From Linderina pennispora (Eukaryota; Kickxellomycota; Kickxellomycetes; Kickxellales; Kickxellaceae): a stretch of 64,000 nucleotides of DNA. Both the position numbers and the translations under genes were made by a program. Below, one piece after another: positions 1 to 64,000 of the stretch (its first letter is position 1; the number at the start of each line of letters is the position of its first letter). The notes beneath the pieces were generated by a model that did no database searches, was not told the DNA's origin, and saw nothing but the letters and a program-made list of their open reading frames with translations. The stretch is from the NCBI RefSeq assembly GCF_002104995.1, contig NW_024468252.1:124001-188000 (forward strand), written 5' to 3'.

Positions 1-376
1 GTCTACTTGCTGAGATGTATTCAGCTTGTTGCACGCCTACCGTGGCTGTCCCTGACGTCGACATTTCTGCCGAATCAGGTGACGGCTGTTAACCTTGGAG
101 ATGGAATGAGTATTTGCGAGCGTGGTGTGAGCAAAATAAAGGATAAATCAAGATCAACTGAAGAAACTGAGGAGGGTCTGGTCAGCCAGAGACCTGGTTT
201 TATGTGGGTTGATTGTGGACATGATGATGCGGGAGTGGATCTGTAAGCCGGGCACCAATGAGATCCTTGCTACAGCCTACACAATAGAGGCAACAACATC
301 AGATCTCTGATGAGTTAAACAAACAGCTATATTGAAGATATATCTGCACAGCTCCTTTTTTTTCATTTTAGTTAGA
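1..376. other. Unassigned sequence with a short open frame
   Basis: The first 250 bases are less AT-rich than what follows and hold one open frame on the plus strand (7-246, 79 codons) with no motif I recognise and possibly cut by the window edge. It may be the end of a host exon or of an unknown repeat. From about 250 to 376 the sequence is AT-rich and I see nothing in it. Confidence 0.2.
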
Positions 377-377
377 A

Positions 378-576
378 TCTTATTCACTGAAATTTTTCTA
401 AGATGTTGATAGCAATTTGGATAAAATGGCAAAAAAAAGTTATATTATACTAATTATTTATAAGTATAAAATTTTTTAGATAAAATAATTAATAATAGCT
501 ATGCCTAAAAAAACTAGTAGCAAAAAGCTATTCTGAAAATAATTATTCAATTATATAACTTATATAGCTACAAATT
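378..576 (+). repeat. Decayed family-2 module fragment
   Basis: This stretch aligns with the right half of the 461-bp family-2 modules seen at 36179-36639. It has a degraded inner hairpin arm (CACTGAAATTTTTCTAAGAT), then AAATGGCAAAAAAAA, then the AGTAGCAAAAA block. Many substitutions make it one of the oldest copies in the window. The terminal GGAATGACCCCC is no longer recognisable. Confidence 0.55.
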
Positions 577-890
577 GGAGGTCATACAGAGTTAGTTATC
601 TGCACAACAATTATTTATACATGTTGAAACTATTGGCAATTTCAGTGAAATAAAAATTTCACCTAAACTGCTATTAGCATCTTAGAAAAGTTTCAGTGAA
701 CATAATTATAACCAGAAAGAAAAAACTTTACATATTTGGGGTTAATTATCATTGGGCAATAAAAGACAATATCTCAATAGATGTGGCTAAGCAACCATAA
801 GGAAATTATGTTTACTGAAACTTTTCTAAGATGCCACTAGTAGTTTAGGTGAAAATTTTATTTCACTGAAATTGCTAATAGTTTCAACAT
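577..890 (+). mobile_element. Family-2-type MITE variant, left part
   Basis: It begins GGAGGTCATACAGAG, a variant of the family-2 module end, and contains both inner inverted-repeat arms (mutated) around the spacer. The element is interrupted after CAT (888-890) by the transposon 891-5144 and resumes at 5145 with CAT. Spacer orientation relative to the flanks is the one I call plus (CAACCAG side first). Confidence 0.7.
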
Positions 891-1287
891 GGAGGCCATT
901 CATAAATATAAAAGTTTAAAGAAACTAAATATCTGTTAACAGAATAACCAATTAACAAATAAGAAATCAATTACTAACAGTAGATAAATATTTTAAAAAA
1001 CAGAATGTTTAGCAATGGCCAAAAAGATTTAGCAACTAGATTAACAAACAAACAAAGATGCCAAATATGGTGCTTCTACGAAACCCCCTTCGGCATCCTG
1101 AAAAATTTCAGTTGATTTCTCGGGACGCAGCCTGTATCTCAGTAGAAGCATATTAATTGTGTATCAACTGAAATTTTTCAGGATGCCGAAGGGGGTTTCG
1201 TAGAAGCACCATATTTGGCATCAGAACAAGAAAACAATAAAAATATTAATAATTATTAAATAGCTAACCTATTTCTGACTGATCTCC
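891..1287 (+). repeat. Family-1 terminal module (b type), left end of copy 1
   Basis: A 397-bp module from GGAGGCCATTCATAAAT to TGACTGATCTCC. Inside are perfect 60-bp inverted arms (1057-1116 and 1163-1222) around a 46-bp spacer (1117-1162). It is nearly identical, and in the same orientation, to 4748-5144, so the element has direct terminal repeats that are themselves palindromic. Confidence 0.85.
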
Positions 1288-1594
1288 TTATAGAATTAGA
1301 TTTATTCAAAAGCTGCCATTTTAAAACATCATGTTCAAGTCATCAAGTCGTTATCATCCTATTTATAACTATTTATCTAATACTAAGCAATCATATAACT
1401 CATCAATTTTAGAAAGTATCAAACTATACCATTTTAAAAAATCATAATAAATTCATCAAGTTGTTAGAATCCCATCTGTAATTAATAGATATGCACCAAG
1501 CAATCATATGTGTCATCAATTTTAGAAAGAATCAAGCTGTGCTATTTTAAAACATCAAATTCAAGTCATCAAGTCATTAGTACTCCATCTGTAA
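1288..1594 (-). repeat. Tandem repeats of the transposase 3' end
   Basis: Noncoding tail between the module and the transposase stop. It contains about three degenerate units of roughly 110 bp, each with AGCAATCATAT, ATCAATTTTAGAAAG and CCATTTTAAAA. The unit resembles the last codons and 3' end of the transposase gene itself (CACCAAGCAATCATATG), so it seems to have arisen by duplication of the gene end. Confidence 0.6.
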
Positions 1595-2825
1595 TTAATC
1601 AATATGCACCAAGCAATCATATGTATCATCAATTTTAGATTGAAGGAATCGATTTTGAATTTCAATAATAGATACTTCTAACTCTGCTTTTTGGGGCAAA
1701 GTATGTATTGGTTCCACTTGTGTTGACTTATCATGTGTATCAGGGTAATCAAAGTTGCTCATAACCCAGAGTGAGTGATGATGATCAATATGTACATCAC
1801 TGTTTGCTAGTATCTTCTTCATATTATAGAGTAAGCAGCATAACTTCATTTGCACATTGTAAACATTCCTATTCTTTACTCTAACAATCTCCCTGTTTGA
1901 CAGCCTTTTGAATGTATTGCCTAGTTCTCCAAATGTATTTTCTACCATTGAACGGTAATGATCCAAGATGGGAATTATATTCAGCTTCTGTTTCTGATAA
2001 GCTTGTTCCTCTCTGCTTTCTTACTGGTAAACAAAAGTTGTGCAGTCCAAAAGTATCCTGCTCTTCTTCCTCAGTCATCTCTTCCAAAATACTTTGTGGA
2101 TAACCACCATCAAGCACAATACAATCAATAGGTGATATATTCTTCAGCAACCCCATGTTCTTAATCATTCTTGAGTCTGGGTGATCTCTACAGTCTTCAG
2201 TTGGTGAAACAAGTAGAACCATTCCATTCACATCAATGCATAGTTGTGTGCGATATCCTGATTTTTTCAATTTGAAGGAATAGAGATCTGGTTTGTATGC
2301 TCCATTGTGTAGTGCTCTTGAGTCATGGCCATCTAACATTAGTGTTACATGTTTAAACCCTTGAGGATTCTGTATCTTTGCTGCAAAGACTCGTAGTTCT
2401 GGAGTTGAAAACATTGTTTGCAGATAGTATGTTAGCTTCTTATTCAAATCTTTCATTTCAGAAATATAGAACATATTATGAATAGCTTGATAGCTACTCC
2501 TAGGAATAAATCTTTCCATTTCATTGATAGATAATCCTTCTACAAGTTGGTATATGATGAGCAGTCCTTTCTCTACACTTCTGTAAGGACATGGATAATG
2601 AGTGCAACCAAATAAAACATTCAGAAAGAAGAAAACAGGAATCATCCCTAGATGTTTAAGAAGTGTGTCCTTGATAAGTTTAATTTCTCTTACTTCACAA
2701 ACTTCACTTCTGTGATATTTTGTATGTTTTAGAATTACCCAGTCATCATTCAGAAACTTCCATTTGTTTGTGTACAGTTTGTGATACTCCTTTTCTCTGA
2801 GTTCTTGTAATTGATGATTCATCAT
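1595..2825 (-). pseudogene. Family-1 DDE transposase, frameshifted
   Basis: Same protein as the intact 409-aa copies at 37248-38477 and 42506-43735. The first 290 or so residues, including the first two catalytic aspartates (LMLDGHDSRA and IVLDGGY), read in one frame. An extra T at about 1956 shifts the frame just before the motif with the third acidic residue (MVENTFGEL), which is then read in another frame down to 1595. The transposase of this copy is therefore probably inactive. It is divergent from the 79-aa gene, 40 bp away. Confidence 0.85.
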
Positions 2826-2865
2826 TGTGAGGCACTCATAAATTTAAAAGTTGTCATTTATTGCA

Positions 2866-3106
2866 ATGGGCCCATTCTACAAATTCTTCAACACTCGACT
2901 TGCTGAGCTAGATGAGGAAGAGAGAGAAAAGCTAGTCCAACTACTTAGCAAAAATTTCAATATGAGCAGAAAATTAACAGTATATATCAGAGCTTGGATC
3001 AGGAATGATTTCAGAAGATAGGGGTGTTAGTATTAAGCATGTGTTTGATGTATGCAACTACAGTTGTGCAGATATGGAGGTAATGGTTGCTAACTGCCCA
3101 TTTTAA
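2866..3106 (+). pseudogene. 79-aa accessory gene, frameshifted copy
   Basis: Starts MGPFYKFFNTRLAELDEEER like the intact copies at 38518 and 43776. An extra A at about 3008 breaks the frame in the middle. It ends in the conserved CCATTTTAA, two bases from the stop of the convergent large gene. Confidence 0.8.
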
Positions 3107-3108
3107 AA

Positions 3109-4756
3109 CTAGATCCTCTCAGTATGGATAATACGATTATGAATTCTAGTTACTTTAAGTACCACTTCTTGACTTGGTTCACCAATAATAGAAGCAATAT
3201 ATTCTCCAAATGGACTACTTGCTTGTATTTTGATATGAGTGTGAGTACTGCTAACTACTTCATTGTGAATCATATAGATATCTAGATAATAGAATAGCAA
3301 CCCTCTAAAAGTATATAAGAAATAATGACTAACTAGGAACTCATCTCCAACATGAAGTATGTTATAAGCAACTTTATATCTAGCTGGCCTAAGATCAGTA
3401 TTTTCTCTTATATATGTGGGTTCTAGATCATCAAGTTCAATGTTGCTAATATCAGCAATAAGATTATCTATTCCTAGGTCATCAGTATCCTCACTAACAC
3501 TTGAGAGAGTTGAAAGACCTAACTTTCTCTCTTGCTTGCTTGAGCTGTTAACCAATCAATATGCATTCCACGATAGTTAACAAGTCCCATTTCAGCAAAT
3601 GTGTGTTGTTGCCTTTCTCTTGAAACAACAGGCCAGAAAGAATTTTTCTGACTAGGAACAATAGTGATGTTTGTGATATCTCTTCTCAGAACAACTTCAG
3701 ATTCAAGAGGACCACTACTGGTAGCATATGTAAGAAGAAGAGTTGGGTGTCCATTAAATGTAAGATTAGAAACAACAGTCATCATATCTTCATTCTCTTT
3801 CAACTTTTTAGCTATTCCTTGTTTCTTCTTAGTTGTCCTGATTGAACCAATGGCAATAAGCAAGAGCATGTTCTTTATGAAAGTAAATACACAATGTATG
3901 TTTGTTATGAATCTGATCAACTAGTGCCATCCATTGCTTTTCATAAGATGTTGCAAATGTCCTACAATCACTAAGAAACTCCAGTGTACTAGCAATTAAG
4001 TTTGTGTTCCATTCTACTTCTTTCAACTCAGGAGAGTGAACAGTAAGCTCAAGCCTCATTAATCCTTCATTCCTACAAGCAACAAGTGTTTCACCAAATT
4101 GCTGAGAAGTTGGCATCACTAGCTCTGATAGCTTAGAAGTAAGTTGATTGCGAACCTCACCACTTTCTAGAAGTTGAACAAATTTATTATACAACTTGTT
4201 CCTAATTCTTATTTCATCTTCATCAGTAAACCAGCTAATACAGTTTGCTCCAACTTTATCTTCATCATCAAGAATATCATTGCTACTGATTCCATTATCA
4301 AGAAGAAATTCCTTAATCACAGCCCTAGAAGATATGTTTAGACAATCCATTGTAATATCATAGTTCAGAAGAAATACATGTTCCTGATGCATCCTAAGAA
4401 AGATATCAGTTAGTGCAGGATCAGCTATTGCAACATTTGGAGCAGATACTTTGTAAACAGAGACTTTACCATTTCTCACACTTACCATGCACTTCATATA
4501 CTTAAATCTGTATCCTATCACCAAAAACTCTATGCAATCTATCAAAAGGAGTAATATTGTTAATCTGATCTATAAGAGCATATGATTCAGGTATCTCAAC
4601 AACACATGAATCCATAAAGATATCAGAATGCTGAATAAATCCTTGCTGTTCAATGCCATTACTAGTATATCTTGCATCAGATATATCAGGCATATTATCT
4701 CTATTCTTCAACTCAAGTCCCAAAAGGGAGTTAAGATGTACTCTTAAGGAGGCCAT
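3109..4756 (-). pseudogene. Family-1 large (about 547-aa) protein, decayed
   Basis: Recognisable over its full length against the intact copy at 22081-23724, but broken by small indels near 3520-3550, an extra G near 3840 and an extra T near 4516, giving four overlapping open frames. The start codon lies inside the module end (GGAGGCCAT read in reverse gives ATGGCCTCC). The motifs NYDITMDC, YNKFVQLLES and RLELTVHS are all still visible. Confidence 0.85.
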
Positions 4757-5144
4757 TCATAAATATAAAAGTTTAAAGAAACTAAATATCTGTTAACAGA
4801 ATAACCAATTAACAAATAAGAAATCAATTACTAACAGTAGATAAATATTTTAAAAAACAGAATGTTTAGCAATGGCCAAAAAGATTCTAGCAACTAGATT
4901 AACAAACAAACAAAGATGCCAAATATGGTGCTTCTACGAAACCCCCTTCGGCATCCTGAAAAATTTCAGTTGATTTCTCGGGACGCAGCCTGTATCTCAG
5001 TAGAAGCATATTAATTGTGTATCAACTGAAATTTTTCAGGATGCCGAAGGGGGTTTCGTAGAAGCACCATATTTGGCATCAGAACAAGAAAACAATAAAA
5101 ATATTAATAATTATTAAATAGCTAACCATTTCTGACTGATCTCC
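4748..5144 (+). repeat. Family-1 terminal module (b type), right end of copy 1
   Basis: 397 bp, in the same orientation as 891-1287. It overlaps the first 9 bases of the large gene. Inner 60-bp arms, with the spacer in the plus orientation (TTCTCGGGACGC first). Confidence 0.85.
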
Positions 5145-5191
5145 CATGTATAAATAACTGTTATACAGATAACTAACTCTGAATGACCTCC
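5145..5191 (+). mobile_element. Family-2-type MITE variant, right end
   Basis: Continuation of the MITE begun at 577. It starts with the duplicated CAT and ends with AACTCTGAATGACCTCC, the inverted match of its left end GGAGGTCATACAGAGTT. Confidence 0.65.
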
Positions 5192-5523
5192 TAAGTAAAA
5201 GGGAAGAGTAATTTGAAAAAAAAATAGGAAAGGATAGGAAATAGATAATAGGAAAGTAATATATTCTTTTAATATGGTGTTAAGTGGATATTCTTAAATA
5301 TTCTATTTTGCTGGTTGTCAGCTAAAAAAAATAGTATTAATAGCAGGAGAGTATATAGTGGTGATTAATAAGCCGATAGGCAACTCAAATTACCTCCAAC
5401 TTGAAAAAAAAATTCAAATTAGTAGATTTTAGCAGCATAAGCAGATATTAATGATGAGGTTAGTCACTCGCAGGCAAAAAAATAGAAGTTTAACAACATT
5501 TGATTTCAAAATACAAAAAAGCA
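5192..5523 (-). other. 3' flank of the left tRNA-Lys gene (inverted-repeat arm)
   Basis: AT-rich, no gene. Its reverse complement aligns, with substitutions and small indels, to 62658-62889 downstream of the second tRNA-Lys. Shared strings include TTTTTGTATTTTGAAATC and GTTGTTAAACTTCTATTTTT. The two tRNA loci are therefore copies of one ancestral locus, now in opposite orientation. Confidence 0.7.
5515..5520 (-). terminator. RNA polymerase III terminator
   Basis: A run of six T on the transcribed sense (AAAAAA on plus), 3 bases past the 3' end of the tRNA. This is the usual Pol III termination signal. Confidence 0.75.
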
Positions 5524-5596
5524 AGCCCGACGGGGGGGTCGAACCCCCAACCTTGAGATTAAGAGTCTCACGCTCTGCCGATTGAGCTAGCCGGGC
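5524..5596 (-). tRNA. tRNA-Lys(CTT), left copy
   Basis: 73 nt, identical to 62585-62657. Acceptor GCCCGGC pairs with GTCGGGC (one G-U), D arm GCTC/GAGC, anticodon stem TGAGA/TCTCA with loop CTCTTAA (anticodon CTT), T stem GGGGG/CCCCC with loop TTCGACC, discriminator T. A-box-like TAGCTCAATCGG and B-box-like GGTTCGACC are present. There is no intron. A LINE begins directly at the tRNA 5' end (5597), so the native upstream flank is displaced, but the internal promoter is intact. Confidence 0.95.
5583..5596. repeat. 14-bp LINE target-site duplication (within tRNA)
   Basis: TGAGCTAGCCGGGC, the complement of tRNA nucleotides 1-14. It recurs directly after each LINE 3' end at 13384-13397, 20147-20160 and 61671-61684, marking it as the target duplication. 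Confidence 0.85.
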
Positions 5597-5643
5597 TGGC
5601 TCGTCAGCCAAAGCACGACAAGCAGCAGCAGATCTCGCAGAAA

Positions 5644-6364
5644 TGTGGTGTTTAAAAGGGGTGAAGGAGAGGCTTGATCAGTGAGTCGATCACCAGCACT
5701 GTCTGGGTCGGTCATGAAGGACATTGTAGTCGTTGGTCTTGCTTGAATCGAATATCCGTGAATAAACGGTAATAATAATAATGATAATAATAATAATAAT
5801 AATCGCGGGAAATTCAGATATCCTAGTGAAATAGTAAACTACCAAGCTCTTTTCTCTCGTTCGTGGAAATCTGCGAGGTAATCTACTACTTCGACAGTAA
5901 CGGTCCTAACTATCTTTTGGAAAACTAAATAGAAATATAACTCAGTGAACTGTTCCTTAACGAGATCATATACTAAAAAGTAGACAATAAAACTAAAAGT
6001 TGCTCACTGCTCATGGCTGTATTTATACACGTTCGGCGGGATGGACTTCGGCAAACGGAGTATGCTACTTGCTGCTATCGGCTGCCGGGCGACCACGGGA
6101 CAGTGTTCCCATTTCCGTATAGACCCGATGTATACACATCAGCGGCCATCTGTTGGTGGACGTCGCGAGCCAGGTACATCGCCGCGAATCCATTCGTGGG
6201 CGACAACTTGACCGGCGATAGTCAGGGGCAGTCCGTCCTGATAGCGGAACAGCGGCATGTGACGAAGAAGAGAAGAGAAGTAAAAGAAAAAAAGGAAGAC
6301 AAATAAAACCCCTTGATGTGTAACCATTGTCGTGGTCCAACCGTGGACCGATTACGACATGACA
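5644..6364 (-). repeat. 3' LTR of Ty3-like element 1
   Basis: 721 bp, matching 11486-12206. It holds an AAT-type microsatellite (about 5769-5803). The pol frame ends inside it at 6352. Confidence 0.92.
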
Positions 6365-8142
6365 GGGGCCGGGGGTGGCTCGAAGTCCTCAGGACGAGAA
6401 TACTTCGACCGCATGAAGAACCGCTTGAGCCTATTCCCTGAGATCTTGTCCTTGCGAACATCTCCCGAGAGTTCCTTAATGCGGTAAACATTCTGGCCGC
6501 ACACCTCTGCGATACGATAGGGCCCAGTCCAACGGTTCACGAACTTATCAGCAACACGCTTGCGCCAACGAGTATTGGAAAGTAGCACCAGATCATCTTC
6601 TGCTAATGGTTCTTTACGGATACGAGCGCGACGGTCATAATAAACCTTGTTTACCAGGCGAGCATCGTCCAGACCTAACCCTGCCTTTTCGCGGACTCTG
6701 CTGCTATAGAGAAGCTGAGCGGCACGCGCAGTCAGAAGCTCCTCAATCGTCGTGATCTTATCCCAATAAATACCGATCCATGTGTCCTCTTCGATATCAA
6801 ACGGCAAAACGCAGTTCGTCCCATATACGAGATAATAGGGCGAATGACCTGTCGTCGACCTTACTGTGATCCGGTCAGCCCAAAGTATTGCCGACACATA
6901 TTGTGGCCAGTATCTTTGTCGTTCGGGAGTAATGAACCGTGCCATAGCCTTTCGTAGCTCCGCATGTCCTCGCTCGATCATACCATTTGTCTGCGGATGG
7001 TAGGCAGTAGTGAACTTGAGGTTGAGGCCATCTTGTTGGGCTTGTTCAGCAATGTGGCCCCATAGTTCCCCACGGTCGGCGAGTATTTCTCCAGGCACTC
7101 CGAATCGACACACCACGTCTTCGTACAGAAACCGATACACCTCAATCGAACGCTTCGTCTTCAGCGCTCGAGCTTCTACCCATCCAGTCAAGTCGTCTCG
7201 GGCTACTGCGAGGTAAACGCTGCCGTCCTCTGCTTCGGGCCACTCGACGAGATCGATACCAATGCGAGAGAATAGTGTCGAACCAAGGTGTGGGGTTAAC
7301 GGCTCCGTCGAGGTGCCATGCTTCCAGCCTTGACATACTGGACATGACCGACAGACATTCTCGACCATCTCATACATACCTCTCCAGTAGAATCGCTCAA
7401 ATAACACTCGGAATGTTGCTCGTACCCCGCGATGTCCTGTAGGGTGTGAATCATGCACTCGCTCAGTAATCCGCTGCTGCTCGGTCTTGTCTGCAATCAC
7501 GCGTCGGGGTAGGCCCATCTTGTGGCGCTTGAAGAGTAGACCTTTGTCGATGAAGTACCCCCGTGACTTGCTTACTAGTCGCTTCGCTGCTTCATGCGGG
7601 AGCCCAACTGGGGTGTTTCCCGTTGTCAGAAGCATGATGAGATCTGTCCATTCGGATCTTGGATCTTGGCTGCGTATGTTCAGCTGGTTAACCGTGTCAA
7701 GTCCTAAGCATAGATCCTCCGAATCGTCGATGACTGCTGGTGATACTTCTTCCTCAAGCTCACTAATCCGCGTACTGTCGATATTGAAGAATGTGCGACT
7801 CAGCGCGTCAGCCACCATGTTGTCTTGTCCACGGATGTGTCCAATCGAGAAATCGAAGAGATTCAGAAATGCGACCCATCTGGAAGCTGTATCATTTGGC
7901 AGATCTGGCTTGTTGATCATTGCGACCACTGGCTTAGCGTCTGTCTCTAGCACAAACCGGACTCCATAGAGATAATGACGTAACTTCTTGACCATCGAAT
8001 AAACTGCGTATAGTTCCCTCTTCACCTGCGGATATCGGCGTTCGCGATCATTAAACTTCTGGCTTTCGAAACGGATGGCGTAGCGATTCCCAAGTGTGTC
8101 GTACTGACTAAGCATTGCAACCGGCTCCGACTGGGCTTGCAT
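6352..8142 (-). CDS. pol: Ty3-like element 1 pol, second part (RNase H end and integrase)
   Basis: 596 codons. It opens in the middle of RNase H (AMLSQYD; QVKRELYAVYSMVKKLRHYL with its glutamate; LETDAKPV). Integrase follows: the HHCC zinc region (HPTGHRG and CRSCPVCQ), then the catalytic D-D-E core (GIDLVEWP, LADRGELW, NGMIERGH), then a GPY/F module (RWTGPYRI). No chromodomain is visible after it. It overlaps the upstream frame by 35 bases with a shift inside RNase H. This is either a disabling indel or, less likely, recoding. The true start is not the ATG at 8142, because RNase H motifs lie upstream in the other frame. Confidence 0.88.
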   Translation of the reverse strand: MQAQSEPVAMLSQYDTLGNRYAIRFESQKFNDRERRYPQVKRELYAVYSMVKKLRHYLYGVRFVLETDAKPVVAMINKPDLPNDTASRWVAFLNLFDFSIGHIRGQDNMVADALSRTFFNIDSTRISELEEEVSPAVIDDSEDLCLGLDTVNQLNIRSQDPRSEWTDLIMLLTTGNTPVGLPHEAAKRLVSKSRGYFIDKGLLFKRHKMGLPRRVIADKTEQQRITERVHDSHPTGHRGVRATFRVLFERFYWRGMYEMVENVCRSCPVCQGWKHGTSTEPLTPHLGSTLFSRIGIDLVEWPEAEDGSVYLAVARDDLTGWVEARALKTKRSIEVYRFLYEDVVCRFGVPGEILADRGELWGHIAEQAQQDGLNLKFTTAYHPQTNGMIERGHAELRKAMARFITPERQRYWPQYVSAILWADRITVRSTTGHSPYYLVYGTNCVLPFDIEEDTWIGIYWDKITTIEELLTARAAQLLYSSRVREKAGLGLDDARLVNKVYYDRRARIRKEPLAEDDLVLLSNTRWRKRVADKFVNRWTGPYRIAEVCGQNVYRIKELSGDVRKDKISGNRLKRFFMRSKYSRPEDFEPPPAPVMS

Positions 8143-11100
8143 CGGTCGTCACAATCAGAGGTCGGTCTCCAGAAGAGTAGTCCGGGGCACGTAGGAGAGG
8201 AGCTGACGATAGCGCATTCTTCAGTGCTGCAAAAGCCTCCTCTTGCATTGGGCCCCAGTGAAACTCGGTATCCTTTCGTAGGAGCTCAAACAAGGGCGCA
8301 GCTTGGACTGAAAACTGCGGAATCCAGATCCTGAAGAACGAGACTGCGGCCGTAAAGCTCCGTACATCTGTCTGGTTCGCCGGTCGTCGCCAATCGCTAA
8401 TCTTTGTGACTGCACTATGAGTCGGGCGTCGTCCCTGCTGCGTACACTCGTGTCCCAGAATCTCTGCATTGGTAACACCAAAGTGTGTCTTCTTCCCACT
8501 GACGGTGAGTCCGGCATCTACCATCGTCCCAAAAACGGCTAGAACATCGTCCACATGTTCCTTGACCACTAGTCGAACTCCGTCCTCATCTTTACGATCC
8601 ATATCTGCAATCGTACCAACTTTTCGTCCAAGAATAACACCGTCGTCCATGAAGATACGCACTTTCTCAGGCATCCATTGCGCAAAGATCTTGTGCATAA
8701 CCCGCTGGAATATACCCACAGAATTTGTCCAGCCCATTGGTAGCCGTGTCATCCTCATCAGCCCCAGAGGAGTGTGTAGTGCAAAAAGATCACGGTCACG
8801 TCGGTCAATTGGCAGCTGATCGTATCCAGAGTAGAGGTCGAAAATGGTCATCAACACTCTTCCGGATGCATCTTCAGTGATTTCATCTGCATTCGGAGGC
8901 TTCCCGCTGTTTCGCACAGTCACCGCGTTAACAGGGCGAACGTCTTGAATAAAACGCAGCTTCGTCTTGTCCTTTTTCTCGATTACGAACCAGCGGTTTG
9001 CATATGGTCCGATAGATGGTTCCAATACCCCAGTAGTGCGTTTTTCCTTGAGCATCCCCACGATCCTATCGTACAGGGCTCGTGGCATAGGGAATGGCTT
9101 GTGGTCCCATGGTTCATGTGGCACTGTCGGGATACGAATCGGTGGTTCAATGGACTCCTTCAGTAGTCCCATTTCCTCGTCATTGAAAGCGAATGCCTTG
9201 TCCACTTCCTGTAGTCGCTCTCGAAAGTAATCCTGCTCGACGGGAGTGAGCCAACCATCCCCAATCTGCAACTGACCTAAACGCTCCTCTGTCAAGCGCT
9301 TCGTCTGCCTAGTCAGCTGGTCGGGCCTCTCTGTTTCAGCGAGTTGATCCTCAGGTCGCAGTGGCTGGTTTACCGGATGTATCTTCTTTGCGACTGGCTT
9401 GTATCGTGCAGCATTCATCGCCCATTCGCTGCCCAATGAAGTCAGGTTGCAAATGAATTCGCCATCTGGGATTTCGTCGATTTTCTTGTCTATCGCACTG
9501 GCTGCATGCGTTTGGTATTGAGGATTCGGCTTCTCTGCTGTTGCAAATCTTACCTCAGCTACCCCATCTGAAATATGGTAGTGTCGAGTGCCATCTGACG
9601 CCTTCTTGACCTGCCAGTCTGCTTGTTCCAAAAATGGCAGTCCCAATAGCAGATGGTACTTGAAGTTGTCGAGCGCCAAAACGTTTACCGGAATAGTTAC
9701 TGCTCCAATAGTCACGTCCATCCGATGCGCCATACCTGATCCCTTCTGCGTATGATTCGTAATGCCGACCATCACAGCATTCTGACGTGAAGTGATGGGT
9801 ACATTCAAACCTTGTAACCACTCCGTGTTCGCGATGTTTAGCTCTGACCCAGGGTCAATGACGATTCCTACTGGCGTGTTACGCACAGAGCCCCATACTT
9901 GCATAATCTTGCATGAAGTTCTCGCGCCCTGTCTTGGCCTTATATTCATTGGTTCGGCTATGGCGGCATTGACTTTCGGCAAGTCTGTTGGTCCTAGAAC
10001 ACGACGACGAGTAAGCACCTGGCGTAGATAGTCCCGTGCCTCATTACTCATACCCAAGAATTCCATCATAGGAATCGTGACGTTTGCACTCTGCAATGCT
10101 TTCTCAGGTGTCGACTTCAACGGTGGCAATTCGGCCTGTGCCCGTACACGATATGCTGGTGGGTCCCGCTTGTGGGCATCACTCGCTGCTACTGGCTCTG
10201 TCATTACTGCGTCTTGGTTAGTCGTCTCAGTCTGACGTTGTTCTGTCACGCTAGTGGTCGATGGCCCGAAGGGAGTAGCAGACTTCGGGTGAGCAGATGC
10301 AGCTTTAGCTTGAGCTACATTCGGTTGAAACTCCATGCCTTTGGGTGCTTGGCGGCGCCGCTTATCTTGTAGAACCAGGGCATTGATATCATCCTGCGTA
10401 AGGTCCCGAACACGCTTTCCGGCATCGACATGATACTGCTCCTCCTCTTGGTCGTCGTCCCTGCGATCCTCGTGCTCATCCTCTAGCTTGTCCTCCTCAA
10501 AAATTTGGGCTACTCGAATATCGTTGACAGTGCCGACTGCCATGGTAGGCCTCTTGACTGATGCCATAAACCCTTCGTTGAGAGAACGACGCAGCGGTTG
10601 GCCGTTGATATCACAACAGAAGCCGTTGATAAACTTGATCAGCCCATCCTTCTCATCTTGTGCCCGATAATCGCATCCCAGCATCCTGTGCCCTTCCTTG
10701 CCACAGTAGAAGCATTGCTGTGCTCGAGGTCGGGAAACTTGGGTTGCCGCGTTCACATCTGCTGCATGTCCCCTGTGTTTCTGGACAATATTTATCATCA
10801 TTTTTTCGAACTTCTCCGTCAGTTCGCCAAGGATGTCACCTGCATGCGACTCCTGGTGATGTGTCTTTGGCACTGGAGACTTGTCTGTTTTGCTCTTCGC
10901 TGCTGCTTCTGAACCTTCCGTCCGGGAACTGTCGGCGAATGCCTGCTCATACCACTCGCCCTTCTTGACTTGCTGGGAGGCATATTTGACGATGATCTTG
11001 TAGAGCATCTCAAAGCTCTCATTTCCGCAAACGAGGTCCTTGATGTCACGTGCCCAGTTGCTACCAATATAGCGCAGTAGCTTGATTGAGCGCTGGCTGT

Positions 11101-11566
11101 CCGACCATTGCGATACTCCTTGTAGAGCGACCTTGGCCTTGAACAAGTATGGCAGGGGTTGCTCACAGTCCATCGGAACTGCAAGAACTGCTTCTGCCAT
11201 CTCCGCTTCTGAGTAGGTCGGCTCCAGGGATGGAAAGAGATTGGTGAACACCTCCTTAACGATGGCCCAGTCCTTTAGCTGGTCGGTCGTGATGCTGGCC
11301 ATCATCAAGAAGTGTTCCTTCTTCTTCAAATAACTCATGAGGTGTCGACCCCAGGAGTCCTTCGGTAAATCGAAGCTGGTTGCGTAGGCTTCGAATCGTG
11401 CTACATAGTCCTCAGCACCTTGGCCTGAGAAGATCGTGGGCCGTGCTGGAATCGAATTGAAAGCCCCCCCCCGTCGGGCTCCATCTGTGGTGTTTAAAAG
11501 GGGTGAAGGAGAGGCTTGATCAGTGAGTCGATCACCAGCACTGTCTGGGTCGGTCATGAAGGACAT
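8108..11566 (-). CDS. gag-pol: Ty3-like element 1 gag-protease-RT polyprotein
   Basis: 1152 codons. Gag includes a CX2CX4HX4C knuckle at residues 285-298 (CFYCGKEGHRMLGC) and an acidic linker (about 357-380). The protease motif at 568-574 reads VIDPGSE, with a proline in place of the usual S/T of D-S/T-G. The RT has FIQDVRPVNAV, LTIFDLYSGYDQLPI-like and RLPMGWTNS motifs, and a catalytic FMDD box (about 972-975) instead of YxDD. It stops in RNase H just after TTDASPVGAG. The frame starts in the 5' LTR and reads through the primer-binding site without a stop. The next ATG is about residue 77. Gag and RT are in one frame without a shift between them. Confidence 0.88.
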   Translation of the reverse strand: MSFMTDPDSAGDRLTDQASPSPLLNTTDGARRGGAFNSIPARPTIFSGQGAEDYVARFEAYATSFDLPKDSWGRHLMSYLKKKEHFLMMASITTDQLKDWAIVKEVFTNLFPSLEPTYSEAEMAEAVLAVPMDCEQPLPYLFKAKVALQGVSQWSDSQRSIKLLRYIGSNWARDIKDLVCGNESFEMLYKIIVKYASQQVKKGEWYEQAFADSSRTEGSEAAAKSKTDKSPVPKTHHQESHAGDILGELTEKFEKMMINIVQKHRGHAADVNAATQVSRPRAQQCFYCGKEGHRMLGCDYRAQDEKDGLIKFINGFCCDINGQPLRRSLNEGFMASVKRPTMAVGTVNDIRVAQIFEEDKLEDEHEDRRDDDQEEEQYHVDAGKRVRDLTQDDINALVLQDKRRRQAPKGMEFQPNVAQAKAASAHPKSATPFGPSTTSVTEQRQTETTNQDAVMTEPVAASDAHKRDPPAYRVRAQAELPPLKSTPEKALQSANVTIPMMEFLGMSNEARDYLRQVLTRRRVLGPTDLPKVNAAIAEPMNIRPRQGARTSCKIMQVWGSVRNTPVGIVIDPGSELNIANTEWLQGLNVPITSRQNAVMVGITNHTQKGSGMAHRMDVTIGAVTIPVNVLALDNFKYHLLLGLPFLEQADWQVKKASDGTRHYHISDGVAEVRFATAEKPNPQYQTHAASAIDKKIDEIPDGEFICNLTSLGSEWAMNAARYKPVAKKIHPVNQPLRPEDQLAETERPDQLTRQTKRLTEERLGQLQIGDGWLTPVEQDYFRERLQEVDKAFAFNDEEMGLLKESIEPPIRIPTVPHEPWDHKPFPMPRALYDRIVGMLKEKRTTGVLEPSIGPYANRWFVIEKKDKTKLRFIQDVRPVNAVTVRNSGKPPNADEITEDASGRVLMTIFDLYSGYDQLPIDRRDRDLFALHTPLGLMRMTRLPMGWTNSVGIFQRVMHKIFAQWMPEKVRIFMDDGVILGRKVGTIADMDRKDEDGVRLVVKEHVDDVLAVFGTMVDAGLTVSGKKTHFGVTNAEILGHECTQQGRRPTHSAVTKISDWRRPANQTDVRSFTAAVSFFRIWIPQFSVQAAPLFELLRKDTEFHWGPMQEEAFAALKNALSSAPLLRAPDYSSGDRPLIVTTDASPVGAGCNA
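11466..11483 (-). promoter_or_regulatory. Primer-binding site complementary to tRNA-Lys(CTT)
   Basis: On the sense strand TGGAGCCCGACGGGGGGG, two bases past the 5' LTR end. It is the exact complement of the last 15 encoded bases plus CCA of the tRNA-Lys genes at 5524-5596 and 62585-62657, including the unusual U discriminator. Confidence 0.9.
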
Positions 11567-12206
11567 TGTAGTCGTTGGTCTTGCTTGAATCGAATATCCG
11601 TGAATAAACGGTAATAATAATAATGATAATAATAATAATAATAATCGCGGGAAATTCAGATATCCTAGTGAAATAGTAAACTACCAAGCTCTTTTCTCTC
11701 GTTCGTGGAAATCTGCGAGGTAATCTACTACTTCGACAGTAACGGTCCTAACTATCTTTTGGAAAACTAAATAGAAATATAACTCAGTGAACTGTTCCTT
11801 AACGAGATCATATACTAAAAAGTAGACAATAAAACTAAAAGTTGCTCACTGCTCATGGCTGTATTTATACACGTTCGGCGGGATGGACTTCGGCAAACGG
11901 AGTATGCTACTTGCTGCTATCGGCTGCCGGGCGACCACGGGACAGTGTTCCCATTTCCGTATAGACCCGATGTATACACATCAGCGGCCATCTGTTGGTG
12001 GACGTCGCGAGCCAGGTACATCGCCGCGAATCCATTCGTGGGCGACAACTTGACCGGCGATAGTCAGGGGCAGTCCGTCCTGATAGCGGAACAGCGGCAT
12101 GTGACGAAGAAGAGAAGAGAAGTAAAAGAAAAAAAGGAAGACAAATAAAACCCCTTGATGTGTAACCATTGTCGTGGTCCAACCGTGGACCGATTACGAC
12201 ATGACA
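11486..12206 (-). repeat. 5' LTR of Ty3-like element 1
   Basis: 721 bp, matching 5644-6364. It contains the start codon of the gag-pol frame at 11564-11566. The short plus-strand frames inside both LTRs (6013-6306 and 11855-12148) repeat each other only because the LTRs match, and they have no recognisable domain. Confidence 0.92.
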
Positions 12207-13235
12207 GAAAACTTGGGCCTAATCCAGCAGCAAATCCAGCAGCAAGAAGAACAGCGCACAGCAAACCCCCAGGCAGCAGCGTTAAAGCCATACCTGGCAA
12301 GCCTGTTCGTCAACAGCCAGCCAACAAAGCCAGAGCACAACCACTACTTCAGCCGGTGGTCTAGGACCACACACACAACCCAACACCTCCTACGCACAGA
12401 CTCCCCAATTCCATTCCCAGAACCCACACACCAAGTCCCCACATTGGCCTTCCCAAAAATCCCCAAAACAACGCCATGGTCAATTGTGGCCAGAGTCAAT
12501 GCCCCACCACAAGCCCGCGCTACGCTACACCGGCTCCATGTAGATCGCCTGCCCCGCCGATACCACCAAGACTCCCCAAAGCAGTGCCGCTGTGGAGCTA
12601 CAGAAACCCCACAGCACCTGGCAGGTGCATGCCCACTCACAGCCCACTATCGGGATCAGGTTCTCCCCAAATATGTAGCTGTGGGCCAAGCCCTAGTGCC
12701 AAATGTCCTCGCTGAGGTAGCTGAGTCGATGGAAAGAGCCCATGGCACTGGGATCCAAGACATGGACATCTATGAGCTGCCAATCACAAGACCACGCCCC
12801 CCAAATCGGCTCCCTTTCCCATTCCCACCCACACAGATCTCCCCAGGACACTGGCTAGTGTCACCAGCACTCCGCTGGACAGCATTTACACTGCCACAGA
12901 TCAGGGACAATTCGCGCATAGCCCAAGAATTCCAACAGCTCTGGGAGCTCGGTACAAGTCTGCTCATTTACTTCCTGGCTATTGCACGCCATGACGAAGC
13001 CTACACAGACACCGTGTGGTCTACAGCCCGGTTCACTAGCGCATACAATGGAGAGTTCACCAAATATGCGCTTGCATTCCTCCCACCCGACTCCTTCCTT
13101 CGCAGCTATCTCAACCAGCTTAAACTTGCGGTTCCGACTACAAGCCAAAGGCAATCTGATCTCGGTGATCACGATCAAGACCATATCGGATCGCAAATAT
13201 CAGAAAACTCGCCCCGATCACGCAGACCACCGTAA
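12207..13235 (+). pseudogene. LINE copy A, ORF2 C-terminal fragment
   Basis: About 343 codons matching the end of copy B ORF2 (18970-19998), including the C-terminal zinc-finger-like CRCGATETPQHLAGACP. It lacks endonuclease and RT because of the 5' truncation. The frame is open through the LTR junction. Confidence 0.85.
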
Positions 13236-13383
13236 TGGACAATCGCAGCCCTGTAACCAGGATTTTGGAACCTCTGAGTGCATGGATTTCTCTCTTTAAA
13301 TTACCTCTCTATTATCTTAGCAGCATTTGGCGGCTTTTCCTTTAGGACCTCCATCTAAGATACAAATAAACGCTCTTTCACCA

Positions 13384-13397
13384 TGAGCTAGCCGGGC
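13384..13397. repeat. 14-bp tRNA-derived target duplication between LINE A and B
   Basis: TGAGCTAGCCGGGC. Together with the preceding LINE 3' end it reads, on the minus strand, like the 5' portion of a tRNA with a complete D arm (GCTC/GAGC). Confidence 0.85.
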
Positions 13398-13648
13398 ATC
13401 TCTTCTTCGCTCCTCTTTGCGCAGTAATCTTTTTGCACTCTTTCGCCGCCGCAACGCACTGTTTGCCGCCCTGAGTACGCCCGGATTACGCCCTGAGTAC
13501 GCCCAGCACCGCCCAGTACCGCTCAGTACCGCCCAGTACCGCCCAACAGCCACACCACCAACCGCAACTGCAACCGCCAGCGCCATAGCGCTTACCCGTT
13601 ACGCATAAATTTCAAAAGTTCCCTGAATTATTTGGAATTTGTGAAGAA
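13398..13648 (+). promoter_or_regulatory. LINE 5' UTR with short tandem repeats
   Basis: Contains imperfect repeats of GCCCAGTACC (about 13500-13550), whose number differs in copy C (20261-20297) and in the inverted copy (62438-62490). This may be the promoter region, by analogy with 5' repeat monomers of other LINEs (inference). Confidence 0.55.
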
Positions 13649-15313
13649 ATGGCGAACTACGTTCCCCTCGTTGCCTCTGGCAACGCACCAACCCAACCCG
13701 CAACCGCGAATGACCCGGCTGCGACCAGCGTTCCCACGACGCAACATCCCCACCACGGTGGAGCTGCTGCGCAAACGCCCCAAACGGCTGCCACGGCCAA
13801 TGCAGTGGCGCCACGGCCTGCGGGATTCTCGCCAGATCTGCAACCAGTGCAGCTGCTGGCAGCAGTAGTGCCAGACGAAGAATGGGCAGCTCTTGGCATC
13901 ACCAGCGGTGGCCACGCGGACCACGTCGCCGCTGTGCCAGGGACTGGCCCACCGCGCAGGCAGCTCTCCTATGCCGAGGCAGTAGGAGGCCACAAGCGCA
14001 CACGCGCTCCCCGAGGACGCAGCACCGGCCAGGGCGCAAGCCAAGGCCCACCAGCGCCCCGACGCCCATCACGTCAGATGGAGGCCGAGAAGGCTGAGTA
14101 TGCACCGCTGCTCAACTCGGCAACCATCTACGTGCCAATTGCGAGCACGAACCCCGACCGTGCAACGCTGATTGAGAACCAGGTTTTTGCGGCTCTAGGC
14201 CGCCCGACGGTGCCACCGTCGCACCGCAACTACCCGATATTCTCTTTCACACGCACGGCAGAGAAGATCGGCGTCACCCTGATGAGCCTGGACGACGCCA
14301 TCACCATCGCTAAGCACCCATTCCGGCTTGGCAACCAGGAGCTGCAGTGGACATCGGCAATGGGCGTGATCCATCACGTAGCCATCGCCCACGTCCCAGC
14401 AACGCTGCCCTACAGAATCCGCGCAGCACTCAGGCCCTACGGCCAAGTTTCCCACCTGGAGCCGGTTCTCATCAACCAGCGCCACTACGGAGACTGGGAG
14501 TTCCTACTCCATGTCCCCAACGGGAAGACGCTGCCTGCATCTTTCAAGATGCACAAGCATCCGCTCCCAATCCCTCTCCTGTGGGGCGATTATGCCACCA
14601 TGGCATGCCCACGATGCAAGGAGATCAACCCTGAGCAGTGCCACTGCCCAGGCCCCCAGCACCATCGCGCCCGCTCCCAGCGCCATAGCGCTAACCACAA
14701 TAACCAAGCTGAGGCGCTAGTTGCAGCCACCCCAGCTGCACAGACCCACGAGCCCTCCCCTGACCTAGATGTGCAAATGAGTGAGCACGCCATCGCACAA
14801 TCAGCAGACCAGCCACGCAACTCTAATGGCCGACCAGTTTCGATCTCACCAGCCATCCTCATGGCCGAGGCATCGCCAAATGCACAAATGGCATCCCTCC
14901 CAACTACGCCTTCCACACAACAGGCCCCATCAACGCCAACCAGGGCAACTCCCCCAGAAGGCCTTGTTGACTTCCCGCCATATGGGCCACAGCTGCCCCA
15001 CGGCACAAGTGTGCCAACCACTGCCAGCGAGTTTGAGCGCATCCTCTATGAAGATGACCACAGCTCAGCCGCATCATTCAGCAGCCAATCAGTTTGCTCA
15101 TATAGTGAACAATTCGGCTTTGAAGATGACGAGGACAGTGAGCAACCCTACGCCGCCCCAGCAGAACCCCTCCCTGAGGGACTGCAGATCATAGAGGACA
15201 GCGCATCTGATTCCTCTGATGCTCCACTAAGCCGCAGACTGCGATCCCACACAAAGAAGGCCCGCCACACATCCCCACAGTTGGACAAGCAGGGCGCTGC
15301 AAGTGCTCACTAG
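13649..15313 (+). CDS. LINE ORF1, nucleic-acid-binding protein
   Basis: 554 codons, intact. Alanine-, proline- and glutamine-rich N-terminus; a central region (about residues 185-310) without a motif I can name; a cysteine-rich segment at about 315-334 (ACPRCKEINPEQCHCPG) that could be a degenerate zinc knuckle; an acidic, serine-rich tail ending in a basic stretch. LINE ORF1 proteins typically coat the RNA in the RNP. ORF2 follows 41 bases later in a different frame. The ATG chosen sits after GTGAAGAA and is shared by copies C and D. Copy C of this ORF is broken by CAG-to-TAG changes. Confidence 0.8.
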   Translation: MANYVPLVASGNAPTQPATANDPAATSVPTTQHPHHGGAAAQTPQTAATANAVAPRPAGFSPDLQPVQLLAAVVPDEEWAALGITSGGHADHVAAVPGTGPPRRQLSYAEAVGGHKRTRAPRGRSTGQGASQGPPAPRRPSRQMEAEKAEYAPLLNSATIYVPIASTNPDRATLIENQVFAALGRPTVPPSHRNYPIFSFTRTAEKIGVTLMSLDDAITIAKHPFRLGNQELQWTSAMGVIHHVAIAHVPATLPYRIRAALRPYGQVSHLEPVLINQRHYGDWEFLLHVPNGKTLPASFKMHKHPLPIPLLWGDYATMACPRCKEINPEQCHCPGPQHHRARSQRHSANHNNQAEALVAATPAAQTHEPSPDLDVQMSEHAIAQSADQPRNSNGRPVSISPAILMAEASPNAQMASLPTTPSTQQAPSTPTRATPPEGLVDFPPYGPQLPHGTSVPTTASEFERILYEDDHSSAASFSSQSVCSYSEQFGFEDDEDSEQPYAAPAEPLPEGLQIIEDSASDSSDAPLSRRLRSHTKKARHTSPQLDKQGAASAH

Positions 15314-15354
15314 AACACTAGCACCAAACTGCTAACAACCGGAACTGTTTCTGA

Positions 15355-18300
15355 ATGTCAGCTCGAGAAATTCGAGAAGATATGTTAGAGACCATTGGCA
15401 AACGACCTACCTCTTCACGACCTTCAATGGGCTCTATGGCTGATGCCCCATTAGCCAGAGGCCCACCACCACCCCCAAATATCCTTGCTGCTGCATTTGT
15501 GCCTGACGAACACAATGACAGTGACAATGAGGACCCACAAGAACAGGAGCCTTCGGGCACTGACTTGCCATACCCAGATTCACCAGCCTGGGCTGAACTA
15601 CCAGTCCCTGAACCACCATCCCTCCACCCACTCTCCCTCCCATGCCTCTGTATTGCCTCAGCAAACATGCAAGGTGCAATGAGTAATGAGCGGAAATTGC
15701 TAGAGTTTGAACAACTCACAAAAGACAATGCTGTGAACATTGTGTTCATCCAGGAGTTCCAAGGTGCAGCTGACCCATCTACACGCCTACAGGGAGCATT
15801 TAATAGCTTTGTCTGCTCAGCACCTGCCCCCACTGCTACACGATCTGATGGTCGCCCTGCCCACTATGACACAGTCATTCTGACAGCCAAAGCACTTGGT
15901 GCTGTAGAGCTGCAGATACCATTCTCATCACCACGAGCAACATTCCTCACTATCCCCTTACTACGCCTGTTGTTAATCAACATACATGGCCCTTTTGGAC
16001 AGGAAACTGATGACTTCCACTTCCATACAGCAACAGCAGCCAGCATGTTCCAGGAACATGGCTGGACACTGCTTATTGGTGGTGATTTCAATATTGCCCC
16101 AACACACAGAGACCACCTACATGCCAATGATGATGAGTGCAATTTCCACATCATTCCCATGTATAACCTCTACAACAGTACTGTGGACATCCTCGACTTT
16201 CAGTGCCAATGCACATCAGCAACACCTGCCAATGCCACAACTGGGCCACTAGTGAATGACTTCACCTACAACCACAATCATGGTGGGTACATATCTCGTC
16301 TAGATCTGTTTCTGGTACCCCTCGAATAGGCTTTGCGATGGAACACAGAGTACATCGCCGCTCTACCAGTGGCAGATCATAAGACGATAATACTCACCAT
16401 TGATTCTGTGACCCCTGAGCCCAAGCGCACACACTGACCATACCGTCTGGACCTAGCCAAACTCAATATTGACACCAATGTTGAGTTCGTCAACAAGAAA
16501 TTTGACATGTTCCTCAGCAACATCCCTGAAACGCCCAGAGAGATACTGCCAGCATACATGCAAGTCCTGGCTGACATACTTGACCACTTTCGCAAGGAGG
16601 ACTACCAACGAGATTGTGGCAAGCACCGTAGCATGCACTCTAAGTTTCGCCAATTTGCCAACTTGGCAAACTAGGCATATATGGCAAACTCTAGTACAGT
16701 GGCTAAGGCACTTCATAGCCAAATGGCAGCTATTGAAGAGGAGGCCAAGGCACTATATGTGACCATGGCTGACCATGTTGCTGACCACTGCAAAAACACC
16801 TGGCTTCATAAAGGAGATCGGCGAAACACATGGAACTACCAGCGCACCAGAAATGCCATCAACCCACCATCCTCAACAACAATCACTGCCCTATGGGATG
16901 CCAATACTGGCAACATTGTGGAGGACTGTACTATGATCCCTGAAGTTGCCAGGCAATTCTATATGGACATGTACAAGTGCACCCAACCAGCAGCCCAAGA
17001 TGTGGATCATCTACTAGATCTACATAAGCAATATGTGGATGCTCGACCAGCAAAACAAATTGCAGAGGCAACAGCAATGGTGGGTGAGTTGATCACCTTA
17101 GCACAGGTCACTGAGGCATGTAAGAGTGCAAGCCGCAAACGTGCTCCTGGGCCCAATGGTATACCAGTAGAGCTGTACATCAAGTGTGCTAAGGCATGTG
17201 AAGCTCTGTGGCACATTGCAAATTGCATCTTGGCTGATGCATCCCTAGTCACTGAGCAGTTTACTGCTGGCCGCATTGTGATATTGTTCAAGAAGAAGGA
17301 CCCACTGGACCTGCAGTACTACAGGCCTATCTCTCTCTTGAACTCTGACCTCAAGGTCATCACAAGCATACTGGCCCGACACATTGGCTATACAGTCCAG
17401 CACCACATCTCACCAGAGCAAACAGCAATTGTTCCTGGCCGCAGAATGTCTGATGCTATCCACAATGTAATGTGTGTGATGCACCATCTCAAGAGACAAG
17501 AGCACCCCTCTGCAGTCATTATGTTCCTTGACCAGGCCAAGGCATATGACCGTGTGGCACATGTCACTCTCTTCCGCCTACTGCGTGAGAACTACAGGCT
17601 CCCTCAAAAGGTCACCAACCTCATCGAGGCACTGTACAGCACTGCATCCTCCTCTGTCATGATCAACGGCATTGACTCAGCACCATTTCCAGTGCAAAAT
17701 GGTGTTCGACAAGGGGATGCACTATCATGCATACTATTTATCATGGTCATGGAGCTGCTAGGGTGTGCACTGCGTGAACATGTCCCACACACATGTTTCC
17801 CCACACTGAACCTTGCATCAGGCCCAATGCTATTCTCACACTCCATGTATATAGATGACACAGCAGTTGTTATCAAGCATGCCCACAACTACCAAAAACT
17901 GCAGTATGCTCTTGACAGATACTGCAAGGGCACAAATGCCTTGTTCAACGTTGAGAAGACTGAGGCAATTCTAATTGGGCATAGCAGCTATGATGCTGAG
18001 AGCCCATCGGCCGAATTACCAGTCAAACCAGTACCAATTGGCATCCCAGTGCGCTATCTTGGAGCATACCTAGGCACTGGCCTAGAGGTACAGGATCTGG
18101 TCAATAGCTCCATATCACGCATCTCGGTGAGAGCTGCAAAAGCAGTGTGCAAACACACCACACTCAGAGGCCGTGCTTTTGCAATCACCACATTTGCCCA
18201 CCCCCTTCTACATTTCGCCACTCGGTTTACCCCATTCCAGATGCAAGATATTGGGAAACTGAAACAGCGGGTCTCTGGCATTCTGTGGGGCCGTACCCGA

Positions 18301-19998
18301 CCATACCTCAATGAGACTCTGCTTGCGCAACCGGCAAAAAGTGGGGGCCTGGGATTTACATCCCTCCATGCTATTTACTGAGCAGTTGTGCTACGAGAGG
18401 CAGGCCAAGCAATGGATGCTTTTGAGTGCATCATCAATGCCCAAGCTACATCGCAGCCAATACCAGAGACGATTCCAGTTTGGGCACGGATACTACTGTC
18501 AGACTGGCAATATGACTGAGTCGATCTCCCGGGTAACAGCGGTGCACCAAAGCCATTGAGGGCAATGCGTGACCATATCTGGTGCTTCCTCCAGAACCCT
18601 TTCCTCCAGAGACACCGCCGCATCAACCTTCGAGATAAGGTCTGGCCAATATACTGGCAATCGATCTACAAGCGATTAGTGCATGCAAAATCGCACATCC
18701 AGATCCGCCTAGACCCCACTGTGGCACACAGCAACTTAGCCAACATGCCAATCATCGGCACCAGCATAGCCCCCATCCAGAGCGCCCATTGGTACCAAGT
18801 CCACAAGTTCTACAGATGGATTCGTGACCAGAATGCTCGTGCATTGCCAAATATGCCAACAACCCCTCCACTTTTCTCAATAGGCATCATTGAGTCATTC
18901 TCCAATTGGCTCAAGTCTGAGTACCACGGCTCATCAGCCAAAGCACAACAAGCAGCAGCAGATCTCGCAGAAAACCTGGGCCTAATCCAGCAGCAAATCC
19001 AGCAGCAGAAAGAGCAGCACACAGCAAACCCCCAGGCAGCAGTGTTAAAGCCATATCTGGCAAGTCTGTTCGTCAACAGCCAGCCAACAAAGCCAGAGCA
19101 CAACCACTACTTCAGCCGGTGGTCCAGGACCACACACACAACCCAACACCTCCTACGCACAGACTCCCCAATTCCATTCCCAGAACCCGCACACCAAGTC
19201 CCCACATTGGCCTTCCCAAAAATCCCCAAAACAACGCCATGGTCGATTGTGGCCAGAGTCAATGCCCCACCACAAGCCCGCGCTACGCTACACCGGCTCC
19301 ATGTAGATCGCCTGCCCCGCCGATACCACCAAGACTCCCCAAAGCAGTGCCGCTGTGGAGCTACAGAAACCCCACAGCACCTGGCAGGTGCATGCCCACT
19401 CACAGCCCACTATCGGGACCAGGTTCTCCCCAAATATGTAGCTGTGGGCCAAGCCCTAGTGCCAAATGTCCTTGCTGAGGTAGCTGAGTCAATGGAAAGA
19501 GCCCATGGCACTGGGATCCAAGACATGGACATCTATGAGCTGCCAATCACAAGACCACGCCCCCCAAATCGGCTCCCTTTCCCATTCCCACCCACACAGA
19601 TCTCCCCAGGACACTGGCTAGTGTCACCAGCACTCCGCTGGACAGCATTTACACTGCCACAGATCAGGGACAATTCGCGCATAGCCCAAGAATTCCAACA
19701 GCTCTGGGAGCTCGGTACAAGTCTGCTCATTTACTTCCTGGCTATTGCACGCCATGACGAAGCCTACACAGACACCGTGTGGTCTACAGCCTGGTTCACT
19801 AGCGCATACAATGGAGAGTTCACCAAATATGCGCTTGCATTCCTCCCACCCGACTCCTTCCTTCGCAGCTATCTCAACCAGCTTAAACTTGCGGTTCCGA
19901 CTACAAGCCAAAGGCAATCTGATCTCGGTGATCACGATCAAGACCATATCGGATCGCAAATATCAGAAAACTCGCCCCGATCACGCAGACCACCATAA
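15355..19998 (+). pseudogene. LINE ORF2: endonuclease, reverse transcriptase, zinc finger (five in-frame stops)
   Basis: One frame throughout. APE-type endonuclease from about residue 98 (CIASANMQG, FIQEF, GGDFNIAPTHRD near 241, RLDLFLV). RT with PISLLNSDLKVI, LDQAKAYDRVAH, GVRQGDALS and the YIDD box at 17848-17859. The C-terminal CRCGATETPQHLAGACP resembles the CCHC element of L1-like ORF2. The frame is interrupted by TAG 16327, TGA 16435, TAG 16672, TGA 18379 and TGA 18517, each one transition away from Trp, Gln or Arg. The first four are also present in copy C. It is therefore either an inactivated lineage copied as DNA or a protein needing readthrough. I favour the former. Confidence 0.85.
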
Positions 19999-20146
19999 TG
20001 GACAATCGCAGCCCTGTAACCAGGATTTTGGAACCTCTGAGTGCATGGATTTCTCTCTTTAAATTACCTCTTTATTATCTTAGCAGCATTTGGCGGCTTT
20101 TCCTTTAGGACCTCCATCTAAGATACAAATAAACGCTCTTTCACCA

Positions 20147-20160
20147 TGAGCTAGCCGGGC
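20147..20160. repeat. 14-bp tRNA-derived target duplication between LINE B and C
   Basis: TGAGCTAGCCGGGC, same as 5583-5596. Confidence 0.85.
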
Positions 20161-21693
20161 ATCTCTTCTTCGCTCCTCTTAGCACAGTAATCTTTTTGCA
20201 CTCTTTCGCCGCTGCAACGCACTGTTTGCCGCCCTGAGTATGCCCAGATTATGCCCTGAGTATGCCCAGCACCACCCAGTACTGCCCAGTACTGCCCAAC
20301 AGCCACACCACCAACTGCAACTGCAACTGCAACCGCCAGCACCATAGTGCTTACCCGTTACGCATAAATTTCAAAAGTTCCCTGAATTATTTGGAATTTG
20401 TGAAGAAATGGCGAACTACATTCCCCTCATTGCCTCTGGCAACGCACCAACCCAACCTGCAACCGTGAATGACCTGGCTGTAACCAGTGTTCCCATGGCG
20501 CAACACTCCCACCATGGTGGAGCTACTGCGCAAATGCCCCAAATGGCTGCCATGGCTAATGCAGTGGCGCCACGGCCTACGGGATTCTCGCCAGATCTGC
20601 AACCAGTGCAGCTGCTGGCAGCAGTAGTGCCAGATGAAGAATGGGCAGCTCTTGGCATCACCAGCAGTGGCCATGTGGACCACGTCGCCGCTATGCCAGG
20701 GACTGGCCCACCGTGCAGGCAGCTCTCATATGCCGAGGCAGTAGGAGGCCACAAGCGCACATGCGCTCCCCGAGGACACAGCACCGGCCAGGGCACAAGC
20801 CAAGGCCCACCAGCGCCCCGATGCCCATCACGTCAGATGGAGGCCGAGAAGGCTGAGTATGCACCGCTACTCAACTCGGCAACCATCTATGTGCCAATTG
20901 TGAGCACGAACCCCGACCATGCAATGCTGATTAAGAACTAGGTTTTTGCGGCTCTAGGCCGCCCGACGGTGCCACCGTCGCACCGCAACTACCCGATATT
21001 CTCTTTCACATGCACGGCAGAGAAGATCGGCGTCACCCTGATGAGCCTGGACGACGCCATCACCATCGCTAAGCACCCATTCCGGCTTGGCAACCAGGAG
21101 CTGCAGTGGACATCGGCAATGGGCGTGATCCATCACGTAGCCATTGCCCACGTCCCAGCAACGCTGCCCTACAGAATCCGCGCAGCACTCAGGCCCTACG
21201 GCCAAGTTTCCCACCTGGAGCCGGTTCTCATCAACCAGCGCCACTACGGAGACTGGGAGTTCCTACTCCATGTCCCCAACGGGAAGACGCTGCCTGCATC
21301 TTTCAAGATGCACAAGCATCCGCTCCCAATCCCTCTCCTGCGGGGCGATTATGCCACCATGGCATGCCCACGATGCAAGGAGATCAACCCTGAGCAGTGC
21401 CACTGCCCAGGCCCTCAGCACCATTGCGCCCGCTCCCAGTGCTATAGCGCTAACCACAACAACCAAGCTGAGGTGCTAGTTGCAGCCACCCCAGCTGCAC
21501 AGACCCACGAGCCCTCCCCCGACCTAGATGTGCAAATGAGTGAGCATGCCATTGCACAATCGGCAGACCAGCCATGCAACTCTAATGGCCAACCAGTTTC
21601 GATCTCACCAGCCATCCTTATGGCTGAGGCATCACCAAATGCACAAATGGCATCCCTCCCAACCACACCTTCTACACAGTAGGCCCCACCAAT
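20161..21693 (+). mobile_element. LINE copy C, 5' part
   Basis: 5' UTR and most of ORF1 of a third LINE in the same orientation. It is interrupted at CCACCAAT (21693) by DNA transposons and continues at 50400. A 79-bp piece of it lies inverted at 34309-34387. Many C-to-T and G-to-A changes relative to copy B. Confidence 0.88.
20408..21693 (+). pseudogene. LINE copy C ORF1, interrupted
   Basis: Matches 13649-14940 of copy B. Stops at 20939 and at about 21680 both arose by CAG-to-TAG. It is cut by the module at 21694. Confidence 0.85.
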
Positions 21694-22089
21694 GGAGGCC
21701 ATTCACAATCACTAAACTAAGTAAAAAATAATTAGAAGTTGTAAAACTTTTTGTTCTTTTGTTTTTTTTGAACTTCTCCGAAACCCCCTTTGGCATCCTG
21801 AAAAATTTCAGTTGATTTCTTGTGACCCAGCCTGTATCTCAGTAGAAGCATATTAATTGTGTATCAACTGAAATTTTTCAGGATGCCGAAGGGGGTTTCG
21901 GAGAAGTGTCTATTCTTATATTTTTGTTTATTAGTTAATCTAGTTGCTAAAATCTTTTTGGCCATCACTAAACATTCTGATTTTTAAAATATTTTTCAAC
22001 TGCTAGTAATTGATTTGTTATTTAATACTTGGTTATTCTGATACAAGATATTAAGTTTCTTTAAACTTTCTTATTTGTGAATGGCCTCC
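21694..22089 (+). repeat. Family-1 module, a type
   Basis: 396 bp, GGAGGCCATTCACAATC to TTGTGAATGGCCTCC, with better-matched terminal inverted repeats (15 bp) than the b type. The inner inverted arms carry one mismatch (CCTTTGGCATC against GATGCCGAAGG). The last 9 bases are the first three codons of the large gene. Confidence 0.85.
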
Positions 22090-23724
22090 TTAAGAGTACA
22101 TCTTAACTCCCTTTTGGGACTTGAGTTGAAGAATAGAGATAATATGCCTGATATATCTGATGCAAGATATACTAGTAATGGCATCGAACAGCAAGGATTT
22201 GTTCAGCAATCTGATATCTTTATGGATTCATGTGTTGTTGAGATTCCTGACTCATATACTCTAATGGATCAACTTCACAATATTACTCCTTTTGATAGAT
22301 TGCATAGAGTATTTGGTGATGGTTATAGTTTTAAATACATAAGATGCAGCACAAGTGTGACAAATGGTAATGTCTCTGTGTATAAAGTATCTGCTCCAAA
22401 TGTTGCAATAGCTGATCCTGTACTAACTGATATCTTTCTTAGGATGCATCAAGAACATGTATTTCTTCAAAACTATGATATTACAATGGATTGTCTAAAT
22501 ATTTCTTCTAGAGCTATTGTTAAGGAATTTCTTCTTGATAATGGAATCAGTAGCAAAGATATTCTTGATGATGAAAATAAAGTTGGAGCAAACTGTATTA
22601 GCTGGTTTACTGAAGAAGATGAGATAAGAATAAGGAACAAGTTGTATAATAAATTTGTTCAACTCTTAGAAAGTGGTGAAGTTTGCAATCAACTTACTTC
22701 TAAGCTATCAGAGCTAGTGATGCCAACTTCTCAGCAATTTGGTGAAACACTTGTTGCTTGTAGGAATGAAGGATTAATGAGGCTTGAGCTTACTGTTCAC
22801 TCTCCTGAGTTGAAAGAAGTAGAATGGAACACAAACTTAATTGTCAATACTCTTGAGTTTCTTCATAACTGCAGGACATTTGCAACATCTTATGAAAAGC
22901 AATGGATGGCACTAGTTGATCAGATTCATAACAAACATACATTGTGTATTTACTTCCATAAAGAACATTCTCTTGGTTACTGCCATTGGTTCAATAAAAC
23001 AACTAAGAAGAAACAAGGAATAGCTAAAAAGTTGAAAAAGAATGAGGATATGATGACTGTTGTTTCTAATCTTACATTCAATGGACACCCAACTGTTCTT
23101 CTTACATATGCTACTAGTAGTGGTCCTCTTGAATCTGAAGTTGTTCTAAGAAGAGATAGTACAAACATCACTATTGTTCCTAGTCAGAGAAACTCCTTCT
23201 GGCCAGTTGCTTCAAGAGAAAGACAACAATATACATTTGCTAAAATGGGACTTATTAACTATTGTGGAATACATATTGATTGGTTAACAGCTCAGCAAGC
23301 AAGAGAGAAAGTTAGGCTTTCAACTCTCTCAATTGTTAGTGATAATACTGATGGTTTAGGAATAGATGACCTTCTTGCAGATATTAGCAATATTGAACTT
23401 GATGATCTAGAACCTACATATTTAAGAGAAAATACTGATCTCAAGCCAGCTAGATATAAAGTTGCTTACAACATACTTCATGTTGGTGATGAGTTCTTAG
23501 TTAGTTATTACTTCCTATATACTTTTAGAGGATTACCTTTCTACTATCTAGATATTTCTATGATTCACAATGAAATAGTTAGTAGCACTCATATACTTAT
23601 CAAAGTACTGGCAAGTAGTCCATTTGGTGAATGTATTGCTTCTGTTATTGGCCAACCAAATCAAGAAGTGGTGCTTAAAGTAACTAGAATTCATAATCGT
23701 AGTATCCATACTGAGAGGATCTAG
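22081..23724 (+). CDS. Family-1 large protein, 547 aa, intact
   Basis: Unassigned. The start ATGGCCTCC is the module terminus itself. Conserved blocks shared with the family-2 homologue (30146-31780): NMPDISDARYT (21-31), VSVYKVSAPNVAIA (98-111), NYDITMDC (131-138), NCISWFT (171-177), KLYNKFVQLLESGEV (187-201), RLELTVHS (234-241), FATSYEKQWMALVD (267-280), YCHWFN (300-305), then a more variable C-terminus. The series D-x-T-x-D, then Y-N-K, then R-x-E is faintly like palm-type replication initiators (Rep_trans and phage gene II families). There is no H-x-H motif. That similarity is my inference and is weak. The gene is convergent with the 79-aa gene. Confidence 0.85.
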   Translation: MASLRVHLNSLLGLELKNRDNMPDISDARYTSNGIEQQGFVQQSDIFMDSCVVEIPDSYTLMDQLHNITPFDRLHRVFGDGYSFKYIRCSTSVTNGNVSVYKVSAPNVAIADPVLTDIFLRMHQEHVFLQNYDITMDCLNISSRAIVKEFLLDNGISSKDILDDENKVGANCISWFTEEDEIRIRNKLYNKFVQLLESGEVCNQLTSKLSELVMPTSQQFGETLVACRNEGLMRLELTVHSPELKEVEWNTNLIVNTLEFLHNCRTFATSYEKQWMALVDQIHNKHTLCIYFHKEHSLGYCHWFNKTTKKKQGIAKKLKKNEDMMTVVSNLTFNGHPTVLLTYATSSGPLESEVVLRRDSTNITIVPSQRNSFWPVASRERQQYTFAKMGLINYCGIHIDWLTAQQAREKVRLSTLSIVSDNTDGLGIDDLLADISNIELDDLEPTYLRENTDLKPARYKVAYNILHVGDEFLVSYYFLYTFRGLPFYYLDISMIHNEIVSSTHILIKVLASSPFGECIASVIGQPNQEVVLKVTRIHNRSIHTERI

Positions 23725-23726
23725 TT

Positions 23727-23813
23727 TTAAAATGGGCAGTTGGCAACCATTACTTCCATATCTGCACAACTGTAGTTGCATACATCAAACACATGCTTAA
23801 TACTAACACCCCT
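23727..23813 (-). pseudogene. 79-aa gene of copy 2, C-terminal piece
   Basis: The gene is split. The C-terminus is here, the middle at 27953-28094 and the N-terminus at 32697-32711. The breaks are the insertion points of two family-2 elements. Confidence 0.8.
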
Positions 23814-24273
23814 GGGGGTTATACAGAGATTCTTATCTGCCCATTAACTATTTATGCATGCTGGAACTATTAGCAATTTCAGTGAAATAAAAATTTCACC
23901 CAAACCGCCATCGGCATCTTGGAAAAGTTTCAGTGAACATAATTTCCTTGTGGTTGCTTAGCCACATCTATTGAGATATTGACTTTTGTTGCCCAATGAT
24001 AATTAACCCCAAATATGCAAAGTTTTTCTTTCTGGTTGAAATTATGTTCACTGAAACTTTTCCAAGATGCCGATGGCGGTTTGGGTGAAATGGCAAAAAA
24101 AATATTTGTATTTTTAAAATCAATTATACACACAAAAACATTCTGGACACAACAATTATAATTATCTGTTCCAAAAATATCTAATAGCAAAAAATGGTTT
24201 TGAAAACGATTATTCAAATATCTATCTAACAAAATTGCAAATAACTAAAATTTACAAGTCCAGGAATGACCCC
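23814..24273 (+). repeat. Family-2 module, left end of copy 1
   Basis: 460 bp from GGGGGTTATACAGAG to GGAATGACCCC. Inner 53-bp arms (starting ATTTCACCCAAACCGCC) flank a 93-bp spacer in the minus orientation (CCTTGTGGTTGC first). The terminal C run has 4 instead of 5 C. Confidence 0.85.
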
Positions 24274-25899
24274 TTCCAAAGTGAACTAAGAGCATTACTA
24301 TCAAGAGTGTTATCAGAAAGAAGAAATATGCCTGATGTCGCTGATGCTAGGTATACTGCTAGAGGTGTAGAGCAACTTGGATTTGAGCATTCTTCTGAAA
24401 TATTTGTTGACTCATTCATTGTTGAGGTTGTTATTGAGAAATGCAGTGGATCAGATATAAAAGTAAAGCAGAAGTCAGCTAGTGTTAGATTGCATAAAGT
24501 ATTTGGAGAAGGTTTTGGCTATAAGTATGTTAGAAGTAAGATTAGTGAGCAATATGGACCAGTTGCTATTTATAAAGTATCTACACCAAATATTGCAATA
24601 GCTAGTTCTTTGTTAACAGTGAAGTTTGCTGCTATGGCTGATTACAAAATATATCTACAAAATTATGATATCACAATGGATTGTAAGAATGTGTCATCTA
24701 GAAATATTATCTATAAATACCTTTTAGAAAGAGGAGTTGAAAAGAAAGATGTTGTAGATGATTTACGCAAGTCTGGCTCTAACTGTATTAGCTGGTTTAC
24801 AAAGAAAGGAGATGTTAAAGTTAAGAACAAAATTTACAACAAGTTTATTCAGCTTCTTGAGAGTGGTGAAGTTCGTAATCCTCTTAGTTCCAAACTTTCT
24901 GAATTTGTAATGCCAACTTTGCACAACTTTGGAGAAACATTGTATGCTTGCAGAAACTCTGGCTTGACTAGGATAGAACTAACTGTACATTCTTCTCAGA
25001 TGCAAACATTTGAATGGAATAGTAACTTGCTTCTTAACACAGTTCAGTTCATGAATGAATGCAGAACATTTGCAACTTCTTATGAAAAGCAGTGGATGGC
25101 ACTTGTTGATAAAGTTAGTAGTTGTTATACAGTTTGTATTTATGTGAGACAACAGCATACTCTAGCATATTGTCATTGGTTTAACTCTATCACATCAAAG
25201 AAGCAAGGAATTATTAAGAAACTAAACAAGAATGATGATCCAATGGTAGTTGTTGCTAATCTCTCATTCAACAATAGACCTACACTTTATCAAATATATG
25301 ATTCACTTGAGAGTGGTCTTGAAACAGAAAAAGTTCTTAGAAGAGTTGATGAGAATATAACTATTATTCCAAGTCAGAGAAACTCCTTCTGGTCAACTTA
25401 TCCTACAACTAAGCAGTATCACACTTTTGAAGAGATGGGATTAGCTAACTACAAAGGAATGCATATTGGTTGGATAGATAGTAAGCAAGCAAAGAGTAAG
25501 ATATGTCTATCAGAAATGTCAGAGGTTGAATATTCTGCAGATGAGGAAAACATCAATGCATTAACAACAGCAATAGACAATATCACACTAAATGAAACTA
25601 GGCATATATTTATTAAAGAGAATACAGATCTGAAACCTTCATTGTATAGAGTTGCTTACAATGTTCTTCAGTTAGATAATGAATTTATAGTTACACATTA
25701 TGCACTCCATACTTTCAGAGGATATTCATACTTCTATGTTGATATTCATATTAAAGGGAGAGATAAACAGCCAACTCTTATTAGGACACCAGCTGACAGT
25801 TCTATTGGAAAAGCAATTTCTCAACAGTTAGGTGAATCAAAGCAACAAACATATCTGAGAGTTGTAAGTGTGGGATATAGAACAATCACAGTTGAGTAG
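24267..25899 (+). pseudogene. Family-2 large protein, start lost by a 1-base deletion
   Basis: Homologue of 30146-31780. The ATG in the module end (24267) is out of frame because one C is missing from the C run. The body is otherwise open to 25899, and an in-frame ATG (MPDVADARYT) exists at 24328, so a protein lacking about 30 residues could still be made. It carries the blocks NYDITMDC, NCISWFT, KIYNKFIQLLESGEV and RIELTVHS. Confidence 0.75.
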
Positions 25900-25907
25900 T
25901 AACCATT

Positions 25908-26147
25908 TTAAAACATAGTATAAGCAACCATTCTCTCCATATCTCTATGGAAAGTTTGACAAACATCATATACATGTTCAACCCTTACCTCACAATCAGT
26001 AGCAATATGTTGGATCCAATTACGCACTTGTATTGCTAGGTCATCACTCATATCAAAGTCATGAATAAGTAGCAGAGTAAGCATATCTCTTTCTTCCTCA
26101 CACATCTCAGCTAAGTGTTGCTTGAAGAAGTTTTGGAATGATCCCAT
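25908..26147 (-). CDS. Family-2 79-aa accessory protein
   Basis: 79 codons, MGSFQNFFKQHLAEMCEEER at the start. Same length and pattern as the family-1 protein (aromatic-rich start, E-E-E/D-R block, W at residue 44, D-V-C near 61-63, M-V-A near the end), so a real gene. No domain recognised; probably a small helical protein. It stops 8 bases from the stop of the convergent large gene and is divergent from the transposase. Confidence 0.8.
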   Translation of the reverse strand: MGSFQNFFKQHLAEMCEEERDMLTLLLIHDFDMSDDLAIQVRNWIQHIATDCEVRVEHVYDVCQTFHRDMERMVAYTMF

Positions 26148-26198
26148 TTTCTAAAATTGATAAAAGTTGAAATTTTTATTTATGACTACCTCACACAG

Positions 26199-27430
26199 AT
26201 GGACAATCAATTACAAGAATTAAGAGAGAAGGAGTGGAATGTGCTCTACACAACAAAGTGGAGATTTCTTGATGAAGACTGGTTAGTACATAAACAACAG
26301 AAGTACTATAGGAGTGAAGCTCATGAAGTGAAAGAAATAAAGCTTATCAAAGATACACTTGTAAAGCAACTTGGAATGATCCCTGTGTTCTTCTTCCTAA
26401 ATGTTCTATTTGGTGGAAAGCAGTATCCATGTCCATACAGAAATGTTGAGAAAGGACTCTTGATTTTGTACCAGTTAGTTGCTGGGCTATCAATCAATGA
26501 GATGGAGAGGTTTATTCCTAAGAGCAGTTATCAGGTAATTCATAATATGTTCTATATCTCAGAGTTAAGTGAGTTGAACAAGAAGCTTTCACACTACTTG
26601 CACACAATGTTCTCTACTCCAGAACTAAGAGTGATCTCAGCAAAGATTCAGAATCCACAAGGGTTTAAGCATATTACTCTTATGCTAGATGGACATGACT
26701 CACGAGCTCTACATAATGGTGCATACAAACCAAATCTTTATTCCTTCAAGTTGAAGAAGTCAGGATATAGAACACAAGTTTGCATTGATTTGAATGGAAT
26801 GGTTGTCCTTGTTTCACCAACATGAGGAGTGTAAAGACCACCCAGATTCTAAGATGATTAAGAACATGTCACTATTGAAATATATCTCTCCAGTAGATTG
26901 TGTTGTTTTAGATGGTGGTTATCCTCAAAGTATTCTGGAGGAGTTAACAGAAGAAGAAGAGAATGAGAATTTTGGAATGCATAACTTTTGCTTACCAGTT
27001 AGAAAGCCAAGAGGAACCAACTTAAGTGAGGCAGAGTTAGAATATAATAGCAAACTTGGGTCATTTAGATCAATGGTTGAGAGCACATTTGGAGAACTAG
27101 GTAACACATTTAAGAGACTATCAAATAGAGAAGTTGTGAGAATTAGAAACACAACTGTATACAATGTGCAGTTTAAACTCTGTTGCTTACTCTACAATAT
27201 GAAGAAGATCCTAGCAGCTAGTAAAGTTCCTGTTGAACATCACCACACACTTTGGGTTACTATCTAACTTTGACTACCCAAGCAACAACCAGGAGAGATC
27301 AACACATGCTGAAGTTGGAAGTAGTTTACCACAAAAAGTAGAGTTAGAGGCTTCAATGAGAGAACTACAAGATAGACTGATTCAAGCTAAAATTGATGAG
27401 TCAATGAACTTCTATGTTGACATGTCATAA
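26199..27430 (+). pseudogene. Family-2 DDE transposase, two frameshifts
   Basis: Same as the intact 28617-29846 gene except for an extra A at about 26822 and another at about 27259. The catalytic blocks LMLDGHDSRA, VVLDGGYPQS and MVESTFGEL are present, but in different frames. The start MDNQLQELREKEW is chosen by alignment with family 1. Confidence 0.85.
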
Positions 27431-27492
27431 GCAACTTTTAAAATAGGAATTTTTTACAAACTTTACTCAATGATAGAAACATGCTTCAATAA

Positions 27493-27952
27493 GGGGGTTA
27501 TACAGAGATTCTTATCTGCCCATTAACTATTTATGCATGCTGGAACTATTAGCAATTTCAGTGAAATAAAAATTTCACCCAAACCGCCATCGGCATCTTG
27601 GAAAAGTTTCAGTGAACATAATTTCCTTGTGGTTGCTTAGCCACATCTATTGAGATATTGACTTTTGTTGCCCAATGATAATTAACCCCAAATATGCAAA
27701 GTTTTTCTTTCTGGTTGAAATTATGTTCACTGAAACTTTTCCAAGATGCCGATGGCGGTTTGGGTGAAATGGCAAAAAAAATATTTGTATTTTTAAAATC
27801 AATTATACACACAAAAACATTCTGGACACAACAATTATAATTATCTGTTCAAAAATATCTAATAGCAAAAAATGGTTTTGAAAACGATTATTCAAATATC
27901 TATCTAACAAAATTGCAAATAACTAAAATTTACAAGTCCAGGAATGACCCCC
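27493..27952 (+). repeat. Family-2 module, right end of copy 1
   Basis: 460 bp, in the same orientation as 23814-24273 and with the same (minus) spacer orientation. It ends in GGAATGACCCCC. A 62-bp stretch (27431-27492) separates it from the transposase stop. Confidence 0.85.
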
Positions 27953-28094
27953 CTATCTTCTGAAACATTCTTAATCCATGCTCTGATATACACTGTTAAT
28001 TTTCTGCTCATATTGAAATTTCTGCTAAGTAGTTGGACTAGCTTTTCTCTCTCTTCCTCATCTAGCTCAGAAAGTTGATGTTGAAGAACTTATA
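27953..28094 (-). pseudogene. 79-aa gene of family-1 copy 2, middle piece
   Basis: 142 bp reading, on the minus strand, as the segment from KFFN to SEDR of the family-1 79-aa protein. It is the only spacer between two inverted family-2 elements and so sits at the centre of an approximately 8.9-kb imperfect palindrome. Confidence 0.8.
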
Positions 28095-28555
28095 GGGGGT
28101 CATTCCTGGACTTGTAAATTTTAGTTATTTGCAATTTTGTTAGATAGATATTTGAATAATCGTTTTCAGAACTATTTTTTGCTACTAATTATTTTTTCTA
28201 TAGTTATTATTTGTTATTGTGTCCAGAATGTTTTTGTGTGTATAATTGATTTTAAAAATACAAATATTTTTTTTGCCATTTCACCCAAACCGCCATCGGC
28301 ATCTTGGAAAAGTTTCAGTGAACATAATTTCAACCAGAAAGAAAAACTTTGCATATTTGGGGTTAATTATCATTGGGCAACAAAAGTCAATATCTCAATA
28401 GATGTGGCTAAGCAACCACAAGGAAATTATGTTCACTGAAACTTTTCCAAGATGCCGATGGCGGTTTGGGTGAAATTTTTATTTCACTGAAATTGCTAAT
28501 AGTTCCAGCATGCATAAATAGTTAATGGGCAGATAAGTGTCTCTGTATAACCCCC
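28095..28555 (-). repeat. Family-2 module, left end of copy 2
   Basis: 461 bp, GGGGGTCATTCC to TATAACCCCC. The spacer is inverted relative to its flanks when compared with 36179-36639. Confidence 0.85.
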
Positions 28556-28616
28556 TTATTGAAGATATTTCTATCATTAAGTAAAGTTTGTAAAAAATTC
28601 CTATTTTAAAAGTTGC

Positions 28617-29846
28617 TTATGACATGTCTACATAGAAGTTCATTGACTCATCAATTTTAGCTTGAATCAGTCTATCTTGTAGTTCTCTCATTGAAGCTTC
28701 TAGTTCTACTTTTTGTGGTAAAGTACTTCCAACTTCAGCATGAGTTGATCTCTCCTGGTTGTTGCTTGGGTAGTCAAAGTTAGATAGAACCCAAAGTGTG
28801 TGGTGATGTTCAATAGGAACTTTACTAGCTGCTAGGATCTTCTTCATATTGTAGAGTAAGCAACAGAGTTTAAACTGCACATTGTACACAGTTGTGTTTC
28901 TAATTCTTACAACTTCTCTATTTGATAGTCTCTTAAATGTGTTACCTAGTTCTCCAAATGTGCTCTCAACCATTGATCTAAATGACCCAAGTTTGCTATT
29001 ATATTCTAACTCTGCCTCACTTAAGTTGGTTCCTCTTGGCTTTCTAACTGGTAAGCAAAAGTTATGCATTCCAAAATTCTCATTCTCTTCTGCTTCTGTT
29101 AACTCCTCCAGAATACTTTGAGGATAACCACCATCTAAAACAACACAATCTACTGGAGAGATGTATTTCAATAGTGACATGTTCTTAATCATCTTAGAAT
29201 CTGGGTGGTCTTTACACTCCTCAGTTGGTGAAACAAGGACAACCATTCCATTCAAATCAATGCAAACTTGTGTTCTATATCCTGACTTCTTCAACTTGAA
29301 GGAATAAAGATTTGGTTTGTATGCACCATTATGTAGTGCTCGTGAGTCATGTCCATCTAACATAAGAGTAATATGCTTAAACCCTTGTGGATTCTGAATC
29401 TTTGCTGAGATCACTCTTAGTTCTGGAGTAGAGAACATTGTGTGTAAGTAGTGTGAAAGCTTCTTGTTCAACTCACTTAACTCTGAGAGATAGAACATAT
29501 TATGAATTACCTGATAGCTGCTCTTAGGAATAAACCTCTCCATCTCATTGATTGATAGCCCAGCAACTAACTGGTATAAAATCAAGAGTCCTTTCTCAAC
29601 ATTTCTGTAAGGACATGGATACTGCTTTCCACCAAATAGAACATTTAGGAAGAAGAACACAGGGATCATTCCAAGTTGCTTCACAAGTGTATCTTTGATG
29701 AGCTTTATTTCTTTCACTTCATGAGCTTCACTCCTATAGTACTTCTGTTGTTTATGTACTAACCAATCTTCATCAAGAAATCTCCACTTTGTTGTGTAGA
29801 GCACATTCCACTCCTTCTCTCTTAATTCTTGTAATTGATTGTCCAT
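28617..29846 (-). CDS. Family-2 DDE transposase, intact (409 aa)
   Basis: PIF/Harbinger-like (DDE_Tnp_4-type) transposase. A likely helix-turn-helix region at about residues 90-120 (LSINEMERFIPKSSYQVIHN) precedes the catalytic domain: D in LMLDGHDSRALHNGAYKP, D in VVLDGGYPQS, E in MVESTFGELGNTFKRL, with the DHPDS block typical of this superfamily in between. The start MDNQ is set by alignment with family 1, although the frame is open 14 codons further up. It is divergent from the 79-aa gene with 51 bp between. It would cut at the module ends and leave 3-bp duplications. Confidence 0.9.
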   Translation of the reverse strand: MDNQLQELREKEWNVLYTTKWRFLDEDWLVHKQQKYYRSEAHEVKEIKLIKDTLVKQLGMIPVFFFLNVLFGGKQYPCPYRNVEKGLLILYQLVAGLSINEMERFIPKSSYQVIHNMFYLSELSELNKKLSHYLHTMFSTPELRVISAKIQNPQGFKHITLMLDGHDSRALHNGAYKPNLYSFKLKKSGYRTQVCIDLNGMVVLVSPTEECKDHPDSKMIKNMSLLKYISPVDCVVLDGGYPQSILEELTEAEENENFGMHNFCLPVRKPRGTNLSEAELEYNSKLGSFRSMVESTFGELGNTFKRLSNREVVRIRNTTVYNVQFKLCCLLYNMKKILAASKVPIEHHHTLWVLSNFDYPSNNQERSTHAEVGSTLPQKVELEASMRELQDRLIQAKIDESMNFYVDMS

Positions 29847-29897
29847 CTGTGTGAGGTAGTCATAAATAAAAATTTCAACTTTTATCAATTTTAGAAA

Positions 29898-30137
29898 ATG
29901 GGATCATTCCAAAACTTCTTCAAGCAACACTTAGCTGAGATGTGTGAGGAAGAAAGAGATATGCTTACTCTGCTACTTATTCATGACTTTGATATGAGTG
30001 ATGACTTAGCAATACAAGTGCGTAATTGGATCCAACATATTGCTACTGATTGTGAGGTAAGGGTTGAACATGTGTATGATGTTTGTCAAACTTTCCATAG
30101 AGATATGGAGAGAATGGTTGCATATACTATGTTTTAA
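29898..30137 (+). CDS. Family-2 79-aa accessory protein
   Basis: Identical to the protein at 25908-26147. Position and length are conserved in both families. The intergenic region with the transposase (51 bp) must hold both promoters or a shared bidirectional one. Function unknown. In PIF/Harbinger elements a second protein with a Myb-like fold helps transposition, but I see no Myb signature here. Confidence 0.82.
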   Translation: MGSFQNFFKQHLAEMCEEERDMLTLLLIHDFDMSDDLAIQVRNWIQHIATDCEVRVEHVYDVCQTFHRDMERMVAYTMF

Positions 30138-30145
30138 AATGGCTG

Positions 30146-31780
30146 CTACTCAACTGTGATTGTTCTATATCCCACACTTACAGCTCTTAGATATATTTGT
30201 TGCTTTGATTCTCCTAACTGTTGAGAAATTGCTTTTCCAATAGAACTGTCAGCTGGTGTCCTAATAAGAGTTGGCTGTTTATCTCTCCCTTTAATATGAA
30301 TATCAACATAGAAGTATGAATGTCCTCTGAAAGTATGGAGTGCATAATGTGTAACTATAAATTCATCATCTAACTGAAGAACATTGTAAGCAACTCTATA
30401 CAGTGATGGTTTCAGATCTGTATTCTCTTTGATAAATATATGTCTAGTTTCATCAAGTGTGATATTGTCTATTGCTGTTGTTAATGCATTGATGTTTTCC
30501 TCTTTTGCAGAATAATCAACCTCTGATATTTCTGATAAACATATCTTACTCTTTGCTTGCTTACTATCTATCCAACCAATATGCATTCCTTTGTAGTTAA
30601 CTAATCCCATCTCTTCAAAAGTGTGATACTGCTTAGTTGTAGGATAAGTTGACCAGAAGGAGTTTCTCTGACTTGGAACAATAGTTATATTCTCATCAAC
30701 TCTTCTAAGAACTTTTTCTGTTTCAAGACCACTCTCAAGTGAATCATATATTTGATAAAGTGTAGGTCTATTGTTGAATGAGAGATTAGCAACAACTACC
30801 ATTGGATCATCATTCTTGTTTAGCTTCTTAATAATTCCTTGCTTCTTTGATGTGATAGAGTTAAACCAATGACAATATGCTAGAGTATGCTGTTGTCTCA
30901 CATAAATACAAACAGTATAACAACTACTAACTTTATCAACAAGTGCCATCCACTGCTTTTCATAAGAAGTTGCAAATGTTCTGCATTTATTCATAAACTG
31001 AACTGTGTTAAGAAGCAAGCTGCTATTCCATTCAAATGTTTGCATCTGAGAAGAATGTACAGTTAGTTCTATCCTAGTCAAACCAGAGTTTCTACAAGCA
31101 TACAATGTTTCTCCAAAGTTGTGCAAAGTTGGCATTATAAATTCAGAAAGTTTTGAACTAAGAGGATTACGAACTTCACCACTCTCAAGAAGCTGAATAA
31201 ACTTGTTGTAAATTTTGTTCTTAACTTTAACATCTCCTTTCTTTGTAAACCAGCTAATGCAGTTAGAGCCAGACTTGCGTAAATCATCTACAACATCTTT
31301 CTTTTCAACTCCTCTTTCTAAAAGGTATTTATAGATAATATTTCTAGATGAGATATTCATACAATCCATTGTGATGTCATAATTTTGTAGATATATTTTG
31401 TAATCAGCCATAGCAGCAAACTTCACTGTTAACAAAGAACTAGCTATTGCAATATTTGGGGTAGATACTTTGTAAATAGCAACTGGACCATATTTTTCAC
31501 TAATCTTACTTCTAACATACTTATAACCAAAACCTTCTCCAAATACTTTATGCAATCTAACACTAGCTGACTTCTGCTTCACCTTTATATCTGATTCACT
31601 GCATTTCTCAACAACAACCTCAACAATGAATGAGTCAACAAATATTTCAGAAGAATGCTCAAATCCAAGTTGCTCTATACCTCTAGCAGTATACCTAGCA
31701 TCAGCGACATCAGGCATATTTCTTCTTTCTGATAACACTCTTGATAGTAATGCTCTTAGTTCACTCTGGAAGGGGGTCAT
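30146..31780 (-). CDS. Family-2 large protein, intact (544 aa)
   Basis: Starts MTPFQSELRALL. The ATG and the next two codons (ATG ACC CCC) are the module end GGAATGACCCCC, exactly as in family 1. Conserved blocks: NMPDVADARYT, YDITMDC, NCISWFTKKGDVKVKNKIYNKF (upstream of ESGEV), RIELTVHS, FATSYEKQWMALVD, YCHWFN. No helicase or nuclease motif recognised, no signal peptide or membrane segment. It is convergent with the 79-aa gene (8 bp between stops). Whether it is a replication-initiator-like protein or a new DNA-binding partner of the transposase cannot be settled from sequence alone. Confidence 0.85.
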   Translation of the reverse strand: MTPFQSELRALLSRVLSERRNMPDVADARYTARGIEQLGFEHSSEIFVDSFIVEVVVEKCSESDIKVKQKSASVRLHKVFGEGFGYKYVRSKISEKYGPVAIYKVSTPNIAIASSLLTVKFAAMADYKIYLQNYDITMDCMNISSRNIIYKYLLERGVEKKDVVDDLRKSGSNCISWFTKKGDVKVKNKIYNKFIQLLESGEVRNPLSSKLSEFIMPTLHNFGETLYACRNSGLTRIELTVHSSQMQTFEWNSSLLLNTVQFMNKCRTFATSYEKQWMALVDKVSSCYTVCIYVRQQHTLAYCHWFNSITSKKQGIIKKLNKNDDPMVVVANLSFNNRPTLYQIYDSLESGLETEKVLRRVDENITIVPSQRNSFWSTYPTTKQYHTFEEMGLVNYKGMHIGWIDSKQAKSKICLSEISEVDYSAKEENINALTTAIDNITLDETRHIFIKENTDLKPSLYRVAYNVLQLDDEFIVTHYALHTFRGHSYFYVDIHIKGRDKQPTLIRTPADSSIGKAISQQLGESKQQIYLRAVSVGYRTITVE

Positions 31781-32696
31781 TCCTGGACTTGTAAATTTTA
31801 GTTATTTGCAATTTTGTTAGATAGATATTTGAATAATCGTTTTCAGAACTATTTTTTGCTACTAATTATTTTTTCTATAGTTATTATTTGTTATTGTGTC
31901 CAGAATGTTTTTGTGTGTATAATTGATTTTAAAAATACAAATATTTTTTTTGCCATTTCACCCAAACCGCCATCGGCATCTTGGAAAAGTTTCAGTGAAC
32001 ATAATTTCAACCAGAAAGAAAAACTTTGCATATTTGGGGTTAATTATCATTGGGCAACAAAAGTCAATATCTCAATAGATGTGGCTAAGCAACCACAAGG
32101 AAATTATGTTCAGGGGGTTATACAGAGACACTTATCTGCCCATTAACTATTTATGCATGCTGGAACTATTAGCAATTTCAGTGAAATAAAAATTTCACCC
32201 AAACCGCCATCGGCATCTTGGAAAAGTTTCAGTGAACATAATTTCAACCAGAAAGAAAAACTTTGCATATTTGGGGTTAATTATCATTGGGCAACAAAAG
32301 TCAATATCTCAATAGATGTGGCTAAGCAACCACAAGGAAATTATGTTCACTGAAACTTTTCCAAGATGCCGATGGCGGTTTGGGTGAAATGGCAAAAAAA
32401 ATATTTGTATTTTTAAAATCAATTATACACACAAAAACATTCTGGACACAATAACAAATAATAACTATAGAAAAAATAATTAGTAGCAAAAAATAGTTCT
32501 GAAAACGATTATTCAAATATCTATCTAACAAAATTGCAAATAACTAAAATTTACAAGTCCAGGAATGACCCCCTCACTGAAACTTTTCCAAGATGCCGAT
32601 GGCGGTTTGGGTGAAATTTTTATTTCACTGAAATTGCTAATAGTTCCAGCATGCATAAATAGTTAATGGGCAGATAAGTGTCTCTGTATAACCCCC
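31772..32696 (-). repeat. Family-2 module, right end of copy 2, split by a MITE
   Basis: 461-bp module as 31772-32112 plus 32577-32696. It is interrupted inside the right inner arm (ATTATGTTCA) by the MITE at 32113. Confidence 0.85.
32113..32573 (+). mobile_element. Family-2 MITE nested in a family-2 module
   Basis: A 461-bp stand-alone module with a TCA target duplication (32110-32112 and 32574-32576). Spacer in the plus orientation, opposite to that of the host module relative to its own flanks. Confidence 0.88.
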
Positions 32697-32711
32697 ATAG
32701 AATGGGCCCAT
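32697..32711 (-). pseudogene. 79-aa gene of family-1 copy 2, N-terminal piece
   Basis: First five codons (MGPFY), cut off by the ATA insertion site. Confidence 0.65.
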
Positions 32712-32754
32712 TATAATAAATGACAACTTTTAAATTTATTAGTACATCGCACAG

Positions 32755-33911
32755 ATGAATCATCAATTACAAAAACTCAGAGAAAAGGAATATCATAAGC
32801 TCTACACAAATAAGTGGAAATTTCTAAATGATGACTGGGTAGTTCTTAAGCATACAAAATATCACAGAAGTGAAGTTCGTGAAGTAAGAGAAATCAAACT
32901 TATAAAAGATATACTTCTTAAACATCTAGGGATGATTCCTGTTTTCTTCTTTCTGAATGTTTTGTTTGGCTGCACTCATTATCCATGTCCTTACAGAAGT
33001 ATAGAAAAAGGATTGCTTATCTTATACCAACTTGTAGAAGGATTGTCAATCAATGAAATGGAAAGATTCCTTCCAAGAAGTAGCTATCAAGGTATTCACA
33101 ATATGTTCTACATTTCAGAAATGCAAGATTTGAATAAGAAGCTGACATTCTATCTGCAAACAATGTTTTCTACTCCAGAGCTACGACTACTTGCAGCAAA
33201 GATGCAGAATCCTCATGGGTTTAAACATATAACACTAATGTTAGATGGCCATGATTCAAGAGCTCTACACAATGGTGCATACAAACCAGGACTTTATTCC
33301 TTCAAGTTGAAGAAGTCAGGATATCATACACAAGTTTGCATTGATATAAATGGAATGGTTCTACTTGTTTCACCAACAGAAGACTGTAGAGATAATCCAG
33401 ATTTAAGAATGATTAAAAACATGGGATTATTAAAGAGGATATCCCCTATAGATTGTATTGTGCTTGATGGTGGCTATCCACAGAGTGTTCTTCAAGAGAT
33501 GACAGAGGAAGAAGAGCAGGAGGACTTTGGAATGCATAACTTTTGTTTGCCAATTAGAAAGCAGAGAGGGGTAAACTTATTAGAAGCAGAAGTAGAGTAC
33601 AATTCCCATCTTGGATCATTCCGTTCAATAGTAGAAAATACATTTGGAGAACTAGGAACAACATTCAAAAGGTTGTCAAATAAGGAGATTGTTCGAGTAA
33701 AGAATAAGAATGTTTACAATGTGCAAATGAAACTGTGCTGTGTATTATATAATATGAAGAAAATACTAGCAAACAGTGATGTGCAAGTAGAACATCATCA
33801 TACTCTCTGGGTTATGACAAACTTTGACTATCCTGAATCACACAATGAAAGATCAACACAAATGGAACCAACATATACTTTACCTCAAAAGGTTGAGTTT
33901 GAAGCATCAAT
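32755..33911 (+). pseudogene. Family-1 DDE transposase of copy 2, 3'-truncated
   Basis: Open for 386 codons and containing all three catalytic motifs (LMLDGHDSRA, IVLDGGYPQS, IVENTFGEL). It then runs into the module GGAGATCAG at 33912, which replaces the last 20 or so residues with EISQKWLAI. The core is complete, so activity cannot be excluded. The usual 300-bp tail is missing. Confidence 0.82.
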
Positions 33912-34308
33912 GGAGATCAGTCAGAAATGGTTAGCTATTTAATAATTATTAGTATTTTTATTGTTTTCTTGTTCAGATGCCAAATATGGTGCTTCTACGA
34001 AACCCCCTTCGGCATCCTGAAAAATTTCAGTTGATTTCTCGGGACGCAGCCTCTATCTCAGTAGAAGCATATTAATTGTGTATCAACTGAAATTTTTCAG
34101 GATGCCGAAGGGGGTTTCGTAGAAGCACCATATTTGGCATCTTTGTTTATTTGTTAATTTAGTTGCTAGAATCTTTTTGGCCATTGCTAAACATTCTGTA
34201 TTTTAAAATATTTATCTACTGCTAGTAATTGATTTATTATTTATTAATTGGTTATTCTGATAATAGATATTTAGTTTCTTTAAACTTTTATATTTATGAA
34301 TGGCCTCC
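33912..34308 (-). repeat. Family-1 module, b type, reverse
   Basis: 397 bp, GGAGATCAGTCAG to ATGAATGGCCTCC. The spacer is inverted relative to its flanks, in contrast to 891-1287 and 41802-42198. Confidence 0.85.
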
Positions 34309-34387
34309 ACTTGTGCCGTGGGGCAGCTATGGCCCATATGGCAGGAAGTCAACAAGGCCTTCTGGGGGAGTTGCCCTGGTTGGCATT
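34309..34387 (-). mobile_element. Inverted 79-bp fragment of LINE C ORF1
   Basis: On the minus strand it continues copy C from where it breaks at 21693 (AATGCCAACCAGGGCAACTC) to CGGCACAAGT. It is sandwiched between two modules. Confidence 0.85.
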
Positions 34388-34783
34388 GGAGGCCATTCAC
34401 AAATAAGAAAGTTTAAAGAAACGTAATATCTTGTATCAGAATAACCAAGTATTAAATAACAAATCAATTACTAGCAGTTGAAAAATATTTTAAAAATCAG
34501 AATGTTTAGTGATGGCCAAAAAGATTTTAGCAACTAGATTAACTAATAAATAAAAATATAAGAATAGACACTTCTCCGAAACCCCCTTCGGCATCCTGAA
34601 AAATTTCAGTTGATACACAATTAATATGCTTCTACTGAGATACAGGCTGGGTCACAAGAAATCAACTGAAATTTTTCAGGATGCCGAAGGGGGTTTCGGA
34701 GAAGTTCAAAAAAAACAAAAGAATAAAAAGTTTTACAACTTCTAATTATTTTTTACTTAGTTTAGTGATTGTGAATGACCTCC
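34388..34783 (-). repeat. Family-1 module, a type, reverse
   Basis: 396 bp, GGAGGCCATTCACAAATAAG to GATTGTGAATGACCTCC. It is followed by a second copy of the terminus (34784-34804, TAGTGATTGTGAATAACCTCC overlapping), a remnant of a further element end. Confidence 0.82.
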
Positions 34784-34804
34784 TAGTGATTGTGAATAAC
34801 CTCC

Positions 34805-35058
34805 AAATGCTGCCATTTTAAAACATCATGTTCTAGTCATCAAGTCGTTATCATCCTATTTATAACTATTTTTCTAATACTAAGCAATCATATATATCAT
34901 CAATTTTAGAAAGAATCAAATTATGCCATTTTAAAAAATCATAATAAATTCATCAAGTTGTTAGAATCCCATCTGTAATTAATAGATATGCACCAAGCAA
35001 TCATATATGTCATCAATTTTAGAAAGCATCAAACTGTGCTATTTTAAAACATCAAATA
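34805..35058 (-). repeat. Decayed transposase 3'-tail repeats
   Basis: Same tandem units as 1288-1594 (AAGCAATCATAT, ATCAATTTTAGAAAG), with substitutions. Remnant of another family-1 element. Confidence 0.6.
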
Positions 35059-35059
35059 T

Positions 35060-35662
35060 ACAAGTCATATAAGAATATGCCTAATATAGTAAATGTTCTT
35101 AAAAGAGTTGATGATAATATATCTATTGTTTTAAATCTGAGAAATTACTTCTGGTCTATATATCCTATATCTAAGCAATATCACACTTTTGATAAGATGT
35201 GATTAGTTTACTATTAAGAGATGCATATTAGTTAGATAGACAGAATATACTCAAATAAGCAAATAATATGATTTGTCTATAAGAAATGTCTGAGGTGTAG
35301 TTTCTATAGGTGAACAAAAGATCAATGCACTAACAACAGTGATTGAAGATGCCATACTAGATGAAATAAGGGCAATATTTATATGAGAATCTAGATCTTA
35401 AGCCTTTAGTAAAGAGTTGCTCATATTGTTCTCTATTTCAGTAATGGTTTTGTAGTTACATATTATGCACTCTGTATATTCAGAGGACATTCCTACTACT
35501 ATTTAGATATTCATATTAATAGGAGAGATATACAGCCAACTCATATTTAGATACCAGATGATAGTTCTTTTGGAAAAGCAATTACTCTATAGAAAGGAAT
35601 AATACACCAACAAATATATCTAAGAGTTATAAGTGAGGGCTACAGAATGGTCACAGTTATAT
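35060..35662 (+). pseudogene. Relic of a family-2-like large gene
   Basis: C-terminal half of the large protein, recognisable by GTTGATGATAATATATC, TACTTCTGGTCTATATATCC and TCTTTTGGAAAAGCAATT against 30146-31780, with many stops and indels. Clearly older than the other copies. Confidence 0.65.
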
Positions 35663-35672
35663 AACTACCATT

Positions 35673-35912
35673 TTAAAACATATTATATGCCACCATCCAC
35701 TCCATATATCTATGGGAATTTTGACACACTTCATATATATGTTCAACCTTTATCTCATAAAAAGTTCCACTAAGTTGGATCCAATTATGCACTTGGAATG
35801 CTAAGCCAGTACTCATGTTAAAGTCATGGATAAGCACTAAAGTTAGTATATCTCTTTCTTCAGTACTCAGATCAGCTATATGTTTCTTAAGGAAGTTATG
35901 GAATGATGGCAT
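35673..35912 (-). CDS. 79-aa protein still open in a decayed element
   Basis: 79 codons, starting MPSFHNFLKKHIADLSTEER, diverged from both other versions but exactly the same length, with W44, the VEHIYEVC block and the MVAYNMF end preserved. The genes on both sides are wrecked, so an uninterrupted frame here is notable, although 79 codons can escape stops by chance. Confidence 0.6.
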   Translation of the reverse strand: MPSFHNFLKKHIADLSTEERDILTLVLIHDFNMSTGLAFQVHNWIQLSGTFYEIKVEHIYEVCQNSHRYMEWMVAYNMF

Positions 35913-35962
35913 TTTCTAAAATTGATAATGAACCAGAGTTGTGTATCTTATCTTACCACCCA

Positions 35963-36020
35963 TGAACAATCAATTATAAGAATTACAAGAGAAGGAGTAG
36001 AATATGCATTAGATAATAAA
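35963..36020 (+). pseudogene. Relic transposase N-terminus
   Basis: ATGAACAATCAATTATAAGAATT corresponds to the MDNQLQEL start of the family-2 transposase with stop codons, cut off after about 58 bp. It is followed to 36079 by a decayed module end (CTAACTATCTTTTACTAAATTT ... ATGAATACCCTC). Confidence 0.5.
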
Positions 36021-36079
36021 GTTTTAAAAGTTCTAACTATCTTTTACTAAATTTAGCAGTTATGAATACCCTCTATATT

Positions 36080-36940
36080 GGAGGCCATTCATAAATATAA
36101 AAGTTTAAAGAAACTAAATACCTATTATTAGAATAACTAATTAACAAATAATAAATCAATTACTAGCAGTAGATAAATGGGGGTTATACAGAGACACTTA
36201 TCTGCCCATTAACTATTTATGCATGCTGGAACTATTAGCAATTTCAGTGAAATAAAAATTTCACCCAAACCGCCATCGGCATCTTGGAAAAGTTTCAGTG
36301 AACATAATTTCAACCAGAAAGAAAAACTTTGCATATTTGGGGTTAATTATCATTGGGCAACAAAAGTCAATATCTCAATAGATGTGGCTAAGCAACCACA
36401 AGGAAATTATGTTCACTGAAACTTTTCCAAGATGCCGATGGCGGTTTGGGTGAAATGGCAAAAAAAATATTTGTATTTTTAAAATCAATTATACACACAA
36501 AAACATTCTGGACACAATAACAAATAATAACTATAGAAAAAATAATTAGTAGCAAAAAATAGTTCTGAAAACGATTATTCAAATATCTATCTAACAAAAT
36601 TGCAAATAACTAAAATTTACAAGTCCAGGAATGACCCCCAATATTTTAAAATACAGAATGTTTACTACTGGCCAAAAAGATTTAAGCAACTAGATTAACA
36701 AATAAACAAAGATGCCAAATATGGTGCTTCTACGAAACCCCCTTCGGCATCCTGAAAAATTTCAGTTGATTTCTCGGGACGCAGCCTGTATCTCAGTAGA
36801 AGCATATTAATTGTGTATCAACTGAAATTTTTCAGGATGCCGAAGGGGGTTTCGTAGAAGCACCATATTTGGCATCAGAACAAGAAAACAATAAAAATAT
36901 TAATAATTATTAAATAGCTAACTATTTCTGACTGATCTCC
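36080..36940 (+). repeat. Family-1 module (b type) split by a MITE; left end of copy 3
   Basis: Module as 36080-36178 plus 36643-36940 (397 bp in all). Spacer in the plus orientation. It begins the run of two family-1 gene cassettes that share a module at 41802. Confidence 0.85.
36179..36639 (+). mobile_element. Family-2 MITE, reference copy
   Basis: 461 bp, target duplication AAT (36176-36178 and 36640-36642). Perfect 53-bp inner arms around a 93-bp spacer in the plus orientation (CAACCAGAAAG first). It carries no gene. Confidence 0.9.
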
Positions 36941-37247
36941 TTATAGAATTAGATTTATTCAAAAGCTGCCATTTTAAAACATCATGTTCAAGTCATCAAG
37001 TCGTTATCATCCTATTTATAACTATTTATCTAATACTAAGCAATCATATAACTCATCAATTTTAGAAAGTATCAAACTATACCATTTTAAAAAATCATAA
37101 TAAATTCATCAAGTTGTTAGAATCCCATCTGTAATTAATAGATATGCACCAAGCAATCATATGTGTCATCAATTTTAGAAAGAATCAAGCTGTGCTATTT
37201 TAAAACATCAAATTCAAGTCATCAAGTCATTAGTACTCCATCTGTAA
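36941..37247 (-). repeat. Transposase 3'-tail tandem repeats, copy 3
   Basis: Three roughly 110-bp units resembling the end of the transposase gene. Nearly identical to 1288-1594 and 42199-42505. Confidence 0.65.
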
Positions 37248-38477
37248 TTAATCAATATGCACCAAGCAATCATATGTATCATCAATTTTAGATTGAAGGA
37301 ATCGATTTTGAATTTCAACAATAGATGCTTCTAACTCTGCTTTTTGGGGCAAAGTATGTATTGGTTCCACTTGTGTTGACTTATCATGTGTATCAGGGTA
37401 ATCAAAGTTGCTCATAACCCAGAGTGAGTGATGATGATCAATATGTACATCACTATTTGCTAGTAACTTCTTCATATTATAGAGTAAGCAGCATAACTTC
37501 ATTTGCACATTGTAAACATTCCTATTCTTTACTCTAACAATCTCCCTGTTTGACAGCCTTTTGAATGTATTGCCTAGTTCTCCAAATGTATTTTCTACCA
37601 TTGAACGGAATGATCCAAGATGGGAATTATATTCAGCTTCTGTTTCTGATAAGCTTGTTCCTCTCTGCTTTCTTACTGGTAAACAAAAGTTGTGCAGTCC
37701 AAAAGTATCCTGCTCTTCTTCCTCAGTCATCTCTTCCAAAATACTTTGTGGATAACCACCATCAAGCACAATGCAATCAATAGGTGATATATTCTTCAGC
37801 AACCCCATGTTCTTAATCATTCTTGAGTCTGGGTGATCTCTACAGTCTTCAGTTGGTGAAACAAGTAGAACCATTCCATTCACATCAATGCATAGTTGTG
37901 TGCGATATCCTGATTTTTTCAATTTGAATGAATAGAGATCTGGTTTGTATGCTCCATTGTGTAGTGCTCTTGAGTCATGGCCATCTAACATTAGTGTTAC
38001 ATGTTTAAACCCTTGAGGATTCTGTATCTTTGCTGCAAAGACTCGTAGTTCTGGAGTTGAAAACATTGTTTGCAGATAGTATGTTAGCTTCTTGTTCAAA
38101 TCTTTCATTTCAGAAATATAGAACATATTATGAATAGCTTGATAGCTACTCCTAGGAATGAATCTTTCCATTTCATTGATAGACAATCCTTCTACAAGTT
38201 GGTATATGATGAGCAGTCCTTTCTCTACACTTCTATAAGGACATGGATAATGAGTGCAACCAAACAAAACATTCAGAAAGAAGAAAACAGGAATCATCCC
38301 TAGATGTTTAAGAAGTGTATCCTTTATTAGTTTAATTTCTCTTACTTCACGAACTTCACTTCTGTGATATTTTGTATGTTTTAGAATTACCCAGTCATCA
38401 TTCAGAAACTTCCATTTGTTTGTGTACAATTTGTGATATTCCTTTTCTCTGAGTTCTTGTAATTGATGATTCATCAT
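37248..38477 (-). CDS. Family-1 DDE transposase, intact (409 aa)
   Basis: Catalytic residues D165 (TLMLDGHDSR), D239 (IVLDGGYPQS) and E295 (SMVENTFGEL), with a probable helix-turn-helix near 97-120 (GLSINEMERFIPRSSYQAIH). The fold belongs with the PIF/Harbinger (DDE_Tnp_4) group. It starts MMNHQ or MNHQ; the second Met aligns with the family-2 start. The large gene of this copy is interrupted, so the transposase could act only in trans with another copy's proteins if those are needed. Confidence 0.9.
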   Translation of the reverse strand: MMNHQLQELREKEYHKLYTNKWKFLNDDWVILKHTKYHRSEVREVREIKLIKDTLLKHLGMIPVFFFLNVLFGCTHYPCPYRSVEKGLLIIYQLVEGLSINEMERFIPRSSYQAIHNMFYISEMKDLNKKLTYYLQTMFSTPELRVFAAKIQNPQGFKHVTLMLDGHDSRALHNGAYKPDLYSFKLKKSGYRTQLCIDVNGMVLLVSPTEDCRDHPDSRMIKNMGLLKNISPIDCIVLDGGYPQSILEEMTEEEEQDTFGLHNFCLPVRKQRGTSLSETEAEYNSHLGSFRSMVENTFGELGNTFKRLSNREIVRVKNRNVYNVQMKLCCLLYNMKKLLANSDVHIDHHHSLWVMSNFDYPDTHDKSTQVEPIHTLPQKAELEASIVEIQNRFLQSKIDDTYDCLVHID

Positions 38478-38517
38478 TGTGAGGCACTCATAAATTTAAA
38501 AGTTGTCATTTATTGCA

Positions 38518-38757
38518 ATGGGCCCATTCTACAAATTCTTCAACACTCGACTTGCTGAGCTAGATGAGGAAGAGAGAGAAAAGCTAGTCCAACTACTTAG
38601 CAAAAATTTCAATATGAGCAGAAAATTAACAGTATATATCAGAGCTTGGATCAGGAATGTTTCAGAAGATAGGGGTGTTACTATTAAGCATGTGTTTGAT
38701 GTGTGCAACTACAGTTGTGCAGATATGGAAGTAATGGTTGCCAACTGCCCATTTTAA
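38518..38757 (+). CDS. Family-1 79-aa accessory protein
   Basis: MGPFYKFFNTRLAELDEEER start. A longer frame begins 5 codons up, but the 79-aa start matches family 2. Charged N-terminal half, then an AWIRN block and a cysteine pair (DVCNYSC). It is convergent with the large gene, with 2 bases between the two stop codons. Function unknown. Confidence 0.82.
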   Translation: MGPFYKFFNTRLAELDEEEREKLVQLLSKNFNMSRKLTVYIRAWIRNVSEDRGVTIKHVFDVCNYSCADMEVMVANCPF

Positions 38758-40148
38758 AACTAGATCCTCTCAGTATGGATGATACGATTATGAATTCTAG
38801 TTACTTTAAGTACCACTTCTTGATTTGGTTGGCCAATAACAGAGGCAATATATTCTCCAAATGGACTACTTGCTTGTATTTTGATATGAGTGTGAGTACT
38901 GCTAACTACTTCATTGTGAATCATATAGATATCTAGATAGTAGAATGGCAACCCTCTAAAAGTATATAAGAAATAATGATGAATTAGGAACTCATCTCCA
39001 GCATGAAGTATATTATAAGCAACTTTATATCTAGCTGGCCTAAGATCAGTATTTTCTCTTATGTATGTGGGTTCTAGATCATCAAGTTCAATGTTGCTAA
39101 TATCAGCAATAAGATCATCTACACCTAGGTCATCAGTATCCTCACTAACACTTGAGAGAGTTGAGAGACAAACTTTCTCTCTTGCTTGTTGAGCAGTTAG
39201 CCAATCAATATGCATTCCACGATAGTTAACAAGTCCCATTTCAGCAAATGTGTGTTGTTGCCTTTCTCTTGAAGCAACAGGCCAGAAGGAATTTCTCTGA
39301 CTAGGAACAATAGTGATGTTTGTGATATCTCTTCTCAGAACAACTTCAGATTCAAGAGGACCACTACTAGTAGCATATGTAAGAAGAAGAGTTGGGTGTC
39401 CATTAAATGTAAGATTGGAAACAACAGTCATCACATCCTCATTCTTTGTCAACTTTTTAGCTATTCCTTGTTTCTTCTTAGTTGTCTGATTGAACCAATG
39501 GCAGTAACCAAGAGCATGTTCTTTATGGAAGTAGATGCACAACATATGTTTGTTATGAATCTGATCAACTAGTGCCATCCATTGCTTCTCATAAGATGTT
39601 GCAAATGTCCTACAGCTACTAAGAAACTCCAGTGTACTAGCAATTAAGTTTGTGTTCCATTCTACTTCTTTCAACTCAGGAGAGTGAACAGTAAGCTCAA
39701 GTCTCATTAATCCTTCATTCCTACAAGCAACAAGTGTTTCACCAAATTGCTGAGAAGTTGGCATCACTAGCTCTGATAGCTTAGAAGTAAGTTGATTGCG
39801 AACCTCACCACTTTCTAGAAGTTGAACAAATTTATTATACAACTTGTTCCTAATTCTTATTTCATCTTCATCAGTAAACCAGCTAATACAGTTTGCTCCA
39901 ACTTTATCTTCATCATCAAGAATATCATTGCTACTGATTCCATTATCAAGAAGAAATTCCTTAATCACAGCCCTAGAAGATATGTTTAGACAATCCATTG
40001 TAATATCATAGTTCAGAAGAAATACATGTTCCTGATGCATCCTAAGAAAGATATCAGTTAGTGCAGGATCAGCTATTGCAACATTTGGAGCAGATAGTTT
40101 GTAAACAGAGACTTTACCATTTCTCACACTTACCATGCACTTTATATA

Positions 40149-40609
40149 GGAGGTCATTCAGAGATAGTTATCTGCACAACAATTATTTGTGCATATTGAA
40201 ACTATTGGCAATTTCAGTGAAATAAAAATTTCACCCAAACCGCCATCGGCATCTTGGAAAAGTTTCAGTGAACATAATTTCAACCAGAAAGAAAAACTTT
40301 GCATATTTGGGGTTAATTATCATTGGGCAACAAAAGTCAATATCTCAATAGATGTGGCTAAGCAACCACAAGGAAATTATGTTCACTGAAACTTTTCCAA
40401 GATGCCGATGGCGGTTTGGGTGAAATGGCAAAAAAAATATTTGTATTTTTAAAATCAATTATACACACAAAAACATTCTGGACACAATAACAAATAATAA
40501 CTATAGAAAAAATAATTAGTAGCAAAAAATAGTTCTGAAAACGATTATTCAAATATCTATCTAACAAAATTGCAAATAACTAAAATTTACAAGTCCAGGA
40601 ATGACCCCC
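40149..40609 (+). repeat. Family-2 module with GGAGGTCATTCAG end, left
   Basis: 461 bp. Spacer in the plus orientation. Confidence 0.85.
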
Positions 40610-41030
40610 AAGAGGAACCAACTTAAGTGAAGCAGAGTTAGAATATAATAGCAAACTTGGGTCATTTAGATCAATGGTTGAGAGCACATTTGGAGAACTA
40701 GGTAACACATTTAAGAGACTATCAAATAGGGAAGTTGTGAGAATTAGAAACACAACTGTGTACAATGTGCAGTTTAAACTCTGTTGCTTACTCTACAATA
40801 TGAAGAAGATCCTAGCAGCTAGTAAAGTTCCTGTTGAACATCACCACACACTTTGGGTTCTATCTAACTTTGACTACCCAAGCAACAATCAGGAGAGATC
40901 AACACATGCTGAAGTTGGAAGTAGTTTACCACAAAAAGTAGAGTTAGAGGCTTCAATGAGAGAACTACAAGATAGACTGATTCAAGCTAAAATTGATGAG
41001 TCAATGAACTTCTATGTTGACATGTCATAA
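40610..41030 (+). pseudogene. Family-2 transposase C-terminal fragment
   Basis: About 139 codons from RGTNLSEAELEYNS through MVESTFGEL (catalytic E) to the stop. Both catalytic aspartates are deleted. Confidence 0.85.
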
Positions 41031-41091
41031 ACATCTTTTAAAATAAGAATTTTCAGTAAGAATTTTGCATTGATAGAAAATGCTTCAATAA

Positions 41092-41552
41092 GGAGGTCAT
41101 TCAGAGATAGTTATCTGCACAACAATTATTTGTGCATATTGAAACTATTGGCAATTTCAGTGAAATAAAAATTTCACCCAAACCGCCATCGGCATCTTGG
41201 AAAAGTTTCAGTGAACATAATTTCAACCAGAAAGAAAAACTTTGCATATTTGGGGTTAATTATCATTGGGCAACAAAAGTCAATATCTCAATAGATGTGG
41301 CTAAGCAACCACAAGGAAATTATGTTCACTGAAACTTTTCCAAGATGCCGATGGCGGTTTGGGTGAAATGGCAAAAAAAATATTTGTATTTTTAAAATCA
41401 ATTATACACACAAAAACATTCTGGACACAATAACAAATAATAACTATAGAAAAAATAATTAGTAGCAAAAAATAGTTCTGAAAACGATTATTCAAATATC
41501 TATCTAACAAAATTGCAAATAACTAAAATTTACAAGTCCAGGAATGACCCCC
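41092..41552 (+). repeat. Family-2 module with GGAGGTCATTCAG end, right
   Basis: 461 bp, direct repeat of 40149-40609, with the same spacer orientation. Confidence 0.85.
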
Positions 41553-41801
41553 ATACTTAAATCTGTATCCATCACCAAAAACTCTATGCAATCTATCAAA
41601 AGGAGTAATATTGTGAAGTTGATCCATTAGAGTATATGAGTCAGGAATCTCAACAACACATGAATCCATAAAGATATCAGATTGCTGAACAAATCCTTGC
41701 TGTTCAATGCCATTACTAGTATATCTTGCATCAGATATATCAGGCATATTATCTCTATTCTTCAACTCAAGTCCCAAAAGGGAGTTAAGATGTACTCTTA
41801 A

Positions 41802-42198
41802 GGAGGCCATTCATAAATATAAAAGTTTAAAGAAACTAAATACCTATTATTAGAATAACTAATTAACAAATAATAAATCAATTACTAGCAGTAGATAAAT
41901 ATTTTAAAATACAGAATGTTTACCACTGGCCAAAAAGATTTAAGCAACTAGATTAACAAATAAACAAAGATGCCAAATATGGTGCTTCTACGAAACCCCC
42001 TTCAGCATCCTGAAAAATTTCAGTTGATTTCTCGGGACGCAGCCTGTATCTCAGTAGAAGCATATTAATTGTGTATCAACTGAAATTTTTCAGGATGCCG
42101 AAGGGGGTTTCGTAGAAGCACCATATTTGGCATCAGAACAAGAAAACAATAAAAATATTAATAATTATTAAATAGCTAACCATTTCTGACTGATCTCC
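41802..42198 (+). repeat. Family-1 module (b type) shared by copies 3 and 4
   Basis: 397 bp. It serves both as the large-gene-side end of copy 3 and the transposase-side end of copy 4. One inner arm has a G-to-A change (TTCAGCATCC). Confidence 0.85.
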
Positions 42199-42505
42199 TT
42201 ATAGAATTAGATTTATTCAAAAGCTGCCATTTTAAAACATCATGTTCAAGTCATCAAGTCGTTATCATCCTATTTATAACTATTTATCTAATACCAAGCA
42301 ATCATATAACTCATCAATTTTAGAAAGTATCAAACTATACCATTTTAAAAAATCATAATAAATTCATCAAGTTGTTAGAATCCCATCTGTAATTAATAGA
42401 TATGCACCAAGCAATCATATGTGTCATCAATTTTAGAAAGAATCAAGCTGTGCTATTTTAAAACATCAAATTCAAGTCATCAAGTCATTAGTACTCCATC
42501 TGTAA
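42199..42505 (-). repeat. Transposase 3'-tail tandem repeats, copy 4
   Basis: As 36941-37247. Confidence 0.65.
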
Positions 42506-43735
42506 TTAATCAATATGCACCAAGCAATCATATGTATCATCAATTTTAGATTGAAGGAATCGATTTTGAATTTCAACAATAGATGCTTCTAACTCTGCTT
42601 TTTGGGGCAAAGTATGTATTGGTTCCACTTGTGTTGACTTATCATGTGTATCAGGGTAATCAAAGTTGCTCATAACCCAGAATGAGTGATGATGATCAAT
42701 ATGTACATCACTGTTTGCTAGTATCTTCTTCATATTATAGAGTAAGCAGCATAACTTCATTTGCACATTGTAAACATTCCTATTCTTTACTCTAACAATC
42801 TCCCTGTTTGACAGCCTTTTGAATGTATTGCCTAGTTCTCCAAATGTATTTTCTACCATTGAATGGAATGATCCAAGATGGGAATTATATTCAGCTTCTG
42901 TTTCTGATAAGCTTGTTCCTCTCTGCTTTCTTACTGGTAAACAAAAGTTGTGCAGTCCAAAAGTATCCTGCTCTTCTTCCTCAGTCATCTCTTCCAAAAT
43001 ACTTTGTGGATAACCACCATCAAGCACAATACAATCAATAGGTGATATATTCTTCAGCAACCCCATGTTCTTAATCATTCTTGAGTCTGGGTGATCTCTA
43101 CAGTCTTCAGTTGGTGAAACAAGTAGAACCATTCCATTCACATCAATGCATAGTTGTGTGCGATATCCTGATTTTTTCAATTTGAATAAATAGAGATCTG
43201 GTTTGTATGCTCCATTGTGTAGTGCTCTTGAGTCATGGCCATCTAACATTAGTGTAACATGTTTAAACCCTTGAGGATTCTGTATCTTTGCTGCAAAGAC
43301 TCGTAGTTCTGGAGTTGAAAACATTGTTTGCAGATAGTATGTTAGCTTCTTATTCAAATCTTTCATTTCAGAAATATAGAACATATTGTGAATAGCTTGA
43401 TAGCTACTCCTAGGAATGAATCTTTCCATTTCATTGATAGATAACCCTTCTATAAGTTGGTATATGATGAGCAGTCCTTTCTCTACACTTCTGTAAGGAC
43501 ATGGATAATGAGTGCAACCAAACAAAACATTCAGAAAGAAGAAAACAGGAATCATCCCTAGATGTTTAAGAAGTGTGTCCTTGATAAGTTTAATTTCTCT
43601 TACTTCACGAACTTCACTTCTGTGATATTTTGTATGTTTTAGAATTACCCAGTCATCATTCAGAAACTTCCATTTGTTTGTGTACAGTTTGTGATACTCC
43701 TTTTCTCTGAGTTCTTGTAATTGATGATTCATCAT
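42506..43735 (-). CDS. Family-1 DDE transposase, intact (409 aa)
   Basis: Differs from 37248-38477 by only a few residues. The same catalytic triad D165, D239, E295 is present. It is divergent from the 79-aa gene across 40 bp. Confidence 0.9.
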   Translation of the reverse strand: MMNHQLQELREKEYHKLYTNKWKFLNDDWVILKHTKYHRSEVREVREIKLIKDTLLKHLGMIPVFFFLNVLFGCTHYPCPYRSVEKGLLIIYQLIEGLSINEMERFIPRSSYQAIHNMFYISEMKDLNKKLTYYLQTMFSTPELRVFAAKIQNPQGFKHVTLMLDGHDSRALHNGAYKPDLYLFKLKKSGYRTQLCIDVNGMVLLVSPTEDCRDHPDSRMIKNMGLLKNISPIDCIVLDGGYPQSILEEMTEEEEQDTFGLHNFCLPVRKQRGTSLSETEAEYNSHLGSFHSMVENTFGELGNTFKRLSNREIVRVKNRNVYNVQMKLCCLLYNMKKILANSDVHIDHHHSFWVMSNFDYPDTHDKSTQVEPIHTLPQKAELEASIVEIQNRFLQSKIDDTYDCLVHID

Positions 43736-43775
43736 TGTGAGGCACTCATAAATTTAAAAGTTGTCATTTATTGCA

Positions 43776-44015
43776 ATGGGCCCATTCTACAAATTCTTCA
43801 ACACTCGACTTGCTGAGCTAGATGAGGAAGAGAGAGAAAAGCTAGTCCAACTACTTAGCAAAAATTTCAATATGAGCAGAAAATTAACAGTATATATCAG
43901 AGCTTGGATCAGGAATGTTTCAGAAGATAGGGGTGTTAGTATTAAGCATGTGTTTGATGTATGCAACTACAGTTGTGCAGATATGGAGGTAATGGTTGCT
44001 AACTGCCCATTTTAA
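43776..44015 (+). CDS. Family-1 79-aa accessory protein
   Basis: 79 codons, one residue different from 38518-38757 (VSIKH against VTIKH). The stop codon is 2 bases from that of the large gene, so the two transcripts must overlap at their 3' ends. Confidence 0.82.
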   Translation: MGPFYKFFNTRLAELDEEEREKLVQLLSKNFNMSRKLTVYIRAWIRNVSEDRGVSIKHVFDVCNYSCADMEVMVANCPF

Positions 44016-44017
44016 AA

Positions 44018-45661
44018 CTAGATCCTCTCAGTATGGATAATACGATTATGAATTCTAGTTACTTTAAGTACCACTTCTTGACTTGGTTCACCAATAATAG
44101 AAGCAATATATTCTCCAAATGGACTACTTGCTTGTATTTTGATATGAGTGTGAGTACTGCTAACTACTTCATTGTGAATCATATAGATATCTAGATAATA
44201 GAATAGCAACCCTCTAAAAGTATATAAGAAATAATGACTAACTAGGAACTCATCTCCAACATGAAGTATGTTATAAGCAACTTTATATCTAGCTGGCCTA
44301 AGATCAGTATTTTCTCTTATATATGTGGGTTCTAGATCATCAAGTTCAATGTTGCTAATATCAGCAATAAGATTATCTATTCCTAGGTCATCGGTATCCT
44401 CACTAACACTTGAGAGAGTTGAGAGACAAACTTTCTCTCTTGCTTGCTGAGCTGTTAACCAATCAATATGCATTCCACGATAGTTAACAAGTCCCATTTC
44501 AGCAAATGTGTGTTGTTGCCTTTCTCTTGAAACAACAGGCCAGAAAGAATTTTTCTGACTAGGAACAATAGTGATGTTTGTGATATCTCTTCTCAGAACA
44601 ACTTCAGATTCAAGAGGACCACTACTGGTAGCATATGTAAGAAGAAGAGTTGGGTGCCCATTAAAAGAGAGGTTAGAAACAACAGTCATCATATCTTCAT
44701 TCTCTTTCAACTTTTTAGCTATTCCTTGTTTCTTCTTAGTTGTCCTATTGAACCAATGGCAATAAGCAAGAGCATGTTCTTTATGAAAGTAAATACACAA
44801 TGTATGTTTGTTATGAATCTGATCAACTAGTGCCATCCATTGCTTTTCATAAGATGTTGCAAATGTCCTACAATCACTAAGAAACTCTAGTGTACTAGCA
44901 ATTAAGTTTGTGTTCCATTCTACTTCTTTCAACTCAGGAGAGTGAACAGTAAGCTCAAGCCTCATTAATCCTTCATTCCTACAAGCAACAAGTGTTTCAC
45001 CAAATTGCTGAGAAGTTGGCATCACTAGCTCTGATAGCTTAGAAGTAAGTTGATTGCGAACCTCACCACTTTCTAGAAGTTGAACAAATTTATTGTACAA
45101 CTTGTTCCTAATTCTTATTTCATCTTCATCAGTAAACCAGCTAATACAGTTTGCTCCAACTTTATCTTCATCATCAAGAATATCATTGCTACTGATTCCA
45201 TTATCAAGAAGAAATTCCTTAATCACAGCCCTAGAAGATATGTTTAGACAATCCATTGTAATATCATAGTTCAGAAGAAATACATATTCCTGATGCATCC
45301 TAAGAAAGATATCAGTTAGTGCAGGATCAGCTATTGCAACATTTGGAGCAGATACTTTGTAAACAGAGACTTTACCATTTCTCACACTTACCATGCACTT
45401 CATATACTTAAATCTGTATCCATCACCAAAAACTCTATGCAATCTATCAAAAGGAGTAATATTGTTAATCTGATCTATAAGAGCATATGATTCAGGTATC
45501 TCAACAACACATGAATCCATAAAGATATCAGAATGCTGAATAAATCCTTGCTATTCAATGCCATTACTAGTATATCTTGCATCAGATATATCAGGCATAT
45601 TATCTCTATTCTTCAACTCAAGTCCCAAAAGGGAGTTAAGATGTACTCTTAAGGAGGCCAT
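44018..45661 (-). pseudogene. Family-1 large gene with a single nonsense change
   Basis: Complete except for Gln37 to TAG (45551-45553). All conserved blocks are present downstream. The ATG is in the module end at 45659-45661. A downstream Met (MDSC, residue 48) opens a 500-codon frame. Confidence 0.85.
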
Positions 45662-46048
45662 TCATAAATATAAAAGTTTAAAGAAACTAAATATCTATTA
45701 TCAGAATAACCAATTAACAAATAATAAATCAATTACTAGCAGTAGATAAATATTTTAAAATACAGAATGTTTAGCAATGGCCAAAAAGATTCTAGCAACT
45801 AGATTAACAAACAAACAAAGATGCCAAATATGGTGCTTCTACAAAACCCCCTTCGGCATCCTGAAAAATTTCAGTTGATACACAATTAATATGCTTCTAC
45901 TGAGATAGAGGCTGCGTCCCGAGAAATCAACTGAAATTTTTCAGGATGCCGAAGGGGGTTTGTAGAAGCACCATATTTGGCATCAGAACAAGAAAACAAT
46001 AAAAATATTAATAATTATTAAATAGCTAACCATTTCTGACTGATCTCC
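45653..46048 (+). repeat. Family-1 module (b type), right end of copy 4, spacer flipped
   Basis: 396 bp, same flanks as 41802-42198, but the spacer reads ACACAATTAATATGC first, i.e. inverted. Direct evidence for spacer inversion within otherwise matching modules. Confidence 0.88.
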
Positions 46049-46465
46049 ATACTTTGCCCCAAAAAGCAGAGTTAGAAGCATCTATTGTTGAAATTCAAAA
46101 TCAATTCCTTCAATCTAAAATTGATGACACATATGATTGCTTGGTGCATATTGATTAATTACAGATGGAGTACTAATGACTTGATGACTTGAATTTGATG
46201 TTTTAAAATGGCACAGTTTGATTCTTTCTAAAATTGATTCTATATATATTTGCTTGGTGCATATCTATTAATTACAGATGGGATTCTAACAACTTGATGA
46301 ATTTATTATGATTTTTTAAAATGGCATAGTTTGATTCTTTTTAAAATTGATGATATATATGATTACTTGGTATTAGATAAATAGTTATAAATAGGATGAT
46401 AATGACTTGATGACTTGAACATGATGTTTTAAAATGGAACCTTTTGATTAAATCTAATTCTATAA
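46049..46465 (+). pseudogene. Family-1 transposase 3' end and tail, plus orientation
   Basis: The last 35 or so codons (LPQKAELEASIVEIQNQF) to the stop at about 46157, then the tandem tail repeats. Inverted relative to the transposase of copy 4. Broken off from another element. Confidence 0.75.
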
Positions 46466-46861
46466 GGAGATCAGTCAGAAATGGTTAGCTATTTAATAAT
46501 TATTAATATTTTTATTGTTTTCTTGTTCAGATGCCAAATATGGTGCTTCTACGAAACCCCCTTCGGCATCCTGAAAAATTTCAGTTGATTTCTCGGGACG
46601 CAGCCTCTATCTCAGTAGAAGCATATTAATTGTGTATCAACTGAAATTTTTCAGGATGCCGAAGGGGGTTTCGTAGAAGCACCATATTTGGCATCTTTGT
46701 TTATTTGTTAATTTAGTTGCTAGAATCTTTTTGGCCATTGCTAAACATTCTGTATTTTAAAATATTTATCTACTGCTAGTAATTGATTTATTATTTATTA
46801 ATTAGTTATTCTGATAATAGATATTTAGTTTCTTTAAACTTTTATATTTATGAATGGCCTC
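46466..46861 (-). repeat. Family-1 module, b type, reverse
   Basis: 396 bp, GGAGATCAG to GAATGGCCTC (one terminal C missing). Spacer inverted relative to flanks. Confidence 0.82.
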
Positions 46862-46862
46862 T

Positions 46863-47272
46863 ATTGTTTGCAGATAGAATGTCAGCTTCTTATTCAAATC
46901 TTGCATTTCTGAAATGTAGAACATATTGTGAATAACTTGATAGCTACTTCTTGGAAGGAATCTTTCCATTTCATTGATTGACAATCCTTCTACAAGTTGG
47001 TATAAGATAAGCAATCCTTTTTCTATACTTCTGTAAGGACATGGATAATGAGTGCAGCCAAACAAAACATTCAGAAAGAAGAAAACAGGAATCATCCCTA
47101 GATGTTTATGAAGTGTATCTTTTATAAGTTTGATTTCTCTTACTTCACGAACTTCACTTCTGTGATATTTTGTATGCTTAAAAACTACCCAGTCATCATT
47201 CAGAAATTTCCACTTATTTGTGTAGAGCTTATGATATTCCTTTTCTCTGAGTTCTTGTAATTGATGATTCAT
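46863..47272 (-). pseudogene. Family-1 transposase N-terminal fragment, copy 5
   Basis: The first 136 or so residues (MNHQLQELREKEY to KLTFYLQTI), including the helix-turn-helix but none of the catalytic residues. Cut by the module at 46861. Confidence 0.82.
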
Positions 47273-47315
47273 CTGTGCGATGTACTAATAAATTTAAAAG
47301 TTGTCATTTATTATA

Positions 47316-47555
47316 ATGGGCCCATTCTATAAGTTCTTCAACACTCAACTTTCTGAGCTAGATGAGGAAGAGAGAGAAAAGCTAGTCCAACTACTTAGCA
47401 GAAATTTCAATATGAGCAGAAAATTAACAGTGTATATCAGAGAATGGATTAAGAATGTTTCAGAAGATAGGGGTGTTAGTATTAAGCATATGTTTGATGT
47501 ATGCAACTACAGTTATGCAGATATGGAAGTAATGGTTGCCAACTGCCCATTTTAA
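47316..47555 (+). CDS. Family-1 79-aa accessory protein, copy 5
   Basis: Open for 79 codons, with several substitutions relative to copies 3 and 4 (TQLSELDEEER, REWIKN, CNYSYAD). It is retained although both neighbouring genes are broken. Confidence 0.78.
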   Translation: MGPFYKFFNTQLSELDEEEREKLVQLLSRNFNMSRKLTVYIREWIKNVSEDRGVSIKHMFDVCNYSYADMEVMVANCPF

Positions 47556-47557
47556 AA

Positions 47558-49665
47558 CTAGATCCTCTCAGTATGGATAATACGATTATGAATTCTAGTT
47601 ACTTTAAGCACCACTTCTTGATTTGGTTGGCCAATAACAGAAGCAATACATTCACCAAATGGACTACTTACCAGTACTTTGATAAGTGTATGAGTGCTGC
47701 TAACTATTTCATTGTGAATCATAGAAATATCTAGATAGTAGAAAGGTAATCCTCTAAAAGTATATAGGAAGTAATAACTAACTAAGAACTCATCACCAAC
47801 ATGAAGTATGTTGTAAGCAACTTTATATCTAGCTGGCTTGAGATCAGTATTTTCTCTTAAATATGTAGGTTCTAGATCATCAAGTTCAATATTGCTAATA
47901 TCTGCAAGAAGGTCATCTATTCCTAAACCATCAGTATTATCACTAACAATTGAGAGAGTTGAAAGCCTAACTTTCTCTCTTGCTTGCTGAGCTGTTAACC
48001 AATCAATGGGGGTCATTCCTGGACTTGTAAATTTTAGTTATTTGCAATTTTGTTAGATAGATATTTGAATAATCGTTTTCAGAACTATTTTTTGCTACTA
48101 ATTATTTTTTCTATAGTTATTATTTGTTATTGTGTCCAGAATGTTTTTGTGTGTATAATTGATTTTAAAAATACAAATATTTTTTTTGCCATTTCACCCA
48201 AACCGCCATCGGCATCTTGGAAAAGTTTCAGTGAACATAATTTCAACCAGAAAGAAAAACTTTGCATATTTGGGGTTAATTATCATTGGGCAACAAAAGT
48301 CAATATCTCAATAGATGTGGCTAAGCAACCACAAGGAAATTATGTTCACTGAAACTTTTCCAAGATGCCGATGGCGGTTTGGGTGAAATTTTTATTTCAC
48401 TGAAATTGCTAATAGTTCCAGCATGCATAAATAGTTAATGGGCAGATAAGTGTCTCTGTATAACCCCCAATATGTATTCCACGATAGTTAATAAGTCCCA
48501 TTTCAGCAAATGTATGTTGTTGTCTTTCTCTTGAAGCAACTGGCCAGAAGGAGTTTCTCTGACTAGGAACAATAGTGATGTTTGTGATATCTCTTCTCAG
48601 AACAACTTCAGATTCAAGAGGACCACTACTAGTAGCATATGTAAGAAGAACAGTTGGGTGTCCATTGAATGTAAGATTAGAAACAACAGTCATCATATCC
48701 TCATTCTTTTTCAACTTTTTAGCTATTCCTTGTTTCTTCTTAGTTGTTTTATTGAACCAATGGCAGTAACCAAGAGAATGTTCTTTATGGAAGTAAATAC
48801 ACAACATATGTTTGTTATGAATCTGATCAACTAGTGCCATCCATTGCTTTTCATAAGATGTTGCAAATGTCCTGCAGTTATGAAGAAACTCAAGAGTATT
48901 GACAATTAAGTTTGTGTTCCATTCTACTTCCTTCAACTCAGGAGAGTGAACAGTAAGCTCAAGTCTCATTAATCCTTCATTCCTACACGCAACAAGTGTT
49001 TCACCAAACTGTTGAGAAGTTGGCATCACTAGCTCTGATAGCTTAGAAGTAATTTGATTACGAACTTCACCACTTTCTAAGAGTTGAACAAATTTATTAT
49101 ACAACTTGTTCCTTATTCTTATCTCATCTTCATCAGTAAACCAGCTAATACAGTTTGCTCCAACTTTATTTTCATCATCAAGAATATCTTTGCTACTGAT
49201 TCCATTATCAAGAAGAAATTCCTTAACAATAGCTCTAGAAGAAATATATAGACAATCCATTGTAATATCATAGTTTTGAAGAAATACATGTTCTTGATGC
49301 ATCCTAAGAAAGATATCAGTTAGTGCAGGATCAGCTATTGCAACATTTGGAGCAGATACTTTATACACAGAGACGTTACCATTTGTCACACTTGTGCTGC
49401 ATCTTATATATTTAAAACTATAACCATCACCAAATACTCTATGCAATCTATCAAAAGGAGTAATATTGTGAAGTTGATCCATTAGAGTATATGAGTCAGG
49501 AATCTCAACAACACATGAATCCATAAAGATGTCAGATTGCTGAACAAATCCTTGCTGTTCAATGCCATTACTAGTATATCTTGCATCAGATATATCAGGC
49601 ATATTATCTCTATTCTTCAACTCAAGTCCCAAAAGGGAGTTAAGATGTACTCTTAAGGAGGCCAT
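47558..49665 (-). pseudogene. Family-1 large gene interrupted by a MITE, copy 5
   Basis: C-terminal part 47558-48007, N-terminal part 48472-49665. The parts are joined in frame apart from the MITE. Close to the intact copy at 22081-23724. The start codon is in the module end. Confidence 0.85.
48008..48468 (-). mobile_element. Family-2 MITE in the large gene
   Basis: 461 bp, target duplication AAT (48005-48007 and 48469-48471). Spacer inverted relative to its flanks when compared with 36179-36639. Confidence 0.9.
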
Positions 49666-50053
49666 TCATAAATATAAAAGTTTAAAGAAACTAAATATCT
49701 ATTATCAGAATAACCAATTAACAAATAATAAATCAATTACTAGCAGTAGATAAATATTTTAAAATACAGAATGTTTACCACTGGCCAAAAAGATTCAAGC
49801 AACTAGATTAACAAATAAACAAAGATGCCAAATATGGTGCTTCTACGAAACCCCCTTCGGCATCCTGAAAAATTTCAGTTGATTTCTCGGGATGCAGCCT
49901 GTATCTCAGTAGAAGCATATTAATTGTGTATCAACTGAAATTTTTCAGGATGCCGAAGGGGGTTTCGTAGAAGCACCATATTTGGCATCAGAACAAGAAA
50001 ACAATAAAAATACTAATAATTATTAAATAGCTAACCATTTCTGACTGATCTCC
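49657..50053 (+). repeat. Family-1 module (b type), right end of copy 5
   Basis: 397 bp, spacer in the plus orientation, overlapping the first codons of the large gene. Confidence 0.85.
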
Positions 50054-50399
50054 AGAATAACCAAGTATTAAATAACAAATCAATTACTAGCAGTTGAAAA
50101 ATATTTTAAAAATCAGAATGTTTAGTGATGGCCAAAAAGATTTTAGCAACTAGATTAATTAATAAATAAAAATATAAGAATAGACACTTCTCTGAAACCC
50201 CCTTCAGCATCCTGAAAAATTTCAGTTGATACACAATTAATATGCTTCTACTGAGATACAGGCTGGGTCACAAGAAATCAACTGAAATTTTTCAGGATGC
50301 CGAAGGGGGTTTCGGAGCAGTTCAAAAAAAACAAAAGAACAAAAAGTTTTACAACTTCTAATTATTTTTTACTTAGTTTAGTGATTGTGAATGACCTCC
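50054..50399 (-). repeat. Family-1 module (a type), truncated
   Basis: Lacks about 50 bp of its left end, beginning AGAATAACCAAG directly after the preceding module, and ends TTGTGAATGACCTCC against LINE C. It marks the right edge of the DNA-transposon cluster. Confidence 0.82.
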
Positions 50400-51485
50400 A
50401 TAGAGGACAGTGCATCTGATTCCTCTGATGCTCCACTAAGCCGCAGACTGCAATCCCATACAAAAAAGGCCCACCACACATCCCCACAGTTGGACAAGCA
50501 GGGCGCTGCAAGTGCTCACTAGAACACTAGCACCAAACTGCTAACAACCGGAACTGTTTCTGAATGTCAGCTCAAGAAATTTGAGAAGATATGTTAGAGA
50601 CCATTGGCAAACGACCCACCTCTTTACGACCTTCAATGGGCTCTATGGCTGATGCCCCATTAGCCAGAGGCCCACCACCACCCCCAAATATCCTTGCCGC
50701 TGCTTTTGTGCCTGATAAACATAATGACAGTGACAATGAGGATCCACAAGAACAGGAGCCTTTGGGCACTGACTTACCACACCCAGATCCACCAGCCTGG
50801 GCTGAACTACCAGTCCCTGAACCACCATCCCTCCACCCACTCTCCCTCCCACGCCTCTGTATTGCCTCAGCAAATATACAAGGTGCAATGAGTAATGAGC
50901 AGAAATTGCTAGAGTTTGAACAACTCGCAAAAGACAATACTGTGAACATTGTGTTCATCCAGGAGTTCCAAGGTGCAGCTGACCCATCTACATGCCTACA
51001 GGGAGCATTCAATAGCTTTGTCTGCTCAGCACCTGCCCCCACTACTACATGATCTGATGGTCGCCCTGCCTACTATGACACAGTCATTCTGACAGCCAAA
51101 GCACTTGGTGCTGTAGAGCTGCAGACACCATTCTCATCACCATAAGCAACATTCCTCACTATCCCCTCACTGCGCCTGTAGTTAATCAACATACATAGCC
51201 CTTTTGGACAGGAAACTGATGACTTCCACTTCCACATAGCGACTGCAGCCAGCATGTTCTAGGAACATGGCTGGACACTGCTTATTGGTGGTGATTTCAA
51301 TATTGCCCCAACACACAGAAACTGCCTACATGCCAATGATGATGAGTGCAATTTCCACATCATTCCCATATATAACCTCTACAATAGTACTGTGGACATC
51401 CTCGACTTTTAGTGCCAATGCATATCAGCAACACCTGCCAATGCCACAACTGGGCCACTAGTGAATGACTTCACCTACAACCACA

Positions 51486-51881
51486 GGAGGTCATTCACAA
51501 TCACTAAACTAAGTAAAAAATAATTAGAAATTGTAAAACTTTTTGTTCTTTTGTTTTTTTTGAACTTCTCCGAAACCCCCTTCGGCATCCTGAAAAATTT
51601 CAGTTGATTTCTCAGGACGCAGCCTGTATCTCAGTAGAAGCATATTAATTGTGTATCAACTGAAATTTTTCAGGATGCCGAAGGGGGTTTCGGAGAAGCG
51701 TCTGTTCTTATATTTTTATTTATTAGTTAATCTAGTTGCTAAAATCTTTTTGGCCATCACTAAACATTCTGATTTTTAAAATATTTTTCAACTACTAGTA
51801 ATTGATTTGTTATTTAATACTTGGTTATTCTGATACAAGATATTAAGTTTCTTTAAACTTTCTTATTTGTGAATGGCCTCC
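51486..51881 (+). mobile_element. Family-1 MITE (a type)
   Basis: 396-bp stand-alone module in LINE C with ACA duplications (51483-51485 and 51882-51884). Shows that family-1 modules also move alone. Confidence 0.9.
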
Positions 51882-54052
51882 ACAATCATAGTGGGTACAT
51901 ATCTCATCTAGATCTGTTTCTGGTACCCCTTGAATAGGCTTTGCGATGGAACACAGAGTACATCACTGCTCTACTAGTAGCAGATTATAAGATGATAATA
52001 CTCACTATTGATTCTGTGACTCCTGAGCCTAAGCGCACACACTGACCATACTATCTGGACCCAGCCAAACTCAATATTGATACCAATATTGAGTTCATCA
52101 ACAAGAAATTTGACATGTTCCTCAGCAACATCCCTAAAATACCCAGAGAGATACTGCCAGCATACATGCAAGTCCTAGCTGACATACTTGACCACTTTCG
52201 CAAGGAGGACTACTAATGAGATCATGGCAAGCACCGTAGCATACACTCTAAGTTTCGCCAATTTGCCAACTTGGCAAACTAGGCATATATGGCAAACTCT
52301 AGTACAGTGGCTAAGGCACTTCACAGCCAAATAGCAGCTATTGAAGAGGAGGCTAAGGCACTATATGTGACCATAGCTGACCATATTGCTGACTGCTGCA
52401 AAAACACCTGGGTTCATAAAGGAGATTGGCGAAACACATAGAACTACCAGCACACCAGAAATGCCATCAACCCACTATCCTCAACAACAATCACTGCCCT
52501 ATGGGATGCCAATACTAGTAACATTGTAGAGGACTGTACTATGATCCCTGAAGTTACCAGACAATTCTATATAGACATGTACAAGTGCACCCAACTAGCA
52601 GCCTAAGATGTGGATCATCTGCTAGATCTACATAAGCAATATGTTGATGCTCGACCAGCAAAACAAATTGCAGAGGCAACAGCAATGGTGGGTGAGTTGA
52701 TCACCTTAGCACAGGTCACTGAGGCATGCAAGAGTGCAAGCCACAAACATGCTCCTGGGCCCAATGGCATACCAGTAGAGCTGTACATTAAGTGTGCTAA
52801 AGCATGTGAAGCTCTGTGGTACATTGCAAACTGCATCTTGGCTGATGCATCCCTAGTCACTGAGTAGTTCACTGCTGGCCGCATTGTGATATTGTTCAAG
52901 AAGAAGGACCCACTGGACCTGCAGTACTACAGGCCTATCTCTCTCTTGAACTCTGACCTCAAGGTCATCACAAGTATACTGGCCCAATGCATTGGCTATG
53001 CAGTCCAGCACCATATCTTACCAGAGCAAACAGCAATTGTTCCTAGCTACAGAATGTCTGATGCTATCCATAATGTAATGTGTGTGATGCACCATCTCAA
53101 GAGATAAGAGCACCCCTCTGCAGTCATTATGTTCCTTGACCAGGCTAAGGCATATGACCATGTGGCACATGTCACTCTCTTCTGCCTACTGTGTGAGAAC
53201 TACAGGCTCCCTCAAAAGGTCACCAACCTCATCAAGGCACTGTACAGCACTGCATCCTCCTCTGTTATAATCAACAGCATTGAGTCAGCACTATTTCCAG
53301 TACAAAATGGTGTTCAACAAGGGTATGCACTGCATGAACATATCCCACACACATGTTTCCCCACACTGAACCTTGCATCAGGCCCAATACTATTCTCATA
53401 CTCCATGTATATGGATGACATAGCAGTTGTTATCAAGTATGCCCACAACTACCAAAAACTGCAGTATGCTCTTGACAGATACTGCAAGGGCACAAATGCC
53501 TTATTCAACATTGAGAAGACTGAGGCAATTCTAATTCGGCATAGCAGCTATGATGCTGAGAGCCCATTGGCCAAATTACCAGTCAAACCAGTACCAATTG
53601 GCATCCCTGTGTGCTACCTTGGAGCATACCTGGGCATTGGCCTAGAGGTATAGGATCTGGTCAACAGCTCCATATCATGCATCTCAGTAAGAGCTGCAAA
53701 AGCTGTACAAACATACCATACTTAGAGGCCATGCCTTTGCAATTACCATATTTGCCCACCCCCTTCTACATTTTTCCACTCAGTTTACCCCATTCCAGAT
53801 GCAAGATATTGGGAAACAGAAACAGTGGGTCTCTGGCATTCTGTGGGGCTGTACCTGACCATACCTCAATGAGACTCTGCTTACGCAACCAGCAAAAAGT
53901 GGGGGCCTAGGATTTACATCCCTCTATGCTATTTACTGAGCAGTTATGCTATGAGAGGCAGGCCAAGCAATGGATGCTTTTGAGTGCATTATCAATGCCC
54001 AAGCTATATCACAGCTAATACCAGAGACAATTCCAGTTTGGGCATAGATACT

Positions 54053-54513
54053 GGGGGTCATTCCTGGACTTGTAAATTTTAGTTATTTGCAATTTTATTA
54101 GATAGATATTTGAATAATTGTTTTCAGAACTATTTTTTGCTACTAATTATTTTTTCTATAGTTATTATTTGTTATTGTGTCCAGAATGTTTTTGTGTGTA
54201 TAATTGATTTTAAAAATACAAATATTTTTTTTGCCATTTCACCCAAACTGCCATCGGCATCTTGGAAAAGTTTCAGTGAACATAATTTCCTTGTGGTTGC
54301 TTAGCCACATCTATTGAGATATTGACTTTTGTTGCCCAATGATAATTAACCCCAAATATGCAAAGTTTTTCTTTCTGGTTGAAATTATGTTCACTGAAAC
54401 TTTTCCAAGATGCCGATGGCGGTTTGGGTGAAATTTTTATTTCACTGAAATTTCTAATAGTTCCAGCATGCATAAATAGTTAATGGGCAGATAAGTATCT
54501 CTGTATAACCCCC
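54053..54513 (-). mobile_element. Family-2 MITE in LINE C
   Basis: 461 bp, ACT duplication (54050-54052 and 54514-54516). Spacer in the plus orientation relative to its flanks. Confidence 0.9.
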
Positions 54514-54766
54514 ACTACTGTCAGACTGGCAATATGACCGAGTTGATCTCCAGGGTAACAGTGGTGCACCAAAGCCATTGAGGGTAATGCATGACCACAT
54601 CTGGTGCTTCCTCCAGAACCCTTTCCTCCAGAGACACTGCCATATCAACCTTTAAGATAAGGTCTGGCCAATATACTAGCAATTGATCTACAAGTGATTT
54701 GTGCATGCAAAATCACACATCCAGATCTGCCTAGACCCCACTATGGCACATAGCAACTTGGCCAAT

Positions 54767-55227
54767 GGGGGTCATTCCTGGACTTGTAAATTTTAGATAT
54801 TTGCAATTTACTTATTTAGATATTTGATTAATCATTTTCAGAACAGTTTTTTGCTACTAATTATTTTTATTATGGTTAATATTAATTATTGTGTCCAGAA
54901 TGTTTCTGTGCTTATAATTGATTTTAAAAATACAAATATTTTTTTTACTATTTCACCCAAACCGCCATCAGCATCTTGGAAAAGTTTCAGTGAACATAAT
55001 TTCCTTGTAGTTGCTTAGCCACATCTATTGAGATATTGACTTTTATTGCCCAATAATAATTAACCCCAAATATGCAAAGTTTTTCTTTCTGGTTGAAATT
55101 ATGTTCACTGAAACTTTTCCAAGATGCCGATGGCAGTTTGGGTGAAATTTTTATTTCACTGAAATTGCCAATAGTTCCAGCATGCATAAATAGTTAATGG
55201 GCAGATCAGTATCTCTGCATAACCCCC
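54767..55227 (-). mobile_element. Family-2 MITE in LINE C, diverged
   Basis: 461 bp, AAT duplication (54764-54766 and 55228-55230). More substitutions than the others, for instance in the outer arms (TTAATATTAATTATTG). Confidence 0.88.
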
Positions 55228-56529
55228 AATATGCCAATCATCAGCACTAGCATAGCCCCCATCCAGAGTGCCTACTGGTACTAGGTCCACAAGTTCTACA
55301 AATGGATTCATGACCAGAATGCTTATGCAGTGCCAAATATGCCAATAACCCCTCCACTTTTCTCAATAGGCATCATTGAGTCATTCTCCAAATGGCTTAA
55401 GTCTGAGTACTATGGCTTGTCAGCCAAAGCACGACAAGCAGCAGCAGATCTCGCAGAAAACTTGGGCCTAATCCAGCAGCAAATCCAGCAGCAGGAAGAG
55501 CAGCATACAGCAAACCCCTAGGCAGCAGTGTTAAAGCCATATCTGGCAAGCCTGTTCGTCAATAGCCAGCCAATAAAGCCAGAGCACAACCACTACTTCA
55601 GCTGGTGGTCCAGGACCACACACACAACCCAACACCTCCTACGCACAGACTCCCCAATTCCATTCCCAGAACCCACATACTAGGTCCCCACATTGGCCTT
55701 CCCAAAAATCCCCAAAACAATGCCATGGTCAATTGTGGCCAGAGTCAATGCCCTACTACAAGCCCATGCTACACTACACTGGCTCCACATAGATTGCCTG
55801 CCCCACTGATACCACCAAGATTCCCTAAAGCAGTGCCACTGTGGAGCTACAGAAACCCCACAGTATCTGGCAGGTGCATGCCCACTCACAGCCTACTATT
55901 GGGACCAGGTTCTCCCCAAATATGTAGCTGTGGGCCAAGCCCTAGTGCCAAATGTCCTTGCTGAGGTAGCTGAGTTGATAGAAAGAGCCCACAATACCAG
56001 GATCCAAGATGTGGACATCTATGAATTGCCAATCATAAGACTACACCCCCCAAATTGGCTCCCTTACCCATTCCCACCCACACAGATCTCCCCAGGACAC
56101 TGGCTAGTGTCACCAGCACTCTGTTGGATAGCATTTACACTGCCACAGATCAGGGATAAACCACACATAGCCTGAGAATTCCAACAGCTCTGGGAGCTAG
56201 GAACAAGTCTGCTCATTTACTTCCTGGCTATTGTATGCCATGACGAAGCCTACACAGACACCGTGTGGTCTACAGCCCAGTTCACCAGTGCATACAATGG
56301 AGAGTTCACCAAATATGCACTTGCATTTCTCCCACCCGACTCCTTCCTTCACAGCTATATCAACCAGCTTAAACTTGCGGTTCCGATTACAAGCCAAAGG
56401 CAATCTGATCTCGGTGATCACGATCAAGACCATATCGGATCGCAAATATCAGAAAACTCGCCCCAATCATGCAGACCACCATAATGGACAATCGCAGCCC
56501 TGTAACTAGGATTTTAGAACCTCTGAGTG

Positions 56530-56776
56530 TGTCGCGACCCTATTTAAAGGTCACGAGCTTCGTCTACTCGCCCAGGCACTAATCAATTGATAGGGACAGT
56601 TGATATTATTAAACAAGAAGAGATGATTCCTCCCGGGTCACTCCTGGAGTGATCCGGTGTCTATTTTATAGCCTTAACTATGTGGCCTCGCCTAGGGTGA
56701 TGAATCAGTCTCATCATCTGTGATCGGCTGAGTCGCATAAGCATTGGCTTTGAGTGACTGTGGTGTGATCACCACA
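56530..56776 (-). repeat. 3' LTR of Ty3-like element 2
   Basis: 247 bp, TGTCGCGACCC to GATCACCACA. The pol stop codon lies inside it (56692). Confidence 0.93.
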
Positions 56777-59700
56777 TCATCCTCCTCTTTAAGAAGGGGT
56801 AGCCCTTTCCTGGTAACCATGGTCTTGGGTGGCATCGCTGTGGTCCACGTGCTCAAACGATCATGGTGCACCAGTTCCGCAACTCGGCGTCCTTGTGGTG
56901 TCACAAGCTTATATGTGTTGAACGGAGCACGTTCCCACACCATATACGGGCCGAGCCATGGAGGGTCCAACTTCTTCTTGGCCATATTCTTCACCTTGAC
57001 CCAATGTCCAACGTCATAGGGTTTCCCCGTTTTTGTCGCCTTAGAATAAACCTCATTCATTCTGTGTGCGGCGGCAAATTGACGTTCGCGAGCGATATGG
57101 CGGGTCGAATTGACCTTGCTCAAGCGGAGGACTTCTTGGGCATAGACATCACGGTTGTCCTTGTTGTTCCAAGAGACCGGTGGCATACTATCCAGTGGTA
57201 GCCTTGGTTCTTTTCCGAACAACATGAAGAACGGGGACAACTTCGTCACAGCATGCATTCGAACTCTTGTTGCCCACACCGCCTGGGGTAGATATTGATC
57301 CCAGCGGTGCTTGGCATGGAACGCAAGTTTCGATAGCATCTGGCCTACCACACCATTGGCACGTTCGGTCTTGCCATTGGTTTGTGGGTGGTAGGATGAT
57401 GTCTTGAGGTGACGAACATGGTTGCGGCGAAGGTAAGCACTTGTGACCTCACTAAGGAATGCAGAGCCACGATCAGACAGGATCTCTACTGGGGCACCGT
57501 ACTGGAGTGCGATCTCACAGTAGATGAAGTCGGCAACCGTTTCAGCTGTAGCATCCTTTGTAGCTTTAGCCACGATCCAGTTTGATGTGTGCTCGATCGC
57601 CAGTAAAATCCAAGCGTTTCCTGACAATGTGCGGGGCATAATGCCAATGAAATCAATGCCCCAGCGAACAAATAGCTCAGCCGGCAGCACTAGCGCATTC
57701 ATCGGGGCCTTTGACTTGTCATCTCTGCCAGCAGTCGCTGCCTGACATACTGGACATTGGGCAATGATGTCTTCCACATATGAGCGCATATGAAGCCACC
57801 AATGCCGCAGACGCATCAAGCCGTACACTGAGGATACACCTAGATGTGCGAAATCCAAGTGATAGGCCTGGACAAGCGCAATGCGCGCTCTTTCCCCCTC
57901 TACGATGGGAAGCCAGGTCCTATGCTTCTTGATAAGCAGCACGTTCTGCTTGGACAGTCGCAAATTGGGCAATGCACGTTGTACTCGGTTGACCTCTGGC
58001 TCAGTCACCTGCTCCGGCGGTGGTTGCTTCAGTATCAGAGCTCGGGCTGTCAGCTCCCACTTCTCCACAGGTGTTAATTCCTGCTTCGTAGTGGCCACCA
58101 GTGTGGCGAGATCAAACCGACGGGATAAGGAGTCAGCAACCACGTTGGCCTGGCCCTTCAGGTATACGACCTTGGGTGCTACGCTCATCCAGCGCTCTAG
58201 CCAGCGGGCTATGCGACCATGGGGATTTTGCTCCGCGAAGACACCAATCAGGGACTGATGGTCAGTATAGACTGTAACCTCGTAACCGCGTACAATGTAC
58301 TCCCAGGTTTCGAAAGCATAGACGATGCCTAGCATCTCGCGCTCTCGAGCCGAATAGTTACGTTCAGCTGGTCGTAAGGAGCGACTAGCAAATGCAACCG
58401 GGTGTAGGAAGTCGCCATAGGCCTGGGCTAGAACAGCCCCAATCGCGAAAGAGCTTGCATCGGACTCGATCACAAATGGGCGGTCCCAGTCCGGCGCCTT
58501 CAGCACGGGTGCTGCTGTCACAGCCTTTTTAAGGGCTGCAAAAGCCAGCCGTGCGTTGGCAGACCAGTTGACGTCATCCTTCATGGTCCGCTCGTGGGTC
58601 AGTTGGTAAAGCGGCGCAGCGATCGATGCAAATCCAGGTACGAAACGACGATAGTATGAGCAAAGGCCCAGGAATGACAGTACGTCGCGTGCTGTATTCG
58701 GCAATGGCCATTTCTCAACCGCTTCGAGCTTGTCCTGACAGGGCGTAATCCCACAGTCAGTCACCATATGGCCCAGAAACTGTACCGATTTGGCAGCAAA
58801 GGTACACTTTGATGGCTTCAGGTGCAGATCTGCCTTGCCCAGCGCCTCCAGGACCAATCGTACATGTTGTCTATGTGTCTCCATATCCACCGAGTATATC
58901 AGAATATCATCCAGATATACCAAGACGAACTTGTCGAGAAATGGCTGAAGTACAATGTTCATCAACCGTTGGAATGTCGATGGAGCATTGCACAAACCAA
59001 ATGGCATCACCAAGAATTCATACGCGCCATAGCGTGTGGTGAATGCCGTCTTCTCGATGTCGTCGTTGGCCATTCTGATCTGATGATACCCTGATCGGAG
59101 GTCCAGCGAAGAGAACACACATGCAGTACCAATCTGGTCCAGACAATCGTCGACCCGTGGTAACGGATACTTGTCCTTGATCGTCCGCTTGTTCAATAAA
59201 CGGTAGTCGACACACATGCGGGTAGAGCCATCCTTTTTTCCAACGAGGATTATTGGATGAGCCCATGGTGACGATGACGGGCGAATCAAGCCTTGTGCTA
59301 ACATGTCGTCGAGCTGTGCCTTCAATTCCGACAATTGCTTCCGGCCCATGCGATACGACGCAAGCGCATGCGGTGGGCCATCCTCTAGCCGAATAGAATG
59401 CTCGACCGACCGGTGAGGTGGCAGTTCTATCACTGGCGCGAATAGTGACTCGAACTCTTGTATCGTCTGCTCAAGTTCTCGATCCTGGCAGACCACCTCT
59501 ACGCCATTTGGGTTTGCTGGTTGGCGCAACAGCACAACCCATGCGTCCAATATTTTCCGGTCCCGAACCATACGGTGTAAGCCATTCAGGCTAATCACTG
59601 ATTCCGGTACCGCCGTAGTAACCGTGATCTCTGAGCGTGAGCCATTGTGTTCTAGAATCCACTGGTTAGACTGGTAATCGGGAGTTAACCGGTTTTCCAA

Positions 59701-60291
59701 CCACCAGTCGTAGCCAAGTATGATGTCTGTTCGATTCAACGGCAGCACAAATGCCGTAACCGGAACACATAATGCACCCACCACGAGGTCAAAGTGCACC
59801 GAGACTGAGATCTGGCGCACCGAACCGTCAGCCAAAGCAGCTGAATATCCAGACTGCTGGACTGTTTTAAGGCCCAAGTCTGATACTAGCTTTCGGCTGA
59901 CAAATGAAGTAGTGGCACCCGAGTCCAGCAACGCTCTGACTGGGCGCCCGAGAACCGTGCCAATGAGCTGTGGTCTAGTTCCTGACCCGATCTGCAGTGA
60001 GGATAACTGCACGATCTTCACCTTTTTTGTCGGTTTATCATCAATCAATGACTTACACCGACGTTTTGGGCTACTGGCATCCGATTCATCCCAAGGCTGA
60101 TCCAAATGTGACCAGTCTTGGAAGGCATCGACAAACACATCGTCGCTGGTGACTGATCCTCCAGGATCAAATGTAGTGTCATCAACATGTTCGTCGAGAT
60201 CATCTGCGGGTGACCTGCCTTCCCCCTCTGGCTCGCGAGAGTCAAAGTTCAGGGCTGGCAGTTCTGGTGTGGGCAACAGCGAATCCGTCAC
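56692..60291 (-). CDS. pol: Ty3-like element 2 pol polyprotein (protease, RT, RNase H, integrase)
   Basis: 1199 codons from the GTG at 60291. In practice it is probably entered by a -1 shift from gag. Protease LLDSGATTSF at 121-130. RT with VDYRLLNKRT (361-370), SSLDLRSGYHQI, FGLCNAPSTFQ and the YLDD box at 459-462. RNase H FVIESDASSFAIGAVLAQ. Integrase zinc region HLDFAHLG and CPVCQ, then catalytic D (RWGIDFIG), D (LSDRGSAF) and E (NGKTERANG), then a GPY/F module (PPWLGPYMVW). No chromodomain is visible. All catalytic residues are present and there are no stops. Confidence 0.93.
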   Translation of the reverse strand: MTDSLLPTPELPALNFDSREPEGEGRSPADDLDEHVDDTTFDPGGSVTSDDVFVDAFQDWSHLDQPWDESDASSPKRRCKSLIDDKPTKKVKIVQLSSLQIGSGTRPQLIGTVLGRPVRALLDSGATTSFVSRKLVSDLGLKTVQQSGYSAALADGSVRQISVSVHFDLVVGALCVPVTAFVLPLNRTDIILGYDWWLENRLTPDYQSNQWILEHNGSRSEITVTTAVPESVISLNGLHRMVRDRKILDAWVVLLRQPANPNGVEVVCQDRELEQTIQEFESLFAPVIELPPHRSVEHSIRLEDGPPHALASYRMGRKQLSELKAQLDDMLAQGLIRPSSSPWAHPIILVGKKDGSTRMCVDYRLLNKRTIKDKYPLPRVDDCLDQIGTACVFSSLDLRSGYHQIRMANDDIEKTAFTTRYGAYEFLVMPFGLCNAPSTFQRLMNIVLQPFLDKFVLVYLDDILIYSVDMETHRQHVRLVLEALGKADLHLKPSKCTFAAKSVQFLGHMVTDCGITPCQDKLEAVEKWPLPNTARDVLSFLGLCSYYRRFVPGFASIAAPLYQLTHERTMKDDVNWSANARLAFAALKKAVTAAPVLKAPDWDRPFVIESDASSFAIGAVLAQAYGDFLHPVAFASRSLRPAERNYSAREREMLGIVYAFETWEYIVRGYEVTVYTDHQSLIGVFAEQNPHGRIARWLERWMSVAPKVVYLKGQANVVADSLSRRFDLATLVATTKQELTPVEKWELTARALILKQPPPEQVTEPEVNRVQRALPNLRLSKQNVLLIKKHRTWLPIVEGERARIALVQAYHLDFAHLGVSSVYGLMRLRHWWLHMRSYVEDIIAQCPVCQAATAGRDDKSKAPMNALVLPAELFVRWGIDFIGIMPRTLSGNAWILLAIEHTSNWIVAKATKDATAETVADFIYCEIALQYGAPVEILSDRGSAFLSEVTSAYLRRNHVRHLKTSSYHPQTNGKTERANGVVGQMLSKLAFHAKHRWDQYLPQAVWATRVRMHAVTKLSPFFMLFGKEPRLPLDSMPPVSWNNKDNRDVYAQEVLRLSKVNSTRHIARERQFAAAHRMNEVYSKATKTGKPYDVGHWVKVKNMAKKKLDPPWLGPYMVWERAPFNTYKLVTPQGRRVAELVHHDRLSTWTTAMPPKTMVTRKGLPLLKEEDDVVITPQSLKANAYATQPITDDETDSSP
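56777..56790 (-). promoter_or_regulatory. Polypurine tract of Ty3-like element 2
   Basis: Sense AAAGAGGAGGATGA directly upstream of the 3' LTR. It lies within the pol reading frame. Confidence 0.75.
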
Positions 60292-61244
60292 TGCTGCCCT
60301 GCACCTTTTCCCGGCTTCTTGGTGCAGTTCTGCGAAACATGACCAGGATCACCGCAAGCAAAGCAACGGCGTTGTGCACGTAGCCATTGCTTACATGTGG
60401 GGTGGTCCTTGGCCAAGGGTACCGAGATGGAACCGACCTTGATCCAAATGATCGAGCTACCCTTCGTGTATACCGCAGAAACTTCCATTGGTTCTGGTTG
60501 AGCTGGCAGACTGGATACGCCAGTTGCTGCTGGCTGCAACCCCGTAGCCTCTGCTACTGTCTGTTCTAACACATCGGCATTGTTGACTAGCCGTAGTGCT
60601 TCTACAAACTCAGTAGGCGCTTTCCGAACCAGCGCTTTATAGAGACTAGGATTCAGCCCATGCAGGAAATACGAAATTCGCTCAATGTCTGCGATATCGC
60701 TGCCGCCTACGATTTCTGCTTCTGCCGCGATATATTGCTGTAGAGTTTTACCCCGCTGGTTCAGCTCAATCAAGCGGTGTCGGAAGACATACAGGTGGTC
60801 AGGACGCGAAAGCATTGAGTCGAATTCTGCAATGAAGAACGCCGGTGTGGCCATGATCAAAGCCTGCCGCCCCGGGTGTCGGCTTAAGTGCGCGTCGATC
60901 ATCGTCTTGGCCTGTCCGACTACTGCATTTCGTAAGTACAACGCCTTTTGAGGCAACGTGCCAGATTGCATTGTGTCCATGTACGCTGACCATTTATCTC
61001 CCCAATTCTTAAAGGTAACATTCGACGTCACCATGTCGTATGGTTCAATATTCGGTGCTTCGTTGGCATGGACTGTCACTGCTCCTGGTTGGTTCTGGCT
61101 GTCCATCCTCTGCTGGATATAGCCCACGAGACGATCGCCCAGGACAGGATGCTCGTTCAGCAGCTGCAGGAGTTGGTTGAACTGGGCCTCCTGCTGCTCA
61201 GAGGTCGGGTTAGCGTTGGTACTGGCATTAGCGTTGTTGTTCAT
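60288..61244 (-). CDS. gag: Ty3-like element 2 gag
   Basis: 318 codons from ATG at 61242-61244 (MNNNANASTNAN). The frame is open further up to the LTR edge, but only with non-ATG codons. Central capsid-like part (residues about 60-240, LYLRNAVVGQAKTM, YFLHGLNPSLYKAL), then one zinc knuckle CFACGDPGHVSQNC near the C-terminus. The stop TGA overlaps the first codon of the pol frame. Confidence 0.88.
   Translation of the reverse strand: MNNNANASTNANPTSEQQEAQFNQLLQLLNEHPVLGDRLVGYIQQRMDSQNQPGAVTVHANEAPNIEPYDMVTSNVTFKNWGDKWSAYMDTMQSGTLPQKALYLRNAVVGQAKTMIDAHLSRHPGRQALIMATPAFFIAEFDSMLSRPDHLYVFRHRLIELNQRGKTLQQYIAAEAEIVGGSDIADIERISYFLHGLNPSLYKALVRKAPTEFVEALRLVNNADVLEQTVAEATGLQPAATGVSSLPAQPEPMEVSAVYTKGSSIIWIKVGSISVPLAKDHPTCKQWLRAQRRCFACGDPGHVSQNCTKKPGKGAGQQ
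60306..60312 (-). promoter_or_regulatory. Candidate -1 frameshift slippery site
   Basis: Sense G GGA AAA in the gag frame (codons CCG GGA AAA GGT), 5 codons before the gag stop. A -1 slip here leads directly into the open pol frame. It matches the X XXY YYZ pattern of retroviral slippery sites. I have not folded the downstream RNA. Confidence 0.6.
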
Positions 61245-61308
61245 GGTGCTGAAAAATGGAGTGGACGTAGACGATAGTTCTGAGGACAGAATAAGGGACT
61301 TGGGTGAT

Positions 61309-61315
61309 GCTACCA
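61309..61315 (-). promoter_or_regulatory. Primer-binding site of Ty3-like element 2 (partial)
   Basis: Sense TGGTAGC one base past the 5' LTR, followed by ATCACCC. The first seven bases are what would pair with a tRNA ending GCTA-CCA, such as many initiator tRNA-Met. The rest does not match a tRNA I can name. Confidence 0.5.
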
Positions 61316-61316
61316 A

Positions 61317-61563
61317 TGTCGCGACCCTATTTAAAGGTCACGAGCTTCGTCTACTCGCCCAGGCACTAATCAATTGATAGGGACAGTTGATATTATTAAA
61401 CAAGAAGAGATGATTCCTCCCGGGTCACTCCTGGAGTGATCCGGTGTCTATTTTATAGCCTTAACTATGTGGCCTCGCCTAGGGTGATGAATCAGTCTCA
61501 TCATCTGTGATCGGCTGAGTCGCATAAGCATTGGCTTTGAGTGACTGTGGTGTGATCACCACA
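61317..61563 (-). repeat. 5' LTR of Ty3-like element 2
   Basis: 247 bp, matching 56530-56776. Confidence 0.93.
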
Positions 61564-61670
61564 AGTGCATGGATTTCTCTCTTTAAATTACCTCTTTATT
61601 ATCTTAGCAGCATTTGGCGGCTTTTCCTTTAGGACCTCCATCTAAGATACAAATAAACGCTCTTTCACCA
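61564..61670 (+). mobile_element. LINE copy C, 3' end
   Basis: Last 107 bp of copy C (3' UTR), ending CTCTTTCACCA. Confidence 0.88.
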
Positions 61671-61684
61671 TGAGCTAGCCGGGC
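61671..61684. repeat. 14-bp tRNA-derived target duplication after LINE C
   Basis: TGAGCTAGCCGGGC, fourth occurrence on this strand. Confidence 0.85.
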
Positions 61685-62054
61685 ATCTCTTCTTCACTCC
61701 TCTTAGCACAGTAATCTTTTTGCACTCTTTTGCCGCCGCAACACACTGTTTGCTGCCTTGAGTATGCCCAGAGTATGCCCAGTACCACCCAGTACCACCC
61801 AACAGCCACACCACCAACCGCAACTGCAACCGCCAGCGCCATAGCGCTTACCCGTTATGCATAAATTTCAAATTTCCCTGAATTATTTGGAATTTGTGAA
61901 GAAATGGCAAACAACATTCCCCTCATTGCCTCTGGCAATGCACCAACCCAACTCGCAACTGCAAATGACCCGACTGTGACCAGCATTCCCATGGTGCAAC
62001 ACTCCCACCATAGTGGGGCTGCTGTGCAAACACCCCAAATGGCTGCCATGGCCA
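61685..62054 (+). mobile_element. LINE copy D, 5' end only
   Basis: 5' UTR and the first 50 codons of ORF1 (start at 61904), then an abrupt switch to inverted LINE sequence at the palindrome TGGCCA (62049-62054). Confidence 0.82.
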
Positions 62055-62584
62055 CCGCTGGTGATGCCAAGAGCTGCCTATTCTTCGTCTGGCACTACTG
62101 CTGCCAGCAGCTGCACTGGTTGCAGATCTGGCGAGAATCCCGCAGGCCGTGGCGCCACTGCATTGGCCGTGGCGCCACTGCATTGGCCGTGGCAGCCGTT
62201 TGGGGCGTTTGCGCAGCAGCTCCACCATGGTGGGGATGTTGCATCGTGGGAATGCTAGTCGCAGCCAGGTCATTCGCAGTTGCGAGTTGGTTTGGTGCGT
62301 TGCCAGAGGCAACGAGGGGAACGTAGTTCGCCATTTCTTCACAAATTCCAAATAATTCAGGGAAATTTGAAATTTATGCATAACGGGTAAGCGCTATGGC
62401 GCTGGCGGTTGCAGTTGCGGTTGGTGGTGTGGCTGTTGGGCGGTACTGGGCGGTACTGAGCGGTACTGGGCGGTGCTGGGCGTACTCAGGGCGTAATCCG
62501 GGCGTACTCAGGGCGGCAAACAGTGCGTTGCGGCGGCGAAAGAGTGCAAAAAGATTACTGCGCAAAGAGGAGCGAAGAAGAGAT
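62049..62584 (-). mobile_element. Inverted LINE 5' end abutting the right tRNA-Lys
   Basis: On the minus strand: tRNA 5' end, then the full LINE 5' UTR, ORF1 start at 62334, and about 90 ORF1 codons. It contains a 20-bp tandem duplication (GCCGTGGCGCCACTGCATTG, about 62149-62190) absent from copy B. The join to copy D is head to head. Confidence 0.82.
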
Positions 62585-62657
62585 GCCCGGCTAGCTCAAT
62601 CGGCAGAGCGTGAGACTCTTAATCTCAAGGTTGGGGGTTCGACCCCCCCGTCGGGCT
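62585..62657 (+). tRNA. tRNA-Lys(CTT), right copy
   Basis: Identical in sequence to 5524-5596, in the opposite orientation. Its 5' end also directly abuts a LINE 5' end, here a full-length one. Confidence 0.95.
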
Positions 62658-62889
62658 TGCTTTTTTGTATTTTGAAATCAAATGTTGTTAAACTTCTATT
62701 TTTTTTGCCTGCGAGCGAATAACCTCATCAATAGCATCAGCTTATGCTGTTAAAGTCTACTAATTTGATTTTTTTTCTTGAAAAAAAGGGAGGTAATTTA
62801 GAGCTGCTTATCTGCTCACCAATTACCACTACATACTATCCTCCTATTATTACTATTTTTTTTTAGCTAATAACCAGTAATATTAGAAT
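62658..62889 (+). other. 3' flank of the right tRNA-Lys gene (inverted-repeat arm)
   Basis: Homologous to the reverse complement of 5192-5523, with a loss of similarity at about 62889 where another element begins. No gene seen. Confidence 0.7.
62661..62666 (+). terminator. RNA polymerase III terminator
   Basis: TTTTTT three bases after the tRNA 3' end. Confidence 0.75.
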
Positions 62890-63147
62890 GGCGGCCACTC
62901 TTAGGCATATAAATTTTAGTAAACTGTTTTGTAAGTACTTCATATTAAAACAAATTATTACTAAATATATTTAGTAAAGATATTTTTAAAAAAAAATATG
63001 CAGTATATTTTTAGCCATTCTACTAGAAAGAAAAACATCTATAGCAATAATATGCTAAAGCAATTAGTTACTAGATATCTATCTCTTAATAGCCACATAT
63101 ATATTACTTTGATATCAATAAGCATTCTAGATATTACCTAAGGGCTT
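62890..63147. mobile_element. Possible short TIR element, unassigned
   Basis: About 260 bp starting GGCGGCCACTCTTAGGCA and ending TACCTAAGGGCTTGGTGG near 63150. The ends are imperfect inverted repeats. AT-rich inside, no gene. It could be a distant relative of the family-1 modules (GGNGGCCA end) or a composite of remnants. Confidence 0.35.
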
Positions 63148-64000
63148 GGTGGCCATTCACAAAAAAGAAAGTTTAAAGAAACTTAATATCTTAGGGGGTC
63201 ATTCCTGGACTTGTAATTTTAGATATTTGCAATTTACTTAGTTAGATATTTGAATAATCATTTTCGGAACCATTTTTTACAACTAGATATGTTTGGAATA
63301 GATATTTATAATTATTGTGTCCAGAATGTTTTTGTGTGTATAATTGATTTTAAAAATATAAATTTTTTTTTTTGCCATTTCACCCAAACTACTATTAGCA
63401 CCTTGGAAAAGTTTCAGTGAACATAATTTCAACCAGAAAGAAAATTTTTTATATATTTAGGGTTAATTATCATTGGGTAATAAAAGTCAATATCTCAATA
63501 GATGTGGCTAAGCAACTACAAGGAAATTATGTTCACTGAAACTTTTCTAAGATACTAATGGTAGTTTGGGTGAAATTTTTATTTCACTAAAATTGCCACT
63601 AGATACAGTATGCATAAACAATTAATGGGCAGATAAGTATCACTGTATAACCCCCTTATATCAGAATAACCAATTAACAAATAATAAATCATTTACTAGT
63701 AGTTGATAAATATTTTTAAAATCAGAATATTTTGTAATGGCCAAAAAGATATAAGTAGCTAGATTAACTAATAAACAAAAATGCAACAAAGGGCACTTCT
63801 CCAAAACCCCTATTGGCAACCTGAAAAATTTCAGTTGATTTCTTGTGACCCAACCTCTATCTCAGTAGAAGCTTATTAATTATGTATCAACTGAAATTTT
63901 TCAGGATGCTGATGGGGGTTTCAGAGAAGTATAAAAATAATAAAAGAATATATAGTTATAGAAGATAAAATATTTATTACCCAGTTTAGTAATTGTGAAT
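63148..64000 (-). repeat. Family-1 module (a type), decayed, split by a MITE
   Basis: Starts GGTGGCCATTCACAAAAAAG and continues after the MITE from 63656 through both inner arms to TTAGTAATTGTGAAT at the window edge. Its spacer (TTCTTGTGACCC first on the plus strand) is inverted relative to flanks when compared with 34388-34783. Confidence 0.75.
63194..63655 (-). mobile_element. Family-2 MITE, diverged
   Basis: 462 bp, TTA duplication (63191-63193 and 63656-63658). The inner arms are mutated and no longer perfect. Spacer inverted relative to flanks. Confidence 0.85.

Follow-up and report, generated by a model that had tools for sequence, protein, structure and literature searches.

The window that we analysed, a 64,000-nucleotide stretch of Linderina pennispora DNA to which all coordinates refer, carries a PF13359-group (PIF/Harbinger-type) DNA transposon that is built as R-body-R, a complete element having a long terminal repeat (R) in direct orientation at both ends of its body. 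An earlier note had read this region as a three-gene transposon; the gene set held, but the elements are not plain transposons with terminal inverted repeats, and the solo repeats, the tandem units and a hairpin segment that flips inside R had been missed. This build, the solo and tandem forms and the flipping segment are more unusual than the gene set. R, about 461 nt long in family 2 (R2) and 397 nt in family 1 (R1), is itself bounded by short inverted ends (GGRGGYYAT... at one end, ...ACCCCC or ...TCTCC at the other). It also contributes the first three codons of the large gene, and since it does so in both families, R and body form one unit. The same layout was found in both families, on many contigs. 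As the underlying cycle we infer, with a probability of roughly 0.4, rolling-circle copying from the R hairpin followed by insertion by the DDE transposase.

As had been proposed, two diverged families share gene content, order and orientation, and the open reading frames lie where they had been placed. Family 2 is represented at 28617-31780 by a transposase of 409 aa, a small protein of 79 aa and a large protein of 544 aa. In family 1, the large gene at 22081-23724 encodes 547 aa and comes from a sub-family that shares about 91% identity with the family 1 reference copy, while the pair at 37248-38757 consists of the transposase (37248-38477, 409 aa) and a small gene ending at 38757. The set at 42506-45661 is present as described, except that its large gene has an in-frame stop at codon 37, which makes this copy an incomplete coding set. 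The genes are as follows:

28617..29846, minus strand, family 2 transposase; ORF of 423 aa opening at 29888, 409 aa when read from its inner ATG; PF13359
29898..30137, plus strand, family 2 79-aa protein, without convincing family match
30146..31780, minus strand, family 2 large protein, 544 aa, without convincing family match
37248..38477, minus strand, family 1 transposase of the first tandem unit, 409 aa
42506..43735, minus strand, family 1 transposase of the second tandem unit, 409 aa
43761..44015, plus strand, family 1 small gene, ORF of 84 aa, 79 aa from an inner ATG
44018..45661, minus strand, family 1 large gene, single in-frame stop at codon 37

The elements and repeats of the window, with their target-site duplications (TSD), are:

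891..5144, plus strand, family 1 element R1-body-R1, TSD CAT/CAT, empty site present
21773..23813, minus strand, family 1 sub-family copy with part of a terminal repeat (21773-21993) and the large gene 22081-23724, interrupted by copy A
23814..27952, plus strand, family 2 copy A, sitting within a family 1 body
28095..32696, minus strand, family 2 copy B, R-body-R, flanked by ATA at 28092-28094 and 32697-32699
28095..28555, minus strand, right terminal R2 of copy B, 461 nt
31772..32696, minus strand, left terminal R2 of copy B, split by a solo R2 at 32113-32573
32113..32573, plus strand, solo R2 nested in the left R of copy B, TSD TCA, empty site present
36080..46048, plus strand, family 1 tandem R1-body-R1-body-R1, the middle R1 common to both units
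36179..36639, plus strand, solo R2, TSD AAT, empty site; used as R2 reference copy
36258..36456, no strand, R2 invertible hairpin segment, perfect 54-bp stem, loop 91 nt
40149..41552, plus strand, family 2 unit with internal deletion, R2-484 nt-R2, TSD ATA, empty site present
41802..42198, plus strand, middle R1 of the tandem, 397 nt, inner segment in orientation B
45653..46048, plus strand, R1 at the tandem end, 396 nt, inner segment in orientation A
45820..45984, no strand, R1 invertible hairpin segment, stem of about 60 bp from exact runs of 26 and 36, loop 46 nt
48008..48468, minus strand, solo R2 inside a family 1 large gene, TSD ATT, empty site present
54053..54513, minus strand, solo R2, TSD AGT
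54767..55227, minus strand, solo R2, TSD ATT
63194..63655, minus strand, solo R2, TSD TAA, empty site at 91% identity

At its inner end, the left R2 of copy B contains ATGACCCCC, which provides the initial codons of the large gene. In copy A the transposase is divided between two ORFs and the large gene is short of one C in codon 3, and its two R are 100% identical across the 261 outer columns compared (0.989 with gaps counted). None of the three genes of the 891-5144 element is intact by the test used. The tandem has received two nested insertions (36179-36639 and 40149-41552), and no 3-bp duplication was found across it as a whole (ATT versus ATA).

Arm matches over at least 80% of arm length identified 64 R units, 42 R2 and 22 R1, among which a weak R1 call overlapping another unit (L019, 7077-7475) was kept. 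When they were classed by flank words, allowing at most 2 mismatches, 23 were solo, 17 left, 22 right and 2 both, the R at window position 40149, part of the deleted unit, being counted as solo. In a set of 13 small loci R was present in 9, absent from L073 and L074, and unpaired in L072. Loci L077 and L078 are palindromic units with the R1 arm repeated on both sides, and by eye a TSD was absent from both. The possibility that R is a MITE without relation to the elements, inserted next to them, was rejected, because in complete copies both sides of the body have an R in the same orientation and R contains the first codons of the large gene.

A 3-bp TSD was found at 15 of the 23 solo R, compared with a mean of 2.1 under re-pairing of flanks (0 of 10,000 re-pairings as high), and at 12 of 15 elements (7/10, 4/4 more that were paired by eye, and copy B); an exact 3-bp duplication was absent from 8/23 solo R and 3/15 elements. 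Ungapped empty sites were recovered for 14 of 19 chosen insertions (solo R 9/10, deleted unit 1/1, elements 4/8), 13 of them with exactly 3 bp. The element appears to move as DNA.

In family 2, paired R are more alike within an element than R are across elements: identity within an element was 0.989 versus 0.946 for left-right comparisons across elements, a level reached by 2 of 40,320 re-pairings, one of these being the true pairing, and left-left and right-right identities across elements were about 0.945. In family 1 this likeness was only a trend, from 4 pairs (0.987 within versus 0.976 across elements; 1 of 24 re-pairings, the true one). The comparisons comprised 8 R2 and 4 R1 pairs, one of each from a tandem; these are 12 of 13 pairs, the deleted unit being left out, and the 4 further pairs from the small loci did not enter. 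Less alike were the paired R of L018, of 41802/45653 and of L022, the last with an outer identity of 0.924 and an intact TSD despite its two different R.

Each R contains an inverted repeat whose arms measure 54-60 nt, and the segment that it encloses occurs in either orientation, 19 A and 23 B in R2 and 10 A and 12 B in R1; since the ratio is near 50:50 in two diverged families, inversion at the palindrome is frequent. The arm trees require at least 9 orientation changes for R2 and at least 6 for R1, and orientations were opposite in 6/17 same-element pairs (5/13 plus 1/4). The folding energies of the hairpins gave z values of -12.3 and -15.8 against 100 shuffles. The hairpin was also considered as a recombination hotspot, but four-gamete tests indicated recombination along the whole R with no peak there: the failure rates among 51 R2 were 0.70 between arms, 0.58 in arm b and 0.42 in arm a, similar at like distance, and those among 22 R1 were 0.23, 0.40 and 0.28, respectively. 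Gene conversion of the ordinary kind is thus frequent, and by itself it could account for the likeness of paired R.

Both family transposases matched PF13359 (DDE_Tnp_4) above the curated cut-off (E 1.1e-13 and 1.6e-13), a domain with at least 83 matches across the 26.2-Mb genome, and in family 2 the catalytic triad is likely D178/D252/E308 (423-aa numbering). The PF13359 transposase and the 3-bp target duplication bear out the earlier note's assignment to DDE transposons of PIF/Harbinger type. Its claim of two additional conserved proteins without a Myb signature also stood: Myb was not detected with Pfam at E up to 10 in 17 aligned large proteins nor in the 79-aa protein (one per family), and neither protein had a convincing match to any other domain or family (Pfam; NCBIfam for the large protein only). 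Furthermore, no His-Me or other nuclease domain was found in the large protein (Pfam, NCBIfam), and no reverse transcriptase domain in the element's three proteins. Within-family pooled pN/pS ranged from 0.085 to 0.344 across six genes, ratios that are somewhat lowered by the use of intact copies only, and it was well below 1 for both the large and the small gene, in line with the purifying selection that had been put up for checking; between families, the large gene gave a dS of 1.20 and a dN of 0.41. All three genes look to be under constraint. The 79-aa protein is probably a DNA-binding helper, which is a guess.

Relatives of the large protein are rare, only 16 among 5.8 billion proteins, and a profile search returned the same 16. 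Three come from L. pennispora, one from Actinomortierella ambigua and 12 from contigs of 2.1-5.8 kb that are probably metagenomic. The contigs of P0008, a large protein, and P0064, a relative of the transposase, are both 3,700 long, which may be chance. A search for viral relatives by scanning IMG/VR with the large-protein alignment gave 20 pattern-matching stretches, and one for prokaryotic relatives in GTDB genome contigs gave 72, none of which was confirmed in either case; tblastn with P0008 at E up to 10 returned two phage records and one plasmid, the best (E 0.9) antisense to an annotated gene.

The large protein, of no named family, hints at an unusual mode of self-copying. Its residues resemble those of Rep_trans rolling-circle initiators and MOBT relaxases (PF02486; catalytic residues from PMC4797284 and PMC6499999, as given in the available parts of these papers) in order and within-motif spacing: an acidic residue, DxxxD, basic-x-Tyr-x-Lys-xx-Glu/Gln and RxE, which in family 2 are D49, D135xxxD139, K189-x-Y191-x-K193-xx-Q196 and R236-x-E238. 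This set is invariant in 17/17 aligned large proteins, five of them L. pennispora copies from the two families. When labels were shuffled over the 51 invariant columns, the set D / DxxxD / [RK]xYxKxx[EQ] / RxE arose in 0 of 1,000,000 shuffles and motif III alone in 91, for a pattern set post hoc, once the sequence had been seen. The palindrome of the element would be a putative target, as in Rep_trans systems. Unlike in Rep_trans, the gap from Tyr to RxE is 47 instead of about 17 residues, and the profile match is non-significant: PF02486 matched none of the 17 proteins at E up to 10, hmmsearch with Rep_trans profiles against 18 proteins reached at most 0.9 and 0.3 bits, less than the 5.2 and 5.7 of the best shuffles, and hhalign gave E values of 0.24 and 0.44 (0.13 for the cut-out domain), with the score equalled in 25/300 column shuffles. 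Motifs I, II and III were in register in the A1 hhalign alignments and out of register in the A3 alignment. According to the available part of PMC13107129, the Rep_trans/MOBT family occurs in bacteria alone, and archaeal viruses have a related one.

In the cycle that we favour, the large protein, as a putative tyrosine nickase of Rep_trans type, would open the R hairpin and initiate rolling-circle copying, the template being a postulated R-body circle or a repeat array. When the ends are re-joined at the palindrome, the hairpin segment would be inverted about half the time. The DDE transposase would then cut the multimer at a left and a right R end, whichever these are, and insert the stretch between them with a 3-bp duplication, be it R alone, R-body-R or R-body-R-body-R. 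In this scheme all R of one insertion would derive from a single circle R. That a rolling-circle replicon has in this way been joined to a cut-and-paste DDE transposon in a eukaryote, with a Rep_trans-type nickase copying from a flipping hairpin origin in an LTR-like repeat and a transposase inserting monomers, multimers or a lone repeat, is a tentative proposal.

The closest known architecture is KolobokP, reported from animals (Kojima and Bao, 2022; PMC9587614), in which, according to the available text, a DDD/E transposase gene lies in the internal region between long terminal direct repeats of about 450 or 660 bp that have short inverted ends of their own and form solo copies and (repeat-body)n-repeat multimers with TSDs of 3-5 bp. 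The L. pennispora elements share the long terminal direct repeats with their own inverted ends, the solo copies and the multimers; unlike KolobokP, which has a Kolobok transposase and a His-Me homing nuclease, they are fungal and have a PF13359 transposase, the 545-aa and 79-aa proteins and a flipping hairpin in each repeat. A KolobokP-like cycle is a possible, if doubtful, alternative: the large protein would be a site-specific DNA nuclease cutting the R palindrome, host repair templated by another R would duplicate R-body by induced unequal crossover or drive R-body into a solo R, the transposase would cut and paste R-body-R or R, and flipping would be a by-product of repair between the inverted arms. 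The matching repeat-body-repeat, solo and multimeric forms with TSD (PMC9587614), the recombination along the whole R and the two different R of L022 within an intact TSD speak for it, whereas the large protein has neither a His-Me nor another nuclease domain, its motifs are those of a tyrosine nickase, and a flipping segment is absent from the KolobokP description in the available text of PMC9587614.

We consider it unlikely that R is a MITE-like unit and R-body-R a composite transposon shaped by host recombination, with gene conversion keeping adjacent R alike, ordinary arm recombination flipping the segment and the large protein otherwise employed, e.g., as a transposition partner. Solo R do have their own ends and TSD, and recombination within R is frequent; however, R (about 397-461 nt) lacks a transposase, unlike the insertion sequences of bacterial-type composite transposons, and the transposase gene is in the body. 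Moreover, the within-element identity of R2 (0.99) exceeds the left-left and right-right values, a near-even orientation in two families needs frequent exchange between arms of just 54-60 nt, and the start codons contributed by R bind R and body together. It is very improbable that the R pair is part of an LTR retrotransposon, or that direct repeats and flips are assembly artefacts. The direct terminal repeats, alike per copy, the solo repeats and the first codons of a gene at the repeat edge are indeed LTR-like, but the element proteins include no reverse transcriptase, the repeats hold a flipping hairpin and the outer ends are GG...CC; the 3-bp TSDs, the empty sites at 14/19 places tried and the shared layout of both families across many contigs also speak against these readings.

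Two further comparisons place the element. With PIF/Harbinger it shares the PF13359 transposase, the short inverted outer ends and the 3-bp TSD; it differs in the long direct terminal repeats, in that a Myb-like partner was not found here, and in its varying duplicated triplets, PIF/Harbinger transposons having a usual target-triplet preference. Parvoviruses have terminal hairpins whose palindrome occurs in two orientations, flip and flop. This two-orientation palindrome is the shared feature; the L. pennispora repeats, by contrast, are direct and lie within a transposon.

In our literature search, the only DDE DNA transposon found to be described with LTR-like ends was KolobokP of animals (PMC9587614, available text). 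A second lineage, with another transposase superfamily and in a fungus, would make such ends a recurrent design whose purpose can be asked. If the reading of a nickase combined with a DDE transposase is true, the large protein would be, to the extent of our search, the first initiator of Rep_trans type from the nuclear genome of a eukaryote, and LTR-like DNA transposons would have arisen a second time, independently. The flipping hairpin keeps a built-in record of the transposition cycle. A nickase role of the large protein, if true, would directly explain how a cut-and-paste element gains in copy number.

All the ORFs from which the earlier note had derived two diverged families of a three-gene transposon are present in the window sequence, with the lengths, order and orientation it described; its interpretation, a transposon group with two extra conserved proteins, was supported in part and is extended here to an LTR-like variant of a PIF/Harbinger-type element carrying a flipping hairpin. 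The transposases of both families match PF13359 (E about 1e-13), the match with IS5-type transposases being far under the cut-off. In an alignment of 122 transposases, comprising the 2 window proteins and 120 listed out of 176 relatives found at E 1e-5 or better, D178, D252 and E308 are among the near-invariant columns and are likely to form the catalytic triad. The 120 listed relatives include proteins of Entomortierella, Linnemannia, Lobosporangium, Apophysomyces, Rhizomucor and Coemansia, and many carry a chromodomain; four of the six relatives scanned (P0021, P0026 (Lobosporangium), P0064 and P0135) have it at the C-terminus, an arrangement known from chromoviral integrases, and it was not found in either of the two L. 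pennispora transposases scanned. The assembly holding the window comprises 26.2 Mb in 222 contigs of L. pennispora (Kickxellomycota).

The large protein, which the earlier note had left unassigned, and the 79-aa protein gave no convincing match in profile searches (Pfam and PHROGs for both, NCBIfam also for the large protein), the hits listed being few, weak and different between members. A search of 5.8 billion proteins returned 16 relatives of the large protein, three from L. pennispora, one from Actinomortierella ambigua and 12 without an organism name, located on contigs of 2.1-5.8 kb and probably metagenomic; a profile search returned the identical set. Pooled pN/pS within families 2 and 1, respectively, was 0.30 and 0.23 for the large gene (10 pairs each), 0.34 (78 pairs) and 0.27 (55 pairs) for the small gene, and 0.10 (36 pairs) and 0.09 (21 pairs) for the transposase, calculated over distinct intact copies, a choice that depresses the ratios. 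Between families, dS and dN were 1.20 and 0.41 for the large gene, 1.22 and 0.48 for the small gene and 1.69 and 0.16 for the transposase, ratios which are rough because synonymous sites are near saturation.

Mapping of 20 loci plus the window showed that complete elements consist of a body between two direct terminal repeats (R), R2-body-R2 in family 2 (R2 of 459-462 nt) and R1-body-R1 in family 1 (R1 of 396-399 nt). R2 runs from GGGGGTTAT, or the variant start GGAGGTCAT, to ATGACCCCC, and R1 from GGAGGCCAT to CTGATCTCC. The first three codons of the large gene lie within R, at its edge, in both families; they read ATG ACC CCC in family 2 and, on the opposite strand, ATG GCC TCC in family 1. 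A first look genome-wide gave 178 candidate places for R2 and 170 for R1, with 40 scored per repeat, and 64 R units were classed as solo, without a body (23), left (17), right (22) or between two bodies (2). Two family 2 elements of the window are referred to below:

23814..27952, plus strand: copy A
28095..32696, minus strand: copy B

Insertion of these PF13359 elements, whether as R alone or as R-body-R, duplicates 3 bp of the target. An exact duplication flanks 15 of the 23 solo R (re-pairing mean 2.1, with 0 of 10,000 re-pairings as high) and 12 of 15 whole elements, namely 7 of 10, all of a further four whose flanks were matched by eye, and copy B, with ATA at either side. Copy A has no exact triplet, and its empty site is restored on removing 2 bp, which would fit the loss of a single base from its R. 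Joining the flanks of 19 insertions, chosen by us and compared with the fetched copies, recovered ungapped empty sites for 14 (91-100% identity), 13 of them with exactly 3 bp; by class, these were 9 of 10 solo R, the single deleted unit and 4 of 8 elements.

The elements lie nested in one another in AT-rich islands of the window (1-6000 and 22000-50000), with 31-35% GC compared with 48-57% GC in adjacent stretches; they seem to insert often into each other. Other features of the window include:

5523-5597 and 5644-11785: LTR retrotransposon with RT, RNase H and integrase domains
56530-61563 and 62585-62657: LTR retrotransposon with RT, RNase H and integrase domains
13589-19995 and 20408-21682, and 50591 onward: LINE-like non-LTR retrotransposon ORFs
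15355-16326: LINE-like endonuclease (PF03372)
16675-18378: LINE-like reverse transcriptase (PF00078)
34388-36079: recurring piece of about 970 nt, also at L013 5527-6497, L025 3342-4313, L026 3417-4391 and L027 3354-4325 (other loci of the genome)

The two LTR retrotransposons look young, since their LTRs are identical over the 300 and 247 nt compared, and are possibly tRNA-targeted; a tRNA-Lys (CTT) gene lies near each. The resemblance of the ORFs at 20408-21682 and 50591 to the other LINE-like ones was judged by eye. The recurring piece, with about 76% identity to family 2, is carried by a sub-family of family 1, where it lies between the transposase side and the terminal repeat, and its window instance holds a further 79-aa small gene (35673-35912).

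Within one element, left and right R2 had a mean identity of 0.989 (8 pairs, inner segment turned to one orientation), compared with 0.946 (left-left), 0.944 (right-right) and 0.946 (left-right) between elements, and the observed mean was reached by 2 re-pairings out of 40,320, counting the true one. For R1 the values were 0.987 (4 pairs) within elements and 0.975, 0.980 and 0.976 between them in the same order, and only the true pairing, 1 of 24, reached the observed mean. Four further same-element pairs were 0.996-1.000 identical, and the less alike pairs, compared in their outer arms, were those of locus L022 (0.924, with a target duplication), unit 41802/45653 (0.965) and locus L018 (0.969, without a duplication). 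Judged by sequence likeness, this is the pattern of LTRs, weakly so for R1, unlike that of two independently inherited composite ends.

Each R contains an inverted repeat. That of R2 has a perfect 54-bp stem and a loop of 91 nt, whereas in R1 the stem measures about 60 bp, made up of two exact runs (26 and 36), and the loop 46 nt; fold z-scores are -12.3 for R2 and -15.8 for R1. The arms share TCGGCATCyTGrAAAA between families, and the local match score of the parts of R, which differ in length, is highest in the stem (46, vs 40 in arm b, 28 in arm a and 20 or less in the loop). The enclosed segment occurs in both orientations, A and B (19 A and 23 B in R2, 10 A and 12 B in R1), with at least nine changes for R2 and at least six for R1 on quick outer-arm trees. 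The two R of one element are opposite in 6 of 17 pairs: 5 of the first 13, with inner identity of 0.96-1.00 once turned, and 1 of 4 further pairs, identical over the whole R (1.00) once turned. Five R2 with identical outer arms also include both orientations. Together, these observations indicate that flipping is recent and recurrent. Two R1 units, L077 (G000:C140:68250-68800) and L078 (G000:C112:888740-889290), carry the same outer arm on either side of the hairpin as near-palindromes of about 500 nt, with the 3-bp duplication in 0 of 2; hairpin resolution could have produced them.

The large-protein alignment (17 proteins, 5 from L. pennispora) has 51 invariant columns, including D49, D135xxxD139, K189-x-Y191-x-K193-xx-Q196 and R236-x-E238. 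As described in Carr 2016 (PMC4797284), the Rep_trans active site comprises R189, the nucleophile Y191, K193 and E196 (Q184 in RepSTK1), and three acidic residues hold the metal ion; these ligands are placed in motifs N', I and IV in PMC6499999, which gives D72, D177, Y252, K254, E257 and E280 for a MOBT relaxase. Twelve aligned phage and plasmid Rep proteins, two with confirmed PF02486 and the remainder included by tblastn similarity, share R145-x-D147xxxD151, Y208-x-K210 and R223-x-E225. Shuffling labels over the 51 columns reproduced the full motif set in 0 of 1,000,000 trials and motif III alone in 91. None of the 17 aligned large proteins matched PF02486, hmmsearch against Rep_trans profiles scored at shuffle level, and hhalign gave E 0.24 and 0.44 for inputs A1 and A3 and 0.13 for the cut-out domain, the real score being equalled or bettered by 25 of 300 column shuffles; motifs I, II and III were superposed in the best alignments of A1 and not in that of A3. 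Membership of the large protein in the Rep_trans family is possible on these motifs, and it may be a rolling-circle nickase. Rep_trans is called restricted to bacteria in PMC13107129, before that paper's own archaeal family, and our literature search on Rep_trans with eukaryotes or fungi surfaced only a review on secretion systems.

The closest described architecture is KolobokP, which has its layout in common with the L. pennispora element but differs in transposase superfamily, second protein and host group, and which its authors set apart from all other DNA transposons by its long terminal direct repeats (PMC9587614). We propose that the large protein would nick the hairpin, leading to rolling-circle copying of an R-body circle, and that the transposase would carry out insertion, taking the stretch between any left R end and any right R end; this would account for the solo, single and tandem forms, the likeness of R within elements and the flipping. 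Most of these facts are equally explained by a cycle of nuclease cutting and repair such as has been proposed for KolobokP, and recombination all along R fits it as well.

In the literature searched, whose coverage excludes most subscription journals and preprints, we recognised no further DNA transposons with LTR-like ends; the phrase 'terminal direct repeat' is reportedly used in a Crypton paper (PMC3212892). The L. pennispora element is a PIF/Harbinger-type transposon of a new, LTR-like form whose ends hold a flipping hairpin.
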